This document shows positions 1-64,000 of a stretch of DNA of 64,000 bases, in pieces (position 1 is the stretch's first letter; each line of letters opens with the position of its first letter). The notes below the pieces were generated by a model. That model saw nothing but the letters and a program-made list of their open reading frames with translations, ran no database searches and was not told the origin of the DNA. The translations under genes and the position numbers were made by a program. The stretch comes from Burkholderiales bacterium RIFCSPLOWO2_12_FULL_61_40 (GTDB lineage: Bacteria; Pseudomonadota; Gammaproteobacteria; Burkholderiales; Burkholderiaceae_C). The stretch lies in assembly GCA_001770935.1 (NCBI GenBank), contig MESI01000018.1, positions 1 through 64,000 on the forward strand, read 5' to 3'.

Positions 1-42
1 GCCCACAAAGAAACCCGCAAAAACAAACGCTAAATCATGCAT
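1..42 (-). CDS. Possible N-terminus of a membrane protein running off the left edge
   Basis: Reading the minus strand from an ATG at 42 gives 14 codons to the window edge, MHDLAFVFAGFFVG. The stretch is hydrophobic and resembles the first helix of a TauE/SafE-type permease, but it is too short to identify. No clear ribosome binding site is seen upstream. It would lie downstream of, and in the same direction as, the phosphate uptake genes. The plus strand also reads open to a stop at 31-33, so the call is tentative. Confidence 0.4.
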   Translation of the reverse strand, partial: MHDLAFVFAGFFVG

Positions 43-134
43 GGGCACGACTGTAGGCGGGGCGCCTTAGCTTGAAAACTACTTTTTTGCTATTTCCATA
101 TTTCGTAATGGAATATAAAAGGATTGCCGCAAAC

Positions 135-782
135 TCAGGCGTGTTCCAGCAAAATTTCTTCGAGCGTCTTGGCGGCGCGCTTGCAGTTGTCCAACACGGC
201 TTCTTGCATGAAATAAAAGCCCCGCATTTTCATGGCGTGCCATGCCGCATCTTCATCGCCTTCCACCTCGAACAGCTGGGTCACGGCCTGGCGCATCACT
301 TCAACGGAATGCGACTCCAGTTCATCCACTTCCTTGCATTGTTTGAGCACCTCTTGCGCGCGGTCCCGACTGGCCAGGCAGGCCACCGCCTTATGGATGC
401 GGATACAGGCGTCCGCCCCCAGTGAAGCCATCTCCCGGGCGCGTGGCGTGGAGTTGTCGATGTGGTAGACGGCAATGGAGTTGGCGACGCTTTGCAACGC
501 GTCGATCACCCGGTCCAAATCCAGTGTCAAGGTGTGAATCAGGTCGCGATTGATGGGGGTGGTGAAGGACTCATACAAAAGCTTGATGAGTTCAGCCTTG
601 ACATCGTCGGCACTGGCCTCGTTGGCATTGACTTCTTCAATCAAGGCCGCACTGTCGATATTGGGGTTGCCCAGTCCGGTAATCAAACGCAGGGTGGCAT
701 TGGCTCCCGTCACCAGACGGTCGGTGTGGGATGACAGGAGGCTGAAAAATACGCCGCGTTGCGGCATGACGTTGTTTAGCAT
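135..782 (-). CDS. DUF47 family (PhoU-like) protein, second paralogue of the Pit cluster
   Basis: This is a 215-residue, probably all-helical cytoplasmic protein of the DUF47/PhoU-like family, whose members usually sit beside Pit phosphate transporters and are thought to modulate them. It aligns throughout with the other DUF47 protein of this cluster (1855-2493): both have an MPQR.xFxxLLxxH start, a TTPINRDxIHTLTxxLDxVxxA centre and a KTxEEIL end. I chose the ATG at 782, 44 bases downstream of the Pit stop codon. A second ATG six codons in (MPQRGVFF) is also possible. It is the last gene of a three-gene minus-strand operon. Family membership is clear; the biochemical role is inferred. Confidence 0.88.
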   Translation of the reverse strand: MLNNVMPQRGVFFSLLSSHTDRLVTGANATLRLITGLGNPNIDSAALIEEVNANEASADDVKAELIKLLYESFTTPINRDLIHTLTLDLDRVIDALQSVANSIAVYHIDNSTPRAREMASLGADACIRIHKAVACLASRDRAQEVLKQCKEVDELESHSVEVMRQAVTQLFEVEGDEDAAWHAMKMRGFYFMQEAVLDNCKRAAKTLEEILLEHA

Positions 783-826
783 TCGATTAGTTCCTGCAAG
801 CGGGGTCTCAAGGGGACGATAGACAA

Positions 827-1843
827 TTACAGGAAGCTGCGCCCGATGTACCAAAACAGCGCAGCAATCAAGCCAGAAGCGGGAATCGTCAATACCCAGG
901 CGGCCACCAGGTTGAAAGTGATGGCCCAGCGCACGGCTTTGACGTCCTGGGCTGCACCGACCCCCACAATGGCGCCGGTGATGGTGTGTGTGGTCGAGAC
1001 GGGAATGCCCCCCAGCGTGGCCAAGCCGAGGCTGATGGCCCCGCCCATGGAGGCGCACGAGCCGCTGACCGGGTTGAGTTTGGTGATTTTGGTGCCCATG
1101 GTTTTCACGATGCGCCAGCCGCCCATGTAGGTTCCCCAGGCGATCGCAAAATAACACGCGTAGACCACCCACATGGGCAAGGTCTGCACATCGGTGGTGG
1201 AGACGCCCGCAGTGATCAGCAACAGCCAAATGATGCCGATGGTCTTTTGCGCATCATTACCCCCATGGCCCAGGCTGTAGGCAGCGGCGGCGACCAGCTG
1301 CCCGGACCTGAACCACCGGGCCGCCTGGTAAGGCGTCTGTTTGCGAAAAGCCCACGCCACAAGCACCATGAGCATCCCGCCAATCAAAAACCCCACCAGC
1401 GGTGAAATCACAATAAAAAGCAAAATTTTGCCAAAACCGCTCCAGAGAATCGGGGTCAGCCCGCCCGCCTTGATGATTGTTGCGCCCACCAAGCCGCCCA
1501 CCAGGGCGTGCGACGACGAGGATGGAATGCCATAAAACCAGGTGATGATGTTCCAGGCCAATGCCCCCATCAGTGCGCCAAAAATCACGTAATGGTCCAC
1601 CAAGGTGGGGTCCACCGTGCCCTTGCCAATGGTGGCTGCCACCTTGAGCTGAAAAATCCAGAGCGCTGCGAAATTGAAAAAAGCTGCGAACAGCACCGCC
1701 TGTTTGGGAGAAAGCGCCCCCGTTGCAACAATGGTGGAGATTGAATTCGCGCCGTCATGAAACCCGTTCATGAAGTCGAATGCCAGTGCGACGGCGATCA
1801 AGAGCGCCAGCGACCAGAGGCTGATAGTCAAGTGTTCCATCAA
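827..1843 (-). CDS. pit: Inorganic phosphate transporter, Pit family
   Basis: This 338-residue polytopic inner-membrane protein belongs to the Pit family, which takes up phosphate as a metal-phosphate complex driven by the proton gradient. It shows the two family repeats. The N-terminal one is DFMNGFHDGANSISTIVATG near residues 23-42. The C-terminal one includes GHGGNDAQKTIGI near residue 190 and GIPVSTTHTITGAIVG near residue 275. The length matches short bacterial Pit proteins. It lies 11 bases after the first DUF47 gene and is followed by a second, so it is probably co-transcribed with both. No pho-box was recognised with confidence. Confidence 0.95.
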   Translation of the reverse strand: MMEHLTISLWSLALLIAVALAFDFMNGFHDGANSISTIVATGALSPKQAVLFAAFFNFAALWIFQLKVAATIGKGTVDPTLVDHYVIFGALMGALAWNIITWFYGIPSSSSHALVGGLVGATIIKAGGLTPILWSGFGKILLFIVISPLVGFLIGGMLMVLVAWAFRKQTPYQAARWFRSGQLVAAAAYSLGHGGNDAQKTIGIIWLLLITAGVSTTDVQTLPMWVVYACYFAIAWGTYMGGWRIVKTMGTKITKLNPVSGSCASMGGAISLGLATLGGIPVSTTHTITGAIVGVGAAQDVKAVRWAITFNLVAAWVLTIPASGLIAALFWYIGRSFL

Positions 1844-1854
1844 ACGTATCCTTC

Positions 1855-2493
1855 TCAGGTGTTCTCGATCAGGATTTCTTCGATGGTTTTGGCGGCGTCT
1901 TCGCAGCGGTCCAGCACGTTTTCTTGCAAGGAATACAGTTCGCGCATACGCATGGCCAGCCAGATGCTGCTGGAGCCGTCGAACAATTGGCTCATGGCTT
2001 TGCGTTGCACGCGGTCCGCCTGCGATTCAATGGCGTCAATCTCTTTGCACAGATTGACGGTTTCCTGGTTGCGGTTTTTGTCCGGCAGCGCCATGATGGC
2101 CCGATTCAACAGGGCGCAGGCATCGGCACTCAGGGCGACCATCTCCCGCGCTTCGGCGGTGGACTCCTTGATGTGGTACATGCCCACGGCGTTGGCCACA
2201 TCCTTGATCGCGTTGAGCACCTGGTCCAGTTCAATCGTGAGGGTGTGAATTTGATCCCGGTTGATGGGCGTCGTGAAAGATTTGTGGAGCAGGGCAATCA
2301 GGTCGGCTTTAATTTTGTCGGCGCTCTTCTCATTCAAATTGACTTCTGCCACCAACGCAGGAATATCTTCCGTGCCTTGGCCCAGGCCATTGATCAGGCG
2401 CAATGCCGCATTTGCGCCAGCGACCACACGGTCCGAGTGGGCAGCAAGCAATTCATAGAATTCCTTGCGTTGGGGCATCAAGCTACTAAACAT
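1855..2493 (-). CDS. DUF47 family (PhoU-like) protein, first gene of the Pit operon
   Basis: This 212-residue helical protein starts MFSSLMPQRKEFYELL and carries the DUF47 core TTPINRDQIHTLTIELDQVL. It is the promoter-proximal gene of the DUF47-Pit-DUF47 operon. The ATG at 2493 was chosen; a downstream methionine at residue 6 is the alternative. The two DUF47 copies are clearly paralogous but quite diverged, which suggests an old duplication. By family precedent it is a soluble accessory or regulator of the phosphate carrier; no enzymatic motif is visible. Confidence 0.88.
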   Translation of the reverse strand: MFSSLMPQRKEFYELLAAHSDRVVAGANAALRLINGLGQGTEDIPALVAEVNLNEKSADKIKADLIALLHKSFTTPINRDQIHTLTIELDQVLNAIKDVANAVGMYHIKESTAEAREMVALSADACALLNRAIMALPDKNRNQETVNLCKEIDAIESQADRVQRKAMSQLFDGSSSIWLAMRMRELYSLQENVLDRCEDAAKTIEEILIENT

Positions 2494-2619
2494 GGTGTAT
2501 TCCTACGACGGTAGTCAAAGTGGGTATCAAAAAGTCAAGCCAACTGATGGATGGATCTGATCAATTGGAGAAAAGATATGTCCTCCAAAATGCCGATACG
2601 TTGTCAGCACAATTGGAAA

Positions 2620-2647
2620 TCCGGTGCGGGATTTTGCCTGCACCGGA
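2620..2647 (-). terminator. Hairpin between the ribose/nucleoside genes and the Pit operon
   Basis: TCCGGTGC at 2620-2627 and GCACCGGA at 2640-2647 form a perfect 8-bp stem with a 12-base loop. It lies downstream of the nucleoside hydrolase stop and upstream of the Pit operon, so it could end the former transcript. The following tract is not T-rich, so it may instead be an mRNA structure. Confidence 0.35.
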
Positions 2648-2726
2648 CATGTGACAATTTTACCCAAGTCAACACCGGGTCAATTTTTCACCCGTTTTGC
2701 GCAAATATTTGTGCGCGTCGCGTCAG

Positions 2727-3722
2727 CTACTGCTCCAGCCAACTGCCCATCAGCGTGTTTTCAAACAATGCGATGCAGCCGGCTGAATCCACCTGCATGC
2801 ACACCTGGGTCAATGGCTGCCCCTGGCCCCAGCCCGCCTGGGGATAGTCGATGTAGTCACGCCGGTTCATCATGGTTTGCCCTTGGGCAAGTCCTTCAGT
2901 TGCGACACGAATGCGCCCATTCTCCAAGGTGAACAACTCCGGGTTGACCAAATAAATGAAAGCCAGCAGATCGTGGGCAAAGCAGCCCGGTGTTTGGGCA
3001 ATGTGTTTGTGCAGCCCGCTGTAAAACGTCGAATAAAACGCAACGGCGTGGTGCAGCGTGTCGGTCGCAATATGCCGGTGGTGCTCGGCAATTTTTTTGA
3101 ACAGACTGAGTTCCGTGACCACCCGGTGGGTGACGTCCAAGCCCACCATGGTAAGTTTCCAGCCTGCGGTAAACACCAAGTCTGCCGCATGGGGATCGTT
3201 CCAGATGTTGGCTTCTGCCACCGGAGACACGTTGCCGGGTTCCATCACGCTGCCGCCCATGATGATGACCTCTTGCAGCAGGCTGGGCAGCAGGGGCTCC
3301 AGCTTGAGTGCCGTGGCCAGGTTGCCAAGCGGACCCACCGCGGCCAGCGTGATTTCACCAGGGTTGGCACGGGCCATGTCCACAATGAACTGTGCCGATG
3401 TGCGTGGGTCCAGTTGGTTGGACGTGGCCACCCGCGATGGCAGATTACCCAGGCCGTCGCCGCCATGGATGAAGTCTGGTGGTGTACCTGGTGCCCGGAA
3501 CCATGGGGTTTTGACACCTTGGGTCACCGGAATGTTGCGGTTGGCAATGGCCGTGAGGTACAGCGCATTGCTGGCTGCCTGCTCCACCGTGACGTTGCCA
3601 AAGGTGGTGGTAATGCCCACCACATCAATGCACGGGTGTGCCAGGGCGAAATACAGGGCCATGGCGTCGTCTACACCGGGGTCTGTGTCATAAATAACTT
3701 TGCGCAGCGTGCTTGTATCCAT
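2727..3722 (-). CDS. Nucleoside hydrolase (inosine-uridine preferring family)
   Basis: This 331-residue protein belongs to the IUNH family, which hydrolyses the N-glycosidic bond of ribonucleosides to free base and ribose. The calcium-binding motif DTDPGVDDAMAL is at residues 13-24. Family blocks TLAAVGPLGNLATALKLEP (about 120-138) and AEANIWNDPHAADLVF (about 165-180) follow. The length is normal. It lies 21 bases after ribokinase on the same strand, so ribose released here can be phosphorylated by the neighbour. The plus-strand genes across the shared promoter supply a nucleoside importer. The precise base preference cannot be read from sequence. Confidence 0.93.
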   Translation of the reverse strand: MDTSTLRKVIYDTDPGVDDAMALYFALAHPCIDVVGITTTFGNVTVEQAASNALYLTAIANRNIPVTQGVKTPWFRAPGTPPDFIHGGDGLGNLPSRVATSNQLDPRTSAQFIVDMARANPGEITLAAVGPLGNLATALKLEPLLPSLLQEVIIMGGSVMEPGNVSPVAEANIWNDPHAADLVFTAGWKLTMVGLDVTHRVVTELSLFKKIAEHHRHIATDTLHHAVAFYSTFYSGLHKHIAQTPGCFAHDLLAFIYLVNPELFTLENGRIRVATEGLAQGQTMMNRRDYIDYPQAGWGQGQPLTQVCMQVDSAGCIALFENTLMGSWLEQ

Positions 3723-3743
3723 GGTTTTCTCTGAAAAGTAGGG

Positions 3744-4676
3744 TCAGGCCAGACCGCAAAACTGGCGCAATGCGGCACGTTCGGTGTCGCTGGTGGGCGC
3801 AGCCATAGCCAATAATGAGGCCACCTCGGCAGCCTGTGGGATGCTGCTTTGTGCACCCGGGCGTGTGCACGCCAGGGCTCCAGCCGCACTGGCCAAGCGC
3901 AGAGACTGGGACAGATCCGCGCCCTGGCTCAGGGCTGCCACCAGCGTCCCGCAAAAAGTGTCTCCTGCAGCCGTGGTGTCCACGGGCGTGATTTCAAAGG
4001 CCTTTTGCACAAGGAATTCACCGTGGTGGCGGGCACAGCAGCCACGGTGGCCCAGCGTGACGACCACGGTGGGAACGGCAATGCGTTCAAGGCACTGGGC
4101 AATGGAACCGTTGTGGCCCGATACACTGGCCAGCTCGCCTTCGTTTACGACCAAAATGTCCACCAATGCCAGCAGTTCTTGGGGCAAGACCTGTGCCGGG
4201 GCGGCATTGAGTACCACCGAAACACCTTGCGCACGGGCTGCCCTGGCACACGCCGTAACGGTGGGTAGGGGAGTCTCCAGTTGCAGCAAGAGGTGGCTAA
4301 AGCCCTGCAGAGGCGGCAAGTGGTGGGGTTCCAGGGCGTTGTTGGCACCGGGCGCCACCGTGATGGCGTTTTCGCCTTCGTCAGATACACAGATGAAGGC
4401 GGTGCCGGTGGCTTGCTCTGGCACGCGCACCACATGCAACGCGACTTGTGCTTCGCGCAAAGAGGCTTCGATAGGGGGTGCAAATGCATCTGCCCCCATG
4501 GCGGCCAGCATATGGGTTTTCGCACCTCCGGCACGTGCACATGCCACCGCCTGGTTGGCGCCTTTTCCGCCGGGAAACGTCTGAAAGCCATGTCCCATGA
4601 CGGTTTCTCCCGGGCTGGGAATATGACTTGCCCTGACCACGAAGTCCAGATTTGCTGAGCCAACCACAAGTATCAT
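3744..4676 (-). CDS. rbsK: Ribokinase
   Basis: This 310-residue PfkB-family sugar kinase phosphorylates ribose to ribose 5-phosphate. It opens with MILVVGSANLDFVV and has GGKGANQAVACARAGG near residues 40-55, the sugar-binding signature. Near the C-terminus is VDTTAAGDTFCG with the catalytic Asp, though the usual GAGD is AAGD here. The reading frame is open further upstream, but the ATG at 4676 has AGAGGA just ahead of it and gives the standard N-terminus. Its position next to a nucleoside hydrolase points to salvage of nucleoside-derived ribose. Another PfkB kinase lies divergently (4751-5752). Confidence 0.92.
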   Translation of the reverse strand: MILVVGSANLDFVVRASHIPSPGETVMGHGFQTFPGGKGANQAVACARAGGAKTHMLAAMGADAFAPPIEASLREAQVALHVVRVPEQATGTAFICVSDEGENAITVAPGANNALEPHHLPPLQGFSHLLLQLETPLPTVTACARAARAQGVSVVLNAAPAQVLPQELLALVDILVVNEGELASVSGHNGSIAQCLERIAVPTVVVTLGHRGCCARHHGEFLVQKAFEITPVDTTAAGDTFCGTLVAALSQGADLSQSLRLASAAGALACTRPGAQSSIPQAAEVASLLAMAAPTSDTERAALRQFCGLA

Positions 4677-4696
4677 CAAGTCCTCTTTGGGTGCGT

Positions 4697-4733
4697 AAAT
4701 GGCGCCCATTTTGCCGTGGAATACGCGCCATAA
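4697..4733. promoter_or_regulatory. Inverted repeat in the divergent rbsK/psuK promoter region
   Basis: The 74-base gap between the divergent rbsK and psuK starts contains ATGGCGC (4699-4705) and its exact reverse complement GCGCCAT (4725-4731), 19 bases apart. The geometry suits a dimeric repressor binding two turns apart and controlling both arms of the nucleoside cluster. No regulator gene of a classical type is adjacent. Confidence 0.45.
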
Positions 4734-4750
4734 AACCAGACACCCGTTAA

Positions 4751-5752
4751 ATGTCAAACTCCACCCCCATCGCCAACACGGCGCCGACCGCTGCCATCGC
4801 GCAAAGCCACGCGAAATATCTGCCCTACATTGCGGTAGTTGGCGGCGCCAACATGGACATTGGCGCACAGACCCCCACGCCCATGGTCACCGGCGACTCC
4901 AACCCCGGACACATTCGGTGTGCACCCGGCGGGGTCGCGCGCAACGTGGCCGAAAATTTGGCCCGCCTGGGGCATCAAGCGTGTTTGCTGAGTGCCGTGG
5001 GGGACGATGTGTTTGGCAAATGTTTGCTGGAAGCAAGCGCCAAGGCGGGTGTGGACACGAAGGCAGTTTGCTGCCTGGCTTCCCAACGGACCGCAAGCTA
5101 TCTGTCCCTTCACGGGCCGGACGGCGACATGGCGGTTGCTGTCAATGACATGGACATTTTGGAGCACCTTTCGCCCACGTTTCTTGCGCCCCACACTGCC
5201 ATGCTGCAATCCGCAGCGTGCACGGTGCTGGACTGCAACCTCTCTCCTGACACGCTGGCGTGGTTGCTGACCCAAACCCGAACCCCACCGGTATTTGTGG
5301 ATGCGGTGTCCATGGCCAAATGCGGTCGAATCGCGCCATGGTTGTCACGTATTCACCTGTTGAAAGTGAACCGCCTGGAAGCGGAGGTCTTGTGTGGGCG
5401 CGCGGTACGGTCTGTAGAGGAGGGATTGCAGTCTGCCAGGCATTTGCACGAGGGCGGCGTACGTCATGTGGTGGTGAGTTTGGGAGAGCAGGGCGTCTGC
5501 TGGTGCGATGCCGATGGTGCAGTCGGCTGGCAAGCGGTGCGGCCGGTCAAGGTGGTCAACACCTCGGGGGCCGGAGATGCTTTATTGGCAGGACTGGTGC
5601 ATGCCCATCTGCAAAGCATGCCGATATCGGTAGCGGTGGACTTCGCCATGGCCTGTGCGGAGTTGACCCTGTCCAGTACATTCGCCAATGCACCCGAACT
5701 TTCCGTGGCCCTGGTTCAGCGCCATTTGTCCGCCAGCTCCTCTTTTGTGTGA
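4751..5752 (+). CDS. psuK: PfkB-family carbohydrate kinase, probable pseudouridine kinase
   Basis: This is a 333-residue PfkB/ribokinase-fold kinase. After a low-complexity N-terminal extension of about 25 residues it has IAVVGGANMDIGA and the sugar-binding PGGVARNVAENLARLG near residues 55-70. The catalytic block NTSGAGDALLAGL is near residue 270. PsuK phosphorylates pseudouridine to its 5'-phosphate. The specific call rests on translational coupling: its TGA at 5750-5752 shares one base with the start of psuG. The extension and lack of a good ribosome binding site leave the start a little uncertain. Another nucleoside or sugar kinase activity is possible. Confidence 0.85.
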   Translation: MSNSTPIANTAPTAAIAQSHAKYLPYIAVVGGANMDIGAQTPTPMVTGDSNPGHIRCAPGGVARNVAENLARLGHQACLLSAVGDDVFGKCLLEASAKAGVDTKAVCCLASQRTASYLSLHGPDGDMAVAVNDMDILEHLSPTFLAPHTAMLQSAACTVLDCNLSPDTLAWLLTQTRTPPVFVDAVSMAKCGRIAPWLSRIHLLKVNRLEAEVLCGRAVRSVEEGLQSARHLHEGGVRHVVVSLGEQGVCWCDADGAVGWQAVRPVKVVNTSGAGDALLAGLVHAHLQSMPISVAVDFAMACAELTLSSTFANAPELSVALVQRHLSASSSFV

Positions 5753-6693
5753 TGATGAAAACCCCTATGCCCAACCTTTCATTTCTTGACGTTTCCCCCG
5801 AAGTTCAACACGCTTTGGCCCATGGCCAACCGGTGGTCGCGCTGGAATCCACCATCATTTCCCACGGTATGCCGTTTCCACAAAATGTGGCCACGGCACT
5901 GCAAGTGGAGTCGGAAGTCAGAGCCCATGGTGCCGTGCCGGCCACCATTGCCATCCTCCAGGGTCGGCTCAAAGCCGGGCTGAGCGAAAGTGACATTGAA
6001 ACGCTGGGTCGTGGCGGACGCGACGTTGTCAAAGTCAGCCGCCGGGATTTGCCTTTCATCGTTGCAGCGGGCCAGACCGGGGCCACGACCGTCGCCTCCA
6101 CCATGATCATTGCCGCCATGGCGGGCATTCGCATCTTCGCCACGGGTGGCATAGGGGGCGTTCACCGCAATGCACAGCAAAGCTTTGATATTTCGGCAGA
6201 CCTGCAAGAGCTGGCGCAAACACCGGTGGCCGTGGTTTGCGCGGGAGCCAAGTCGATTCTGGACCTTCGTTTGACGCTGGAGTACCTTGAAACCCATGGC
6301 GTGCCGGTCGTGGGCTACCAGACGAACCGCTTACCCGCATTTTTCACCCGCGACAGTGCGTTTTCGGTGGACTACCGGCTGGACAGTGCCGCCGACATCG
6401 CCCGCGCCCTGCATGCCAAGTGGGCCATGTCGCTCAAAGGCGGCATGGTCATTGCCAACCCTATCCCCGAAGCCTTTGCCATGCCACGGGGAGCCATAGA
6501 CGAAGCCATTGAACAGGCATTGCAGGAAGCGCAGCAGCAGGGCATTGGGGGCAAGGAGTCCACACCTTTCCTGCTCGCCCGCGTCTGCGAGCTTACGGGA
6601 GGTGACAGTTTGGCCGCCAACATTCAACTGGTGCTGAATAATGCGAGATTGGCTGCGGCCATTGGCGCAGAATTGAGCGCCTTGGTTTGCTGA
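5752..6693 (+). CDS. psuG: Pseudouridine-5'-phosphate glycosidase
   Basis: This 313-residue enzyme reversibly splits pseudouridine 5'-phosphate into uracil and ribose 5-phosphate by cleaving a C-C glycosidic bond. Family hallmarks seen are VVALESTIISHGMPFPQN (residues about 23-40), QTGATTVASTM, the catalytic-region FATGGIGGVHR (about 135), VVCAGAKSILD and GGMVIANPIPE. The length fits the family. The ATG at 5752 overlaps the psuK stop by one base; methionines at 5755 and 5767 are alternatives. It is followed by a short GCCCC/GGGGC hairpin (about 6714-6729) and the binding-protein gene. It completes a pseudouridine catabolic pair. Confidence 0.96.
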   Translation: MMKTPMPNLSFLDVSPEVQHALAHGQPVVALESTIISHGMPFPQNVATALQVESEVRAHGAVPATIAILQGRLKAGLSESDIETLGRGGRDVVKVSRRDLPFIVAAGQTGATTVASTMIIAAMAGIRIFATGGIGGVHRNAQQSFDISADLQELAQTPVAVVCAGAKSILDLRLTLEYLETHGVPVVGYQTNRLPAFFTRDSAFSVDYRLDSAADIARALHAKWAMSLKGGMVIANPIPEAFAMPRGAIDEAIEQALQEAQQQGIGGKESTPFLLARVCELTGGDSLAANIQLVLNNARLAAAIGAELSALVC

Positions 6694-6785
6694 CCGCTGC
6701 CGTAGTAGGGAAAGCCCCTGATTGCGGGGCCGTCAGAAGCCAAGTACCCTTGTTTCACCATTTCCATTCAACAAAGAGAGAATTT

Positions 6786-7751
6786 ATGCATTTAAGAACC
6801 ACTGCACGTTTGGGATTATTGGCCTGCGCATTGCTGGCCAGCTTTCACACAATGGCGGAACCGGCCATCGTGTATGACTTGGGTGGCAAATTTGACAAGT
6901 CTTTCAACGAGGCTGCTTTTCACGGGATGGAGAAGTGGAAAAAGGAAACCGGCAAGCAGTACCTTGAGTTTGAAATTTCCAACGAATCGCAGCGTGAGCA
7001 GGCGGTGCGCCGTATGGCGGAAAAAGGGGCAAGCCCCATCATTGCGATGAGCTTCAGCATGGCCTCCACCATTGGTAAAGTGGCCAAAGAATTTCCCAAA
7101 CTTCAGTTCGCCATCATTGACGATGAAGTGAAACTGCCTAACGTGCAGTCCGTCGTGTTCAAGGAGCACGAAGGCAGCTTTTTGGTTGGGACCATGGCAG
7201 CCATGGTCAGCAAGACTGGCAAAGTGGGCTTCGTGGGCGGCATGGATGTGCCCCTGATCCGCAAATTCCAATGTGGCTATGAACAAGGTGCCAAATTTGC
7301 CAACGCCAAAGCTGAGGTATTTGCCAACATGACAGGTACTACGGGTGCAGCCTGGAATGACCCTGCACGTGGCGGAGAACTGGCCAAGGCGCAATTCTCC
7401 AAAGGTGCTGATGTAGTGTTTGCCGCTGCGGGCGGAACGGGCATGGGCGTGTACCAAGCTGCAAAAGACAGCGGAAAACTGGCCATTGGTGTCGACAGCA
7501 ATCAAAACCATTTGCAGCCTGGCACCATGTTGACCTCCATGCTCAAGCGGGTGGATGTGGCGGTGTACAACGTGTCCAAGTCACACAAACCAGGGTTGAC
7601 GGAGCTAGGTCTGAAAGAAGACGGCGTTGGTTATGCATTGGACGACAACAATGCCAAACTGGTTTCTGCAGATATGAAGAAGAAGGTAGATGCCGCCAAG
7701 GCGGACATCATCAGTGGCAAGATCAAAGTAGCTGCCGTCTGCAAGTACTGA
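6786..7751 (+). CDS. BMP-family (Med/PnrA-type) ABC transporter nucleoside-binding protein
   Basis: This 321-residue periplasmic binding protein has a signal peptide (MHLRTTARLGLLACALLASF) probably cut after HTMA. It carries the basic-membrane-protein family motif GGKFDKSFNEAAF just after the cleavage site. Other family blocks are SFSMASTIGKVAKEFP, GFVGGMDVPLIRKF, and GADVVFAAAGGTGMGVYQAA with IGVDSNQ near residue 240. BMP proteins studied so far bind purine or pyrimidine nucleosides. The ATG at 6786 follows AAAGAGAG. Its place between psuG and the transporter core suggests pseudouridine and other nucleosides as ligands, which is an inference. Confidence 0.92.
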   Translation: MHLRTTARLGLLACALLASFHTMAEPAIVYDLGGKFDKSFNEAAFHGMEKWKKETGKQYLEFEISNESQREQAVRRMAEKGASPIIAMSFSMASTIGKVAKEFPKLQFAIIDDEVKLPNVQSVVFKEHEGSFLVGTMAAMVSKTGKVGFVGGMDVPLIRKFQCGYEQGAKFANAKAEVFANMTGTTGAAWNDPARGGELAKAQFSKGADVVFAAAGGTGMGVYQAAKDSGKLAIGVDSNQNHLQPGTMLTSMLKRVDVAVYNVSKSHKPGLTELGLKEDGVGYALDDNNAKLVSADMKKKVDAAKADIISGKIKVAAVCKY

Positions 7752-7776
7752 TCCCGTCATCACCCAACGGTGATTC

Positions 7777-7810
7777 AAGCCCACGGCGCATCACAGTGCT
7801 GTGGGCTTTT
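7777..7810 (+). terminator. Hairpin with T-tract between binding protein and ATPase genes
   Basis: AAGCCCAC (7777-7784) pairs with GTGGGCTT (7801-7808), followed by TT. It lies 26 bases after the binding-protein stop. Such leaky terminators or 3' stabilisers often let the binding protein be made in excess over the membrane subunits. Confidence 0.6.
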
Positions 7811-7845
7811 GTATGGTGATTGCCAGGTCTTTTGAGGAGTGAATT

Positions 7846-9399
7846 TTGAGTGTAGTAAGTGGGGCGCCATTCAAGGGCTCAACCGTTGCAGTGCGCATGA
7901 CCGGTATCAGCAAGCGATTTGGCGCGGTCGCCGCCAACGCAGACGTCGATTTGTGCGTGCGCGCCGCAACGGTGCACGGCATTGTGGGTGAAAACGGCGC
8001 AGGCAAGAGCACTTTGCTGTCCGTGCTGTACGGCTTCTACCAGGCCGACAGCGGCGCCATTGAGGTGTTCGGCCATCCCGCCACGATTCGCAATGCGGAT
8101 GATGCCATTGCGCAGGGCATTGGCATGGTCCACCAACACTTCATGCTGGTAGATACACTCACCGCCCTGGAAAACGTCATGCTGGGTGCGGAACCCCACT
8201 GGCTGCTGCAACGCGCCGACCGACAGGTGCGCGCCAAATTGGAAACTCTCATGCAGGCTACCGGTTTGCATGTCAAGCTGGATTCCTTGGTCGCAGATTT
8301 GCCGGTAGGTGACCGCCAGCGCCTGGAAATACTCAAAACGCTGTACCGGGGCGCCAAAATTCTTATCCTGGATGAGCCCACTGCGGTGCTCACCCCCCAG
8401 GAGACCGAGCAGCTGTTTGAGGTGCTGCGCCTATTGCGCAAGCAGGGCACCACAGTCTTGCTTATTACGCACAAACTCAAAGAAGTCATGCGGCTGTGCG
8501 ACCATGTCACCGTGATGCGGGCGGGGCGCGTCGTCGATGAATTACCGATTGCACAAGCATCCATCGAAAGCCTGGCAGAGGCCATGGTCGGTCGCAAGGT
8601 ACACATCGGACGTGTAGAGGCCGATGCAAAAACCGCAGGCCCTGTGCTGCTGCAAGCCAAAGGTGTCATCGTCAAAGATGCCATGCATGTGGTGCGGCTG
8701 GCTGGACTGAACCTTGCATTGCGCGCCGGGGAAATTGTGGGGGTTGCTGGCGTTTCCGGAAACGGGCAAAGTGAATTGCTGGATGTTCTCTCTGGACTGC
8801 TCCAGCCCACGGAGGGACACTTGAATCTCGGTGGTCGGGACTTTGATGCCACCCACTGGCTTGATCCGCAAACCGCCCGTGAACTGGGCCTTGCGCACGT
8901 CCCCGAAGACCGGCATGCGCGTGCCATGGTGATGGATTTTCCCGCATGGGAGTCCGCAGCCTTGGGCTATGACGGCCTGCCCGAGTATTCAACCCTGGGT
9001 TGGTTGGCCCAGGACCATATGCGCCAGGCGACAGCGGACATGATGGAGCGGTTTGATGTGCGCCCGCGCGACGTGGAGTTGGTGAGCAGCAAATTCTCCG
9101 GTGGCAATCAACAGAAGCTGGTGTTGGCACGCGAACTGGGGCAGGCGCCAAAGGTCCTGCTGGTGGGGCAACCGACCCGAGGGGTCGATATTGGAGCCAT
9201 CGAATTTATCTATTCACAGTTGCGCGCCATGCGGGATGCGGGCTGTGCCGTGCTGGTCGTATCCAGTGAGCTGGACGAAATTTTGGCGCTATCAGACAGG
9301 GTGATTGTGATGAACCAAGGGCGGGTAACCGGTGAGTTGGCGGTTGGCGATTGCACCGAATCGGGCCTGGGCATGTTGATGGTGGGGGAGGGGGAATGA
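7846..9399 (+). CDS. Nucleoside ABC transporter, double ATP-binding protein
   Basis: This 517-residue protein has two fused ABC ATPase domains, the layout of sugar and nucleoside importers. The N-terminal domain has Walker A GENGAGKSTLL (about residue 49) and Walker B ILILDEPTAVL, with a divergent signature LPVGDRQR. The C-terminal domain has a degenerate Walker A (GVSGNGQSELL) but an intact signature FSGGNQQK and LLVGQPTRGVD. This asymmetry is usual for the family. The start is TTG at 7846, supported by TTTGAGGAG seven bases upstream. It overlaps the first permease gene by four bases (ATGA). Confidence 0.93.
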   Translation: MSVVSGAPFKGSTVAVRMTGISKRFGAVAANADVDLCVRAATVHGIVGENGAGKSTLLSVLYGFYQADSGAIEVFGHPATIRNADDAIAQGIGMVHQHFMLVDTLTALENVMLGAEPHWLLQRADRQVRAKLETLMQATGLHVKLDSLVADLPVGDRQRLEILKTLYRGAKILILDEPTAVLTPQETEQLFEVLRLLRKQGTTVLLITHKLKEVMRLCDHVTVMRAGRVVDELPIAQASIESLAEAMVGRKVHIGRVEADAKTAGPVLLQAKGVIVKDAMHVVRLAGLNLALRAGEIVGVAGVSGNGQSELLDVLSGLLQPTEGHLNLGGRDFDATHWLDPQTARELGLAHVPEDRHARAMVMDFPAWESAALGYDGLPEYSTLGWLAQDHMRQATADMMERFDVRPRDVELVSSKFSGGNQQKLVLARELGQAPKVLLVGQPTRGVDIGAIEFIYSQLRAMRDAGCAVLVVSSELDEILALSDRVIVMNQGRVTGELAVGDCTESGLGMLMVGEGE

Positions 9400-10541
9400 A
9401 TACTTCTCACGCGTTGCCACGCTGGGCGGACTTGGTTTTGCTCCCCATCGTATGCCTGGGCGTTGCGCTTTTGGTGGCCGCGGCAGTGGTGGCCATGGTG
9501 GGACAAAATCCGGCCGAAGTGATCATGGTGCTGATCCAGGGCGCATTTGGATCTGCCCGTGGCTTGAGCTATACCCTCTACTACGCAACCACTTTTATCT
9601 TTACCGGACTGGCCGTGGCCGTGGCTTTTCATGGGGGCCTGTTCAATATTGGCGGCGAAGGCCAGGCGATCATGGGTGGATTGGGTACTGGCCTGGTGGC
9701 GCTGTGGTTTTCTGCAACGCTCCCCGCCTGGGTCATGCTGCCGCTCATGCTGCTCGCTGGCGCGTTGTTCGGGCTGGCCTGGGCTGCTGTTCCTGCCTGT
9801 TTGCAGGCCTACCGTGGCAGCCATGTGGTGATTACCACCATCATGTTCAACTTCATTGCAAGCACCTTGTTGGTCTATCTGTTGGTCAACCACTTGCGAC
9901 CTGCGGGGACGATGTCCGTGGAAAGTGTGGCGTTTTCCGAATCGGCAAAACTTCCCGATATGCGTACCGCCATGGCCTGGGTTGGTATTGACTGGCCGAC
10001 TTCCCCGCTGAATGTCAGTCTGTTCCTGGCCCTGCTGGCAGCATTGGCGGTCTACTTGTACCTGTGGCGAACCCGCGGCGGCTACCATTTGCGGGCGGTT
10101 GGTTCCAGCCCAGGTGCGGCCGAGTACGCGGGCATCAACTCACGCCATCAAATCGTGATCGGCATGTCCATTTCCGGTGCATTGGCTGGCATGGTTGGCA
10201 TGAATGAAATTGCCGGGGTCAATGGGCGGCTTTTGCTGGAGTTTGTGAGTGGTGCCGGTTTTACCGGAATTGCGGTGGCTTTGATGGGCCGAAATCACCC
10301 ATTTGGAATTATTCTTGCCAGTATCTTGTTTGGCGCCCTGTTTCAGGGTGGGGCAGAGGTTGCTTTTGAGGTGCGCGGATTCAGCCGCGACATGGTCATC
10401 ATGCTGCAAGGTTTTATCGTGCTGTTCTCGGGGGCGATGGTTTATGTCATTGCGCCCAGGCTGGCCTGGATACTCGCATTCGCGAATCGCCTGTTTCACC
10501 AAAGTACGCAATCCTCCAAGTCAGGAGCCACCCATGGATGA
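9396..10541 (+). CDS. Nucleoside ABC transporter permease 1
   Basis: This 381-residue inner-membrane permease of the BPD_transp_2 (Nup/YufP-like) family has about eight to ten hydrophobic segments. The motif GGLFNIGGEGQAIMGG near residue 83 is diagnostic for the larger permease of BMP-type importers. A later block, GAGFTGIAVALMGRNHPFG, marks the conserved cytoplasmic region. The ATG at 9396 overlaps the ATPase stop and follows GGGGGAGGGG. It overlaps the second permease start by eight bases, indicating translational coupling. Confidence 0.93.
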   Translation: MNTSHALPRWADLVLLPIVCLGVALLVAAAVVAMVGQNPAEVIMVLIQGAFGSARGLSYTLYYATTFIFTGLAVAVAFHGGLFNIGGEGQAIMGGLGTGLVALWFSATLPAWVMLPLMLLAGALFGLAWAAVPACLQAYRGSHVVITTIMFNFIASTLLVYLLVNHLRPAGTMSVESVAFSESAKLPDMRTAMAWVGIDWPTSPLNVSLFLALLAALAVYLYLWRTRGGYHLRAVGSSPGAAEYAGINSRHQIVIGMSISGALAGMVGMNEIAGVNGRLLLEFVSGAGFTGIAVALMGRNHPFGIILASILFGALFQGGAEVAFEVRGFSRDMVIMLQGFIVLFSGAMVYVIAPRLAWILAFANRLFHQSTQSSKSGATHG

Positions 10542-11502
10542 AGCGCTGTTGGGGGCATTGCTCGCATCCACCCTGCGGGTGTCCACTCCTTTGATTTTTT
10601 GTGCTTTGGCCGGATTGATGTCGGAGCGCTCCGGGGTCGTCGATATCGGCCTGGAGGGAAAAATGCTTTTTGCCGCTTTTGCGGCGGGTGCAGCTGGCGC
10701 AGTGTATGGTTCCACCACTGTGGCACTGCTGGTGGCCATGGTGGTGGCGATCGCTTTGTCGTGGATGCATGGGCTGGCCTGTGTCAGCCATCGGGGAGAT
10801 CAGGTGGTCTCGGGCGTGGCCATCAACATCATTGCGGCCGGCATGACCGTGGTGCTGGGAATTGCCTGGTTTGCGCAAGGTGGGCAGACGCCGCCGGTGT
10901 CAGCGCAGGTGCGTATTCAACCGCTGTTTCCAGAAATCGCGGCGGCGGCAAAAGACATTCCCGTCGTGGGGGGCATAGTGGGCGATGGCTTGCTCAGCCA
11001 CAACGCCATGGTTTATCTGGCGTTGGTGCTGGTCCCCTCCATTTGGTGGCTGCTCTTTCGGACACGGTTTGGCCTTCGGCTTCGCGCAGTGGGCGAGAAC
11101 CCCCAGATGGTGGATGCGGCCGGTGTTTCTGTCACCCGACTGCGGTACACCGCGCTGACTCTGAATGGCATGTTGTGCGGTTTGGCGGGCAGCTATTTGG
11201 TCTTGGCCCAGAGCGCCAGTTTCTCTGCCAACATGACAGCCGGTCGGGGGTTCATGGCATTGGCAGCCCTGATTTTTGGCCGTTGGCATCCGGTAAACGC
11301 CTTATGGGCTTGTTTGCTGTTTGGATTCCTGGATGCAACGGCCATACGTTTGCAAGGAGTGCACCTTCCTGGCGTCGGTGAGGTTCCGGTGCAGGCGATC
11401 CAGGCCATGCCCTACATTCTGACCGTGGTGTTGCTTGCAGGCTTCATTGGCAAAGCGGTGGCACCCCAGGCATTGGGTAAACCTTATTTGAAAGAGCGCT
11501 GA
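10534..11502 (+). CDS. Nucleoside ABC transporter permease 2
   Basis: This 322-residue polytopic permease is the shorter partner of the importer (YufQ-like). Near the N-terminus it has FCALAGLMSERSGVVDIGLEGKML, the second-permease signature of BMP-type systems. Further on are VSGVAINIIAAGMT and a C-terminal GRGFMALAALIFGRWHP. The ATG at 10534 has AGGAG seven bases ahead and lies inside the end of permease 1; the frame is open further upstream, but that part matches no family. The stop at 11502 precedes the next GTG start by one base. Confidence 0.93.
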   Translation: MDEALLGALLASTLRVSTPLIFCALAGLMSERSGVVDIGLEGKMLFAAFAAGAAGAVYGSTTVALLVAMVVAIALSWMHGLACVSHRGDQVVSGVAINIIAAGMTVVLGIAWFAQGGQTPPVSAQVRIQPLFPEIAAAAKDIPVVGGIVGDGLLSHNAMVYLALVLVPSIWWLLFRTRFGLRLRAVGENPQMVDAAGVSVTRLRYTALTLNGMLCGLAGSYLVLAQSASFSANMTAGRGFMALAALIFGRWHPVNALWACLLFGFLDATAIRLQGVHLPGVGEVPVQAIQAMPYILTVVLLAGFIGKAVAPQALGKPYLKER

Positions 11503-11503
11503 C

Positions 11504-12241
11504 GTGGTACCCAGCATTGGCGTCAAGGTGGTGGGCTTCAGCGAAGCGGAGCGGCATTCGCTGAACACGCTGTTTCGCCTTTCTGCCCACAACAATACCG
11601 CGTATGCCCTGTGGACACCGGAAGGGGCATGTGCCCCCCATGTGGCACTGATTGATACAGACTGCTATGAAGCGGGCCTGGAAGTAGCGTCCCCACGATT
11701 CAACGCCAATCTGAAATTGATCTGTGTCGGTGCGCGCACGGTGGAAAATGCCTGGCGATCACTTCAACGTCCGGTGGACTGGGGTGCGTTGCTGCAGACC
11801 CTGGACGCGCTTTTCGAATCGCAAGCGGACGTGGACATCGACCTGGGGATGGAAGAGCCTGTCGATAAGACAGCACCACCCGGCATCAAAGTTTCGCTGC
11901 TGGTGGGCATGAGCCGGGAAGACAGTCTGTACTTGCGTGCCAGGCTGGCTCTGGCCGGTTTGACCGAGGTAGATGAATCTCCAAGTATTGTGGACGCTGG
12001 CAAACAAGTTGCGCAGCGCCACTACGACTTGGTCATCATAGGCATGGGAGTGTCTGATGCGGACCCTTGGGCGCTGGTGCAATCACTCAAAGAAATGCCC
12101 ACCCCGGCTGGCTCCGTGATCGTGGCGACAACCGCCCCGTCGTGGCACGCCATGGAGCGTGCAGAACAGCTGGGCTGCACCGGCCTACTGGAAATTCCCT
12201 TCAACCCACGACAGGTGATCGACCTGCTGCAAAAGGTCTAA
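11504..12241 (+). CDS. Receiver-like (pseudo-response-regulator) protein of unknown function
   Basis: This 245-residue protein starts at a GTG one base after the permease stop. Residues 1-105 look like a weak receiver-like fold (KVVGFSE..., PHVALIDTDCYEAG). Residues about 127-245 resemble a second receiver (IKVSLLVGMSREDSLYLRARL..., HYDLVIIGMGVSD..., VIVATTAPSW, LEIPFNPRQVIDLLQKV). In the second domain the expected phospho-acceptor Asp position reads VIIGMG, so it is unlikely to be phosphorylated normally. No output domain or membrane segment is seen. Its tight linkage to the nucleoside importer suggests a regulatory or accessory role, but nothing more specific is supported. Confidence 0.7.
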   Translation: MVPSIGVKVVGFSEAERHSLNTLFRLSAHNNTAYALWTPEGACAPHVALIDTDCYEAGLEVASPRFNANLKLICVGARTVENAWRSLQRPVDWGALLQTLDALFESQADVDIDLGMEEPVDKTAPPGIKVSLLVGMSREDSLYLRARLALAGLTEVDESPSIVDAGKQVAQRHYDLVIIGMGVSDADPWALVQSLKEMPTPAGSVIVATTAPSWHAMERAEQLGCTGLLEIPFNPRQVIDLLQKV

Positions 12242-12247
12242 ATCTCG

Positions 12248-12520
12248 TCAGGCAGTTGGTGGCACGTAGCCTTGGGCGGCGTCTGCACCGTCTCCAAAAA
12301 AGTGGTTTTCCATTTGCCGGGCCAGATATTGCCGAGCACGGGCATCGGCCAGATTCAGGCGATTCTCATTCACCAGCATGGTTTGGTGCTTGAGCCAGGC
12401 GGCCCATGCTTCCTTGCTGACATTTTCCCAAATGCGCTTGCCCAGCTCGCCAGGATAGGGCGGAAAGTCCAGTCCTTCGGCTTCTTTGTCCAGCTTGATA
12501 CATTTGACGGTGCGTGCCAT
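12248..12520 (-). CDS. yggX: Oxidative damage protection / Fe(2+)-trafficking protein YggX
   Basis: This 90-residue cytoplasmic protein has the YggX family layout. It starts [21 protein letters not shown] with the conserved Cys7, followed by [22 protein letters not shown] and [18 protein letters not shown]. The protein is thought to protect Fe-S clusters from oxidation and to handle labile iron. It converges on the receiver-like gene with a six-base gap and is transcribed from the region shared with dsbB. Confidence 0.96.
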
Positions 12521-12721
12521 GAATAACCTTTAGATGAAAAGTGATCTGTTTTTGAAGACGAAACCTTCGATCTTATTCATTTTAGAGGCATACCACGCTT
12601 ACCCGCATGAGTAAGCTTGACGGCCGTTTGCCTTTGTTTGGAACTTAGCCGACACAAGGCACTCCATGTACCGGTGTGGAACGGTTGCTTTTTACACAAA
12701 ATATTTAAAAGGAACGAGATT

Positions 12722-13231
12722 TTGAACTTGGTAATTGATTGGCTGGACCATGCACCCCGGCGTGTACTGGTGTTGATGAGCCTGGCCTGTGTGGCCTTGT
12801 TGGTGTTTGGCATGTACTTGCAGCACGTCGTTGGCCTGGAGCCGTGTCCGATGTGCATAGTGCAACGTTATGCTCTTGTTTTGATAGCTGCTTGCGCAGC
12901 ATTGGCGGGGACTACCGGCAAAAAAGGCTTACAAATTGCCGGGAGTTCAGTATTGCTGCTGTTGGCCGGGGCTGGGGCTTTTGTAGCCGCACGCCAGAGT
13001 TGGCTGCAATGGTACCCGCCGGAGGTTGTTTCGTGCGGGCGCGATCTGTACGGCATGATTGAAACCTTTCCGCTGCAGCGACTTGTCCCCATGATATTCC
13101 GTGGAAGCGGCGATTGCACCAAGGTCGATTGGACCTTTTTAGGCGGTTCTATCGCCAATTGGTCTTTCCTTTGGTTTTGCGCCCTGGGCGGGGTGGCGTT
13201 GGCTTTGATCTGGCGCCAACGCAGACGCTGA
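12722..13231 (+). CDS. dsbB: Disulfide bond formation protein DsbB
   Basis: This 169-residue inner-membrane quinone reductase reoxidises DsbA. The first periplasmic redox pair is C42-P-M-C45 (LEPCPMCIVQRY); the second pair is C105 (VVSCGRD) and C132 (GDCTKVDW). Four hydrophobic helices are evident. No ATG fits; TTG at 12722 follows AAAAGGAACG at good spacing and gives the right length. The codons for residues 50-59, in the second helix, coincide with a copy of a dispersed repeat (12871-12900) without changing the hydrophobic character. Confidence 0.94.
   Translation: MNLVIDWLDHAPRRVLVLMSLACVALLVFGMYLQHVVGLEPCPMCIVQRYALVLIAACAALAGTTGKKGLQIAGSSVLLLLAGAGAFVAARQSWLQWYPPEVVSCGRDLYGMIETFPLQRLVPMIFRGSGDCTKVDWTFLGGSIANWSFLWFCALGGVALALIWRQRRR
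12871..12900 (+). repeat. Dispersed hairpin repeat, copy 1 (inside dsbB)
   Basis: The stretch reads TGCTCTTGTTTTGATAGC then TGCTTGCGCA. It matches the 5' hairpin and CGCA core of the repeat also found at 23583, 32122, 42081, 53666 and 57946. The left arm is imperfect (GCTCT instead of GCTAT). It is read in frame as part of a DsbB membrane helix. Confidence 0.55.
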
Positions 13232-13420
13232 ACGTCAACGTCAACGTCTTCAGGACAGTCGGGCACTCCGCGCAGCCGAAATGAGGCAAGGGTTATCCCG
13301 AGGGGTAGTGATATGACCGCCTTGGCATACAGCTTTTTTTGAAATTCAACGAATGGCAACAAACAATTGCTCTGAGTGTTGGTGCACAATGTTTCGATGA
13401 ATAACGAGAAGGTGTTGGGT

Positions 13421-15181
13421 ATGCCTACTGACTCAGATACGCTTCACTTCCTGGATGACGAATGCGACGGAGGGGCATCCAAAGAGTTGGTTTGGCGCTT
13501 GATGGTGATTGACGACGAGCCCGATGTCCATCGGGCGACAACATTCGCCTTGGCCGGAGTCAAAATTCTTGGGCGTTCTCTGCAGTTTTTGCATGCTTAC
13601 TCTGCAGCTGAGGCAACGCAGCTGCTGCGTACGGAAAAAGACGTGGCCGTTGTACTGCTCGACGTGGTGATGGAGCGCGAGGATGCCGGACTGGCCTTGG
13701 TTAAAACCATTCGGCAGGATTTCAAGCTGACCGAATTGCGCATCATCTTGCGCACCGGTCAACCCGGATATGCCCCGGAAATCGAGACTATCCACGATTT
13801 CGATATCAACGATTACAAGACCAAATCGGAACTGACCCGCACCAAACTGTATGCCACCGTGACTGCGGCGCTGCGTGCCTACCAGCAAATTCGGGAGTTG
13901 GACGAGCTGGCGTTTTATGACCGGCTGTCACGGTTGCCGAATCGCAACAAGTTCATTGATTTGAGCGACGAACGTTTGGAGTCGGGCAACTTTCTGGATG
14001 ACGCCATTGCGATCTTGGACATTGACGATTTTTCCGAGATCAACGATGCACTGGGTCACCAACAGGGTGATCGCTTGTTGCAGTCGGTAGCCGAACGGCT
14101 CAAATCCGAACTGGGTTCTGATGTCATATTGGCCCGTATTGGCAGTGACACGTTCGGGTTGATGGGGTCAACCCAGAGGATGGAGCCTTTGCGGGTGCTT
14201 TCTCTCTTTCGTGAGCCCTTTTGGGTCCATGATGACTCCATGGTGGTTACTGCAACCATGGGGGTGACCAAATCCTTGGGGGCAGGCGTCACTGGGCGGG
14301 ACGCGTTGAAGGATGCCAACATTGCCCTCAAACGCGCCAAAAAGAGTCGGCGCGGTAGCTATGTGATGTACTCCACGGAAATGGGAACCGATATCCGTGA
14401 GCGGGTCCGCCTGCTGCAAAATCTGCGCAGTGCCGTAGAAAGTGAACGCCTGTTTGTGGTGTACCAGCCTCAGGTGAATTTGAAAACAGGCGCAGTGGTG
14501 GGCGTAGAGGCACTGATTCGATGGAAAAAAGAGGACGGCTCCTTCGTTCCCCCTGACCGTTTCATCCCTTTAGCCGAAGCATCCGGCATGATTGTGGCCA
14601 TTGGAGATTGGGTGTTACGCGTGGCATGCGACGAATTGGTACGTTTTCAAGCCCTTGGTTTGCCCAATCTGCGCATGTCCGTCAACGTGTCGCAAATTCA
14701 ATTTCGACACCCCGACTTCCTTGAAAAATTGCGAGTCGCCTTGCTTGAAACGGGTACCAACCCCAAGTACCTTGAGTTGGAGATCACGGAATCAGTGGCC
14801 ATGGAAGATGCTGACTTCATGCTCGAAACACTGCACAAAGTCCGTGAATTGGGTATTTCCATTGCCATCGACGACTTTGGAACAGGGTATTCTTCTCTCA
14901 GCCACCTTCGGCAACTCCCCATCGACCGCCTCAAGATTGACCGAGCCTTTGTGACTGAGCTCAATCAACAGGTATCGGGCGGACATATCGCAGCGATGGT
15001 GGTCGAGCTGGGCCGCAATCTCAACCTGACCGTGATTGCCGAAGGCATCGAAGACGACGGTCAGGCCCAGACCTTGCTGGGCTTGGGCTGCCATGAAGGG
15101 CAGGGTTATCTGTATGCCACACCTCTGTTGCCCCAACAGTTTAAAGAGTGGTATCAAGCCCGGATTGCAAAAGTTCCCTGA
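13421..15181 (+). CDS. Response regulator with GGDEF and EAL domains (c-di-GMP phosphodiesterase)
   Basis: This 586-residue protein has three domains. A receiver covers residues about 25-145 (LMVIDDEPD, phospho-acceptor D81 in VVLLDVVM). A GGDEF domain covers about 160-325, with the active-site motif degenerated to GSDTF, so cyclase activity is unlikely. An EAL domain covers about 340-580 and is intact: VEALIRW, NVSQIQF, ELEITES, DDFGTGYSS, KIDRAF and AEGIED. It should therefore hydrolyse c-di-GMP under phosphorylation control. No histidine kinase is adjacent. The start at 13421 has AGAAGG eight bases ahead; ATG at 13397 is an alternative. Its stop overlaps the next gene by one base. Confidence 0.93.
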   Translation: MPTDSDTLHFLDDECDGGASKELVWRLMVIDDEPDVHRATTFALAGVKILGRSLQFLHAYSAAEATQLLRTEKDVAVVLLDVVMEREDAGLALVKTIRQDFKLTELRIILRTGQPGYAPEIETIHDFDINDYKTKSELTRTKLYATVTAALRAYQQIRELDELAFYDRLSRLPNRNKFIDLSDERLESGNFLDDAIAILDIDDFSEINDALGHQQGDRLLQSVAERLKSELGSDVILARIGSDTFGLMGSTQRMEPLRVLSLFREPFWVHDDSMVVTATMGVTKSLGAGVTGRDALKDANIALKRAKKSRRGSYVMYSTEMGTDIRERVRLLQNLRSAVESERLFVVYQPQVNLKTGAVVGVEALIRWKKEDGSFVPPDRFIPLAEASGMIVAIGDWVLRVACDELVRFQALGLPNLRMSVNVSQIQFRHPDFLEKLRVALLETGTNPKYLELEITESVAMEDADFMLETLHKVRELGISIAIDDFGTGYSSLSHLRQLPIDRLKIDRAFVTELNQQVSGGHIAAMVVELGRNLNLTVIAEGIEDDGQAQTLLGLGCHEGQGYLYATPLLPQQFKEWYQARIAKVP

Positions 15182-16542
15182 TGGAGGACATGCGGTTCAT
15201 GGCCCTTGCACTGGCACAGTGCAAGGCTGCAACATTGGACGGCGAGGTCCCGGTAGGCGCCGTGGTTGTGAAGGACGGGCAGGTCATTGCCACTGGACGC
15301 AATGCGCCCATTTCCCAGCACGACCCCACGGCACATGCGGAAATTGCCGCCCTGCGCGCAGCGGCCAAGGCTTTGGGCAATTACCGACTTGAGGGCTGTG
15401 AACTCTTTGTGACGCTGGAGCCGTGTGCGATGTGTGCGGGTGCCATGTTGCACGCGCGACTGCAGCGCGTCGTATTTGGCGCCTTCGATCCCAAAACCGG
15501 GGCCGCAGGTTCCGTTTTGAATCTGTTTGACAACAATCAACTCAACCATCACACCAAAGTTCTGGGTGGCGTGATGGCGAAGGAATGCGCCCAACCGCTT
15601 CAGGATTTTTTCCGAAGTAAAAGGCAACATGCACATCGCTGCGCCATGCCACTGCGAGAGGATGCCGTCCGGACCCCTGCCACTCGCTTTGAGCATCTTC
15701 CAGATTACCCCTGGGCACCACATTACCTGAGCGATCTTCCAGCTCTGGCGGGCCTTCGGATGCACTACCTGGACGAAGGGCCTGCACAGGCGCCGTTGGT
15801 ATTTCTCTGCCTGCATGGCTACCCAGGTTGGAGCTACCAATACCGAAAGATGCTACCCATCTGGAGTGCTGCTGGCCATCGTGTTGTAGCCCCCGATTTA
15901 ATTGGCTTTGGAAAGAGTGACAAACCCAAGCGAGAAGCTGCCCACACTTTTGAATTTCACCGACAGAGCTTGCTGCAACTCGTCCAGAAATTGGATTTGC
16001 GCAACATCGTTCTGGTGGTTCACGATTGGGGGGGGGTATTGGGTTTAACTTTGCCAATGCATGACCCGGAGCGTTATGTCGGTCTGTTGGCCATGAACAC
16101 GTCGCTGGCTGCCAGCGATGCCCCAGCGGCATCCTCTTTTCAAAATTGGCAGGCACTTTGCACGCAGAATCCCAAACTCAATGCTGGGCGCCTTGTGGCG
16201 ATGGGTGAACCGAACCTGAGCCCCCAGGAGTGTGATGCTTACGACGCCCCCTTTCCAGACGCGGGCCACTGCGCGGCGCTACGGGCTTTTCCGCGCATGG
16301 TGCCACAGTTGGAAAGTGTGCCTGGCGCGCATACAGCGCAACACGCCAGGCAGTTCTTACGCGATGAGTGGAAGGGGAAAAGCCAAGTGTTTCTGACTAC
16401 TTTGGACGCAACAACCGACCCTCTGTGTGAAGATATTCGCCGCTGCCCAAAGCCTGTCAGGGTTGATGGTGCGGGCTATTGGCTTTCAGAAGCCGGAGAG
16501 TTTGTCGCCCAAGCTGCGCTTTCACATTTCACTGCCGGATAA
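15181..16542 (+). CDS. tadA: TadA tRNA adenosine deaminase fused to a haloalkane dehalogenase-like alpha/beta hydrolase
   Basis: This is a single 453-codon frame. Residues 1-150 are TadA, which converts adenosine 34 to inosine in tRNA-Arg(ACG): catalytic H52-A-E54 and zinc ligands C82 and C85 (PCAMCAGAM). Residues about 156-453 are a haloalkane-dehalogenase/epoxide-hydrolase-like domain. Seen there are RTPATRFEHLPDYPW, LHGYPGWSYQYRKM, nucleophile region VVHDWGG (D282) and acid region TTDPL (D413). At the catalytic histidine position the sequence is AGYWLSEAGE (Y433), so the hydrolase domain is probably inactive or altered. An internal ATG at residue 156 could allow separate translation. The start is one base inside the previous stop. 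Confidence 0.9.
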   Translation: MEDMRFMALALAQCKAATLDGEVPVGAVVVKDGQVIATGRNAPISQHDPTAHAEIAALRAAAKALGNYRLEGCELFVTLEPCAMCAGAMLHARLQRVVFGAFDPKTGAAGSVLNLFDNNQLNHHTKVLGGVMAKECAQPLQDFFRSKRQHAHRCAMPLREDAVRTPATRFEHLPDYPWAPHYLSDLPALAGLRMHYLDEGPAQAPLVFLCLHGYPGWSYQYRKMLPIWSAAGHRVVAPDLIGFGKSDKPKREAAHTFEFHRQSLLQLVQKLDLRNIVLVVHDWGGVLGLTLPMHDPERYVGLLAMNTSLAASDAPAASSFQNWQALCTQNPKLNAGRLVAMGEPNLSPQECDAYDAPFPDAGHCAALRAFPRMVPQLESVPGAHTAQHARQFLRDEWKGKSQVFLTTLDATTDPLCEDIRRCPKPVRVDGAGYWLSEAGEFVAQAALSHFTAG

Positions 16543-16549
16543 TCATGCG

Positions 16550-17524
16550 GTGAAAAAACATATCTATATCTATTCTCCGTCCGGTGCTGTACGTGATAAA
16601 GCCGCCTTCAAACGTGGCGTACTGCGACTTCGATCTTTAGGGCATGAGGTGGAGGTGGACCCTGACGCCCTCGCAAGCCATATGCGCTTTGCTGGAGACG
16701 ATGCCACACGCTTGGCCTCCATTCACCGGGCGGCCGCTAGTGGTGCCGACGTAGCCCTTATCTCAAGGGGGGGGTATGGTTTGACCCGCATTCTTGGAAA
16801 AATTCGTTATAAATCAGTCGCTAAAGCCATCGAACGCGGAACCCAGTTTGTCGGCATCAGCGATTTCACTGCATTTCAATTGGCAATGCTCGCCAAGACA
16901 GAGCGCATTACCTGGGCTGGGCCTGCGCTGTGTGAGGGATTTGGAGTAGGGGGGAAACCGGACGCGTTAGACGACCATGGACACGCGGAACCACTCCACC
17001 CCGATGAAATTATGGAAGACTGCTTCAACGACATGTTGACGGGGCAAGGGGAGGGTGCGGGATGGCGCCAGCACCGCGAGCCTGCATCCGCGTCGCCATC
17101 CGCACGCCACGAGACCTGGTCAATAGAAAATGCCACCGTTTGGGGGGGGAATCTGAGTATGGTGGCAGCCCTGCTGGGAACTCCTTATTTCCCCAATATC
17201 AAAGGCGGAATTCTGTTTTTGGAAGATGTTGCAGAGCACCCTTACCGCATTGAACGCCTTTTGACCCAGCTGCTGCATGCGGGGGTATTGGCGCGCCAAA
17301 AGGCTGTCGTCATGGGGCAGTTTACAAATTACAAGCTCACCCCCCATGACAAGGGCTTCAAGTTGCAAACGGTCATTGATTGGCTTCGCAGCCAAATCAA
17401 GGTCCCGGTTTTGACCAATCTCCCTTACGGCCATGTAGCCACCAAAGTATTGCTGCCAGTGGGAGCCAAATCCAACCTGGTTGTTGAGGGACGAGATGCC
17501 CTGATGTTTTGGGGTCACCAATAA
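16550..17524 (+). CDS. ldcA: LD-carboxypeptidase (muramoyltetrapeptide carboxypeptidase, S66 family)
   Basis: This 324-residue peptidase removes the terminal D-alanine from cytoplasmic murein tetrapeptides during cell-wall recycling. Family features are SPSGAV near the N-terminus, ISRGGYGLTRIL (about residue 72), and the nucleophile region VGISDFTAF (S104). The Glu region is GGNLSMVAALLGTPYFP...LFLEDV, and the C-terminal His region is LPYGHVATKVLLPVG. The frame is open upstream into the previous gene, but GTG at 16550, eight bases after that gene's stop, gives the expected N-terminus. Two eight-G tracts lie in the coding sequence, at the GGYG and WGGN motifs. Confidence 0.92.
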   Translation: MKKHIYIYSPSGAVRDKAAFKRGVLRLRSLGHEVEVDPDALASHMRFAGDDATRLASIHRAAASGADVALISRGGYGLTRILGKIRYKSVAKAIERGTQFVGISDFTAFQLAMLAKTERITWAGPALCEGFGVGGKPDALDDHGHAEPLHPDEIMEDCFNDMLTGQGEGAGWRQHREPASASPSARHETWSIENATVWGGNLSMVAALLGTPYFPNIKGGILFLEDVAEHPYRIERLLTQLLHAGVLARQKAVVMGQFTNYKLTPHDKGFKLQTVIDWLRSQIKVPVLTNLPYGHVATKVLLPVGAKSNLVVEGRDALMFWGHQ

Positions 17525-17584
17525 ACGGCTTTAAGTAGGAATGCCCTAAACTCAGCACTTACATATGAATCGGAGCTTCCGGGA

Positions 17585-18502
17585 ATGGGTGTCCAAGCGA
17601 CTGTTGTATTTACAGATCTACATGGCAGTACGGCTGTGTTTGAATCACTGGGAAATGCCCGTGCGACAGACTTGATCACCCAAATTACGACCTGGATTGC
17701 TCAACAGTGCACCGCCCACGGTGGCCGGGTCATTAAGACCCTGGGAGATGGCGTATTGGCCATGTTTTCAGAGGAGCAAAGCGCGGTCAATGCCGTTGTA
17801 GAACTGCAGCGCGGTCACATCAACCGTTCCATGCGGGTGGCTCCGGATTTGCAATTGCCTCTGCGAATTGGCGTATCCAGTGGTGAAGTGGAAATGGTCG
17901 CAGGAGATTGCTACGGGGATGCGGTGAATGTGGCATCGCGCTTGTGTGATCTTTGCGGACCAAGCCAAATTTGGGCCAGCGCGGCAGCACTGCGCCGCGT
18001 CGACGAAGGTGCCGGTGTTACATTTCGCGCCCTTGGCCCCATTGGAATTCGGGGCCGTGGCGAACCTTGCTCCGTATTTCAGGTCGAGTGGCGCCAAGAA
18101 GAAGTGACCGACTTCCTCACCATGCAGGGAAAGATCGACGAGGTGTATGCGTCAGGGAATGTAGATATATTGGGCCGGGAAATTGAACTGACGTGGCTGG
18201 GTAGCGCCAAACGATTCAAATCATTTGAATTGCCTGTGGCAATTGGCCGCGTGCATACCGTTGAGTTCATGGTCAATGATCCACGCGTCTCACGCACCCA
18301 TGCCCGGCTGGAATGGCGCAATGGCAGCGTTGTCTTTGTGGACCTGAGCAGCTATGGCAGCTGGGTTCGATTCACCGGAGCCAAAGGGGCCGACGTTCTT
18401 TTGCGTCGCGAGGAGTGTGTCTTGCACGGAAAAGGTGAGTTTGCATTGGGCGGTTCTTTTGCAGACCCCAGTGTTGCAACAGTGCATTTCTCGGTGATGT
18501 AA
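17585..18502 (+). CDS. Class III nucleotide cyclase with C-terminal FHA domain
   Basis: This 305-residue cytoplasmic protein joins a class III adenylate/guanylate cyclase domain (residues 1-165) to an FHA phosphothreonine-binding domain (about 195-300). Both metal-binding aspartates are present (VVFTDLHGST and LGDGVLAMF). So are the Lys of VIKTLGD, the Asp of YGDAVNVASR that suggests ATP preference, and the transition-state Asn and Arg in NVASR. The FHA part has AIGR and DPRVSRTHARLEW. By domain logic it makes cAMP and docks on phosphorylated partners. It stands alone, 60 bases after ldcA; no kinase gene is adjacent. Confidence 0.88.
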   Translation: MGVQATVVFTDLHGSTAVFESLGNARATDLITQITTWIAQQCTAHGGRVIKTLGDGVLAMFSEEQSAVNAVVELQRGHINRSMRVAPDLQLPLRIGVSSGEVEMVAGDCYGDAVNVASRLCDLCGPSQIWASAAALRRVDEGAGVTFRALGPIGIRGRGEPCSVFQVEWRQEEVTDFLTMQGKIDEVYASGNVDILGREIELTWLGSAKRFKSFELPVAIGRVHTVEFMVNDPRVSRTHARLEWRNGSVVFVDLSSYGSWVRFTGAKGADVLLRREECVLHGKGEFALGGSFADPSVATVHFSVM

Positions 18503-18598
18503 AACAAAAAGCGTTTTTTCTGCGTGACACAACTTAACATAATATACATCGTATCAAATACAGATTGACTCCTTCATTTCTGATGATCAACACCTTTT

Positions 18599-19258
18599 CT
18601 ACCAAACCCCCTTTGGCTGACGATTGCGAATGAATGCAGCGATGAGATCCACAGCATCGGTCCGTTGCTTTTTTCGCGCGAAATCCAGGGCTGTCAAACC
18701 CAAATCATTTTTCAGATCAACGTCGGCGCCCGCGTCCAGTAAAAGTTTTACGGAAGCCGCCGTTCCGTACATGGCCGCCATCATCAGCGGCGTGCTGCCA
18801 TTGGGTGAAGCCGCGTCAATGTAGGCATGGTTGTCCAGCAACAATTGCATGATGTCATTGTGTCCACCGGTGGCGGCGTAATGCAACGGTGTCCAGCCCG
18901 GTTTGTTGACATCGGCATCAAGCGCAATGAGTTTCCTGCAAACGTCCGTAAACCCGCGCAGTGCTGCCAGCATCAAAGCATTTTCATCTTGGGCGGTACG
19001 CGTGTTGATATCGGTGGTGGGCTGTGCCAGCAAAACGTCAACCACCTTCAATGCCGATCCGCGCAAGGCCAATATCAGACCACGCTGCCCCTGTGGATTG
19101 ACGGTATTGGGATCGAAACCGCGCTGAAACAGCATAGTTACAGCTACGGCATTGTCACTGCCTATGGCAGCAAAATAATCATCGTACGACCCCGCATGTG
19201 CCCATGAAAAGCATGTAAAAACAAATAGATACAAGCCAGATCTAATGCAATTTTTCAT
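18599..19258 (-). CDS. Exported ankyrin-repeat protein
   Basis: This 219-residue protein has a signal peptide (MKNCIRSGLYLFVFTCFSWAHAG) and about five ankyrin repeats. Repeats with clear consensus are GWTPLHYAATGGHNDIMQLL, GSTPLMMAAMYGTAASVKLL with DAGADVDL, and GLTALDFARKK. It is therefore a periplasmic or exported protein-interaction module. Its ATG overlaps the tatD stop by four bases, so it is translationally coupled at the end of the mltG-to-tatD operon. No binding partner can be read from the sequence. Confidence 0.9.
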   Translation of the reverse strand: MKNCIRSGLYLFVFTCFSWAHAGSYDDYFAAIGSDNAVAVTMLFQRGFDPNTVNPQGQRGLILALRGSALKVVDVLLAQPTTDINTRTAQDENALMLAALRGFTDVCRKLIALDADVNKPGWTPLHYAATGGHNDIMQLLLDNHAYIDAASPNGSTPLMMAAMYGTAASVKLLLDAGADVDLKNDLGLTALDFARKKQRTDAVDLIAAFIRNRQPKGVW

Positions 19259-20049
19259 GCATTAACTCCACGAAAAAGCTGCTCGAAGTTGCGGCTTGTC
19301 ACTTCCCCAATACTTTCCACACTGCAGCCTCTCAATTGCGCCAGTTGCTGCGCCACGCAAGGTACGTACGATGGATTGTTGGTTTTTCCGCGAAATGGAA
19401 CCGGCGCAAGGTAGGGGCTGTCCGTTTCAATCAGCAGGCGGTCCATGGGAACCCAGGCCGCAACATCCCGAATATCCTGGGCTGTCTTGAAGGTCAATAT
19501 TCCAGAAAACGAGATATAAAAGCCCATCTCCAGTGCGGCCTTGGCGACTTCACGGCTTTCCGTAAAGCAATGAAACACCCCACCGGCGGAGCCCGCACTG
19601 CCATCTTCGCCCTCTTCCCGCAGGATAGCCAAGGTATCGTCAGAGGCACTGCGGGTGTGAATCACCAAGGGTTTTCCAAGCTGCCGAGCGGCCCGAATGT
19701 GTGTACGGAACCGTTCACGTTGCCATTCCATGTCAGCGTGTGTTCGTGTCCCCAGCCGGTAATAGTCCAGGCCCGTTTCGCCTACTGCCACCACCCGAGG
19801 CAAAGCGCCCCGCTGCAACAGGTCGGCCAGCGCGGGTTCAGCCACATCTTCATTGTCCGGATGAACCCCCACCGTGGACCAGAAATTGTCATACCGCATC
19901 GCCAAACCATGCACCGCAGAGAACTCTTCCAACGTCGTGCATATGCAAAGGGCGCGGTCAACCTGCGCCGCAGCCATGGCAAACCGAATGTCTTCCAGAG
20001 AAGACACCAATTCAGGAAACGTCAAATGGCAATGGGAATCTGTAAACAT
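19255..20049 (-). CDS. tatD: TatD family metal-dependent DNase/hydrolase
   Basis: This 264-residue TIM-barrel metallohydrolase has the expected metal ligands: DSHCHL at the N-terminus, VGETGLDYY, PLVIHTRSASDD, VFHCFTES and LLIETDSPYL. TatD proteins show 3'-5' exonuclease and AP-endonuclease activity on DNA and are cytoplasmic. The length is normal. It follows pilZ after 76 bases and overlaps the ankyrin gene by four bases. Confidence 0.95.
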   Translation of the reverse strand: MFTDSHCHLTFPELVSSLEDIRFAMAAAQVDRALCICTTLEEFSAVHGLAMRYDNFWSTVGVHPDNEDVAEPALADLLQRGALPRVVAVGETGLDYYRLGTRTHADMEWQRERFRTHIRAARQLGKPLVIHTRSASDDTLAILREEGEDGSAGSAGGVFHCFTESREVAKAALEMGFYISFSGILTFKTAQDIRDVAAWVPMDRLLIETDSPYLAPVPFRGKTNNPSYVPCVAQQLAQLRGCSVESIGEVTSRNFEQLFRGVNA

Positions 20050-20125
20050 GGAAATGAGAGTTCAAAAAGGGCTTGCCTGTGCCCGAGGCGTAAGTTCACC
20101 GCGAGAATGCTGCGGGCTACGACAC

Positions 20126-20488
20126 TCACATCGTCTGCGTGGGGCGGTCCGACGCCAAGTGGGCGCCCAAAATTTCTTCAATTTTCAGTTTGAGTGCGCG
20201 AGACTTTTCGTCCTTGGGGAACAAGATTCCAACGCCCTGCGCCCGTCCACCGGCCGCCTTTCCGGGTGTAACCCACGCCACTTTCCCCGCAACCGGGTAA
20301 CGTTGCGTGTCCTCCGGCAACGACAGTAATACGTACACATCGTCACCCAAGGAATACTCCCTTGAGGTTGGAATGAACACGCCGCCTTCGGAAAAAAGCG
20401 GAATATAGGCAGCATACAAAGCCGCCTTTTCCTTGATGGAAAGCTGGATGACACTGGGGCGCGGCGTGGATGTGGGTGGTGTACTCAT
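20126..20488 (-). CDS. pilZ: PilZ-domain type IV pilus biogenesis protein
   Basis: This 120-residue protein matches the founding PilZ family, needed for type IV pilus assembly. It has VIQLSIKEKAALYAAYIPLF, SEGGVFIPT, YSLGDDVYVLLSLP and GKVAWVTP. The N-terminal RxxxR motif that binds c-di-GMP in other PilZ domains is absent, as is usual for PilZ itself. It sits nine bases after holB in a conserved gamma/betaproteobacterial order. The FimV-like gene at the right edge is another possible pilus function. Confidence 0.93.
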   Translation of the reverse strand: MSTPPTSTPRPSVIQLSIKEKAALYAAYIPLFSEGGVFIPTSREYSLGDDVYVLLSLPEDTQRYPVAGKVAWVTPGKAAGGRAQGVGILFPKDEKSRALKLKIEEILGAHLASDRPTQTM

Positions 20489-20497
20489 TGGAACGGC

Positions 20498-21511
20498 TCA
20501 ATGGTGTGAGTTTAGGGCTGTTTTGGCTTGCCCTACAAGTGCCTCTTGCATCAATCCATTATTGAACGGGTGATCCATGGTTCGCATGGCTTCTGCCAAT
20601 GCTTTACCCCACCCGCTTAAGGCGCTAAAAGGCACGGGTCCACACAGGTCGACTGCATTGAAAAACCGTGGCTTGGCGCCCATTTGGTGGGCCATTAAAT
20701 CATGGCAAAGTTTGTGCAAGGCGTCGATGATTTGTGGCGCAGTCCACTCTTTTACAAAGGCCACATCCCCGCGCGCCATGGCCTTGGGCAGGGCGGACCA
20801 GGCAAGCGGGTCCCGGCCAGAGGCCGCATACATGATCGCATCTTCCGGCCGCCCTCCCGTGGCCTGTAGCAATAACAGCGCCTGGGCAGCGGCGATGCCT
20901 TGGGACTGCATCCATGTCTGACTTGTTTGCAGGTCGGGCCAACGCATGCTGTGCCCCAGGCAACGGCTGCGAATGGTCGGCAGCAGTTGGTGGGCTGACT
21001 CACTTGCAAGCACGAACTTCACATCTCCCGCGGGTTCCTCCAGCGTTTTGAGCAGGGCATTGGCGGAAATAGCATTCATCTGTTCGGCAGGAAACACCAA
21101 AATCACCTTGCCCCGTCCACGGGCACTGGTTCGCTGCGAAAACTCGACCGCGTCACGCATGGCCTCAACCCGGATCTCCTTGCTGGCCTTGCGTTTTTTG
21201 TCGTCAATGTCGGACTGCGCTTTCTCGCTCAAGGGCCAAGCCAGTTCAAGCATCTGGATTTCTGGCATCAGCACGCACAAGTCGGCATGGGTGCGCACCT
21301 CTATGGCATGGCAACTTCCGCACACCCCGCAAGCACCATCCGGGCCGACCTGTTCGCAGAGCCATGCGCGCGCCAGTGCCATGGCCAAGGCGTACTGGCC
21401 TAATCCCGATGGTCCGTGCAACAACCAGGCATGCCCCCGTTGCGCCAGCAATTGACGCGTCTGCGCCACGATCCATGGCGGAGGCGCTGCACCGATAGAG
21501 TCAGTCACCAT
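20498..21511 (-). CDS. holB: DNA polymerase III subunit delta'
   Basis: This 337-residue AAA+ protein is part of the clamp loader. It begins [20 protein letters not shown], has a degenerate P-loop [16 protein letters not shown] (Gln in place of Lys, as expected for delta'), and a zinc-type cluster C-x8-C-x2-C-x2-C ([16 protein letters not shown]). Other blocks are [26 protein letters not shown] and LLPTIRSRC. The frame is open upstream into tmk, but the ATG at 21511 overlaps the tmk stop by seven bases and gives the family N-terminus. Confidence 0.94.
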
Positions 21512-22167
21512 GGCAAAAGGCCCTTGTCTTGCGTTGCATGCACCACATCCCGCCAAACGAATTCGGGAGCTTGATCCGAATCGATTCGTGCGAAACGGGA
21601 AGGATAAGCCTGCATACGTTTGGCGTAGCCAGCGGCCACATGTTCGAAAAAAGCGACGGGCTGCGACTCAAACTTGTCAGGAATGCGCACGCCGACAAGC
21701 CTGTCAGCAGCCACCTGTGCGGGCAGATCAAACCAAATCGTAAGCTCAGGTTGCAACACCTGCACGGGTTCGGACTTCTCGCCAACCAAGGAAGTGCCCT
21801 GAACCCATTCCTCCAGCACCGAAAGCACCTGCCAGTCAAAACCACGCCCCCCCCCTTGGTAGGCGAAGGTGGAGTCCGTAAAACGATCACACAAAATCAC
21901 CTCACCCCGCCCGAGCGCAGGCAGTATGACGTTTTGCAGATGGTCTCGCCGGGCTGCAAACACCAGCAAGGCTTCGGTCATGGCGTCCATGGGCTCATTC
22001 AAGACCAGAGTGCGTAGCCGCTCTGCCAAGGGAGTGCCACCGGGCTCGCGCGTGATCGTGACTACCCGTCCTTGCTCCCTGAATGCATGCGCCAAGCCTT
22101 CGATGTGTGTGGACTTTCCCGCACCATCAATGCCTTCAAAACTGATAAAAAGTCCGCTTCTCGTCAT
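21505..22167 (-). CDS. tmk: Thymidylate kinase
   Basis: This 220-residue enzyme phosphorylates dTMP to dTDP. It has P-loop [16 protein letters not shown] (residues 8-23), [31 protein letters not shown] and a LID region. The frame is open upstream into mltG; the ATG at 22167 gives the standard N-terminus and lies ten bases after the mltG stop. The YQGGGRG motif is encoded by a run of nine G (nine C on the plus strand, about 21847-21855). It overlaps holB by seven bases. Confidence 0.96.
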
Positions 22168-22177
22168 TGTGCTTGGC

Positions 22178-23161
22178 TCACTGTCCGCGTTGGTATTTGT
22201 TGACCGCCCGATTGTGCTCGTCCAAGGTGGCGCTGAATTGGCTGCTGCCATCACCTTTGGCCACGAAATACAGGGCATTGGAATGTGCCGGTTGCACAGC
22301 GGCCAGCAACGAAGCTTTTCCCGGCATGGCAATGGGCGTGGGAGGCAGGCCCACCCGCGTGTAGGTGTTCCAAGGGGTGTCCGTTTGCAGATCTATTTTG
22401 CGCAAATTACCATCAAAAGACGCGCCCAGGCCATAAATCACCGAGGGGTCGGTCTGCAAACGCATGCCGATGCGTAGCCGATTGGAAAATACAGCGGCAA
22501 TCAGCGCCCGGTCATTCGTCCGCCCAGTTTCTTTTTCGACAATGCTGGCCAATGCCAGAGCCTGCTCAGGGGACTTCAGGGGCGACTGTGGCGCGCGTTG
22601 CGCCCACGCCGCCGCCAGCCTTTTGTCCATGGCCCGCATGGCGCGTTGCAGCACCGCCAAATCACTGGAACCTTTGGAGTAGGTGTAGGTGTCAGGGAAA
22701 AATCGCCCTTCCGGGTGCACACCAGACTTACCCAATTGCACCATGATGGCCTCGGGCGATAGGTCTTGGGTTTGGGACTTGAGTTGCTCTGCATTCTTCA
22801 GAGCCATGCGCACTTGTTGAAAGGTCCACCCCTCAACCAGCGTCACACTGCGCATTGCTTCCTCCCCTTGCACCAATTTTCTGAGAAGACTGCGTGGTGT
22901 GGTGTCCCGGTCCAACTCGTAACTTCCAGCTTTGATTTTCCGGGATTCACCGGACAGTCTGAACCACCAGTACAGCAGCGCCGGACTGATGGACACCCCC
23001 GCGTCGGCCACGCCAATGGCCACATCCCGGGCGCTTTCGCCAGTTTCAATAGACAGGTCCACCGTGGGGGTTGGCAAGTCAAGCCGATGGTTCAGCCACC
23101 CCACCCCGAGGCCGATCCCGCCCAAAAAACTGGCCAGCACGGCAACTAAAAATAAACGCAC
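22178..23161 (-). CDS. mltG: Endolytic murein transglycosylase MltG
   Basis: This 327-residue membrane-anchored lytic transglycosylase (YceG family) cuts nascent glycan strands. It has one N-terminal transmembrane helix (residues 2-22) and a LysM-like segment ([19 protein letters not shown]). The catalytic region is [11 protein letters not shown] with the key Glu, followed by [25 protein letters not shown] and [24 protein letters not shown] blocks. The length is normal. It is the first gene of mltG-tmk-holB-pilZ-tatD and is divergent from ygfZ. Confidence 0.95.
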
Positions 23162-23208
23162 AACCCTACTTCCCTTGAGAAACGACAGAAGGAATCATAA
23201 TTCAGGCC

Positions 23209-24159
23209 ATGAACACAGTGATTACCAATACAGTGACAGGCGATAAACCTGTGTCACCTTTGAATGGCGTAGCCGCCCTCACCCACCTGGGTGTCATCCG
23301 GGTTGCTGGAGAAGATGCAGCCAGGTTCATCCACGGGCAACTAACGCAAGATTTCTCACTGCTCGGCTTGCATGAAGCACGTCTGGCGGCCTTTTGTTCT
23401 GCGAAAGGCCGCATGCTGGCGAGTTTTATCGGGTTCAAGCGCAGCGCAGATGAAATCCTGTTGCTGTGCAGCCGGGATATTCTCGCCACCATCCTAAAAC
23501 GCCTGACCATGTTTGTGATGCGCGCAAAGGCCAAACTGAGCGATGTATCCGGCGAGTATCTGGTGTACGGCCTGGCTGGAAATGCTATACAAACCATAGC
23601 TGCTCACGCACATTCCACATGGGCCAAGGCCGATTTAGGCACTGCAAGCGTGGTCAATCTCTACCCTGCTGATGGAACTTCCCGTCAACTCTGGGTCGCC
23701 CCCAAAGAGTCCGCACCGCCACCCGGGCAATCCCTTGCGCTGGAGGTCTGGCTTTGGGGCGAGGTACGCAGTGCGGTAGCCACCATCACGGCACCGGTGG
23801 TCGAAGCCTTTGTACCCCAGATGATCAACTATGAATCCGTCGGTGGGGTGAACTTCAAAAAGGGTTGTTATCCCGGGCAAGAGGTGGTGGCGCGCAGCCA
23901 GTTCCGTGGAACGCTCAAACGCCGGGCATTTGTAGTGCATACAGACGCACCCATGGCGGCGGGGGACGAAGTGTTTGCGAGCGATGACCAGCCGGTTGGC
24001 ACCGTGGTACAGGCCGCAGCAGCTCCCTTGGGTGGGTTTGACGCCATCGTTAGCCTGCAACTCTCCGCCATAGGAGCGGAACCCCTGCATCTCTTGCACA
24101 CCGCCGGCCCAGTAATCAACCTCTTTCCCCTGCCTTACGCTTTACTTGCAGACGTTTGA
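23209..24159 (+). CDS. ygfZ: Folate-binding protein YgfZ (Fe-S cluster assembly factor)
   Basis: This 316-residue GcvT-like protein uses folate in assembly or repair of certain Fe-S enzymes. The diagnostic motif K-G-C-Y-P-G-Q-E is in NFKKGCYPGQEVVARSQFRG near residue 222. The N-terminal domain has RFIHGQLTQDF and CSAKGRMLASF. Residues about 125-143 are encoded by a copy of the dispersed hairpin repeat (23583-23637), in a poorly conserved part of the family. It is divergent from mltG. Confidence 0.94.
   Translation: MNTVITNTVTGDKPVSPLNGVAALTHLGVIRVAGEDAARFIHGQLTQDFSLLGLHEARLAAFCSAKGRMLASFIGFKRSADEILLLCSRDILATILKRLTMFVMRAKAKLSDVSGEYLVYGLAGNAIQTIAAHAHSTWAKADLGTASVVNLYPADGTSRQLWVAPKESAPPPGQSLALEVWLWGEVRSAVATITAPVVEAFVPQMINYESVGGVNFKKGCYPGQEVVARSQFRGTLKRRAFVVHTDAPMAAGDEVFASDDQPVGTVVQAAAAPLGGFDAIVSLQLSAIGAEPLHLLHTAGPVINLFPLPYALLADV
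23583..23637 (+). repeat. Dispersed hairpin repeat, copy 2 (inside ygfZ)
   Basis: The stretch starts TGCTATACAAACCATAGC, then TGCTCACGCA, and ends GGGCCAAGGCCGATTT. The hairpin arms GCTAT/ATAGC and the CGCA core match copies at 42081 and 53666; the tail resembles their GGGCTAGAGGCC-type end. It is read through in frame (AIQTIAAHAHSTWAKADL). Confidence 0.65.
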
Positions 24160-24273
24160 AGATGCGCTGTATTGAAACGCGCCAACAGCCTGTAAACTAA
24201 TCCCCCAATACAGTGAGGCGATGCGCTAGGATCGTTTGCAGTTGTTCTCAGAATTCGCGTTAAGGGTTATTAG

Positions 24274-24903
24274 ATGTCTACACCGCTGACCAAAGAAGAA
24301 GCATTTACCCGATTGGGTGAGATCACCCGTGAAATGCACGAGGCTTTAACGGTATTGGGTGGCAACCAGTTGCAGACCATCATGGGAGAAATTCCCGATG
24401 CACGGGACCGCTTGGCCTATGTCGGAAAGATGACCGAAGACGCAGCCAACAAGGTGCTTACCTTGGTCGAATTGGCCAAGCCCGATTGTGATGACCTTGC
24501 CACCCGTGGTTTGGAATTAGGTCAATCGCTGACCCGCATGGCAGCGGCCAGCGATTTGAGTGTGGAGCGCGCCAAAGGGCTGTTGGTGGTGTGCGGTAAA
24601 TTTGCCGAACGCTCTGCGAAATTCGCAGACAAGCAGGCATCGGTCCTGAGCGACATCATGATGGCGCAGGATTTTCAGGATTTATCGGGCCAGGTAATCA
24701 AAAAAGTCATCGATATCATCTCCCGCACCGAAATGCAGCTGGTGCACCTTTTAATTGACAGCGCGCCCGACACGGTAGCTGCCGCTGCCGCCGCTAGTCA
24801 GCCAACTACAGTGGACACACACAAGTTGGAAGGTCCCCAAACGGCCGACAATGCACTCCAACAGAACGACGTGGACGATCTGCTGGCGTCACTGGGTTTT
24901 TAA
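24274..24903 (+). CDS. cheZ: Chemotaxis protein phosphatase CheZ
   Basis: This 209-residue helical protein dephosphorylates CheY-P. The catalytic segment is IMMAQDFQDLSGQVIKK (about residues 127-143), with the conserved Asp and Gln. The C-terminal peptide VDDLLASLGF is the CheY-docking helix, tethered by an Ala/Gln-rich linker. It lies away from any che or flagellar operon in this window, although a chemoreceptor gene is at 27985-29436. Its stop codon overlaps the stop of the convergent thioesterase-GNAT gene. Confidence 0.94.
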   Translation: MSTPLTKEEAFTRLGEITREMHEALTVLGGNQLQTIMGEIPDARDRLAYVGKMTEDAANKVLTLVELAKPDCDDLATRGLELGQSLTRMAAASDLSVERAKGLLVVCGKFAERSAKFADKQASVLSDIMMAQDFQDLSGQVIKKVIDIISRTEMQLVHLLIDSAPDTVAAAAAASQPTTVDTHKLEGPQTADNALQQNDVDDLLASLGF

Positions 24904-25790
24904 AACCGCAGCTTGGCCTGCGGCACTGGCAAAGACCGCACCATCTCGATATGTGCGATGCCCGCTTCTTCAAACGGCACGCCGCGTGCCGTGAAATCCA
25001 AACCGGTGTAAAAACCTTCTGCACTGTGTTGGGCGTGCAACATAAGCTCCCGATCCCCGCGCTTTTGTGCTGCTTGCACCAGGACGTTTAAAACGTCACG
25101 CCCCAGTCGGGAACCACGCAGTACGCGGCTGACTGCCATCCGGCCGATACGCCCCACTGCCGGAGAATGCTGTACCAGGCGTCCGCAGGCAACGGTCTGG
25201 CCCAAACGATTGAACGCGACTGCATGCAAGGCCGGTGCGTCATACTCATCCCACACCAGCGCTGGCGCAATACCCTGTTCGTCTACAAAAACCTCCGTGC
25301 GCAACTCCGAAGCCTTGGGGCCCAGTTCCGCCCATGGCCCCAATTCCAGGCGGACCATCGCTTGACCCGCTTCATAGCTTTCAAACACCTCGCGCAACGC
25401 GGCAGGCACAGGCCTCGAAGACTGTGTGGCAGGGTCGGCGAACACATAAATGAGTTCTCCGCTGACCAGCAAGGTATCTCCCCGGTATATGGACCCGTGA
25501 AACGCAATGGACGAAGTACCCATGCGCACACACTTCAGCCCTATTTCCATCATGTCGTCGAACTGGGCAGAGGCATGGTATTCCAAAGTGGATTTTTTGA
25601 CGTACAAATCACCACCCAGTTGCCGCAATGCCGCCTCGTAGGGAAGCGCCAACGCCCGCCAATACTCCCCCATGGCGGTGTCAAAAAACGTCAGATAGTG
25701 GGCGTTGAACACAATTTTTTGCATGTCCACCTCCGACCAGCGCACGCGCATGCGGTGAATGAAACGGAAGTCTGATCGCTGAATGCTCAT
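24900..25790 (-). CDS. Thioesterase (YbgC/FadM hotdog) fused to a GNAT acetyltransferase
   Basis: This 296-residue protein has two domains. Residues 1-140 form a 4-hydroxybenzoyl-CoA-thioesterase-type hotdog domain, with VRWSEVDMQKIVFNAHYLTFFDTAM carrying the catalytic Asp. Residues about 150-296 form a GNAT N-acetyltransferase domain of the ElaA/YjcF type. There, TEVFVDEQGIAPALVWDEYD, GRLVQ, GRIGRMAVSRVLRGSRLGRDVL (acetyl-CoA loop) and HAQHSAEGFYTGLDF are seen. The pairing suggests release and transfer of acyl groups on one chain, but the substrate is unknown. The start overlaps the upstream hydrolase by four bases, so the two are co-expressed. Confidence 0.88.
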   Translation of the reverse strand: MSIQRSDFRFIHRMRVRWSEVDMQKIVFNAHYLTFFDTAMGEYWRALALPYEAALRQLGGDLYVKKSTLEYHASAQFDDMMEIGLKCVRMGTSSIAFHGSIYRGDTLLVSGELIYVFADPATQSSRPVPAALREVFESYEAGQAMVRLELGPWAELGPKASELRTEVFVDEQGIAPALVWDEYDAPALHAVAFNRLGQTVACGRLVQHSPAVGRIGRMAVSRVLRGSRLGRDVLNVLVQAAQKRGDRELMLHAQHSAEGFYTGLDFTARGVPFEEAGIAHIEMVRSLPVPQAKLRF

Positions 25791-26776
25791 GCTGAAAATG
25801 CCTCTCGCAACGCACGGGCGGCGTCCGCATGAGCCTTGGCGGCCTCCGGGATAGCGCGTCCCATTTTGATGAATTCGTGGACCACACCCCGGTAAATTTC
25901 CAGATCCACGCGACAGCCAGCCATGCGCAGCCGGTCGGCATACTGCACGCCCTCGTCCACCAAGGGATCACATTCCGCCAGCCCCAACCAGGCTGCGGCG
26001 ACACCTGTCAAATCCACCTCCGCTCCGTCTGCTGTCTTGCCATCCAGCGGTGCAAACCGCCAATCGTCGCGGTCCTGCACCGTGCGGATGTAATGGTTGA
26101 AAAAATAGGTGATGTGCGGCTCTTCCAGCACAAAACCCTGGGCAAATTTCCGGTGAGATTCAGTATTCTGGTGTCCGGCGCAGCCGGGATAAAACAGCAG
26201 TTGCAAGGCCAGCGCCATTCCTGCGTCGCGTGCCTCAATGGCACAGGCGGCGGCCAGAGTGCCCCCCGCACTGTCGCCACCCACCGCCATACGCCCGACA
26301 TCCAGGCCACGCGTGCCACCCTGGTGCGCCACCCATTGCGCGGCATCCCAGGCGTCGTTGTGTGCCGTGGGAAACTTGTGCGTGGGCGCCAGCCTGTAGT
26401 CCACCGACAGCACTGCGCATTGGGCAAGATGGCTCAAACGGCGGCACAGACCGTCATGCGTCGCCACGCTGCCAATCGTGAAGCCACCCCCATGAAAATA
26501 AACAAGCACCGGCAGCACCGCTGAGGAAGGTGCATACAGGCGCACGGGTAGCGCAAACTGGTCTCTGGCGGGAATACTGAAGTCCTCTACCCGTGCCAGG
26601 GTCTGTACCGGCAACTCCAACACACCTGCTCCTGCCGTATAGGCGGCTCGCGCCTGCTCTGGTTGCAATGCATGCATGGGGAGATGTCCCAGGCGGGCCA
26701 TACGATCCAGGACGCCGTGCATGGCCGGGGTCAGCAGCGCACGTGGATTGCGGTGATGGTAATGGTGGGGACTCAT
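25787..26776 (-). CDS. Alpha/beta hydrolase, hormone-sensitive-lipase (HSL) family esterase
   Basis: This 329-residue esterase has the oxyanion motif FHGGGFTIGS (about residue 98), nucleophile motif GGDSAGGTLA (about 170), acid region LAECDPLVDEG and the C-terminal His in GVVHEFIKM. These are the HSL/group IV lipase signatures; short-chain esters are the usual substrates. The frame extends upstream, but the ATG at 26776 fits the family start. It is divergent from the alcohol dehydrogenase (54-base gap) and overlaps the thioesterase-GNAT gene by four bases. Confidence 0.9.
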   Translation of the reverse strand: MSPHHYHHRNPRALLTPAMHGVLDRMARLGHLPMHALQPEQARAAYTAGAGVLELPVQTLARVEDFSIPARDQFALPVRLYAPSSAVLPVLVYFHGGGFTIGSVATHDGLCRRLSHLAQCAVLSVDYRLAPTHKFPTAHNDAWDAAQWVAHQGGTRGLDVGRMAVGGDSAGGTLAAACAIEARDAGMALALQLLFYPGCAGHQNTESHRKFAQGFVLEEPHITYFFNHYIRTVQDRDDWRFAPLDGKTADGAEVDLTGVAAAWLGLAECDPLVDEGVQYADRLRMAGCRVDLEIYRGVVHEFIKMGRAIPEAAKAHADAARALREAFSA

Positions 26777-26830
26777 GGAACAGGAACTTCTTGGTACAGT
26801 GCAATTTTCCAATCCTACACGGCATTCACC

Positions 26831-27967
26831 ATGGCTCTTATCTACTACGTGACGCAGGTACAGTTCGAATTTGGAGCCATCAAACTCCTCAAGCAAGAGT
26901 GTGAGCGCGTGGGCATTACCCGGCCTTTGGTCGTGACGGACCAGGGCGTGAAGGCCGCCGGCATTTTGCAAAAGGCGCTGGATGCCCTGCCCGGCCTGCC
27001 AGTGGCGGTGTTTGACCAGACGCCGTCCAACCCCACCGAAGCCGCCGTGCGCGGCGCGGTGGAAGTATTTAAGGCAAATCGGTGCGACGGCCTGATTGCC
27101 GTGGGCGGTGGGTCATCCATTGACTGCGCCAAGGGCGTGGCGATTGCCGCCACGCACGAAGGGCCGTTGACACATTACGCCACCATCGAAGGCGGTTCTC
27201 CCAGAATTACCGACAAAACGGCACCCCTGATTGCCGTGCCCACCACCAGCGGTACCGGCAGCGAAGTGGCCCGCGGTGCCATTCTCATTGTCGACGACCA
27301 TCGAAAACTCGGCTTTCACTCCTGGAATCTGGTGCCAAAAACCGCCATTTGCGACCCTGAGCTTACCCTGGGCTTACCCCCCAAACTCACCGCCGCCACT
27401 GGCATGGACGCCATCGCCCACTGCATGGAAACGTTCATGGCACCGGCCTTTAATCCACCGGCCGATGGCATTGCGCTGGATGGTTTGGAACGCGCCTGGG
27501 CGCATATTGCCCGTGCCACCCAGGACGGGAGTGACCGGGAAGCCCGCATGAACCTGATGAGTGCCTCCATGCAAGGTGCCATGGCGTTTCAAAAGGGATT
27601 GGGTTGTGTGCACTCGCTCAGCCATAGTCTGGGTGGTGTGAACCCCAGGTTGCACCACGGCACCCTCAACGCCATGTTTTTGCCAGCGGTGGTCCAGTTC
27701 AATGCCCAAGCCGACTCCATTCAAAAGGAACACCGCTTGCAACGTATGGCACACGCCATGGGTCTGGGTTCGGTCAGTGACATCGGTGCAGCCATCAAGG
27801 ACATGAACGCCCGACTGGATTTGCCCAACGGCCTTAGCGCCATGGGGGTGACACCATCCCAGTTTGATCAGGTCATTGCGGGGGCAATGGTCGACCACTG
27901 CCACAAAACCAACCCTCGCATTGCCACGGCGGAAGACTACCGCGACATGCTGATGCAAGCCCTGTAG
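26831..27967 (+). CDS. Iron-containing alcohol dehydrogenase
   Basis: This 378-residue group III (Fe-type) dehydrogenase has the NAD-binding GGGSSIDCAKG near residue 95, the block PTTSGTGSEVARGAI and the metal ligand Asp in ICDPELTLGLP. The histidine ligands are in AIAHCMETF and KGLGCVHSLSHSLGG. It oxidises an alcohol or reduces an aldehyde with NAD(P); the substrate is not evident. The open frame begins earlier, but ATG at 26831 gives the usual start. It ends 17 bases from the convergent chemoreceptor stop. Confidence 0.92.
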   Translation: MALIYYVTQVQFEFGAIKLLKQECERVGITRPLVVTDQGVKAAGILQKALDALPGLPVAVFDQTPSNPTEAAVRGAVEVFKANRCDGLIAVGGGSSIDCAKGVAIAATHEGPLTHYATIEGGSPRITDKTAPLIAVPTTSGTGSEVARGAILIVDDHRKLGFHSWNLVPKTAICDPELTLGLPPKLTAATGMDAIAHCMETFMAPAFNPPADGIALDGLERAWAHIARATQDGSDREARMNLMSASMQGAMAFQKGLGCVHSLSHSLGGVNPRLHHGTLNAMFLPAVVQFNAQADSIQKEHRLQRMAHAMGLGSVSDIGAAIKDMNARLDLPNGLSAMGVTPSQFDQVIAGAMVDHCHKTNPRIATAEDYRDMLMQAL

Positions 27968-27984
27968 CAAAGGGCAGCCAAGGC

Positions 27985-29436
27985 CTAATCCACCTTAAAG
28001 ACGCTGACCACATGGGTGAGGTTGGCAGACTGCTCCTGCATGGAACCTGCCGCGGCTGCCGCCTGCTCGACCAAGGCGGCGTTTTGCTGGGTCACCGTAT
28101 CCATTTCCCGGACAGCGTCATTGATTTGCTCAATGCCGGCCATTTGTTCCTGGCTGGCAGCCATGATCTCACCCATGATGTCCGTCACACGTTTGACGCT
28201 GCTCACGATGTCCGTCATGGTCGATCCGGCCTGGTTGACCAATGAACTACCGGTTTCAATCTTTTCGACGGAGTCGCCAATCAGCGTCTTGATTTCTTTC
28301 GCGGCGGCGGCCGAGCGGCCCGCCAGGGCCCGCACCTCGGACGCCACCACGGCAAAGCCCCGGCCCTGCTCGCCAGCGCGTGCAGCTTCCACGGCCGCAT
28401 TGAGCGCCAGAATATTGGTTTGAAACGCAATGCCATCAATCACCGCGATGATGTCGACGATCTTTTTGGATGACTCATTGATGGAGCCCATGGTGCTGAT
28501 CACCTGGGATACCACTGCACCGCCTTTGGCGGCCACATCGGATGCGGCCACCGCCATCTGATTGGCCTGGCGGGCATTGTCGGTATTTCTTTTGACGGTG
28601 CTGGTCAACTCCTCCATGGAAGCCGCCGTTTCTTCCAGCGAGCTGGCTTGGCGTTCGGTACGGGAAGATAAATCCATATTGCCACTGGCGATCTCGCTGG
28701 TTGCATGGCCCAGAGACTCTGTACTTTGGCCCACTTGCCGAATGATTTTCTGCAAGCGCTCGACGAACACATTGAATAGCCGTGCCACCTCGCCGATTTC
28801 ATCTTCCCGATGCACCATGAGACGGCGTGTGAGGTCGGCATCCCCACTCGAAATGGTTTCCAAGGCAGAGCGGATACGGTTCAAGGAACGCATCAGCACC
28901 GTGTTCAGGCCAACCACCAAGGCAGCCACCAGAGCAACATTGAGCACCAGCACCTGGGTAATGACCTGAAAGACTTCAGCCCGCAATGCGCGCTCGATTT
29001 GATCGCGCGACATATAGACTTCCACGGTGCCCACCGTCTTCAACTGGCCGGAATCGTCAAACTTAAACTCTTCGGCAACTTTGTCCCCTGTCAATGTGCT
29101 GTCTGCCTTGGCGGTCACCATTTTGCCGTTTTCGTCACGGATACGGCCGGCAGCAAAAGCCTTCTTGGCATTTTGAACAATGATGGCGGCGATGGAAGGG
29201 TCCCCCATTTCGGCATCCAACAGGGTATCGAGTTGCTTGGCATCGAAATTCCAGATGGGTGCAGGCAGACCAATTTGCAGCCGACTCACCGCCCTTCGGA
29301 CCTGCTCATCCAACTGCTGCTCCATGGCGCGCTTGCTGCTCACATAGCTGAAAACGCCGAACAGAGAAACCAGCAGCGTTGTGATGGAGACAAAAATGAC
29401 GATCAACCTGACGCTGATTCGATCCGACACTTTCAT
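27985..29436 (-). CDS. Methyl-accepting chemotaxis protein
   Basis: This 483-residue chemoreceptor has a first transmembrane helix at residues 9-32, a periplasmic ligand domain of about 130 residues, a second helix at about 165-185, a HAMP domain, and a long signalling coiled coil. The hairpin tip IDGIAFQTNILALNAAVEAARAGEQGRGFAVVASEVR is complete. No C-terminal CheR-docking pentapeptide is seen (it ends VVSVFKVD). The ATG at 29436 is preceded by AAGGAG. With cheZ nearby it indicates chemotaxis; the ligand is unknown. Confidence 0.95.
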   Translation of the reverse strand: MKVSDRISVRLIVIFVSITTLLVSLFGVFSYVSSKRAMEQQLDEQVRRAVSRLQIGLPAPIWNFDAKQLDTLLDAEMGDPSIAAIIVQNAKKAFAAGRIRDENGKMVTAKADSTLTGDKVAEEFKFDDSGQLKTVGTVEVYMSRDQIERALRAEVFQVITQVLVLNVALVAALVVGLNTVLMRSLNRIRSALETISSGDADLTRRLMVHREDEIGEVARLFNVFVERLQKIIRQVGQSTESLGHATSEIASGNMDLSSRTERQASSLEETAASMEELTSTVKRNTDNARQANQMAVAASDVAAKGGAVVSQVISTMGSINESSKKIVDIIAVIDGIAFQTNILALNAAVEAARAGEQGRGFAVVASEVRALAGRSAAAAKEIKTLIGDSVEKIETGSSLVNQAGSTMTDIVSSVKRVTDIMGEIMAASQEQMAGIEQINDAVREMDTVTQQNAALVEQAAAAAGSMQEQSANLTHVVSVFKVD

Positions 29437-29617
29437 TCTGGACTCCTTATTCGCATTGAAATCAATTTGGAATCAACGACAGGGATGGTTCTATAGTTCT
29501 TGATAGAGCTAACACCAACGAATACCCATTGCGTCAATGTACAGCAATCCGACGCCAAAAAGTGAGCAAATCTTTGCGGGTATTTACCAATTCAAGGTCA
29601 TGACATCCATGGCGAAT

Positions 29618-29806
29618 TCAGCCAATCCAGGTTGTATCGCACTTGAAGTGATTCGGGTCAATTTGCAGCGCAATCATGATCTCTCGCCGCGCATCGTCGT
29701 TACGCTTGGCCAGCGTGGCGACATAGCCCAGGTTGTTGTGCATGCGGGCCTTGTACGGCGATTTTCCCAAAGCCCTGTCCACCAGCGCAAAGCTGACACT
29801 GCCCAT
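29618..29806 (-). pseudogene. TPR-like fragment, probable remnant of a larger gene
   Basis: The frame encodes 62 residues with one recognisable tetratricopeptide repeat (ARMHNNLGYVATLAKRNDDARREIMIALQIDPNHF), then stops where a second repeat would begin. An ATG with AGGA upstream exists, so a tiny expressed protein is possible. The 480-base gap between the chemoreceptor and the tRNA holds nothing else except the tRNA terminator. Confidence 0.4.
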
Positions 29807-29863
29807 TCATATCGTGTTCCTGCGTTTTTTACTTTGTCGCAGTTATGGGTTCAGCAAATATTC

Positions 29864-29898
29864 GCAAAAAAAGGACTTGCAATTTCTCGCAAGTCCTT
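29864..29898 (-). terminator. Rho-independent terminator of tRNA-Val
   Basis: AAGGACTTGC (29871-29880) and GCAAGTCCTT (29889-29898) make a perfect 10-bp stem with an 8-base loop. On the minus strand the stem is followed by a T run (the A tract at about 29866-29872). It lies 18 bases beyond the tRNA 3' end. Confidence 0.85.
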
Positions 29899-29916
29899 GA
29901 TTTATAACCAATAAAT

Positions 29917-29991
29917 TGGTGGGCAGTACAAGTTTCGAACTTGTGACCCCTGCAGTGTGAATGCAGTGCTCTACCCCTGAGCTAACCGCCC
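29917..29991 (-). tRNA. tRNA-Val (anticodon CAC)
   Basis: The minus strand reads GGGCGGTTAGCTCAGGGG into a full cloverleaf. The anticodon stem CTGCA/TGCAG encloses loop TTCACAC, giving anticodon CAC for GUG codons. The T arm ACAAGTTCGAAACTTGT is standard. The discriminator A is followed by an encoded CCA end (29917-29919). The length is 75 bases including CCA. It lies downstream of dnaQ on the same strand and has its own terminator. Confidence 0.96.
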
Positions 29992-30031
29992 TGAATTCTG
30001 TTCAGGTAAGCCTAAAATTATACAACAAGTT

Positions 30032-30736
30032 TTAAGCAACTTTACGCCACAGTGTTTTTCCACCACTCGATTTGTCAATTTGATTCATGACATCCTCGTG
30101 GGCACCCAGTTCCTGGTCGTTGGCGGCCAGGACCGGCAAAACAAAACCGCTCAGATCCATGCGCACCGCCACCGGACCGTCTGACTCCTCCGACACACTC
30201 ACATCCATGAGCAAGGCATCCTGGCCGCGCGTGAGGTTGATATAGACATCGGCCAACAGTTCGGCATCCAGGAGAGCACCGTGCAGGGTCCGCCCCGAAC
30301 GGTCCACCTCCAAGCGATCACACAAGGCATTCAGGTTGTTGCGCTTGCCAGGGAACATCTCCTTGGCCATCACCAGGGTGTCTACCACCCCGGACACATG
30401 CTCCGCAAACGGGGGTTTCCCCACCAGCTTCAATTCGCTGTTCAGAAAACCAATATCGAATGCCGCGTTGTGAATGATGATTTCCGCGTCTCGCAGATAA
30501 CTCAGCAGCTCTTCCACCACCTGCTCGAACTTGGGCTTGTCCCGCAAAAATTCGGTGGTGATCCCGTGAATCCGCAAGGCATCTTCGTGGCTGTCCCGCC
30601 CTGCATTCAGGTAAAAATGCAGATTGTTGCCCGTGAGTTTGCGGTTGACCAATTCGACGCAACCGATCTCGATGACACGGTCACCGCCTTCGGCATGCAG
30701 ACCCGTGGTTTCGGTGTCCAAAAATATTTGGCGCAT
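30032..30736 (-). CDS. dnaQ: DNA polymerase III subunit epsilon (3'-5' proofreading exonuclease)
   Basis: This 234-residue DEDDh exonuclease has ExoI FLDTETTGLHAEGGDRVIEIG at the N-terminus (catalytic Asp7 and Glu9), ExoII HNAAFDIGFLNSEL and ExoIII LHGALLDAELLADVY with the catalytic His and Asp. A C-terminal tail would bind the alpha subunit. The frame is open upstream, but the ATG at 30736 gives the family N-terminus MRQIFLDTETTG. It follows the isc operon's fdx gene by 17 bases and may be co-transcribed with it. Confidence 0.95.
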   Translation of the reverse strand: MRQIFLDTETTGLHAEGGDRVIEIGCVELVNRKLTGNNLHFYLNAGRDSHEDALRIHGITTEFLRDKPKFEQVVEELLSYLRDAEIIIHNAAFDIGFLNSELKLVGKPPFAEHVSGVVDTLVMAKEMFPGKRNNLNALCDRLEVDRSGRTLHGALLDAELLADVYINLTRGQDALLMDVSVSEESDGPVAVRMDLSGFVLPVLAANDQELGAHEDVMNQIDKSSGGKTLWRKVA

Positions 30737-30753
30737 GGGAGCAGCCCTTCCCT

Positions 30754-31092
30754 TTAGTGGTTCTCTTTGGCGTGGTTGATGGAGTATTTGGGTATTTCCA
30801 CCACCAGGTCTTTTTGCGCCAAAAAAGCCTGGCAACTCAAACGTGAATTGGGCTCCAGACCCCAGGCGCGGTCCAGCATGTCCTCTTCATTTTCATCCAA
30901 GGGATTCAGTGAGGACATGCCTTCGCGCACGATGACGTGGCAGGTGGTGCAAGCACAACTCATATCGCAGGCGTGCTCTATATTGATGTGGCTGTCCAAC
31001 AAGGCTTCACAAATAGAGGTACCCGCCGGTGCGGACACTTCGGCCCCCTCCGGGCAGTACTCGGGGTGTGGCAAGATTTTGATAATGGGCAT
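30754..31092 (-). CDS. fdx: ISC-system [2Fe-2S] ferredoxin
   Basis: This 112-residue adrenodoxin-type ferredoxin supplies electrons for Fe-S cluster assembly. Cluster ligands are C-x5-C-x2-C in the stretch CDMSCACTTC (residues about 42-51), plus a fourth Cys in RLSCQ. The flanking HVIV and EDMLD blocks are typical. It lies 21 bases after hscA at the end of the Isc operon. Confidence 0.96.
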   Translation of the reverse strand: MPIIKILPHPEYCPEGAEVSAPAGTSICEALLDSHINIEHACDMSCACTTCHVIVREGMSSLNPLDENEEDMLDRAWGLEPNSRLSCQAFLAQKDLVVEIPKYSINHAKENH

Positions 31093-31113
31093 GGCTAGAT
31101 TCCTGATGCAGCC

Positions 31114-32970
31114 TCAAAGGGCTTCGATATTTTTACCAGCGAGGGCATGCGCTATACCCCGGTTCATACGCATGGCGGCAAAGGCCTCGGTCGCCTGCGC
31201 CAAAGCCTTGCTGAAAGCTTCCACGGTGGCTGCGTCACCGCTGGACTTGGCAGACACCAGGGCTTGCATGGCACCATCGATGTTGCTGCGCTCGGCGGCG
31301 CCCAACAAATCACTGTCGGCTTCAAGGGCTGTTTGGGTCGCCATCACCAAGCGGTCGGCGTCCACACAGGCCTCCACCAGCGCACGGGTGCGCATGTCCG
31401 ACTCTGCCGTGGCAAAACTGTCCTTGAGCATCTGGGCAATCTGGTCGTCACCCAATCCGTAAGAGGGTTTGACATCGATACGCGCCTCCACACCGCTGAC
31501 CTCCTCGCGGGCCGACACATTCAGCAGGCCATCGGCATCCACGGTAAAGGTCACGCGGATACGGGCGGCGCCTGCGGTCATGGGTGGAATGCCCCGTAGC
31601 TCAAACCGGGCCAGGCTGCGGCAATCGGCCACCAGATCGCGCTCCCCCTGCACCACGTGCAGGGCCAAGGCGGTCTGCCCGTCCTTGTAGGTGGTGAAGT
31701 CTTGCGCCATGGCGGTGGGAATGGTCTGGTTGCGGGGAACAATACGCTCCACCAAACCGCCCATGGTCTCTACACCCAAGGACAAGGGAATCACGTCCAG
31801 CAGCAGCAAGTCCCCTTCGGCATTGTTGCCAGCCAACTGATTGGCCTGGATCGACGCGCCCAGGGCCACCACTTCGTCAGGGTTGAGGTTAGTCAGGGGT
31901 GCGCGTCCGAAAAACTCGGCCACCGCCGCACGCACCTGCGGCATGCGGGTCGAGCCCCCCACCATGACCACCCCCTGCACCTCGTCCACCGACAACTTGG
32001 CATCCCGCAGGGCTTTGCGCACGGCGGCGATGGTACGGGCGGTCAGATGCGAAGTCAGTGCATGGAACTGCTCCGCCTTCACATCAAAATCGACTGCAGC
32101 CCCCGCCAATTGGTCGTGGAAAGCTACGTTATTTGTAGCAGATAGCGCTTCCTTGCACTCCCTGGCTGCCACCTTGAGGGAAGCCTTGTCGGCCGCTGTA
32201 ACGGCCTGCATGCCCGTTTGGGCCAGAACCCAGTCCACCAGCGCGTGGTCGTAGTCGTCGCCCCCCAAGGCGGAATCGCCCCCGGTTGCCACCACCTCAA
32301 AGACCCCTTGGGTCAGGCGAAGAATGGAAATATCAAAGGTGCCACCACCCAAATCGTAAATGGCGTACACGCCTTCGCTGGCATTGTCCAGCCCATAGGC
32401 AATGGCGGCTGCCGTGGGCTCGTTGATCAGGCGCAGCACATTCAAACCCGCCAATTGGGCCGCGTCTTTGGTCGCCTGGCGCTGCGCGTCGTCGAAATAG
32501 GCGGGTACCGTGATTACTGCGCCATACAAATCATCGTTAAAAGTGTCTTCGGCCTGGTAACGCAGTGTGGCCAAAATCTCAGCACTGACCTCCACCGGCG
32601 ATTTTTCTCCCGCCACGGTATGGATTCCCAGCATGCCAGCGTGCTCGGCAAAACGGTAGGGCAACTTCCCTGCCCCCTTGACATCGGCCAGGCTGCGTCC
32701 CATGAAACGCTTCACGGAAGAAATGGTGTTCTCAGGGTCGAGTGCCAGATGCTCCTGCGCAGCATAGCCAATTTGACGCCCCCCGCCCGCCAGGTAACGC
32801 ACGACCGACGGCAGAATCACCCGCCCTTGGCTATCGGGCAAACATTCGGCCACGCCATGGCGCACAGCCGCGATCAGGGAATGTGTAGTGCCCAGGTCAA
32901 TGCCCACCGCGACACGCCGTTCGTGCGGATTGGGGGACTGTCCGGGTTCGGAGATTTGTAGAAGCGCCAT
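31114..32970 (-). CDS. hscA: Fe-S assembly chaperone HscA (Hsp70 family)
   Basis: This 618-residue specialised Hsp70 binds the LPPVK motif of IscU and drives cluster transfer with HscB. It has the Hsp70 phosphate loop [59 protein letters not shown] and [13 protein letters not shown], followed by a substrate-binding domain and a short helical lid. The segment [11 protein letters not shown] (about residue 280) is encoded by a copy of the dispersed repeat on the opposite strand (32122-32150). Confidence 0.96.
32122..32150 (+). repeat. Dispersed hairpin repeat, diverged copy 3 (inside hscA)
   Basis: The plus strand reads AGCTACGTTATTTGTAGC then AGATAGCGCTT, a variant in which the hairpin arms have changed together (GCTAC/GTAGC) and the core is GCGC. 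It is opposite to the direction of hscA. The compensatory arms support conservation of the hairpin; the similarity is weaker than in other copies. Confidence 0.4.
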
Positions 32971-32978
32971 GGGGTTAT

Positions 32979-33494
32979 TTATTCAAATTTGTCAAAACCG
33001 CGGTCCAGGTCATGTGCAAATTTCTCAATGAACATGAGTTCGCGGACCAGCGGCACGGCTGCATTGCAGTCGTTTTGCACATCCAGAAGTTGGGCACACT
33101 GCAGCAGCAGGGCTCGCTTGGACGCATCCACGCTTTGGCGCAAGGCCTCCAGCGCCTGCACATCCTGCGCCTCATCCAGTTCCTCGCGCCACTCCATCTG
33201 CTGCATCAAAAACTGTGCGGGCATGGCGGTGTTGGTGTGGGCATTGACCGGGGCACCACCCAGCTCACACAAATAGGCGGCCCGCGTGAGCGGATCTTTC
33301 AGGCGGCGGTAGGCTTCGTTGATACGGACCGACCATTGCATCGCCACCCTTTGCGCCGCAGCACCTTGCGCAGCAAATTTGTCCGGATGGGCTTCACGCT
33401 GCAAAGACTTCCAGCGCTCGTCCAACACCGCACGGTCCTGCGCAAACTGCTGTTTCAGGCCGAACAGCTCAAAATCGTTGGATTGGAGACTCAC
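32979..33494 (-). CDS. hscB: Fe-S assembly co-chaperone HscB
   Basis: This 171-residue J-domain protein stimulates HscA and delivers IscU. The J domain (residues 1-75) contains the HPD signature in [12 protein letters not shown], and the C-terminal three-helix region that binds IscU follows ([17 protein letters not shown]). The start overlaps the iscA stop by four bases, and hscA starts eight bases after its stop. Confidence 0.95.
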
Positions 33495-33814
33495 ACCCGA
33501 AAAGACTCACCGCAGCCGCATTTGTCCCGCTCATTGGGGTTGTTGAAGCGAAAGCCTTCGTTGAGCCCTTCGCGCACAAAGTCCAATTGCGTTCCATCGA
33601 TATAGGCCAAGCTTTTGGGGTCCACCAGGACCTTGACGCCAAAAGCTTCAAACACCACGTCTTCGGGCGCGATTTCGTCCACATATTCAAGCTGGTACGC
33701 CAAACCGGAGCAGCCTGTCGTTTTCACGCCCAGGCGCACGCCAACACCCTTGCCACGCTTGGTCAGGTAGCGGTTTACATGCCGTGCAGCGGCTTCAGTC
33801 ACAGTAACAGCCAT
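33491..33814 (-). CDS. iscA: Iron-sulfur assembly protein IscA
   Basis: This 107-residue A-type carrier protein has the three conserved cysteines in TTGCSGLAY and CGCGESF. It holds iron or a cluster and passes it to target proteins. The open frame runs further upstream, but the ATG at 33814 yields [17 protein letters not shown], the normal family start. It lies between iscU (59-base gap) and hscB (four-base overlap). Confidence 0.96.
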
Positions 33815-33873
33815 GGTTCTAATCGGTTCGGGCAGAGCGTGCGATATGCGCCTACGGTCGGCCCTGCAGAGTT

Positions 33874-34260
33874 TCAGGAAAGGTGTTTTTTCTTGTAGTC
33901 GTCCACCGCGGCCTTGATCGCGTCTTCCGCCAAAATGGAACAGTGGATTTTGACAGGTGGCAATGCCAATTCTTCGGCAATCTGGCTGTTTTTTAGGGCC
34001 GCGGCTTCGTCCAAGGTCTTGCCCTTCACCCATTCGGTCACCAAGGAAGACGATGCAATGGCCGAACCGCAGCCGTAGGTCTTGAAACGCGCATCTTCGA
34101 TCACCCCCGTTTGGGAGTTAACCTTGATCTGCAACTTCATCACATCGCCGCAGGCAGGTGCCCCCACCATGCCGGTGCCGACGGAATCGTCACCCTTTTC
34201 GAATGAACCCACATTGCGGGGGTTTTCGTAGTGGTCTACCACTTTTTCAGAATAAGCCAT
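33874..34260 (-). CDS. iscU: Iron-sulfur cluster scaffold IscU
   Basis: This 128-residue scaffold carries the three cluster cysteines in [21 protein letters not shown] and [11 protein letters not shown], and the HscA recognition motif LPPVK just before the last one. It begins [20 protein letters not shown] as usual. It sits 32 bases after iscS in the Isc operon. Confidence 0.97.
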
Positions 34261-34292
34261 ATCAATACCTCTTAAATGTCAGTGCGCTGGAA

Positions 34293-35513
34293 TCAGTGCG
34301 CGCTCCACTGGATGGTGGAAATATCAATACCGTCCTGGTACATCTCCCACAAAGGACTCAATTCACGCAGCTTGGCCACGTTCTTTTTGATGGTATCGAC
34401 TGCGTAATCAATCTCGGCTTCGGTAGTCCAGCGGCCAATCGTCATACGCAGGCTGCTGTGCGCCAATTCATCGCTGCGGCCCAGGGCGCGCAGCACATAA
34501 CTGGGCTCCAGGCTGGCCGATGTGCAGGCCGATCCGCTGCTGACCGCCAGGCCCTTGATGCCCATGATCAGCGATTCGCCTTCGACATAGTTGAAACTGA
34601 TGTTCAGGTTGTGCGGAACGCGCTTTTCTTCATGGCCGTTGATGAAAACCTGCTCAATGCCTTTGAGACCCGCCACCATGCGGTCATGCAGTGCCCGAAT
34701 GCGCACGTTTTCCGCTGCCATTTCTTCCTTGGCGATGCGGTAGGCCTCGCCCATGCCGACGATCTGGTGGGTAGGCAAGGTGCCGCTGCGCATGCCACGC
34801 TCATGTCCGCCGCCGTGCATCTGGGCTTCCAGGCGCACACGGGGTTTGCGGCGCACAAACAGGGCGCCGATACCTTTGGGCCCGTAGGTCTTGTGGGCGG
34901 TCAGGCTCATCAAATCGACCGGCAACTTGGACAAATCGAACTCCACGCGCCCGGTGGCCTGCGCCGCATCCACATGGAAAAGCACGCCCTTTTCACGGCA
35001 CACGGCACCGATGGCGGCGATGTCCTGGATCACGCCAATTTCGTTGTTGACGAACATGACGCTGGCCAGAATGGTGTCGGGGCGAATGGCTGCCTTGAAG
35101 GCGTCCAGATTGACCAGACCATCTTCCTGCACATCCAGATAGGTCACCTCAAAGCCCTGGCGCTCCAGTTCGCGGCAGGTATCCAGCACGGCTTTGTGCT
35201 CGGTCTTCACCGTGATCAGGTGTTTTCCCTTGGACTTGTAGAAATGCGCAGCGCCCTTCAACGCCAGGTTGTTGGACTCTGTCGCACCCGAGGTCCAGAC
35301 AATCTCGCGCGGATCGGCGCCAATGAGTGCCGCCACCTGCCCACGGGCATTCTCAACGGCAGCTTCCGCCTCCCAGCCCCACGCGTGGCTGCGGGACGCA
35401 GGATTGCCAAAATGGGCGCGCAACCAGGGAACCATGGCCTCCACCACGCGCTCATCGCATGGGTTGGTGGCGCTGTAGTCCATGTAAATCGGGAAGTGAG
35501 GGGTTTGGTCCAT
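34293..35513 (-). CDS. iscS: Cysteine desulfurase IscS
   Basis: This 406-residue PLP enzyme removes sulfur from cysteine for Fe-S clusters and tRNA thiolation. It has [11 protein letters not shown] at the N-terminus, the PLP lysine in [15 protein letters not shown] (about residue 208) and the catalytic cysteine loop [21 protein letters not shown] (about 330). It ends with the IscU-binding tail [20 protein letters not shown]. It is the second gene of the Isc operon. Confidence 0.97.
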
Positions 35514-35549
35514 GGCTGGCTCGATGCTGGCTAAACGAAAAATAAAAAA

Positions 35550-36086
35550 TTAGTTTTTGGAGAACGCGTTGCCCAAGGCAAAAACGGAATTGGGCGCGTT
35601 GATCCGGATCGGTTTGGACACTGGCATGGCCGAGATCGCACGCTTCAGGCTCGGCTGGTCTTCCACCTGATGGCCCTTGGCCAACTGGTCGTCCACCAAT
35701 TTTTGCAGCGTGACCGAATCCAAAAACTCCACCATGCGCACATTAAGTGAGGTCCACAAATCATGGGTCATGCAGCGGGCGCCCTCACCCAGGCAGTTTT
35801 CCTTGCCGCCGCAGTGGGTCGCGTCAATGGGCTCATCCACCGACACAATAATGTCTGCCACGGTGATATCGTCGGCCTTGCGCGCCAGGGTGTAACCACC
35901 ACCCGGTCCCCGGGTGGATTCCACCAATTCATGGCGGCGTAATTTTCCAAAAAGCTGCTCCAGATACGACAGCGAAATCTGCTGACGCTGGCTGATGGCG
36001 GCCAAAGTCACAGGCCCACCGCTTTGGCGCAGGCCCAAATCAATCATCGCGGTGACCGCAAAGCGGCCTTTGGTAGTGAGACGCAT
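35550..36086 (-). CDS. iscR: Iron-sulfur cluster-sensing regulator IscR
   Basis: This 178-residue Rrf2-family winged-helix repressor starts MRLTTKGRFAVTAMIDLGL. It has the recognition helix ISLSYLEQLFGKLRRHELV and a [2Fe-2S] ligand set in HCGGKENCLGEGARC (C-x5-C-x6-C). The holo-protein represses the Isc operon when clusters are plentiful. An AAGGAG site precedes the ATG. A 20-residue C-terminal tail after the Fe-S region is unremarkable. Confidence 0.97.
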   Translation of the reverse strand: MRLTTKGRFAVTAMIDLGLRQSGGPVTLAAISQRQQISLSYLEQLFGKLRRHELVESTRGPGGGYTLARKADDITVADIIVSVDEPIDATHCGGKENCLGEGARCMTHDLWTSLNVRMVEFLDSVTLQKLVDDQLAKGHQVEDQPSLKRAISAMPVSKPIRINAPNSVFALGNAFSKN

Positions 36087-36103
36087 CGCATACTCCTTCC
36101 GTC

Positions 36104-36132
36104 GTATTTAGTTGACTAACGGGCTCAAGTAT
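36104..36132 (-). promoter_or_regulatory. IscR operator and promoter upstream of iscR
   Basis: On the minus strand, 18 bases before the iscR ATG, the sequence reads ATACTTGA, seven bases (GCCCGTT), AGTCAACTAAAT. The right half matches the Type 1 IscR site (AGTCRRSTAT-like) closely and the left half partly. The extended -10 TGCTATACT overlaps its upstream edge, as expected for autorepression by holo-IscR. The site is inferred from consensus. Confidence 0.65.
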
Positions 36133-36198
36133 AGCAATAAACCCCGTGGTTTGCTCGGGTATACCCTGAGATATTACCCATTGCAGCTTGTCCTGCCC

Positions 36199-38340
<2,142 letters not shown>

Positions 38341-38452
38341 GGCGGGACAACTCAAAGTGCAGGACAACCCCGCATGGTAGCGATTTACGCAAGATCACGC
38401 CCAACACCGCCTCAAGCAGCGCGACCTGGAAATTTCAGTCGGCCGGGCGTAT

Positions 38453-39034
38453 TTATGGTGTGCTGCTTTTATCCGCCATGAGCTGCACCAGTTCCGCCTC
38501 ACACACCAGCTGCACTCCCTGCGCTGAGGCAAATCGCCTGGCGTTCTCTGTCACTTGGCCCAAGCTCACATAGATGCATTGGTCTGCACCCTGGGCCTCT
38601 TTGGCGGTGACCAGCGCGCGCAGTGCATCGACACCGTGGCTGGCGGCTTTCCAGCGTTGGCAGCTCACCAGCGTCACGCGGGCGTCCTTGCGCAAATGCA
38701 TATCCACCGACTTGGTGTTCCGGCGTGTGACGGTATACCCCTGGCGGGCAAAGGCCTGTGCAAGGGCATCGGCAAAAGTGCGCCAGGACATGGCCCCCAC
38801 CTCGCCCAGCACCTGCGCCACACGGTCGGGCTTGGGCGCGTGCCTTTGCCGCCAAGCCGCCATGGCCCCGACCACCAAAAAGGGAAATCCACCGATCACA
38901 CCCAATGCCGCATAGGGTGCGGACAGCAAGGCGCCCGAGACCAGGGCAATCGCCGCCACGATCAGCAGGCTGACCCACCACGGTGAGCGCAGCAAAATTG
39001 CAAACAGAGAATTTTTGGCCATCTTCAGTTTCAT
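38453..39034 (-). CDS. Membrane-anchored Mrr-like restriction endonuclease-fold protein
   Basis: This 193-residue protein has two adjacent transmembrane helices (about residues 16-56) and a C-terminal Mrr_cat-like PD-(D/E)xK fold (about 80-190). Seen there are SWRTFADALAQAFARQGYTVTRRNTKSVDMHLRKDARVTLVSCQRW and IYVSLGQVTENARRFASAQGVQLV. In active Mrr proteins the core reads VQCKRW; here it is VSCQRW, so both the catalytic Gln/Glu and Lys are replaced and cleavage is doubtful. AGGAAG precedes the ATG at 39034. No methylase is nearby. Confidence 0.75.
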   Translation of the reverse strand: MKLKMAKNSLFAILLRSPWWVSLLIVAAIALVSGALLSAPYAALGVIGGFPFLVVGAMAAWRQRHAPKPDRVAQVLGEVGAMSWRTFADALAQAFARQGYTVTRRNTKSVDMHLRKDARVTLVSCQRWKAASHGVDALRALVTAKEAQGADQCIYVSLGQVTENARRFASAQGVQLVCEAELVQLMADKSSTP

Positions 39035-39115
39035 GTCACTTCCTGTTGCCCCTGGAACGGGGCGTGCGTGGGAGTGTACGGGGCCTGGGGTCACCCTTGC
39101 GTGGCCAGAACCGGC

Positions 39116-39991
39116 TCAGGCGTTCGCGGCGATAAAGGCCGATATGGGTTCCAACTGCGTCGGCACATTGAGCGCCGGGGCGTGGCCGCAGCCTGCGATC
39201 TCCAGCACCTCCAACACCCCCGCCGCGCCGGGACCGCGATGGGCCATCGCCTGAATGGTCTCGGGCAACACCAGATCAGACTCCGCCCCGCGCAGGCACA
39301 GCACCGGCACGGTGATGGCGTCATAGTGCGCCCAGATCAGGTAATCGTCGGGATGGCTGACAAACTGCTGCACCATGGCTGGGTCGTAGTGCGGGGTGAC
39401 ACGGCCATCCGGCAGACGCCGCGTCGAGGTTTCGGTCAGGCGGCGCCACTGCGCGTCGCTGAGCCAGCCATAGGGCTTGTACACCTGGCGAAAAAAGGCC
39501 TCCAACTCCAGCACGGTGTCAAACGCAGGCGGGCTCCCGGCATAGGCACGGATGCGCTCAATGGCGGCGGCGGCCAGTTGCGGCGCGTTGTCATTGAGCG
39601 TCAGGCTTTGAATGCGTGCCTGCATACGGGGTTGCAACAGGCCGGCCGCACACACCGTGCCAATCGCCCCGCCCATGGAGGTGCCCACCCAATGGGCTTT
39701 CTCAATGCCTAGCTGGTCGAAAAGCTCTGCCGCAATGCGGGCATAAAAGGCCAGGCAGTACTCTTGGTCGGGTAGCGGACTCCACTGGCTCAAGCCCCGC
39801 CCGATGGTGTCGGGGCAAATCACCCGGTAACCCTGTGCGCTCAGGTGCTCGGCCAGCTCGTCCATGTCGCGCCCGGTGCGCGCCAGGCCATGCCAGGCCA
39901 CCACGGTGCGCGCGTGTTCGGCGCCCCATTCGGTGTAGTGGATTTCGCGCCCTGCGCAGTGCAGGTAATGGGAGGAGAACGGCGTGGTCAT
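39116..39991 (-). CDS. Alpha/beta hydrolase, last gene of the sigma-54-linked ABC transporter operon
   Basis: This 291-residue hydrolase has VVAWHGLARTGRDMDELAE (oxyanion region), CPDTIGRGLS, and nucleophile elbow GTSMGGAIG with Ser near residue 101. The late acid is in LRGAESDLVLPE and the catalytic His in IAGCGHAPALN. The triad is complete. The start overlaps the livM-type permease stop by four bases, so it is translationally coupled to the transporter. This suggests it acts on the imported compound, probably an ester, lactone or amide; the substrate is unknown. Confidence 0.88.
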   Translation of the reverse strand: MTTPFSSHYLHCAGREIHYTEWGAEHARTVVAWHGLARTGRDMDELAEHLSAQGYRVICPDTIGRGLSQWSPLPDQEYCLAFYARIAAELFDQLGIEKAHWVGTSMGGAIGTVCAAGLLQPRMQARIQSLTLNDNAPQLAAAAIERIRAYAGSPPAFDTVLELEAFFRQVYKPYGWLSDAQWRRLTETSTRRLPDGRVTPHYDPAMVQQFVSHPDDYLIWAHYDAITVPVLCLRGAESDLVLPETIQAMAHRGPGAAGVLEVLEIAGCGHAPALNVPTQLEPISAFIAANA

Positions 39992-41061
39992 GGCTTGGCT
40001 CCTATCGCGTTGGCACGCAAGCGCCCCACAATGCCCGTGGGAAAGTAATACACCGACAACACAAACAGCACACCCAGCCAGAGCAGCCAGCGGTCGGGCG
40101 ACAACAAGGCGGCCAGCCAGGGCAAGGCAGCAGCAGCCTCGCTGCCCAGGCGCAGCAGGTCCTGCAGATAACTTTGTGCCACCAGAAACACGGCCGCACC
40201 AATGGCCGAGCCGTAAATCGTGCCCATACCGCCAATCACCACGATCAGCAGCACGTCCATCATGATCTCGAAGGACAACGAGGTGTCCGGCCCGTTGTAG
40301 CGCAGCCAAAGCGCCAGCATGGCCCCGGCCATACAGGCGAACAGCGCCGACAAAATGCTCGACGTCGTGCGGTACACCACCACGCGGTAGCCAATGGCCT
40401 CGGCGCGAAACTCGTTCTCGCGAATGGCCTGCAGCACCCGGCCGAATGGCGAATTGACGATGCGCAGCAGGGCCAGCAAGAGCACCAGCGCCACCACAAA
40501 CAGCAGGTAGTAACACAGCAGGCGCCCGTCCAGCATCACGCCCAGAAAGGGCTCTTCCCTGAACTCGAAGCTGGGCGAGAGGATCGCGGGCACCTTGAAG
40601 CTCAGGCCGTCCTCCCCACCGGTGATGTCCGACAGTTGGGATGCCAGCGTCAAAAACGCCGAGGCCACGGCCAGCGTGATCATGGCGAAAAAGATGGCCC
40701 GCACCCGCAGCGAGAACAGTCCCACCAGCAGGGCCAGCACAAAAGACAGCGCCAGCGACGCCAGCACGCCCACTGCCAGCGCCTCCCAGGTCGGCCCCAG
40801 GCGCGTGGTGGCCACCGCAATGCCGTAGGCGCCGATGCCAAAAAACATGGTGTGCGCAAAACTGACGATGCCGGTGTAACCCAGCAGCAAATCGAAGCTG
40901 GCCACCAGCACCACAAACACCAGCACCTTGGCCGCCACGTTGAGCGCCTTCACGCCGGGAAAGAGGAAGGGCGCACCGGCCAGCGCAATCAGCAGCAGCA
41001 CCAGCAGAACCGCCAACACGCGGCTGCGGGGAAAGTCGTTGGAGAGGATTCTTTTCAGCAT
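39988..41061 (-). CDS. livM: Branched-chain-type ABC transporter permease (LivM family)
   Basis: This 357-residue polytopic inner-membrane protein is the larger permease of a HAAT-type importer. The characteristic LLGYTGIVSFAHTMFFGIGAYG block is near residues 58-80. GPxxRVLQAIRENEFRAEAIGY (cytoplasmic coupling loop) and VVIGGMGTIYGSAIGA follow. It lies 13 bases after livH and overlaps the hydrolase gene. The cognate ATPases and binding protein are upstream. Confidence 0.93.
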   Translation of the reverse strand: MLKRILSNDFPRSRVLAVLLVLLLIALAGAPFLFPGVKALNVAAKVLVFVVLVASFDLLLGYTGIVSFAHTMFFGIGAYGIAVATTRLGPTWEALAVGVLASLALSFVLALLVGLFSLRVRAIFFAMITLAVASAFLTLASQLSDITGGEDGLSFKVPAILSPSFEFREEPFLGVMLDGRLLCYYLLFVVALVLLLALLRIVNSPFGRVLQAIRENEFRAEAIGYRVVVYRTTSSILSALFACMAGAMLALWLRYNGPDTSLSFEIMMDVLLIVVIGGMGTIYGSAIGAAVFLVAQSYLQDLLRLGSEAAAALPWLAALLSPDRWLLWLGVLFVLSVYYFPTGIVGRLRANAIGAKP

Positions 41062-41074
41062 ACTTGTGCCCTCC

Positions 41075-42058
41075 TTAACGGTTCGCGACCGGGTACACGC
41101 CTTGCGGACGCCACAGCAAAATCGCCACCATCAGCGCGATATTGGAAAACAGCGCCACTTTCGGGAGCAAAAATCCGGTGTAGTTGGCCATCAGCCCCAC
41201 CAGTAGCGCACCGATCAGAGCGCCCCCAGTGGAGCCCAGGCCGCCGATGATGATCACGATAAAAATCAGCACATTGACCTGTGCGCCCATTTGTGGCGTC
41301 ACGTTTTGCTGGTACAGGCCCCACATCACGCCGCCCAGCCCGGCCAGCGCGCTGCCGACCACAAACACCCCCACAAACAGGCGCTTGATGCGGTAGCCCA
41401 GGGATTCGACCATCTCGCGGTCCTGCACGCCGGCGCGGATCAGCAGGCCAATTTTGGTGCGGCTCAGCGTCCAGGCCAGCACGGCAAACACCAACAGCCC
41501 CACCGCCACGGCCAGCAGGCGGTACTTTTCAATGGAGGCGTCGCCCAGCAGCACGGCACCACGCAGGCCTTCGGGCAGGGGCAAGGCGATTTGCGCCGGG
41601 CCCCAGATGACCTTGATGAGTTCCTCGCCAATGATCATGCCGCCCATGGTGATGAGGATTTGCTTGAGGTGCTGGCCGTAGACCGGTCGCACGATAAAAC
41701 GCTCAAACGCCAGCCCCAGCGCCCCCGACACCGCCATGGCGACCAGCATGGCCGGAAACACCGCCACCAGGTTGCGCCACAGCTCTTGCGAGCCGGTCCA
41801 GTCGCCCATCAGGCCCAGCACCGTGGTGGCGACAAAGGCACCCAGCGCAATGAACACGCCGTGGCCAAAATTCAGTACATCCATCAGCCCAAACACCAGG
41901 GTCAGGCCCGAGGCGATGATGAAAATGATCATGCCCATGGCCAGCCCGGCCACCGTGAGCGTGAGCCAGGTGGAGGGTGAACCCATGAAGGGCAACACCA
42001 GCAGCGCCAGTGCGGGCACCAGCAGCAGCGGTTTCCAGTCGAAATTCAAGGCCTTCAT
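41075..42058 (-). CDS. livH: Branched-chain-type ABC transporter permease (LivH family)
   Basis: This 327-residue polytopic permease has ASGLTLVFGLMDVLNFGHGVFIALGAF (the LivH signature), RPVYGQHLKQILITMGGMIIGEEL, GVQDREMVESLGYRIKRLFVGVF and VIIIGGLGSTGGALIGALLVG. AGGAGA six bases before the ATG at 42058 supports that start over one six codons upstream. A dispersed repeat (42081-42140) lies in the gap to livF. Confidence 0.94.
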   Translation of the reverse strand: MKALNFDWKPLLLVPALALLVLPFMGSPSTWLTLTVAGLAMGMIIFIIASGLTLVFGLMDVLNFGHGVFIALGAFVATTVLGLMGDWTGSQELWRNLVAVFPAMLVAMAVSGALGLAFERFIVRPVYGQHLKQILITMGGMIIGEELIKVIWGPAQIALPLPEGLRGAVLLGDASIEKYRLLAVAVGLLVFAVLAWTLSRTKIGLLIRAGVQDREMVESLGYRIKRLFVGVFVVGSALAGLGGVMWGLYQQNVTPQMGAQVNVLIFIVIIIGGLGSTGGALIGALLVGLMANYTGFLLPKVALFSNIALMVAILLWRPQGVYPVANR

Positions 42059-42080
42059 GCGGTTTCTCCTACGCACCGTT

Positions 42081-42140
42081 TTGCTATGTTTTTCATAGCT
42101 GTTTGCGCATATAAATAAAGGGCTAGAGGCCTATTTGGCT
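42081..42140 (+). repeat. Dispersed hairpin repeat, copy 4 (between livF and livH)
   Basis: The stretch has hairpin TTGCTATGTTTTTCATAGC, then TGTTTGCGCATATAAATAAA, then a second small hairpin GGGCTAGAGGCC. Together with the copy at 53666 it defines the fullest form of the family. It lies opposite to the direction of the operon, in a 100-base gap between otherwise tightly packed genes. Confidence 0.7.
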
Positions 42141-42158
42141 TAGAATTTTTCAAGAATT

Positions 42159-42884
42159 TCATATCGCCAACCCCAGCAGCGACCGCTGCAATGCTTCGTC
42201 TTCGGCCAGCGCCTGCATGGAGCCCGCGTGCACCACCCGGCCATCGTCCATCACTGCCACCTGGTCGCCCAGGCGTTTGGCGAAATTGATGTTTTGCTCC
42301 ACCAGCAAGATGGTGGTGCCGGTGGCCTTGAGTTGGGCGAAGGCGTCGATCATGTTGTTGATGATGGCCGGGGCCAGCCCCTTGCTGGGCTCGTCCACGA
42401 TCAGCAGTTCACGCGGCTCCACAATGGCGCGCGCCACCGCCAGCATCTGCTTTTGCCCGCCCGAGAGCTTGCCAGCGGGGTGGTTCCAGAACTTCTCCAC
42501 CGCCGGAAACAGCGAAAAGATCCACTGCAGCCGCGCCTCGTCCATCTGACCGGCGTGTTTGGCCTTGCGGGCGGCCAGCAGCATGTTTTCCTTGACGCTG
42601 AGGTCGGAAAAAATGCCCATGTTTTCGGGCACGTAGGCGATGTTCAGAGCGGCGATCTGCGGGGTGTTCATCTGCGTGATGTCCTGGCCCGCAAACGCCA
42701 GCCGCCCTTGCGAGGCCTGCCACAGGCCCATGATGGTGCGCAAGGTGGTGGTTTTACCCGCCCCGTTGCGCCCCAGCAGCATGGTGAGTTGCCCCTTGGG
42801 CACCACCAGGTCCACGCCGTGCAGGATGTGGTAGGCGCCGATGTGGGTGTGCACCCCTTCCAGTTTCAACAAAATATCGCTCAT
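42159..42884 (-). CDS. livF: Branched-chain-type ABC transporter ATP-binding protein LivF
   Basis: This 241-residue ATPase has Walker A GRNGAGKTTTLR, Q-loop region YVPENMGIFSDLSVKENM, signature LSGGQKQMLAVARAI, Walker B LLIVDEPSKGLAP and the H-loop EQNINFA. The length and motifs fit LivF. Its start overlaps the LivG stop by four bases. Confidence 0.95.
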   Translation of the reverse strand: MSDILLKLEGVHTHIGAYHILHGVDLVVPKGQLTMLLGRNGAGKTTTLRTIMGLWQASQGRLAFAGQDITQMNTPQIAALNIAYVPENMGIFSDLSVKENMLLAARKAKHAGQMDEARLQWIFSLFPAVEKFWNHPAGKLSGGQKQMLAVARAIVEPRELLIVDEPSKGLAPAIINNMIDAFAQLKATGTTILLVEQNINFAKRLGDQVAVMDDGRVVHAGSMQALAEDEALQRSLLGLAI

Positions 42885-43669
42885 GCTGCCTCCCCTGCCG
42901 TCACCGGCGCGGACGCTGGCGCCACGCCCAGATACGCCTCTTGAACTACGGGCGATGCAATCACCGTAGCCGGGTCGCCATCGGCCACCAGCGTGCCGTT
43001 GTGCAGCACGATGATGCGGTCAGCCAGCTCACGCACCACGTCCATCTTGTGCTCCACCAGCAAAATCGTTTTGGTCTTGTCGTTTTTCAGCGCACGGATC
43101 AGGTTGAGGATGACCGGCGCCTCGTCGTGGCTCATGCCCGCCGTGGGTTCGTCAAACATATAGACCAGCGGGTCCAGCGCCATGAGCAGGGCCACTTCGA
43201 GCTTGCGCTGGTCGCCATGCGGCAAATTGGCCACCAGGGTGTGCTGCTGGTCGTTCATGGCCACCGCGTCCAGCACCTCTTCGGCCAACTGGGTCAGGGC
43301 CTTGTGGTCACTCCAGACGCTCCACAGGTTCAGCCCACGCAGATGCGCTCCGGAGCGCGCCGCCTGTACGGCGAGGCGCACGTTTTCCAGCACCGACAGG
43401 TTCGGAAACAGGTTGGTCAACTGAAACGCCCGCCCCAGGCCAGCCCGGGTGCGGCTGGAGGGGCTCTGGCCAGAGAGGCTGTTGCCGTTGAGCCGCACCT
43501 CCCCCGCCGTGGCCTTGATCTGGCCCGAAATCAGGTTGAAAAACGTGGTCTTGCCCGCCCCGTTGGGGCCAACAATGGCGGTCAAAGTGCCCGGCTTGAG
43601 GGTGCAGCTGACAGCATTCACCGCCACGTGCCCGCCGAAGCGGACCGTGAGATTTTTGGTTTCTAGCAT
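42881..43669 (-). CDS. livG: Branched-chain-type ABC transporter ATP-binding protein LivG
   Basis: This 262-residue ATPase has Walker A VGPNGAGKTTFFN, FQLTNLFPNLSVLENV, a variant signature LPHGDQRKLEVALLMALDP, Walker B MFDEPTAGMSHDE and the LivG-type H-loop LLVEHKMDVV. The frame continues upstream without resemblance to the family, so I chose the ATG at 43669. The signature reads LPHGDQRK rather than LSGGQ-like, which is common in this subfamily. Confidence 0.94.
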   Translation of the reverse strand: MLETKNLTVRFGGHVAVNAVSCTLKPGTLTAIVGPNGAGKTTFFNLISGQIKATAGEVRLNGNSLSGQSPSSRTRAGLGRAFQLTNLFPNLSVLENVRLAVQAARSGAHLRGLNLWSVWSDHKALTQLAEEVLDAVAMNDQQHTLVANLPHGDQRKLEVALLMALDPLVYMFDEPTAGMSHDEAPVILNLIRALKNDKTKTILLVEHKMDVVRELADRIIVLHNGTLVADGDPATVIASPVVQEAYLGVAPASAPVTAGEAA

Positions 43670-43690
43670 CTGGGGGTCTCTCGCAAACTG

Positions 43691-43842
43691 TCCGGTAACC
43701 GGAGAGTTAAAAGGGTGGGAGCGGCGTAGCGAGCAAGCGTCAGGCAAGGCGCACGGAGCGCAGGAACCGGAACGTACTTCAGGTACGTGAGGATTCCGAG
43801 CACCGCGCAACGCCGCATGGCGCTTGCGCAGTAGCCGAGCAC
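43691..43842. repeat. Long imperfect hairpin element between binding-protein gene and livG
   Basis: The 180-base gap holds a short perfect palindrome TCCGGTAACCGGA (43691-43703) and then about 120 bases of imperfect self-complementarity. The tip is ACGTAC-TTCAG-GTACGT (about 43772-43788) and the outer arms pair GAGCAAGCG with CGCTTGCG. It is GC-rich and non-coding. It probably folds in the mRNA, where it could protect the binding-protein message or reduce readthrough; a mobile intergenic repeat is an alternative. Confidence 0.5.
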
Positions 43843-43849
43843 ACTCTTT

Positions 43850-45031
43850 TTAGCGCTTATTCCTGATTGGAATATTCATCTCTTCTGCCTTGATCTCGCG
43901 CACCAGCTCGGGCACGCCCCAGGCAAAGGCCGGGTCCACTTTGATCTTGAAGTGGTACATGCTTTGCATGGCCTGGTGGTCGTCCTTGCGGAAGGTCATC
44001 TTGCCCTTGGGTGTGTCAAAACTCATGCCTTCCATGGTCTTGATCAGGGTGTTGGCCGAGGCATCGCCCTTGCTGGCGTTCAAGGCCGCTACCACCGCCA
44101 TGGCCGCCGAAAAGCCCCCGGCGGTGAAGAAGTCCGGCGGTGCCTTGAACTGGCTGTAATGGCGTGACACCATGGCCTCGTTCACCGGATTTTTGGGCAT
44201 GCCAAAGTAGTAATACGCCGCGCCTTCCATGCCGGGGAACTGTTTGTAGGACACCATGGCAGGCAGGATGTTGCCCCCCGTGGCGATCTCGATGCCAAAG
44301 CGCTTCAGATCCATGTCCGCGATTTTGAACGGGTTGCCCCCTGCCCAGATGATGAAGATGACCTTGCGACCGGGCTGGCCCTTCAACTTGTCGATCAGGC
44401 GCTGGGCGCCAGCGGTGAAGTCTGTGGTGGCGGGTGGCAGGTATTCCTCGTGCACCAGCTTGGCCTTCTTGATGGCTTCCTTGAACGCCTTCACGCCGTC
44501 GCGGCCAAAGGCAGAGTCCTGCGCCATGGTGGCAATGGTGATGCCCGCCTTGTCCAGCGCCACGGCGTTGGCAATGGCGTCTTGCGAGCTGTTGCGCCCG
44601 GTGCGGAAGATGTATTTGTTCCACTTGTCGCCGGTGATGGAGTCGGCCACGGCGGGCTCCACCAGCAATATCTTCTTGTACTCCTCGGCCACGGGCAGCA
44701 TGGCCAGCGCCACCGGTGACGCCGTGGGACCCACTGCAATATCCACCTTGTCGTCGCCGTAGGCAGCAGCCAGCAGGGACTTGCCCTGGTCCGGCTTGCC
44801 CTGGTCGTCTTTCTCAATCACGACCAACTTCTTGCCCGCCACCGTCATGGTGCCGCCGGTGGCGTAGTCCAGGCCCATCATGAAACCGGTCGCGGTTTGT
44901 TTGCCGTAGGCCTCCAGCGGACCGGTCTTGCTGTAGATGTGGGCGATTTTGATGTCTTTGGACTGGCTGAAGGCCGGTGCGGCAAAGGCGGTGGACAGAA
45001 CGGCCAGCGTGATGAGATTGCGACGTTGCAT
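43850..45031 (-). CDS. Periplasmic amino-acid/amide-type substrate-binding protein of the LIV-like transporter
   Basis: This 393-residue type I periplasmic binding protein has a signal peptide (MQRRNLITLAVLSTAFAAPAFS) and the Leu/Ile/Val-binding fold: IKIAHIYSKTGPLEAYGKQTATGF, VDIAVGPTASPVALAMLPVAEEY, NKYIFRTGRNSSQDAIANA and AQDSAFGRDGVKAFKEA. AAGGAG precedes the ATG at 45031. It is the first gene of the operon and lies directly behind a sigma-54 promoter. The ligand is not identifiable; family members bind branched amino acids, amides, urea or aromatic acids. Confidence 0.92.
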   Translation of the reverse strand: MQRRNLITLAVLSTAFAAPAFSQSKDIKIAHIYSKTGPLEAYGKQTATGFMMGLDYATGGTMTVAGKKLVVIEKDDQGKPDQGKSLLAAAYGDDKVDIAVGPTASPVALAMLPVAEEYKKILLVEPAVADSITGDKWNKYIFRTGRNSSQDAIANAVALDKAGITIATMAQDSAFGRDGVKAFKEAIKKAKLVHEEYLPPATTDFTAGAQRLIDKLKGQPGRKVIFIIWAGGNPFKIADMDLKRFGIEIATGGNILPAMVSYKQFPGMEGAAYYYFGMPKNPVNEAMVSRHYSQFKAPPDFFTAGGFSAAMAVVAALNASKGDASANTLIKTMEGMSFDTPKGKMTFRKDDHQAMQSMYHFKIKVDPAFAWGVPELVREIKAEEMNIPIRNKR

Positions 45032-45064
45032 GGAAAAGTCTCCTTGGTATGGTGCAAGCGTTAC

Positions 45065-45080
45065 TGCAATCCCCATGCCA
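45065..45080 (-). promoter_or_regulatory. Sigma-54 (-24/-12) promoter of the LIV-like operon
   Basis: The minus strand reads TGGCATGGGGATTGCA. Against the consensus TGGCACG-N4-TTGCA only one base differs (T for C), and the GG and GC dinucleotides have the required 10-base spacing. Transcription would begin near 45054, about 23 bases before the binding-protein ATG. The gene upstream encodes a sigma-54 activator. Confidence 0.85.
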
Positions 45081-45100
45081 AGACACAAAACCTTGATTTC

Positions 45101-45166
45101 ATTGGATTATTTGGAAAGTTAAATCCAATTTGACCAAATATCAGACAAATGTATTGCCTGATATTT
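45101..45166. promoter_or_regulatory. Two inverted repeats, candidate upstream activating sites
   Basis: Upstream of the sigma-54 promoter are ATTGGAT (45101-45107) with ATCCAAT (45123-45129), and AAATATCAG (45136-45144) with CTGATATTT (45158-45166). The second has perfect 9-bp arms 13 bases apart. They are placed where an enhancer-binding activator would bind, 20-100 bases above the -24 element. Confidence 0.6.
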
Positions 45167-45180
45167 AGACACTCGTCTAT

Positions 45181-46656
45181 TTATTTATCAGGGTTTTCCA
45201 TACGTCCATACAAGGTCGCGCGGGAAATCCCGAGCAAACGCGCCGTGGCCAGTTTGTTACCGCCCGTGGCCTTCATGGCTGCTGCAATGGCGCGCTGCTC
45301 CAACTCGGCAATTTGCTCGGACAGAGGACGCAGCAAATCCGTGCCCCCTGCATCGCGGGCCTGCTGCAGTGCCGGTGCAATTTCTTCCAGCCCAGAGCCA
45401 CGCAGAATTTTTTCCAACTGGGGCGCATCCAATGTGGACGCGTCGCTGGACAAGGCGGTTTGCTCCAGCACATTGCGCAGCTCCCGAATGTTGCCGCGCC
45501 AGCGCTGCCCCGCCAGCAAGGCCAGGGCATCGGGCTGCACCTCCGGCGGCGCGGTGCCACCACGCAGTGCAATGTCTTCGCCCAACATCTCCACCAGTGC
45601 CGGAATATCCGCACGCCGCTCCCGCAAGGGTGGCACCCGAATCGGCAGCACGTTCAGGCGGTAAAACAAGTCCTCCCGGAACTTGCCCTCACGCACCAGC
45701 GCCACCAAGTCGCGAGAGGTGGCCGCAACCACCCGCGCGTCAAACGGCACCAGCCGGTTGGACCCCAGCGGCTCGATCTCGCCCTCTTGCAGCGCACGCA
45801 GCAGCTTGGCCTGCAGGCCCGCAGGCATGTCGCCTATCTCGTCCAGAAACAAGGTGCCGCCGTCGGCCAGCTTGAACTTGCCCTCGCGCCCCTTGCGGTC
45901 GGCGCCGGTATAGGCACCGGGGGCCACGCCGAAGAACTCGGCCTCCAGCAGCGTGTCAGGCACGGCGGCGATGTTCACGCCCACAAACGGCCCTTGCGCG
46001 CGCTGGGATGCCGCATGAATGGCGTGCGCCAGCAGCTCCTTGCCGGTGCCGGTCTCGCCCAGCAACAGCACCGGGCTGCTGGACTGCGCGGCGCGGCGCG
46101 CCTGGCGTTTCACCTCCACCGCAGCCGGGCTGGCACCCACAAAGCTGGCAAACGTGTGTTTGGACTGGCGCGCCACGCCTTTGGCGCCATTGCGCTGCAC
46201 CGCCAGTTCACGCCGTGCTTCGTCCAAGTCGCGCTGCAACAGGGAAAACTTGGCTATCAGGGGCTGCAGATTGGCCTCGGGCTGGTCAAACAGCACGATG
46301 CCCAAGGCCCCGATCACTGCGCCCACCGGGTCGCGCAAGGGAATCCGACTCACCACAAAAGTCCCAGCACGGTTGGTCAGCAGGTCAATCAGGATGGGCT
46401 TGCCCGTCTCCAGCACCTTGTGCATCTGCGTGTTTTGCACCACGGCCGACACCGGGTGGCCCACAAAGTCTTCTTCGCGCGCAAAGCCCAAGGCAGGCAG
46501 GAAGCGTTTGTACTGGTCGTTGATCCACACCACGCGGGCCTGCCGGTCCACCAGCATCATGCCTTCGCTGGCGCTGGCAAACAGCGCGAACATGGAGCGC
46601 GCCGCCAGCTCCAGAATGCTCTGGGCGTCGCGGGGTAAAGCGTCGGTCGGATTCAT
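45181..46656 (-). CDS. Sigma-54-dependent transcriptional activator with PAS domain
   Basis: This 491-residue enhancer-binding protein has three parts. A PAS sensor covers residues about 18-130 (ASEGMMLVDRQARVVWINDQYKRFLP). The AAA+ domain covers about 170-400, with Walker A LLGETGTGKE, loop 1 GAYTGA (a natural variant of GAFTGA), Walker B GGTLFLDEIGDMP and the R-finger region. A Fis-type helix-turn-helix is at the C-terminus (NKLATARLLGISRATLYGRM). It lies immediately upstream of the sigma-54 promoter of the transporter operon, which is its likely target. The PAS ligand is unknown. Confidence 0.94.
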   Translation of the reverse strand: MNPTDALPRDAQSILELAARSMFALFASASEGMMLVDRQARVVWINDQYKRFLPALGFAREEDFVGHPVSAVVQNTQMHKVLETGKPILIDLLTNRAGTFVVSRIPLRDPVGAVIGALGIVLFDQPEANLQPLIAKFSLLQRDLDEARRELAVQRNGAKGVARQSKHTFASFVGASPAAVEVKRQARRAAQSSSPVLLLGETGTGKELLAHAIHAASQRAQGPFVGVNIAAVPDTLLEAEFFGVAPGAYTGADRKGREGKFKLADGGTLFLDEIGDMPAGLQAKLLRALQEGEIEPLGSNRLVPFDARVVAATSRDLVALVREGKFREDLFYRLNVLPIRVPPLRERRADIPALVEMLGEDIALRGGTAPPEVQPDALALLAGQRWRGNIRELRNVLEQTALSSDASTLDAPQLEKILRGSGLEEIAPALQQARDAGGTDLLRPLSEQIAELEQRAIAAAMKATGGNKLATARLLGISRATLYGRMENPDK

Positions 46657-46780
46657 GTGTGGATGTTACCGTGCAGCGGTCACTCGACTAATAGTCCAGA
46701 CTTGCTCTCGTGCCCCACTGCAGTCAAGCGCTTGTTACGAAATGATGCCTTACGCGGTGTTTAGAAAACATCGACTAAAT

Positions 46781-46856
46781 TGCTGCAATGCAACAAATAC
46801 TTCTTGCGCAGCCTGAAGATATCCCTATAATTCAAATTATGCTGCACTGCAACATG
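46781..46856 (+). promoter_or_regulatory. Phasin promoter with two PhaR-like palindromes
   Basis: A sigma-70-type promoter TTGCGC (46805-46810), 16 bases, TATAAT (46827-46832) lies 90 bases before phaP. Near-palindromes TTGCTGCAATGCAACAA (46781-46797) and ATGCTGCACTGCAACAT (46840-46856) flank it, the second over the predicted start point. They share the TGCTGCAxTGCAACA core of known PhaR operators, so polymer-responsive repression is likely. The rest of 46657-46922 shows no gene. Confidence 0.7.
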
Positions 46857-46922
46857 AAGCCTGCGAAAGCTTGGTTACGGCGCAGATAGTGAATTTTTAC
46901 CTCAACTCCTGGAGAATTTAAT

Positions 46923-47465
46923 ATGCTGACTGTCGAACAAGTAATGGCTTCCCACAAAGCAAACGTCGAAACCCTCTTGGGTTTGTCTTCCAAGGCTTTT
47001 GAAAGCGTTGAGAAAATCGTTGAACTGAATCTGACTGCATCCAAGGCTGCTCTGGCTGAAACTGGCGACCATGCGAAGGCCATCCTGAGCGTGAAAGACG
47101 CACAAGAACTGCTGGCATTGCAATCCGGTTTGCTCCAGCCCCTGGCTGAAAAGACCGCTGCATACAGCCGTCATCTGTATGACATTGCAACTGGCGCCGG
47201 CGCTGAATTCAGCAAGGCATTCGAAGGCCAGGCAGCCGATGCACAAAAGAAATTTGTGGACATGGTTGACAGCGCTGCAAAGAATGCCCCCGCAGGTTCC
47301 GAGTCTGCTGTTGCCATGATGAAAAGCGCCGTATCCTCCGCCAACAACGCACTCGAATCCGTGCAAAAAGCAGTTAAGCAAGCGACTGAAGTTGCCGAAG
47401 CCAACTTCAATGCTGTAGCTGCCACTGCCACCAACGCCACAAAGCAAGCTGCCAAGAAGCGTTAA
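46923..47465 (+). CDS. phaP: Phasin (polyhydroxyalkanoate granule-associated protein)
   Basis: This 180-residue amphipathic helical protein coats PHA granules. It begins [40 protein letters not shown], typical of the TIGR01841 phasin family. A low-complexity Ala/Lys-rich tail ([10 protein letters not shown]) follows. GGAG lies nine bases ahead of the ATG. The gene stands alone with a strong promoter and a strong terminator, consistent with an abundant protein. Confidence 0.95.
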
Positions 47466-47555
47466 TTGAAGAATTCAGTAGGAGGAATTAAGCGGGTGTT
47501 TTGGAGGACACCCTCTAGCAAACTAGGGAAAACCCTGACATAATTCACCTAACTC

Positions 47556-47573
47556 AGAAACACATGTGTTTCT
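47556..47573. promoter_or_regulatory. Perfect 18-bp palindrome downstream of phaP
   Basis: AGAAACACATGTGTTTCT is a perfect palindrome. It lies in a 198-base non-coding stretch (47466-47663) that also has GGGTGT/ACACCC and AGGG-AAAA-CCCT hairpins before the terminator. It could be a protein-binding site or part of a structured phaP 3' untranslated region. Confidence 0.4.
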
Positions 47574-47627
47574 ACCGGTTGTCTCCTCGGGTCCTTTCGA
47601 AACCATCAGGTTCAGGGATCCCTTCAG

Positions 47628-47657
47628 GGCCTCGTTGCAAAACGAGGCCTTTTTTTT
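47628..47657 (+). terminator. Rho-independent terminator of phaP
   Basis: GGCCTCGTT (47628-47636), loop GCAA, AACGAGGCC (47641-47649), then eight T. This is a textbook terminator, 160 bases after the phaP stop, and it ends six bases before the convergent patatin gene. Confidence 0.92.
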
Positions 47658-47663
47658 CGCCCA

Positions 47664-48581
47664 TTAATGGGATTTAAAGGCAATAGCGGTCCGCAATTGG
47701 GGCAGCATTTGCAACATGGCTTTGCGCCCTGCCTCGATAGAACGTTTGCGTGCGCCAAAGTCTGAACTTGAAATGCCCTGCAGCGCTGGGCGCACCACCA
47801 CATCCGCGTCTTTGAGCTCCAGGCTATTGATACTTTTGCCCATAATCGAGAACGTCTGCATCAAAATTTCCAGACTCCCCCCCGACAAGTTACCGTCCGG
47901 AGGGCTCGATATATCCACTGCAATCACCAGCTCTGCCCCCATTTGACGGGCCGCGCGCACCGGCACAGGAGACACCAATCCACCATCCACATAGTCACGT
48001 CCGGAAATCTTGACCGGCTGAAAAACCGCTGGAACAGCACTGGAAGCCCGAACCGCCGTACCTGTATCACCGCGCTGAAACAACATGCTCTGGCCACTGT
48101 TCAAATCGGTAGCCACAATACCCAGGGGCAACAGCATGTTTTCGATCAATCGGGAATTTACTTGTCCATTGACATACTTTGCCAAAGCTTCGCCACGTAA
48201 CATGCCTCGGCTGAAAATGGGCAGTGTCCAGTCGGCAATCGCTGCTTCTTCCATGGTTTCAGCGACACGCTGCAACTGCGCTCCCGTCTTGCCACTGGCG
48301 TAGATCGCAGCAACCAAACTTCCAGCAGAGGTACCCGCCACCAACGTTGGGCGAATCCCAGCCTCTTCAAGCACCTGGATCACCCCAACGTGTGCAAAAC
48401 CTCGGGCTGCACCGCCACCTAAGGCAAGTCCAATGCGGGGAGGAACCTTGACCACCACGGCGACAGGTGGCGACACTGGCGTCTCGGTGGGAACTACAGC
48501 TGCAGGAACCACAGGGATTTGCGGTGGAGTCGCGGCACAGCCAACAAGCAACGCGGCACTAAGCAATGAAAATAATTTCAT
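47664..48581 (-). CDS. Patatin-like phospholipase lipoprotein
   Basis: This 305-residue protein has a lipoprotein signal (MKLFSLLSAALLVGC, lipidated Cys15) and a Pro/Val-rich linker. The patatin domain has oxyanion hole LGGGAARGFAH (about 54-64), nucleophile GTSAG (Ser85) and dyad Asp in YVDGGLVSP. It is thus a RssA/PlpD-related serine acyl hydrolase anchored in the envelope. The ATG at 48581 follows AGGAATTC; the upstream frame extension lacks a signal sequence. Its substrate is presumably phospholipid. Confidence 0.92.
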   Translation of the reverse strand: MKLFSLLSAALLVGCAATPPQIPVVPAAVVPTETPVSPPVAVVVKVPPRIGLALGGGAARGFAHVGVIQVLEEAGIRPTLVAGTSAGSLVAAIYASGKTGAQLQRVAETMEEAAIADWTLPIFSRGMLRGEALAKYVNGQVNSRLIENMLLPLGIVATDLNSGQSMLFQRGDTGTAVRASSAVPAVFQPVKISGRDYVDGGLVSPVPVRAARQMGAELVIAVDISSPPDGNLSGGSLEILMQTFSIMGKSINSLELKDADVVVRPALQGISSSDFGARKRSIEAGRKAMLQMLPQLRTAIAFKSH

Positions 48582-48772
48582 GAATTCCTGCAGAAAAGCA
48601 ATCAAATAGAAAGAGGGGATTGAGGAAGAAAGACAGCAAAAATGCCTATCGCTCTCCCGGCGACAGCACTGTGCACCTGACTTGTTTTATTGGGTACGCT
48701 GGTACCTGCTGGGTCAGCTTAGTCTTCCCCAAGGCAATGCACCCACGAGGTGGCGTCAACCGAGTTGCAGGT

Positions 48773-48811
48773 AAAAATAGATCGGGCCCAGTTCACAAAG
48801 AACTGAGCCCG
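48773..48811 (-). terminator. Rho-independent terminator of clpA
   Basis: CGGGCCCAGTTC and GAACTGAGCCCG form a 12-bp stem with one G-U or mismatch pair (48783-48811). On the minus strand it is followed by ATCTATTTTT. It starts 12 bases after the clpA stop. The remaining gap to the patatin gene shows no gene. Confidence 0.75.
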
Positions 48812-48822
48812 CTCATACGTAT

Positions 48823-51144
48823 TTAGCTTGCCGTCGCTTCTTCAGGTTTCGATTTACCCTCTTTTTTAGGCAGTGGCTGGATATCAAGCAACACCTCGGT
48901 CTTGCTTTCGTCCTTGTCGTCCAAATCGACTGTCAGCCGCCCTCCTTCGGTCAAACGGCCAAAAAGCAACTCATCCGCCAAGGCACGGCGAATCGTGTCC
49001 TGGATAAGTCTCTGCATGGGGCGTGCGCCCATCAGGGGGTCAAAGCCCTTCTTTGCCAGGTGCTTACGCAACTTGTCGGTGAAAGTGACATCCACTTTTT
49101 TCTCGGCCAACTGGGTTTCCAGCTGTAACAGGAACTTGTCCACCACCCGCAAAATAACGTTTTCGTCCAAAGCCTTGAAACTCACCATCGCATCCAGGCG
49201 ATTGCGGAACTCTGGTGTAAACAAGCGTTTGATGTCGGCCATTTCATCACCCGACTCGCGCGGATTGGTGAAACCAATGGTTGCCTTGTTCATGGTCTCG
49301 GCACCGGCATTGGTCGTCATGACGATGATGACGTTGCGGAAATCGGCCTTGCGCCCATTGTTATCGGTCAGCGTTCCATGGTCCATCACTTGCAGCAAGA
49401 CATTGAAAATCGCCGGATGCGCTTTTTCAATCTCATCGAGCAGCAACACGCAATGCGGTTTCTTGGTGATGGCTTCGGTCAGCAGCCCCCCTTGGTCAAA
49501 CCCCACATAACCGGGAGGTGCACCAATCAAACGGCTTACGGCATGCTGCTCCATGTATTCGCTCATGTCAAAACGAATCAGGTCAATACCCATGATGTAG
49601 GCCAATTGCTTGGCAGCCTCTGTCTTGCCAACACCGGTAGGGCCACTGAACAAAAAGGAACCAATGGGTTTGTCACCCTTACCCAAACCAGAGCGAGCCA
49701 TCTTGACCGCAGAGGCCAGCACGTCCAGCGCCTTGTCCTGCCCAAACACCACGCTCTTCAGGTCACGCTCCAGGGTTTTGAGCTTGCTACGGTCATCATT
49801 GGACACGTTAGCTGGTGGAATACGGGCAATTTTGGCCACAATCTCCTCCACCTCGGCCTTGTTGATGGTTTTTTTGCGCTTGCTTGGCGACAAGATCCGT
49901 TGGGCCGCGCCCGCCTCGTCAATCACATCAATCGCCTTGTCCGGCAAGTGGCGGTCATTGATGTATTTGGCACTGAGTTCAGCCGCCGCTTGCAAGGCGG
50001 CTACGGCGTACTTCACGTTATGGTGCTCTTCGTACCGGGACTTCAATCCTTTGAGAATTTCCACCGTCTGATCGATCGTAGGCTCCACCACGTCCACCTT
50101 TTGGAATCGGCGGGACAAGGCGGCATCTTTCTCAAAAATGCCACGGTATTCAGAAAAGGTGGTTGCCCCAATGCACTTCAGTTGACCGGAACTCAGGCTT
50201 GGCTTCAACAAGTTTGATGCGTCCAAAGTACCTCCCGAGGCGGCACCCGCACCAATCAAGGTGTGAATTTCGTCGATAAAAAGCACTGCATTGGGCTTGT
50301 CCTTGAGGGATTTGAGAACAGCTTTCAGTCGCTGCTCAAAATCACCACGGTATTTGGTTCCTGCCAGTAAAGCCCCCATATCCAGCGAATACACGATGGA
50401 TTCGGCCAAAATTTCTGGCACGTCGCCTTGCGAAATTCTCCACGCCAATCCTTCGGCGATGGCGGTCTTGCCCACCCCCGCTTCTCCGACCAACAATGGA
50501 TTGTTCTTGCGCCGACGGCACAGAATTTGAATGACGCGCTCGACCTCGTATTCACGCCCGATCAAGGGATCAATTTTTCCGTCTTTTGCAAGCTGATTCA
50601 GATTTTGTGTGTACTGCTCCAGAGGCGAGGATTTTTCATTCTTTTCATTGCCACCCTCTTCACTTTCTGCGGGGTTTTCACTGTTTTTGGTCGACTCCGG
50701 GGGGTCACTTTTCTTGATGCCGTGGGCAATGAAATTCACGACGTCCAAACGTGTCACCCCTTGCTGGTGCAAATAGTAGACCGCGTGCGAATCTTTTTCC
50801 CCAAAGATTGCCACCAGCACATTGGCACCGGTCACCTCCTTTTTTCCACTGCCTGTGGATTGCACATGCATGATGGCCCGCTGAATCACGCGCTGAAACC
50901 CTAAAGTCGGCTGGGTGTCCACGTCATCACCACCAGCGACTTGCGGAGTGTTGTCCTTGATGAAATTCGATAACGACTTGCGTAAATCATCGATATTGGC
51001 GGAGCATGCCCGCAGCACCTCCGCGGCACTGGGGTTGTCCAGCAGCGCGAGGAGCAAGTGCTCCACCGTAATAAATTCGTGGCGCTGCTGCCGCGCTTCC
51101 ACAAATGCCATATGCAGGCTAACTTCCAATTCTTGGGCAATCAT
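48823..51144 (-). CDS. clpA: ATP-dependent Clp protease ATP-binding subunit ClpA
   Basis: This 773-residue AAA+ unfoldase feeds proteins to ClpP. It has an N-terminal Clp_N repeat ([14 protein letters not shown]...[17 protein letters not shown]), AAA-1 with Walker [16 protein letters not shown] and AAA-2 with Walker [17 protein letters not shown]. The ClpP-docking IGF-type loop appears as ATIGFTN near residue 620. An acidic, poorly conserved linker separates the N-domain from AAA-1. The clpS adaptor gene lies 79 bases upstream on the same strand. Confidence 0.97.
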
Positions 51145-51223
51145 GTGATCTCCTTTAGCCTTGCTTTGATACTTAACTGTAATCCGATTTCGATACCACT
51201 ACGCAGCAGGTGCCATCATTTCT

Positions 51224-51586
51224 CTAAATTTCAACAGGCTCGCTAATGCACTGCAATGGGTGTCCCGCTTTGTTGGCGGCCTCCAAAACCTGGTCTACTT
51301 TGGTCGCAGCCACGTCTCTGGAGTAAACGCCGCAAACACCTCTTCCGTCCAGATGGATCTTCAACATGATCCGCGTCGCTGCGTCCAAATCTTTTCCAAA
51401 ATACTCTTGAATCACGACCACCACAAATTCCATAGGGGTGTAGTCGTCATTGAGCATAACGACCTGGTACATCGGCGGAGGTTTGGCTTTTTGTGTTCGC
51501 CTCTCCAGCACAACGGAGTCGCCCTCTCCCAGGTCAGGAAGAAGGGCCGGTTGTATCTTGGGAATTGCAGGGGATTTGCTTGCCAT
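51224..51586 (-). CDS. clpS: ClpS, N-end-rule adaptor of ClpAP
   Basis: This 120-residue adaptor delivers N-degron substrates to ClpA. Conserved features are [17 protein letters not shown] (ligand pocket, about residues 40-56), a helix with [22 protein letters not shown], and a flexible N-terminal extension. It is adjacent to clpA in the usual order. Confidence 0.96.
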
Positions 51587-51672
51587 GATTTCATTCTATC
51601 GGGCGTGCCGATGTCACGCTGCGTCTAGCCAAAGTTAGTAGCGAAATTTACACATTCAAGTCAAGTCGCAAA

Positions 51673-51709
51673 TAAAAACCGCTCTATGCCTGTCGGCATA
51701 GAGCGGTTT
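51673..51709 (-). terminator. Rho-independent terminator of icd
   Basis: AAACCGCTCTATGCC (51676-51690) and GGCATAGAGCGGTTT (51695-51709) form a perfect 15-bp stem with a 4-base loop. Read on the minus strand it is followed by TTATTT. It lies 45 bases after the icd stop. Confidence 0.88.
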
Positions 51710-51754
51710 CAATGGCGATGCGATCTGAACGGTCAGACCAATGACCGCACGTAT

Positions 51755-53008
51755 TTACATATTGTCGATCATCACTTGACCGAAGCCTGAGCAACTCACC
51801 TGGGTGGCTCCATCCATCAAACGGGCAAAATCATAGGTGACTTTCTTGCTGTTGATCGATTTTTTCATGGAGCTGATGATCAGGTCCGCGGCTTCAAACC
51901 AGCCCATGTGGCGCAGCATCATTTCGGCGGACAAGATTTCGGAACCTGGGTTCACATAGTCTTTGCCAGCGTACTTGGGTGCGGTGCCGTGGGTGGCCTC
52001 AAAGCAGGCAATGGTGTCGCTCAAGTTTGCGCCTGGGGCAATACCGATACCGCCGACCTGGGCTGCCAATGCGTCAGACACATAGTCACCATTCAGGTTC
52101 AAGGTGGCAATCACGCTGTACTCGGCGGGGCGCAACAGGATTTGTTGCAAGAACGCGTCCGCAATGCTGTCTTTGACGATGATGTCTTTGCCTGTCTTGG
52201 GGTTTTTGAATTTGCACCATGGGCCGCCGTCAATCAACTCGGCGCCAAACTCTTTTTGTGCCAATGCATAGGCCCAATCACGGAAGCCACCTTCGGTGTA
52301 CTTCATGATGTTGCCTTTGTGCACGATGGTCAGGCTTGGCTTGTCATTATCGATGGTGTACTGCAATGCTTTGCGTACCAGACGCTCGGTTCCTTCACGT
52401 GACACGGGCTTGACGCCAATGCCGGAGGTGTTGGGGAAGCGAATCTTGGTGACACCCATCTCGTCTTGCAAAAACTTGATCAGCTTCTTGGCCTTGTCGG
52501 ACTCGGCTTCGAACTCGATACCGGCATAAATGTCTTCCGAGTTTTCGCGGAAGATGACCATGTTCGTTTTGTGCGGCTCTTTCACGGGGCTGGGCACCCC
52601 GTCAAAGTACTGGATGGGGCGCAGGCAGACGTACAGGTCCAGCTCTTGGCGCATGGCAACATTCAGTGAACGGATTCCGCCACCAACGGGGGTAGTCAAC
52701 GGGCCCTTGATGGACACCACGTATTCACGAAGGGCTTGCAGTGTTTCTGCGGGCAGCCATACATCGGGGCCGTAAACGTTGGTGGACTTTTCACCGGCGT
52801 AAACTTCCATCCAGTGGATCTTCTTCTTGCCGTCGTAGGCTTTGGCCACAGCTGCGTCGACGACCTTGATCATCACAGGGGTGATATCCAGCCCGGTGCC
52901 ATCCCCTTCAATGAAGGGGATGATCGGCTGGTCGGGCACGTTCAAGGACATGTCCGCATTGACGGTAATTTTTTGGCCTTCGGCAGGAACTTTGATGTGC
53001 TGGTACAT
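51755..53008 (-). CDS. icd: NADP-dependent isocitrate dehydrogenase
   Basis: This 417-residue TCA-cycle enzyme oxidises isocitrate to 2-oxoglutarate. It has [13 protein letters not shown], the substrate-loop region [66 protein letters not shown] and [18 protein letters not shown]. These are Icd signatures of the homodimeric E. coli type. It is a single gene with its own terminator; 53009-53212 upstream is non-coding and presumably holds its promoter. Confidence 0.97.
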
Positions 53009-53212
53009 GAAAAAAAAGATCTCCGTGAATGGTGGGAATCGGATTTACCTGAGAAAAGCCAAATGAGGCGCTTCTAGAAGTGTGGGGAATTCTAGTCCCA
53101 AAAAATTACTTATTACTGTCAACTCGCGAGATTGAAAAGCGGCCTTTATGAAGAAATGTCCGCTAAAGTTGGCATTTTTTGACAATAGCCATTTACGTCC
53201 ACTTCAAAAGAA

Positions 53213-53665
53213 ATGAAATATTTTGCAATCGGGTTATTAGGGCTGGCAGCATTTCTGGGCGGCTCGGCGTACGCCCAGAACACACCGCAGATGAATCTGC
53301 AGCGCATCAAAATTTCGGCAGGTATGCACCTCATTGATACCCAGGTCGCTGGAACCCCTGAACAACGTTCTATTGGTTTGATGTACCGCAAAGAAATGCC
53401 ACAACATGAGGGAATGCTTTTTATTTTTGAACAAGCCTCCATGCAGTGTTTCTGGATGAAAAACACTGCACTTCCCTTGACTGCGGCCTTTGTGGCTGAC
53501 GACGGCACCATCGTGAATCTGGCCGACATGAAGCCGCAAACCACCGATTCCCACTGTTCCAAGCAACCGGTGCGTTATGTGCTGGAAATGAACCAGGGCT
53601 GGTTTGGGAAAAAAGGAATCAAAGAAGGAGCCAAGCTGGGTGGAAAGCCATTCGAAGCCAGGTAA
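53213..53665 (+). CDS. DUF192 family exported protein
   Basis: This 150-residue protein has a signal peptide (MKYFAIGLLGLAAFLGGSAYA) and a DUF192 domain: AGTPEQRSIGLMYRKEMPQHEGMLFIFE, CFWMKNTALPLTAAFVADDGTIVNLADMKP and PVRYVLEMNQGWFGKKGI. The family has no established function. A dispersed repeat begins at the base after its stop codon. Confidence 0.92.
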   Translation: MKYFAIGLLGLAAFLGGSAYAQNTPQMNLQRIKISAGMHLIDTQVAGTPEQRSIGLMYRKEMPQHEGMLFIFEQASMQCFWMKNTALPLTAAFVADDGTIVNLADMKPQTTDSHCSKQPVRYVLEMNQGWFGKKGIKEGAKLGGKPFEAR

Positions 53666-53720
53666 TGCTATATTTTCAATAGCTTCTCACGCATATGGCT
53701 AAAGGGCTACAGCCCGATTC
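53666..53720 (+). repeat. Dispersed hairpin repeat, copy 5 (abutting the DUF192 stop codon)
   Basis: The stretch has hairpin TGCTATATTTTCAATAGC, TTCTCACGCATATGGCTAAA, and tail GGGCTACAGCCCGATTC. It follows the TAA of the DUF192 gene with no intervening base. Its structure matches copy 4 and its sequence aligns closely with copy 6 in lpxK. Confidence 0.7.
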
Positions 53721-53725
53721 ATCAT

Positions 53726-53757
53726 AAAAAAAGCCACCCTGACGGTGGCTTTTTTTA
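53726..53757. terminator. Bidirectional terminator between the DUF192 gene and sodB
   Basis: AAAAAAGCCACC (53727-53738) pairs with GGTGGCTTTTTT (53744-53755). A and T tracts on both sides let it serve both convergent genes. Confidence 0.9.
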
Positions 53758-53769
53758 CTTTTAACAAAT

Positions 53770-54351
53770 TCAGGCGAAATTGGTTTCCGCAAAGCCCCAG
53801 TTCACCAGTTTGTCGAAGAATGTTTCGACATACTTCTGGCGCAGGTTGCGGTAGTCGATGTAGTAAGCATGCTCCCAAACATCCACGGTCAACAGCGCCT
53901 TGTCGGCGGTCGTCAGCGGCGTACCGGCGGCCCCCATGTTCACAATATCCACACTACCGTCGGCTTTTTTAACCAACCAGGTCCAACCCGAGCCGAAGTT
54001 GCCGACAGCGGATTTCACGAATGCTTCCTTGAATGCCGTGTAGGAACCCCACTTGGCATCAATTGCTGCGGCCAGAGCACCAGAAGGCTCGCCACCGCCG
54101 CTGGGCTTCATGCCATTCCAGAAGAAAGTGTGGTTCCAGATCTGCGCAGAATTGTTGTAGATACCGCCGCTGGACTTTTTGATGATCTCTTCCAGCGCCA
54201 TGTTTTCAAACTCGGTCCCTTTTTGCAGGTTGTTGAGGTTGACCACATATGCATTGTGGTGTTTGCCATGATGGTACTCCAGGGTTTCTTTGGAGTAGGC
54301 GGGTGCCAAGGCATCAATTGCGTAAGGCAGTGCGGGCAAAGTATGTTCCAT
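53770..54351 (-). CDS. sodB: Superoxide dismutase (Fe type)
   Basis: This 193-residue enzyme dismutates superoxide. Metal ligands are visible in [14 protein letters not shown] (His), NHTFFWNGM (His) and [13 protein letters not shown] (Asp and His). The sequences [10 protein letters not shown] and GSGWTWLV point to the iron rather than manganese form. GAGGA precedes the ATG at 54351; the upstream open frame is not part of the protein. It lies 43 bases after xseA on the same strand. Confidence 0.96.
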
Positions 54352-54394
54352 GGAGTCCTCAAGTTTGGGTTGCAATAAATCCCGATTGTAGAAA

Positions 54395-55705
54395 CTAATT
54401 GACTTTTCGATTGACAACGGTCAAGTCAACCCCACCATCGGCAAGGGTTGCTCGAACCGATAGACCGACGTGCGCCTGCGACACACGGGTCAACGCATCG
54501 CCATTTTCCAGGGTCAGCCAGGCGTAGCCGCGTTTGAGAACAAGCGAAGGGTCCAGCAAATCCAGGCGCAAAGCCGCGCGTGTAGTTCGCTCACTCTGGC
54601 GCTGTAACGCGCGACCGAACACCGCTGAAAAATCCTGTTGTAAACGGGCCAAATCCGCACGCTTGGATCGCAAGCCCAGTTGCAACGCATGTGCCATTCT
54701 TTGCTCTGCAGACCCCACCCGTAAGCGCAGTCGGCTCGCCAACTCCGATGGCCGACCAAGACAGGTCGCGACAAAGTCCAGACGCTGGGCCTGCCGGTCC
54801 AGGCTGCGTACCAATGCAGCGCGCATGCGGTCTTCCAACACGGTAACGGCATGGAGCCATGCCTGCGTAGGCTGCGACACCAACTCCGCCGCAGCAGTCG
54901 GCGTAGGCGCCCGCAAATCGGCTACAAAATCGGCGATTGTGAAATCGGTTTCATGCCCGACACCACAGATGATGGGCACAGGACTACGGACCAAGGTGCG
55001 GGCCAGTTGCTCATCGTTAAACGCCCACAGGTCCTCCATGGCGCCGCCTCCGCGCACCAGCAAAATCACGTCAATGCGGACCTGCTCGCCATGGGAACCC
55101 GTGGCCAGTGCATACAAACTTCCGAGTGCCTGGTTGAGTTCGTGCGGTGCATTGTCACCTTGGACTGCCGCTGGCGCCAGCACCACCGGGATGTGCGGCA
55201 CCCGCCTTTGCAGTGCGGTCACCACATCATGCAAGGCTGCGGCCCCCAGCGAGGTTACGACACCAATGCCACGCGGCATGGTAGGTAGCGGGCGTTTGCG
55301 CTGTGCATCAAAAAGCCCTTCGTGCTCCAGCTTGGCCTTGAGCTTGAGGAATTGCTCAAAAAGCGTCCCTTGCCCTGCCCTGCGCATGCTCTCCACGACC
55401 AGCTGCAATTCCCCACGCGGCTCGTACACGCCCAGGCGCCCACGCACCTCTACACGGTCACCGTCGCGGGGTAAAAAATCCAGCGAACCGGCAGCACGCC
55501 TGAACATGGCGCAACGGATCTGGCCGCTTTCGTCTTTCAGAGAAAAATAACAATGCCCGCTGGTCGCACGCGAGAAACCACTGATTTCGCCCCCCACGCT
55601 CACCGGATTGAAACGTGCGTCCAGGCTATCGGCGATGGCCCTGCACAAAGCCCCGACTTGCCAAACCCTTGCTGCCGATGCTTGCGGGACAGCCTCAAAC
55701 ACCAC
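54395..55705 (-). CDS. xseA: Exodeoxyribonuclease VII large subunit
   Basis: This 436-residue nuclease subunit has an N-terminal OB-fold ([34 protein letters not shown]) and the catalytic domain with [37 protein letters not shown] and [30 protein letters not shown] coiled-coil region follows, ending [20 protein letters not shown]. The small subunit gene is not in this window. The 292-base gap to exbB (55706-55997) shows only promoter-like sequence. Confidence 0.96.
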
Positions 55706-55997
55706 ACACCCCGGACGGCAAGCGCAACTGCGGTTGGCACCTTTTCCACAGTCCGCACGGGGCTACGCATGCGCCAGTGATGTCCTGCGAAGTTCGTCTT
55801 TTTTTGTCAATCAACTTTGATTTCATTGAATTTTTTATTGCCTCATTTGTCATCATTCTGTCAAAACGACGCACCGGTGCGGGTTTGGGGTGGTTGTACC
55901 GCAAGTTACACACAAAGTTGTCCACACGATTTGTGGATTGCAGACTCCACAGGCTGCGCCATAATCGCACAGCATTTCATCTGCGCGGAGTGACCAT

Positions 55998-56624
55998 TTG
56001 TTTTCCATCATACAAGCCGCGGGCTGGCCAATATGGCCCTTAATTGCCTGCTCCATACTGGCCATGGCCATCGTTATTGAACGCTTTGTAAGCCTGAAGG
56101 CCAGCAAGGTTGCACCACCGCGTCTATTGGAAGAGGTCCTGGGGGTAACCCGCACCAGTGTTCCTGCGCCCGACGTGGTTGCGCAACTGGAACGCAACTC
56201 CGCCATGGGAGAAGTACTCGCCAGCGGCTTGCGCGCCCTGAACGCCGACCCCCGATGCACCGAAGACGACTTGCGCGCTGTGATGGAAGGTTCTGGGCGT
56301 ATCGTGGCACACCGCCTGGAGCACTACCTTAGCGCATTGGCCACGATTGCCTCAGCGGCACCCTTGATGGGACTTTTTGGTACGGTCGTAGGCATGATTG
56401 AAATATTTGGATCACAGGCCCCCGGCGGTGCGACCGGCGGCAACCCTGCCCAACTCGCCCACGGCATCTCAATTGCGCTGTACAACACCGCATTTGGGCT
56501 GATTGTTGCGATTCCGTCGTTGATTTTCTGGCGCTATTTTCGGGGACGGGTGGATGAATACCTGCTCACGCTGGAACTTGCAGCGGGGCATTTGGCTCGG
56601 CATTTAAAGGCCTTGCGTAAATAA
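55998..56624 (+). CDS. exbB: ExbB/TolQ-family proton channel protein
   Basis: This 208-residue inner-membrane protein energises TonB-type transport with its ExbD partner. It has a first helix (GWPIWPLIACSILAMAIVIERFVSL), a cytoplasmic loop, and two later helices in ATIASAAPLMGLFGTVVGMIEIF and GISIALYNTAFGLIVAIPSLIFW. The start is TTG at 55998 with GGAG eight bases ahead; no ATG fits. The exbD gene follows after 31 bases. Without tonB adjacent, a TolQ-like role cannot be excluded. Confidence 0.93.
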   Translation: MFSIIQAAGWPIWPLIACSILAMAIVIERFVSLKASKVAPPRLLEEVLGVTRTSVPAPDVVAQLERNSAMGEVLASGLRALNADPRCTEDDLRAVMEGSGRIVAHRLEHYLSALATIASAAPLMGLFGTVVGMIEIFGSQAPGGATGGNPAQLAHGISIALYNTAFGLIVAIPSLIFWRYFRGRVDEYLLTLELAAGHLARHLKALRK

Positions 56625-56655
56625 GCCGCAGCGCCTCGCTTTTTCGTTTACCGCC

Positions 56656-57084
56656 ATGAACTTTCGCCCCCGCCGCCAGGACGAGCCCGAAATCAACCTG
56701 ATCCCGTTCATCGACGTGCTGCTGGTTGTGCTCATTTTTCTCATGCTGTCCACGACCTACAGCAAGTTCACAGAAATGCAGCTGACCTTGCCGGTCGCCG
56801 ACACAGACGCACAGCGCGATTACCCCAAAGAACTTATCGTGACCGTCAGTGCCGAAGGTGCCTACAGCGTCAATCGGCTACCGGTGGCTGGACGCAGCCT
56901 CGAAAGCGTCGCGGCCGCATTGACAGAAGGGGCCAAGGCAGGAAAGGACACCGTGATCATCATCAGCGCCGATGCCAGCGCCAAACACCAGGCGGTGGTG
57001 ACCGTGATGGAGGCTGCACGACGCTCTGGACTGAACCAGATTACCTTTGCTACGCAGTCGACCACGCAGTCAGGTGGCAAGTAG
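56656..57084 (+). CDS. exbD: ExbD/TolR-family protein
   Basis: This 142-residue protein has one N-terminal transmembrane helix carrying the essential Asp in [19 protein letters not shown] (Asp near residue 22) and a periplasmic domain. It forms the proton-conducting complex with the ExbB-type protein encoded just upstream. The lpxK start follows four bases after its stop. Confidence 0.95.
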
Positions 57085-57088
57085 CGCA

Positions 57089-58162
57089 ATGCCTTCTTCG
57101 TGGCGGCTTCGGCTGGAGCACGCCCTGCTTCGTACGTGGACGCAACGCGGATTGGCCGCTTGGCTGCTAAGGCCCGTGTCTTTGCTCTTTCTGGTGATGG
57201 TTGACCTACGTCGCCAGCTTTTCCGCGTAGGGTTGCTTAAGGTCCAACGCGTCAACGCCATGGTTATCGTGGTCGGCAACGTACTTGCCGGTGGTGCAGG
57301 AAAAACCCCCACGGTTATTTCCATCGTCCAACACCTGAAGTCACAGGGTCGCCGCGTAGGGGTCATCTCACGGGGCTATGGCCGCAATGGCGAGGATTGC
57401 CGCGAGGTCAGGCCAGACTCTCGCCCCCAAGAGGTCGGAGATGAACCGCTTCTGCTGCGCCATGCGACCCAGGTTCCGGTGTTCGTCGGGCGAAGTCGTG
57501 TTGCGGCGGCCAAAGCCCTGCTCAAGCAACACCCGCAGACTGAAATTATTGTGTGCGACGACGGTCTTCAGCACTACCGCCTGTACCGCGATTTGGAAAT
57601 TTGTGTTTTCGATGACCGGGGCTGTGGCAACCATTGGCTGCTCCCTGCCGGCCCTCTGCGGGAGTGCTGGCCCCGCATCCCGTTGCCTCAAGCGGGTCAA
57701 CACCAGGACCGCTTCATGGTGTTGCATACCGGCAGCCACCCTGCATTCGCCGGCTATACCGCGCAACGCAGTTTGGCGCCGCACATGGTGCGTCTGGATG
57801 GGACTGTGATTCCTGTCAGCATGTTGTGCACACCTGGCTCCAAACCCCTGATGGCAATTGCAGGAATTGCGCAGCCTGAAGTGTTCTTTGCCATGCTGCG
57901 CGCACGCGGTTTGCCGTTGGCAAAAACTCTGGCGCTTCCAGATCACTATAATTTTGATAGCTTGCCACGCAGTGTTTACGAGGGCTATCAGCTGATTTGT
58001 ACCGAAAAAGATGCTGGAAAGCTATGGCAAATCGCGCCCGGTGCTCTGTCATCGCCTTTGGTACAAACCGCAGAACCCGCCTTTTTCCACACGCTGGACG
58101 CCTGCGTCGCAGAGCGGCTTGCGCCAACGCTATCATCTACGCATGGACACCAGACTTCTTGA
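57089..58162 (+). CDS. lpxK: Tetraacyldisaccharide 4'-kinase
   Basis: This 357-residue membrane-associated kinase adds the 4'-phosphate of lipid A. It has an N-terminal membrane helix, P-loop [16 protein letters not shown] (about residue 60), [38 protein letters not shown] and the late TEKDAGKL. The frame is open upstream; ATG 57089 fits best. Residues about 287-304 are encoded by a copy of the dispersed repeat (57946-57999) next to the conserved PDH and TEKD motifs. It overlaps the following small gene by 20 bases. Confidence 0.95.
57946..57999 (+). repeat. Dispersed hairpin repeat, copy 6 (inside lpxK)
   Basis: CTATAATTTTGATAG, then CTTGCCACGCAGTGTTTACG, then AGGGCTATCAGCTGATTT. It aligns base for base over most of its length with copy 5 at 53666 (hairpin arms, CACGCA core, GGGCTA tail, GATT end). 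It is read in frame as [17 protein letters not shown]. Confidence 0.6.
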
Positions 58163-58325
58163 ACTACTTGTATGCCCCGTCACCAAGGGCCCCCTGGAAT
58201 ACGACCGTGAAAAGCAGGAGCTCCTATCCCGTAGCGCTCGGCTTGCCTACCCTGTACGCGACGGTATTCCCGTGCTTCTGGAGAACGAAGCGCGCACGCT
58301 CACCGACGCCGAACTCGGCATTTGA
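58143..58325 (+). CDS. Trm112-like (YcaR family) small protein
   Basis: This 60-residue protein begins [21 protein letters not shown] and contains [20 protein letters not shown], the Trm112p/YcaR fold. Bacterial members keep only part of the zinc site; here a single Cys (Cys11) remains. It lies between lpxK and kdsB, the usual place, and overlaps the lpxK end by 20 bases. Its function in bacteria is not settled. Confidence 0.92.
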
Positions 58326-58337
58326 GGTGCCCCACCA

Positions 58338-59120
58338 ATGGGTTACACCGTCCTGATTCCGGCGCGACTGGCCTCAACCCGGCTGCCCAACAAGCCACTG
58401 GCGGACCTGGGAGGGGTGCCCATGGTGGTCAGGGTGGCACAGCGCGTGCGCGCAGGCGTTGCGCCAACCACCCGTGTGGTGGTAGCGGGCGATAGCCCGT
58501 CCATTCTGCAGGCCTGCCAAAAACACGGCATTGAAGCGGTACTGACCCGCGAAGACCACCCGTCCGGGAGTGACAGGCTGGCTGAGGCCTGCGAGTTGCT
58601 TTCCTTGGCGGACGACGAGATCGCGGTCAACGTACAAGGGGACGAACCACTGATTGACCCAACACTGGTGCAGGCTGTTGCCGATTTGCTGTACAAACAC
58701 ACTACGGCCAGCATGGGCACGGCGGCCCATGCCATCGACAACGTCACCGATTTTGCCAACCCCAATGTCGTCAAGGTGGTGTTGGACAGCGCAAACATAG
58801 CCCTGTACTTCAGCCGCGCACCCATCGCCTGGTGGCGTGATGGATTTACCCAAGGGGTACAGGCATTGCCAGACCCAGCGCCTTTGCGCCATATCGGCAT
58901 CTACGCTTACCGCGTCGGTTTTTTGCGGCAATTTCCCCGACTGCCACAAGCCCCGCTGGAAGTGACAGAGGCCTTGGAGCAACTGCGCGCCTTATGGCAT
59001 GGCTATCGCATTGCGGTGCATGTGGCCGATCAGGCACCGGGACCAGGTGTCGATACGCCGGAAGATCTTGAGCGGGTTCGAAATCTGCTTCTTCACCATG
59101 GCACCACCGCTGTAAGTTAG
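58338..59120 (+). CDS. kdsB: 3-deoxy-manno-octulosonate cytidylyltransferase
   Basis: This 260-residue enzyme activates Kdo to CMP-Kdo for lipopolysaccharide. It has [26 protein letters not shown] at the N-terminus, [29 protein letters not shown] and [14 protein letters not shown] ten-base gap separates it from the Trm112-like gene. With lpxK it forms a lipid A/Kdo block. Confidence 0.97.
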
Positions 59121-59124
59121 GTGA

Positions 59125-59880
<756 letters not shown>

Positions 59881-59897
59881 CGCCCCCAAGGGCATCT

Positions 59898-59923
59898 AAA
59901 GGCGGCTTGGGCCGCCTTTTTTT
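59898..59923 (+). terminator. Rho-independent terminator of adk
   Basis: GGCGGC (59901-59906), loop TTGG, GCCGCC (59911-59916), then seven T. AAA precedes the stem, so it can also serve the convergent asparaginase gene, whose stop lies at 59922. Confidence 0.9.
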
Positions 59924-60902
59924 ATGCCAGCAAATCCAAAATGAGCGCAATGCGTGCCTTGACCGGTGACAGTCCTTTGAAATGAGGAAACCCATCGCCC
60001 AGTACAGACGGTGGAATAATCTGGCCCCACGCGCAACGGGTCGACCTCACCACCTGGATGCCCAAGGCCCGCGCCTCACGCAAGGCAGCATCAAGATCGG
60101 TGTGGATGGTTCCATTACCGGTGCCCGCCACGACAAGGCCACACAGCGGCCCTTCACTGCCTTGTGGCGCGGAGCACAAAGCTCTCACCATTGCACCACT
60201 TGCGCCCACATAGCTGGTCACAATCTCTACCCGTGGCCACACCGCTTGTGCAAGCTTTTCATGGGAAATGGATGGACGAATGACCTCCGTCTTTGGCCAT
60301 GAATATGTCAACCGAACTACCCCCTCCTCCACATACCCCATTGGACCTGCATCCCCCGAATCAAAAGCATCCAGCCGGTAGGGATAAACTTTTTGCACAT
60401 GCTGTGCAGAGTGAATCGTCCCTGCGCACACAACCATCACGCCGGTTGCACCTTCTGTGCATGCCAGCGCTACAGCATCCAATACATTTCTGGGGCCATC
60501 AGGCGACAGTGACGATGCGGGGCGCATCGCACAAGCCATCACCACTGGCTTGCTCTCCAATAAAGCGGTGGGCACCACTTGCGACAGAAAAAAAGCGGTC
60601 TCCTCAATCGTATCCGTCCCATGTGTGATCACCAAACCGGATACATCGGGTTGGGCCAAGTAGTGACACACACGTAGCGCAAGCGCGTTCCAATGTGTAA
60701 AAACCATGTCCTTGCTATCGACCTGCGCCACCTGCTCCGACACCAATTCATGACGACCGAGTGCCATTTCAAGCGTCGGTATGGCTTGAAGCAATTGATC
60801 AACCCCCACTTGCGCAGCGCGATAACCCACGTTATCAGCCGCACTGGCGGCCGTGCCGGCAATCGTCCCACCCATACCCAAAAAAACCAACTTTTTAGCC
60901 AT
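59922..60902 (-). CDS. Asparaginase (bacterial type)
   Basis: This 326-residue enzyme hydrolyses asparagine to aspartate. The first catalytic motif is GMGGTIAGTAAS (Thr near residue 13) and the second is GLVITHGTDTIEETAFFL with the Thr-Asp pair. VMACAMRPASSLSPDGPRN is also typical. No signal peptide is seen, so it is probably cytoplasmic. ATG 60902 is preferred over TTG 60923. It is divergent from lexA; the two SOS boxes in the 112-base gap lie 33-67 bases upstream of its start. Confidence 0.93.
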   Translation of the reverse strand: MAKKLVFLGMGGTIAGTAASAADNVGYRAAQVGVDQLLQAIPTLEMALGRHELVSEQVAQVDSKDMVFTHWNALALRVCHYLAQPDVSGLVITHGTDTIEETAFFLSQVVPTALLESKPVVMACAMRPASSLSPDGPRNVLDAVALACTEGATGVMVVCAGTIHSAQHVQKVYPYRLDAFDSGDAGPMGYVEEGVVRLTYSWPKTEVIRPSISHEKLAQAVWPRVEIVTSYVGASGAMVRALCSAPQGSEGPLCGLVVAGTGNGTIHTDLDAALREARALGIQVVRSTRCAWGQIIPPSVLGDGFPHFKGLSPVKARIALILDLLA

Positions 60903-60934
60903 ATTTGTACGCTCTACTTGCAATTCATTTAAAA

Positions 60935-60969
60935 CTGGTTAAAAATACAGTTACTGGTTGTTAATACAG
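60935..60969. promoter_or_regulatory. Two tandem LexA (SOS) boxes between the asparaginase gene and lexA
   Basis: CTGGTTAAAAATACAG (60935-60950) and CTGGTTGTTAATACAG (60954-60969) both fit CTG-N10-CAG with AT-rich centres. They are 19 bases apart, so two LexA dimers would bind nearly the same face. They lie 45-80 bases before the lexA ATG, as expected for autorepression. Confidence 0.9.
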
Positions 60970-61014
60970 CATGTACAGACACCCAGCAACGCCCACCCGA
61001 CACAAGGAGTCAGT

Positions 61015-61689
61015 ATGCTTGAAAAGCCAAAGCTCACCGTACGCCAGCAACAAATTTTGGACTTGATTCAGAATGCTATTGCACGTACAGGCGCTCCACC
61101 GACTCGCGCCGAAATCGCCTCTGAACTGGGATTTAAATCGGCCAATGCGGCGGAAGAACATCTGCAAGCCTTGGCCCGCAAAGGCGTCATTGAATTGATC
61201 AGCGGGACATCCCGAGGCATCCGACTCAAGACCGACACCCTGCGCTCCATCAATGAGTCTCGCCTCAAGCAATTTTCCTTACCCTTGCCAGGTTTTGCCC
61301 AATTGAACTTGCCATTGATCGGTCGCGTTGCGGCAGGCTCTCCCATTCTGGCGCAAGAGCATGTGGACCAAACCTACTATGTGGAAAGCAGCCTTTTTCA
61401 GCATCGGCCCGACTACCTGCTCAAAGTGCGTGGCATGTCCATGCGAGACGCAGGCATTATGGACGGTGACCTGCTTGCGGTACAGGCCAGCAAAGATGCC
61501 AAAAACGGCCAAATTGTGGTGGCACGGCTCGGCGACGAAGTTACCGTAAAACGCTTTCGACGCAACAAACACCTGATTGAGTTGCATCCTGAAAACCCGG
61601 ATTACCAAACCATTGTGGTGGAACCAGGGGAACCCTTTGAAATCGAAGGCCTGGCGGTGGGTCTGATTCGCAACACCATGCTCATGTAA
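61015..61689 (+). CDS. lexA: LexA repressor
   Basis: This 224-residue SOS repressor has an N-terminal winged helix ([16 protein letters not shown]...[30 protein letters not shown]). The self-cleavage site is in [14 protein letters not shown] (Ala-Gly bond). The catalytic Ser is in [15 protein letters not shown] and the Lys in [20 protein letters not shown] precedes the ATG at 61015. Two SOS boxes upstream indicate autoregulation. Confidence 0.98.
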
Positions 61690-61710
61690 GCACACACTGA
61701 GGAGATGACT

Positions 61711-62043
61711 ATGAACCTCGCTTTATTTGCCCAATCCGAAGTTTTTGCAACGTTACAGGGTCTGGTTCGGTGGCTTATTTCTGCAAAAACACCAATTCCG
61801 TGCCCTGCAACGCAATACGAGCCTGCAACACCTACAATTTCGCCTAGATTGGTGGATTTCCACGGAGCACCAGCAGGTGCATCTGGCGGAAATTCCAATC
61901 TGCACAAGCCTTTGCGTGTGGTGCGTGTTATGGAGGCTGGACAAGCACAAAGCAGTGTCGGGCGCATGGTAATTTCCGGCCGCATGGCAGATGTGTGCGC
62001 AGAACTTGACCGATTAGCCGCACGCGAAACAGCATTGCCTTAA
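61711..62043 (+). CDS. Small protein of unknown function downstream of lexA
   Basis: This 110-residue protein follows lexA by 21 bases and is probably co-transcribed with it, hence SOS-inducible. The start at 61711 has GAGGAG six bases ahead; an ATG at 61705 is too close to that site. The N-terminal part is hydrophobic (MNLALFAQSEVFATLQGLVRWLI) and the middle is Pro/Ser-rich. The C-terminal part (SVGRMVISGRMADVCAELDRLAARE) looks structured. Position recalls SOS inhibitors such as SulA, but I see no SulA motif. Confidence 0.7.
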   Translation: MNLALFAQSEVFATLQGLVRWLISAKTPIPCPATQYEPATPTISPRLVDFHGAPAGASGGNSNLHKPLRVVRVMEAGQAQSSVGRMVISGRMADVCAELDRLAARETALP

Positions 62044-62120
62044 GCGCCTTTCATGGAAAGTACGGCGCTTGCTGAATGCAGGGCCCGCCAGAGGCGAAAG
62101 TGAGGTATGAACAAGGCACA

Positions 62121-63137
62121 ATGCTGCCTATGAACATAGTGATTCTTGATGACTATCAGGACGCCGTACGCAAGCTCGACTGCGCGGCCAAACTGGATCC
62201 ATACCAAGCCAAGGTGTATACCAATACGGTCAAAGGCCAGGGACAACTCTCAGTTCGACTCAGGGATGCTGACGTCATCGTATTGGTTCGGGACCGATCC
62301 CAAATTACCCGGCAGCTTGTTGAAAAACTCCCGAGACTCAAACTAATTTCCCAGACGGGGCGCATAGGGAGTCACCTTGATGTGCAGGCCTGCACAGAAC
62401 GCGGTGTAGCGGTTGCCGAAGGAGTGGATTCCCCCATTGCCCCCGCCGAACTCACATGGGCTCTGATTATGGCTTCCATGCGCAGACTCCCTCAATATAT
62501 CGGGAATCTTAAACATGGAGCTTGGCAGCAGTCTGGTTTGAAATCTGGCTCAATGCCTGCGAATTTTGGATTGGGCAGCGTTTTAGGCGGGAAAACCTTG
62601 GGTATCTGGGGCTATGGCAACGTCGGCCAATTGGTCGCGGGCTACGGCAAAGCATTTGGAATGCATGTCATCGTTTGGGGTAGCGAGTTATCGCGCGAAA
62701 AGGCCTGCCAAAACGGTTATATGGCGGCACAGAGTCGCGAAGATTTTTTTGCCCAATGCGATGTTTTATCGCTGCATTTAAGACTGAACGAATCAACGCG
62801 CAATGTAGTGATGCCATCAGATCTCGCGCTCATGAAAACCACTGCTCTGCTAGTGAATACCTCACACGCAGATCTTATTGAAACCGACGCTCTGATCGGA
62901 GCTCTCAACCGTGGACATCCCGGCATGGCCGCCGTAGATGTTTTTGAAACTGAACCCATACTTCAGGGACACGCCTTGCTTCGCCTCGAAAACTGCATCT
63001 GCACGCCACACATTGGCTATGTAGAGCAAAGCAGTTATGAAATGGCTTTTAGCGCCGCTTTTGACAACGTCACCAATTTCATCAAAGGCACTCCCACCAA
63101 CATCATCAATCCGGGGGCGCTGCAAGTACGTCGTTAA
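62121..63137 (+). CDS. D-2-hydroxyacid dehydrogenase family protein
   Basis: This is a 338-residue NAD-dependent dehydrogenase of the phosphoglycerate-dehydrogenase type. It has the Rossmann motif LGIWGYGNVGQLVAGYGKAFGM (GxGxxG-like, about 155-176) and the catalytic Arg region LVNTSHADLIE, where the usual Arg of NTSR is His. The Glu is in DVFETEPI and the His in TPHIGYVE. The Arg-to-His change is seen in divergent members and may alter substrate choice. ATG at 62130 (MNIVILDDYQDAV) is an alternative start. Confidence 0.88.
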   Translation: MLPMNIVILDDYQDAVRKLDCAAKLDPYQAKVYTNTVKGQGQLSVRLRDADVIVLVRDRSQITRQLVEKLPRLKLISQTGRIGSHLDVQACTERGVAVAEGVDSPIAPAELTWALIMASMRRLPQYIGNLKHGAWQQSGLKSGSMPANFGLGSVLGGKTLGIWGYGNVGQLVAGYGKAFGMHVIVWGSELSREKACQNGYMAAQSREDFFAQCDVLSLHLRLNESTRNVVMPSDLALMKTTALLVNTSHADLIETDALIGALNRGHPGMAAVDVFETEPILQGHALLRLENCICTPHIGYVEQSSYEMAFSAAFDNVTNFIKGTPTNIINPGALQVRR

Positions 63138-63144
63138 TGCGTGG

Positions 63145-64000
63145 TCAAGACTGGGCGCGTGAGACTGGTTGTTCAAACGAGCTGCCAGACACATCGAATT
63201 CAATGCCATTGCTCATGGACTCAAATTGATTCAAGTCAACGCCCAGCCCTGAGGCGCTGAATTCCGGCAAGGTTGCACTGGTCTGATCCGTATCATACGG
63301 AGCTGGAAGTGCATGCGTTCTTTCTGTACTAAAGGACGACAACTCCGACCCAAAGTGTGGTGCCAATTGCTTCACCACACCATGCAACATCAGCAGGTCA
63401 CGGAAGGCTTCCAACTGGAACCCTTGCATCGCATCATGCTCTTGCGTGCGTACCATGCACTTTTCAATGTACTCCAATGCATCCTTGGAAGGCCAAAGCG
63501 CCACTATCTGCTTGAAAACATCAGTGTAGCCATCTACTCCGCTGCCGCCGTCATTAAAACCTGCAAATTCAGGAACGTATCCGGTAAAAATTTGATTGAA
63601 TTGGGTGCGGTATCGGTCGTAATCAGCTTTTCGACTCAGCGTATGAAACACGTTCAAGAGGTCCAGATACACCAGCGGATTGGATTCACCGCTGTCATGG
63701 ATGCAATCTTCCAATACATGAATCGCATTTTCGCACTGCCCCAAAGTCATGAAAAATTCCGCTTGCTGACGTGCGTCAAGCATTTCCTGGCTGTGAATTT
63801 CACGCAGCGCGCCTGGCACGCTATGCATGAAATCCCGATGTCCGCTTACATTGTCCTTGGGCAGACTCCCCAAAATACCGGTTGTTTTGTCAGAGTGGAA
63901 TGGTGCTGGTTTCCCAAGATCCGAAAAGGCAGACTCGGCCAACTGCAAATCAATATCGACTTCCGTGAGCCCCATCACGGGTTTTTCTGCGAAAGCAGGA
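63145..64000 (-). CDS. FimV-like protein, C-terminal part (5' end beyond the window)
   Basis: The minus-strand frame is open to the right edge, so at least 284 residues of a larger protein are present. The segment resembles the C-terminal region of FimV-type pilus/polar-organisation proteins of Burkholderiales. It has AEFFMTLGQCENAIHVLEDCI (TPR-like), NPLVYLDLLNVFHTLSRKADYDRYRTQFN, VALWPSKDALEYIEKCM and LEAFRDLLMLHGVVKQLAP. Acidic low-complexity sequence lies on both sides. It converges on the dehydrogenase gene with a seven-base gap. The identity is from memory of family patterns, not a search. Confidence 0.7.
   Translation of the reverse strand, partial: PAFAEKPVMGLTEVDIDLQLAESAFSDLGKPAPFHSDKTTGILGSLPKDNVSGHRDFMHSVPGALREIHSQEMLDARQQAEFFMTLGQCENAIHVLEDCIHDSGESNPLVYLDLLNVFHTLSRKADYDRYRTQFNQIFTGYVPEFAGFNDGGSGVDGYTDVFKQIVALWPSKDALEYIEKCMVRTQEHDAMQGFQLEAFRDLLMLHGVVKQLAPHFGSELSSFSTERTHALPAPYDTDQTSATLPEFSASGLGVDLNQFESMSNGIEFDVSGSSFEQPVSRAQS

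Follow-up and report, generated by a model that had tools for sequence, protein, structure and literature searches.

The window, a stretch of 64,000 nucleotides at the start of contig MESI01000018.1, contains six members of a dispersed motif family which, judged from sequence, may well constitute a double-stranded DNA recognition site of about 70 bp, used in both orientations and kept and re-tuned by an inferred trans-acting recogniser, hypothetically the DNA uptake apparatus; we consider this reading evenly poised between right and wrong. The original prediction had placed six plus-strand copies here, two of them intergenic and four within coding sequence with the reading frame preserved. This division holds, and all six positions coincide within a few bases with family members, although the one in hscA lies on the minus strand. 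The six copies are the following.

12866 to 12939, plus strand: copy 1, inside dsbB (ORF 12617-13231, plus), codon phase 0; 61.6 bits; exact core
23578 to 23651, plus strand: copy 2, inside ygfZ (ORF 23209-24159, plus); 56.2 bits
32072 to 32145, minus strand: copy 3, inside hscA (ORF 31114-32970, minus); weak, 18.0 bits, E 0.0013
42077 to 42150, plus strand: copy 4, intergenic, flanked by a BPD_transp_2 permease ORF (41075-42076, minus) and an ABC ATPase ORF (42159-42884, minus); 65.7 bits
53661 to 53734, plus strand: copy 5, beginning where a DUF192 gene (53213-53665, plus) has its stop codon; 46.9 bits
57939 to 58012, plus strand: copy 6, inside lpxK (ORF 57047-58162, plus); 34.9 bits; core offset by one base

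These bit scores come from a covariance model, in which the next place below the hscA item reaches 10.3; with the refined matrix, copy 3 scores 34.9 bits and the orthologous site of the sister genome (G312) 43.8. Copy 4 is recognisable in G312 despite gaps in the alignment, and copy 5 is common to both genomes. At copy 5, the DUF192 gene and a Fe/Mn superoxide dismutase gene (53770-54417, minus) converge, and a terminator-like stem follows the copy.

A dispersed motif of about 70 bp

The exact 15-base core occurs 121 times in the 5-Mb draft genome and not once in its reversed control, a genome-wide excess that bears out a family dispersed between and inside genes. The genome yields 95 full copies (at least 30 bits) over 849,592 bp, or one per 8.9 kb, in line with the roughly one per 10 kb predicted. 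The score distribution is bimodal, with 10 further places between 5 and 30 bits, and in the reversed sequence no place rises above the 0-5-bit bin. The 95 copies are balanced between the strands (47 and 48) and evenly spaced, with a coefficient of variation of 0.78 against a random 95% range of 0.80-1.15. According to a profile of 30 copies, the motif is one asymmetric unit of about 70 nt, spanning columns about -16 to +53, and the tail thought to be added in fuller copies is not optional. The information of the consensus amounts to about 61 bits. Copies are mostly single, have a GC content of 35-51% within the window and are depleted from genes (22 of 93 coding, against 1,062 of 2,000 random places, by a test that misclassed dsbB, ygfZ and lpxK as non-coding).

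Dependence between columns is local: seven column pairs exceed the largest of 20 shuffle maxima, all of them one or two columns apart and involving GG/AA/GC, TT/AA, AT/TA/GT and TG/TA/CA, while AT steps repeat every 10.5-11 bp in the copy sets of both this genome and a congener (G217). Together, local dependence and periodicity are as for double-stranded DNA that is read by its shape. Among genomes of a single genus, probably Rhodoferax, exact cores are many, few or zero, with none in 30 of 61 genomes and in 11 of the 30 near-complete ones.

Constraint in place and a species dialect

Alignable G312 DNA covers 34 of the 95 copies, of which 33 are also present in that genome, and turnover is therefore low. 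Conservation was counted in the 22 ungapped pairs, none of which falls below 30 bits in G312. Changes affect 33 of 660 informative, 65 of 462 middling and 76 of 506 weak positions, and 178 of 1,089 in the flanks, which corresponds to a divergence of 5.0% in informative columns and 16.3% in flanks. In a recount that treated dsbB, ygfZ and lpxK as coding, the 13 pairs outside known genes have 17 of 390 informative, 50 of 299 weak and 114 of 639 flank positions changed, and the nine coding pairs 16 of 270, 26 of 207 and 64 of 450, respectively.

Inside genes, several copies are length-neutral, including those in DsbB, LpxK, YgfZ, LolD, LpxB, YbiB, HGSNAT and TIGR00275. Copy 1 translates to RYALVLIAACAALAGTTGKKGLQI within DsbB, whose alignment with E. 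coli DsbB is gapless across it. Copy 6 lies between the LPDHY and ICTEKDA motifs of LpxK, in a region with no gaps among eight loci of the genus and a 2-aa gap relative to Aquifex LpxK. Since the dsbB, ygfZ, lpxK and hscA proteins align with distant homologues without element-sized gaps, their copies need not be inserts, and the proposed comparison of occupied and empty sites revealed no insertion of element length in dsbB, ygfZ or lpxK. To this extent the refutation foreseen in the original prediction applies, yet the copies are not ordinary protein sequence, since the same codons carry the motif in some genomes and lack it in others. The lpxK site scores -87.6 bits in G350 and 44.9 in G346, and the ygfZ site ranges from 6.7 to 55.5 bits (first matrix) among 14 orthologues of near-equal length. 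Descent of the family from lpxK or dsbB as progenitor was rejected, because orthologous sites vary from none or weak to strong while protein length stays constant. At the ATA position of ygfZ, all 11 isoleucine codons among the 14 listed orthologues are ATA, against a background of 675 in 8,309, which is DNA-level constraint inside a gene.

A clade-specific dialect, carried by orthologous sites, argues decisively for re-tuning in place. Position 26 is G in 92% of the copies of this genome (n=95) and in 93% of those of G312 (n=54), whereas it is C in 89% of the copies of G217 (n=76), a divergence between this genome and G217 of 0.57 against a null 95% value of 0.063. Of the sites common to these two genomes, 15 of 17 have C in G217 and G here, one of the 15 relying on a 48-bp flank match; one of the two exceptions has a 1-nt deletion that leaves the C in a shifted place. 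This result is one species contrast at position 26, and the wider samples are small.

Competing explanations

The main rival to the uptake reading is a binding site for a chromosome-organising or DNA-wrapping protein (a nucleoid protein, gyrase-like wrapping or a condensin loader), according to which each site would be selected for an intracellular function and dialects would track changes in the protein. Such a protein would account equally well for the constraint on existing sites, the helical period of the AT steps, the dependence between neighbouring steps and the even spacing, and depletion from genes also favours it, with the misclassed genes borne in mind. We nevertheless consider it unlikely, as copies occur, in both orientations, inside genes such as those of LolD and LpxK here and that of LpxB in another genus, and about 61 bits is above the need of a site-specific protein. 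The 30 genomes lacking an exact core would also be odd for an architectural site, although a changed dialect could hide copies.

Less probable still is a small functionless mobile element, MITE-like or akin to the Rickettsia palindromic elements, inserted in frame in genes as well as between them, with the likeness among copies due to common descent. Rickettsia palindromic elements are short dispersed repeats, some of them inserted in genes in frame; the present motif differs from them in having no maintained hairpin. In-frame peptide insertion of that kind, as originally suggested, applies to MetH at least and not to dsbB, ygfZ or lpxK. MetH has 25 aa where the short form has 5, a 60-nt presence/absence indel for which 26 genomes were read, nine with the long form and 17 with the short one; the sister genome has the short form, and the insert is missing from the core-rich G312, G346, G331 and G217 and present in the core-poor G348, G319, G344 and G306. 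Compared with family models, MurU is longer by 22 aa and WaaA by 18 to 25 aa; like the copies in these two, the MetH copy looks like an element-sized insert, beyond pure mutation, and the ThiL copy resembles one in part. Three near-identical copies also lie within 5.5 kb on C33. Against mobility stand the length-neutral copies, the constraint on informative columns, the low turnover and, hardest to reconcile, a dialect difference that sits at orthologous sites. By eye, no inverted termini were seen in the column profile and no target-site duplication at the one set of MetH junctions inspected, which speaks against a MITE. Subfamily structure is slight: 11 close pairs (at most 15 differences) were observed where chains of order 1, 2 and 3 expect 0.4, 0.95 and 1.6, and subfamilies by copying were rejected when a strength-matched null expecting 8.5 removed this excess, leaving three pairs at no more than 10 differences against 0.15 expected.

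The remaining two explanations are an RNA-level element and REP-type hairpins. The predicted covariation of GCTAT/ATAGC arms fails in 95 copies, where pairing does not exceed expectation (columns -8/0, 68 against 70.8; columns -9/1, 63 against 67.7), so that GCTAC/GTAGC in hscA is no evidence of pairing. Hairpin or RNA structure was rejected on this targeted test and on alifold, which finds six and three pairs in two alignments, none of them compensatory. An RNA-level element (terminator, riboregulator or mRNA stabiliser) would suit the stop codon and stem at copy 5 and the frequent position of a Polaromonas motif near adjacent genes, as far as the cited sections of that report go (PMC5217627). 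It is very improbable, given unsupported base pairs, coding copies in both orientations and an Rfam scan of the window in which only a tRNA (29920-29991) exceeds its gathering score, the motif having no match. REP or REPIN hairpins that a RAYT (Y1) transposase mobilises, to which the motif is likened by being short, dispersed and sometimes in frame in genes (PMC3116915, PMC3733652, in the parts cited), are scarcely credible: Y1 genes, often an ORF of about 240 aa, occur in 55 of the 61 genomes regardless of how many motifs these hold (G300, G302 and G303 have no exact core yet one Y1 match, G328 has 31 cores and no Y1 match), there is neither a maintained hairpin nor the predicted transposase link, and an asymmetric unit of about 70 nt differs from the 20-40-bp palindromes with a tagged end described for REPs (PMC3733652).

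A possible uptake signal and its relatives

In the recognition-site reading, the recogniser would be the competence pilus or DNA-uptake apparatus, and the motif would work like the uptake signals of Haemophilus (USS) and Neisseria (DUS). Motif-bearing DNA would be bound and imported preferentially, and because recombination would more often bring back alleles that suit the receptor better, the motif would build up wherever proteins and regulation tolerate it. A shift in preference would move the whole genomic set of sites, and mutation would create some of the new sites and short inserts, as in MetH, others. The motif would then perhaps be a tag by which the bacterium tells self DNA and foreign DNA apart. 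We tentatively propose, at slightly below even confidence, that Comamonadaceae could have evolved, independently, a third uptake signal for self-DNA, of about 70 bp, with AT steps on one face of the helix, dialects, a co-evolving receptor and sites gained by in-frame inserts as well as mutation. To our knowledge, it would be by far the longest such signal.

Several observations count against uptake: the consensus exceeds a receptor's expected need, the density is below that of USS and DUS, the MetH, MurU, WaaA and, in part, ThiL copies are insert-like, with the MetH insert absent from several core-rich genomes and present in core-poor ones, and eight copies lie on a 31.9-kb R. antarcticus record that is labelled as a plasmid. 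In favour of uptake, a conjugative R. ferrireducens plasmid and pPNAP01, each scanned over 50 kb, hold no copy. Single-copy BLAST against plasmids and phages is too insensitive. Competence genes do not discriminate, being alike in core-rich and core-free genomes: of 14 genomes tested, all contain ComEC and 12 contain small HHH_3 (ComEA-like) ORFs. PF12836 served as the ComEA query in place of TIGR00426, because the latter mostly matched a protein of about 800 aa; none of the 61 genomes exceeds its cut-off, and its only match in this genome is a 675-aa ORF.

If the motif is an uptake signal, it would act as a species-specific DNA passport shaping gene exchange in these bacteria. Genomes with many, few or no copies and at least two dialects would then offer a natural experiment for a receptor search, and the genus might reveal how hundreds of sites change jointly with their receptor. 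A chromosome-organising site would instead be a very long one that shapes protein sequence. In either reading, a demand at the level of DNA shapes positions in housekeeping proteins, a point that matters for annotators and protein modellers.

A literature search found no uptake sequence reported for Comamonadaceae, which does not prove absence from print, and a text search for the motif core found none. BRE repeats, some of which lie within genes, are dispersed in Bordetella, Polaromonas, Rhodoferax and other bacteria and are described, in the cited portion of the source, as 75-91 bp long, with a mean of 69% GC in Bordetella and tandem variable-number arrays (PMC3110155). In GC content and in its mostly single copies, the motif differs from this description. 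Polaromonas naphthalenivorans CJ2 has a motif pair, ATAGCT(N)22CAAAAG, in 125 copies (101 intergenic, 18 in genes and six overlapping), given in the cited sections of its report as an uncharacterised statistical motif without boundaries, evolution or dialects (PMC5217627). Its ATAGCT and the spacing to a CTAGAG/CAAGAG block fit motif columns 0-5 and 28-33, and by this spacing we infer that it belongs to the same family. Among established signals, USS combine two AT segments with a core of 9 bp and were shown to arise by mutation (PMC1626085, PMC7811141), and USS and DUS occur about once per kb (PMC1626085), according to the portions of these papers cited. The motif differs from USS in its length, information, one copy per about 9 kb, partly insert-like copies, different bacterial family and being known from sequence alone. 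It shares with the Pasteurellaceae USS, of the H. influenzae and A. pleuropneumoniae types, a strong consensus, sites in genes and clade-specific types, as well as a core and AT tracts about one helical turn apart with shape effects. DUS, as described in the part cited, are 10 bp without flanking motifs (PMC1626085); no sequence likeness to them was seen, and no receptor for the motif was found here, unlike for DUS. With the Neisseriaceae DUS, in the cited account (PMC3630211), the motif has in common a genome-wide dialect in which related species differ by a few bases.

Definition and distribution of the motif

The dispersed element constitutes a genuine motif family. Its unit, defined from thirty copies read in register, is a single asymmetric element of about 70 nt, in which a TTGCTAT block and a T/A-rich step precede the core ATAGCTGCT(T/C)(G/A)CGCA; after the core come a stretch of loose conservation, then GGGGGCTAGAGGCC, the step ATTTG and lastly one rich in A/T. 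Information falls to background left of column -16 and right of +53. The 4.99-Mb draft genome holds 121 matches to the exact core, ATAGCTGCTYRCGCA, 62 of them forward and 59 reverse, against none in the reversed control: the expected genome-wide excess is present. A refined matrix trained on 849,592 bp of this genome recovers 95 copies there at 30 bits or more, or one per 8.9 kb, which extrapolates to about 560 copies in the whole genome and agrees with the predicted density of roughly one per 10 kb. Ten places score 5-30 bits, and none in the reversed control lies above the 0-5 bin. Within the window, a covariance model built from the thirty copies finds five of the six plus-strand copies of the original prediction at 35-66 bits, whereas the hscA member, with 18 bits, is a minus-strand copy; the next-best place reaches 10.3.

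At least one exact core, a pattern that undercounts copies, and more strongly so in other dialects, is found in 76 of 299 genomes and 44 of 141 genera of the bacterial family. Within the genus, 31 of 61 genomes carry it, and among the 30 near-complete genomes the number is 19; each positive genome has between 1 and 147 cores. When a longer pattern was run against the collection, the 80 loci listed, of at least 108, included ones from Rhodoferax, Curvibacter and Polaromonas, among other genera. In scans confined to plasmid DNA of the two species, no copy above 15 bits turned up in 50 kb of pPNAP01 or in an equal length of the conjugative plasmid from R. ferrireducens. A Rhodoferax antarcticus record labelled as a plasmid (NZ_CP019241.1, 31.9 kb) carries eight copies at 35 bits or more; it also has chromosomal-looking genes, such as pabB, and may be a piece of chromosome rather than a plasmid.

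Constraint, dialects and DNA form

The motif is constrained in place and its turnover is slow. Over the stretches compared, the window and the sister genome G312 share 86-93% identity, and 34 of the 95 copies lie in DNA alignable with G312; 33 of these 34 have the motif at the same place, a count that includes seven gapped cases judged by eye. The lone unshared copy falls within the part of an ArnT-like protein that forms its N-terminal membrane helix, and the copy's site in G312 is motif-free, nearly equal in length and flanked by 91% and 87% identical sequence. Among 22 ungapped pairs, changed cells number 33/660 in informative columns, 76/506 in weak columns and 178/1,089 in the flanks. The respective figures are 17/390, 50/299 and 114/639 for the 13 pairs outside known genes, and 16/270, 26/207 and 64/450 for the nine coding pairs.

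A dialect contrast exists at position 26, which is C in 89% of the 76 copies collected from the congener G217, and G in 92% and 93% of those from the source genome and G312, respectively. The G217 collection comes from 420 kb of a complete genome, 400 kb of it picked around exact cores, and its copy density is accordingly biased. In the source-genome and G312 DNA used, 25 of the 76 have flank homologues, 17 with the motif and eight lacking it. At 15 of these 17 shared sites (one of them on a 48-bp flank match) C in G217 corresponds to G in the other genome; one of the two exceptions has lost a single nucleotide and shows C in the shifted place. Because position 26 is the third codon base in both dominant phases (GGG/GGC, and GCC/GCG on the other strand), the switch is silent in both. 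In other Rhodoferax, small samples are mostly G, and in other genera, 26 genomes sampled at one copy each gave 16 C and 8 G. The genome-wide contrast between G217 and the other two, carried at orthologous sites, points to sites that track a recogniser, and not to passive relics.

The motif looks like shaped double-stranded DNA and is not a maintained hairpin: over the 95 copies, pairing of the GCTAT/ATAGC arms is not in excess, contrary to the covariation originally proposed. The dependence found is local and shape-like. Seven column pairs, all one or two columns apart, exceed the largest of 20 shuffle maxima in mutual information (GG/AA/GC at 23-24, TT/AA at 39-40, AT/TA/GT at 16-17, TG/TA/CA at 9-10, plus neighbours), and AT steps recur every 10.5-11 bp in the source and G217 sets alike. 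Both features would be the expected trace of an extended protein contact along one helical face. By eye, the end of the intergenic copy at 53661-53734 runs into a terminator-like GC stem with a T run (window about 53722-53760), which extends beyond it.

Copies inside proteins and the origin of sites

Copies are depleted from, yet common in, genes, because a codon test, which missed dsbB, ygfZ and lpxK as coding, assigned 22 of 93 copies to coding sequence (two more at edges) versus 1,062 of 2,000 random places. Intragenic copies occur mostly in codon phase 0, on either strand. Of 29 such copies from the source and other genomes, 20 were set against family models, and solved structures were used for the window genes; in the remaining five the copy falls outside or between model matches.

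Length change in proteins that carry a motif copy
DsbB: 0; length-neutral
LpxK: -2; length-neutral
YgfZ: about 3 aa; length-neutral
LolD: 0, also by structure; length-neutral
TIGR00275: -1; length-neutral
YbiB: -7; length-neutral
LpxB (another genus): -2; length-neutral
HGSNAT: +3; length-neutral
MetH: +23 by model, 19 gap columns at copy by structure; element-like gain
MurU: +22; element-like gain
WaaA: +18 to +25; element-like gain
ThiL: +22 by model, about 15 at copy
PurL: +33 to +48 by model, 16 at copy
PrmB: +11
AMP-binding_C: +15
PurK: +6 to +8 by two models, +30 by best model
Pyr_redox_2: +45
FAD protein: +20 by model, about 7 by structure

Across the genus, orthologues of ygfZ, dsbB and lpxK are nearly gap-free (ygfZ has 2-3 aa gaps in four), and their motif scores range from none or weak to full. 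At the ygfZ site, ATA, which makes up 8.1% of isoleucine codons in the source genome, encodes all 11 isoleucines among the 14 orthologues listed.

MetH tells against a purely mutational origin of sites. The region between RCLADFVAP and DYAGxFA was read in 28 of 30 loci (two partial ones excluded), and 26 matched the expression. The long form (9/26) has 41 aa (45 in G301) and a motif of 15 to 70 bits, while the short form (17/26) has 19-21 aa (28 in G350) and no motif. MetH of G312 is 94% identical to the source protein, yet short; the short form also occurs in the core-rich genomes G346, G331 and G217, and the long form in the core-poor G348, G319, G344 and G306. Therefore, at least one site either arose with a 60-nt piece or disappeared with it.

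Local copying is best indicated by a trio of nearly identical copies within 5.5 kb of the source genome (contig C33, 100297-105783). On contig C127, two same-strand copies start just 96 bp apart (2156 and 2252). A 3.7-kb insertion in G312 (C85, 26277-29958) has a copy at its left edge (26296); at its counterpart, window 46676-46679, nothing lies between the flanks.

Candidate recogniser and known systems

The suggested Y1-type transposase can be set aside, as Y1 and the motif show no link. We infer a trans-acting DNA recogniser, and our working hypothesis, given roughly even chances, is that this is the DNA-uptake machinery. A chromosome-organising protein ranks next and is rather improbable. 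Both ComEC and ComEA-like genes occur, yet they have no discriminating power between genomes. In three genomes a copy lies about 0.4-0.5 kb from a small ComEA-like HHH_3 gene.

Motif copies near the HHH_3 gene
G000 (source genome), contig C98: core 20839-20853; HHH_3 match 21306-21473
G217, contig C1: core 1930078-1930092; HHH_3 1930527-1930694
G312, contig C64: copy 267092-267165; HHH_3 266505-266669

Among the papers searched, none linked the term 'DNA uptake sequence' to Comamonadaceae. BRE of Bordetella is unlike the motif in GC and habit (PMC3110155), and a motif of Acidovorax ebreus, GCTTAT(N)5AAGCG, with 114 copies (PMC5217627, Table 7), may represent a further signal of this bacterial family. 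That study also describes an uncharacterised motif pair with 125 copies in P. naphthalenivorans, compatible with our motif in sequence and spacing, and reports most motif pairs, among the genomes scanned, in R. ferrireducens (PMC5217627). Finally, AT tracts of the Haemophilus uptake sequence (USS) work via DNA shape (PMC7811141), and that of Neisseriaceae (DUS) has eight dialects that restrict exchange (PMC3630211); the motif resembles both in behaviour, but not in sequence.
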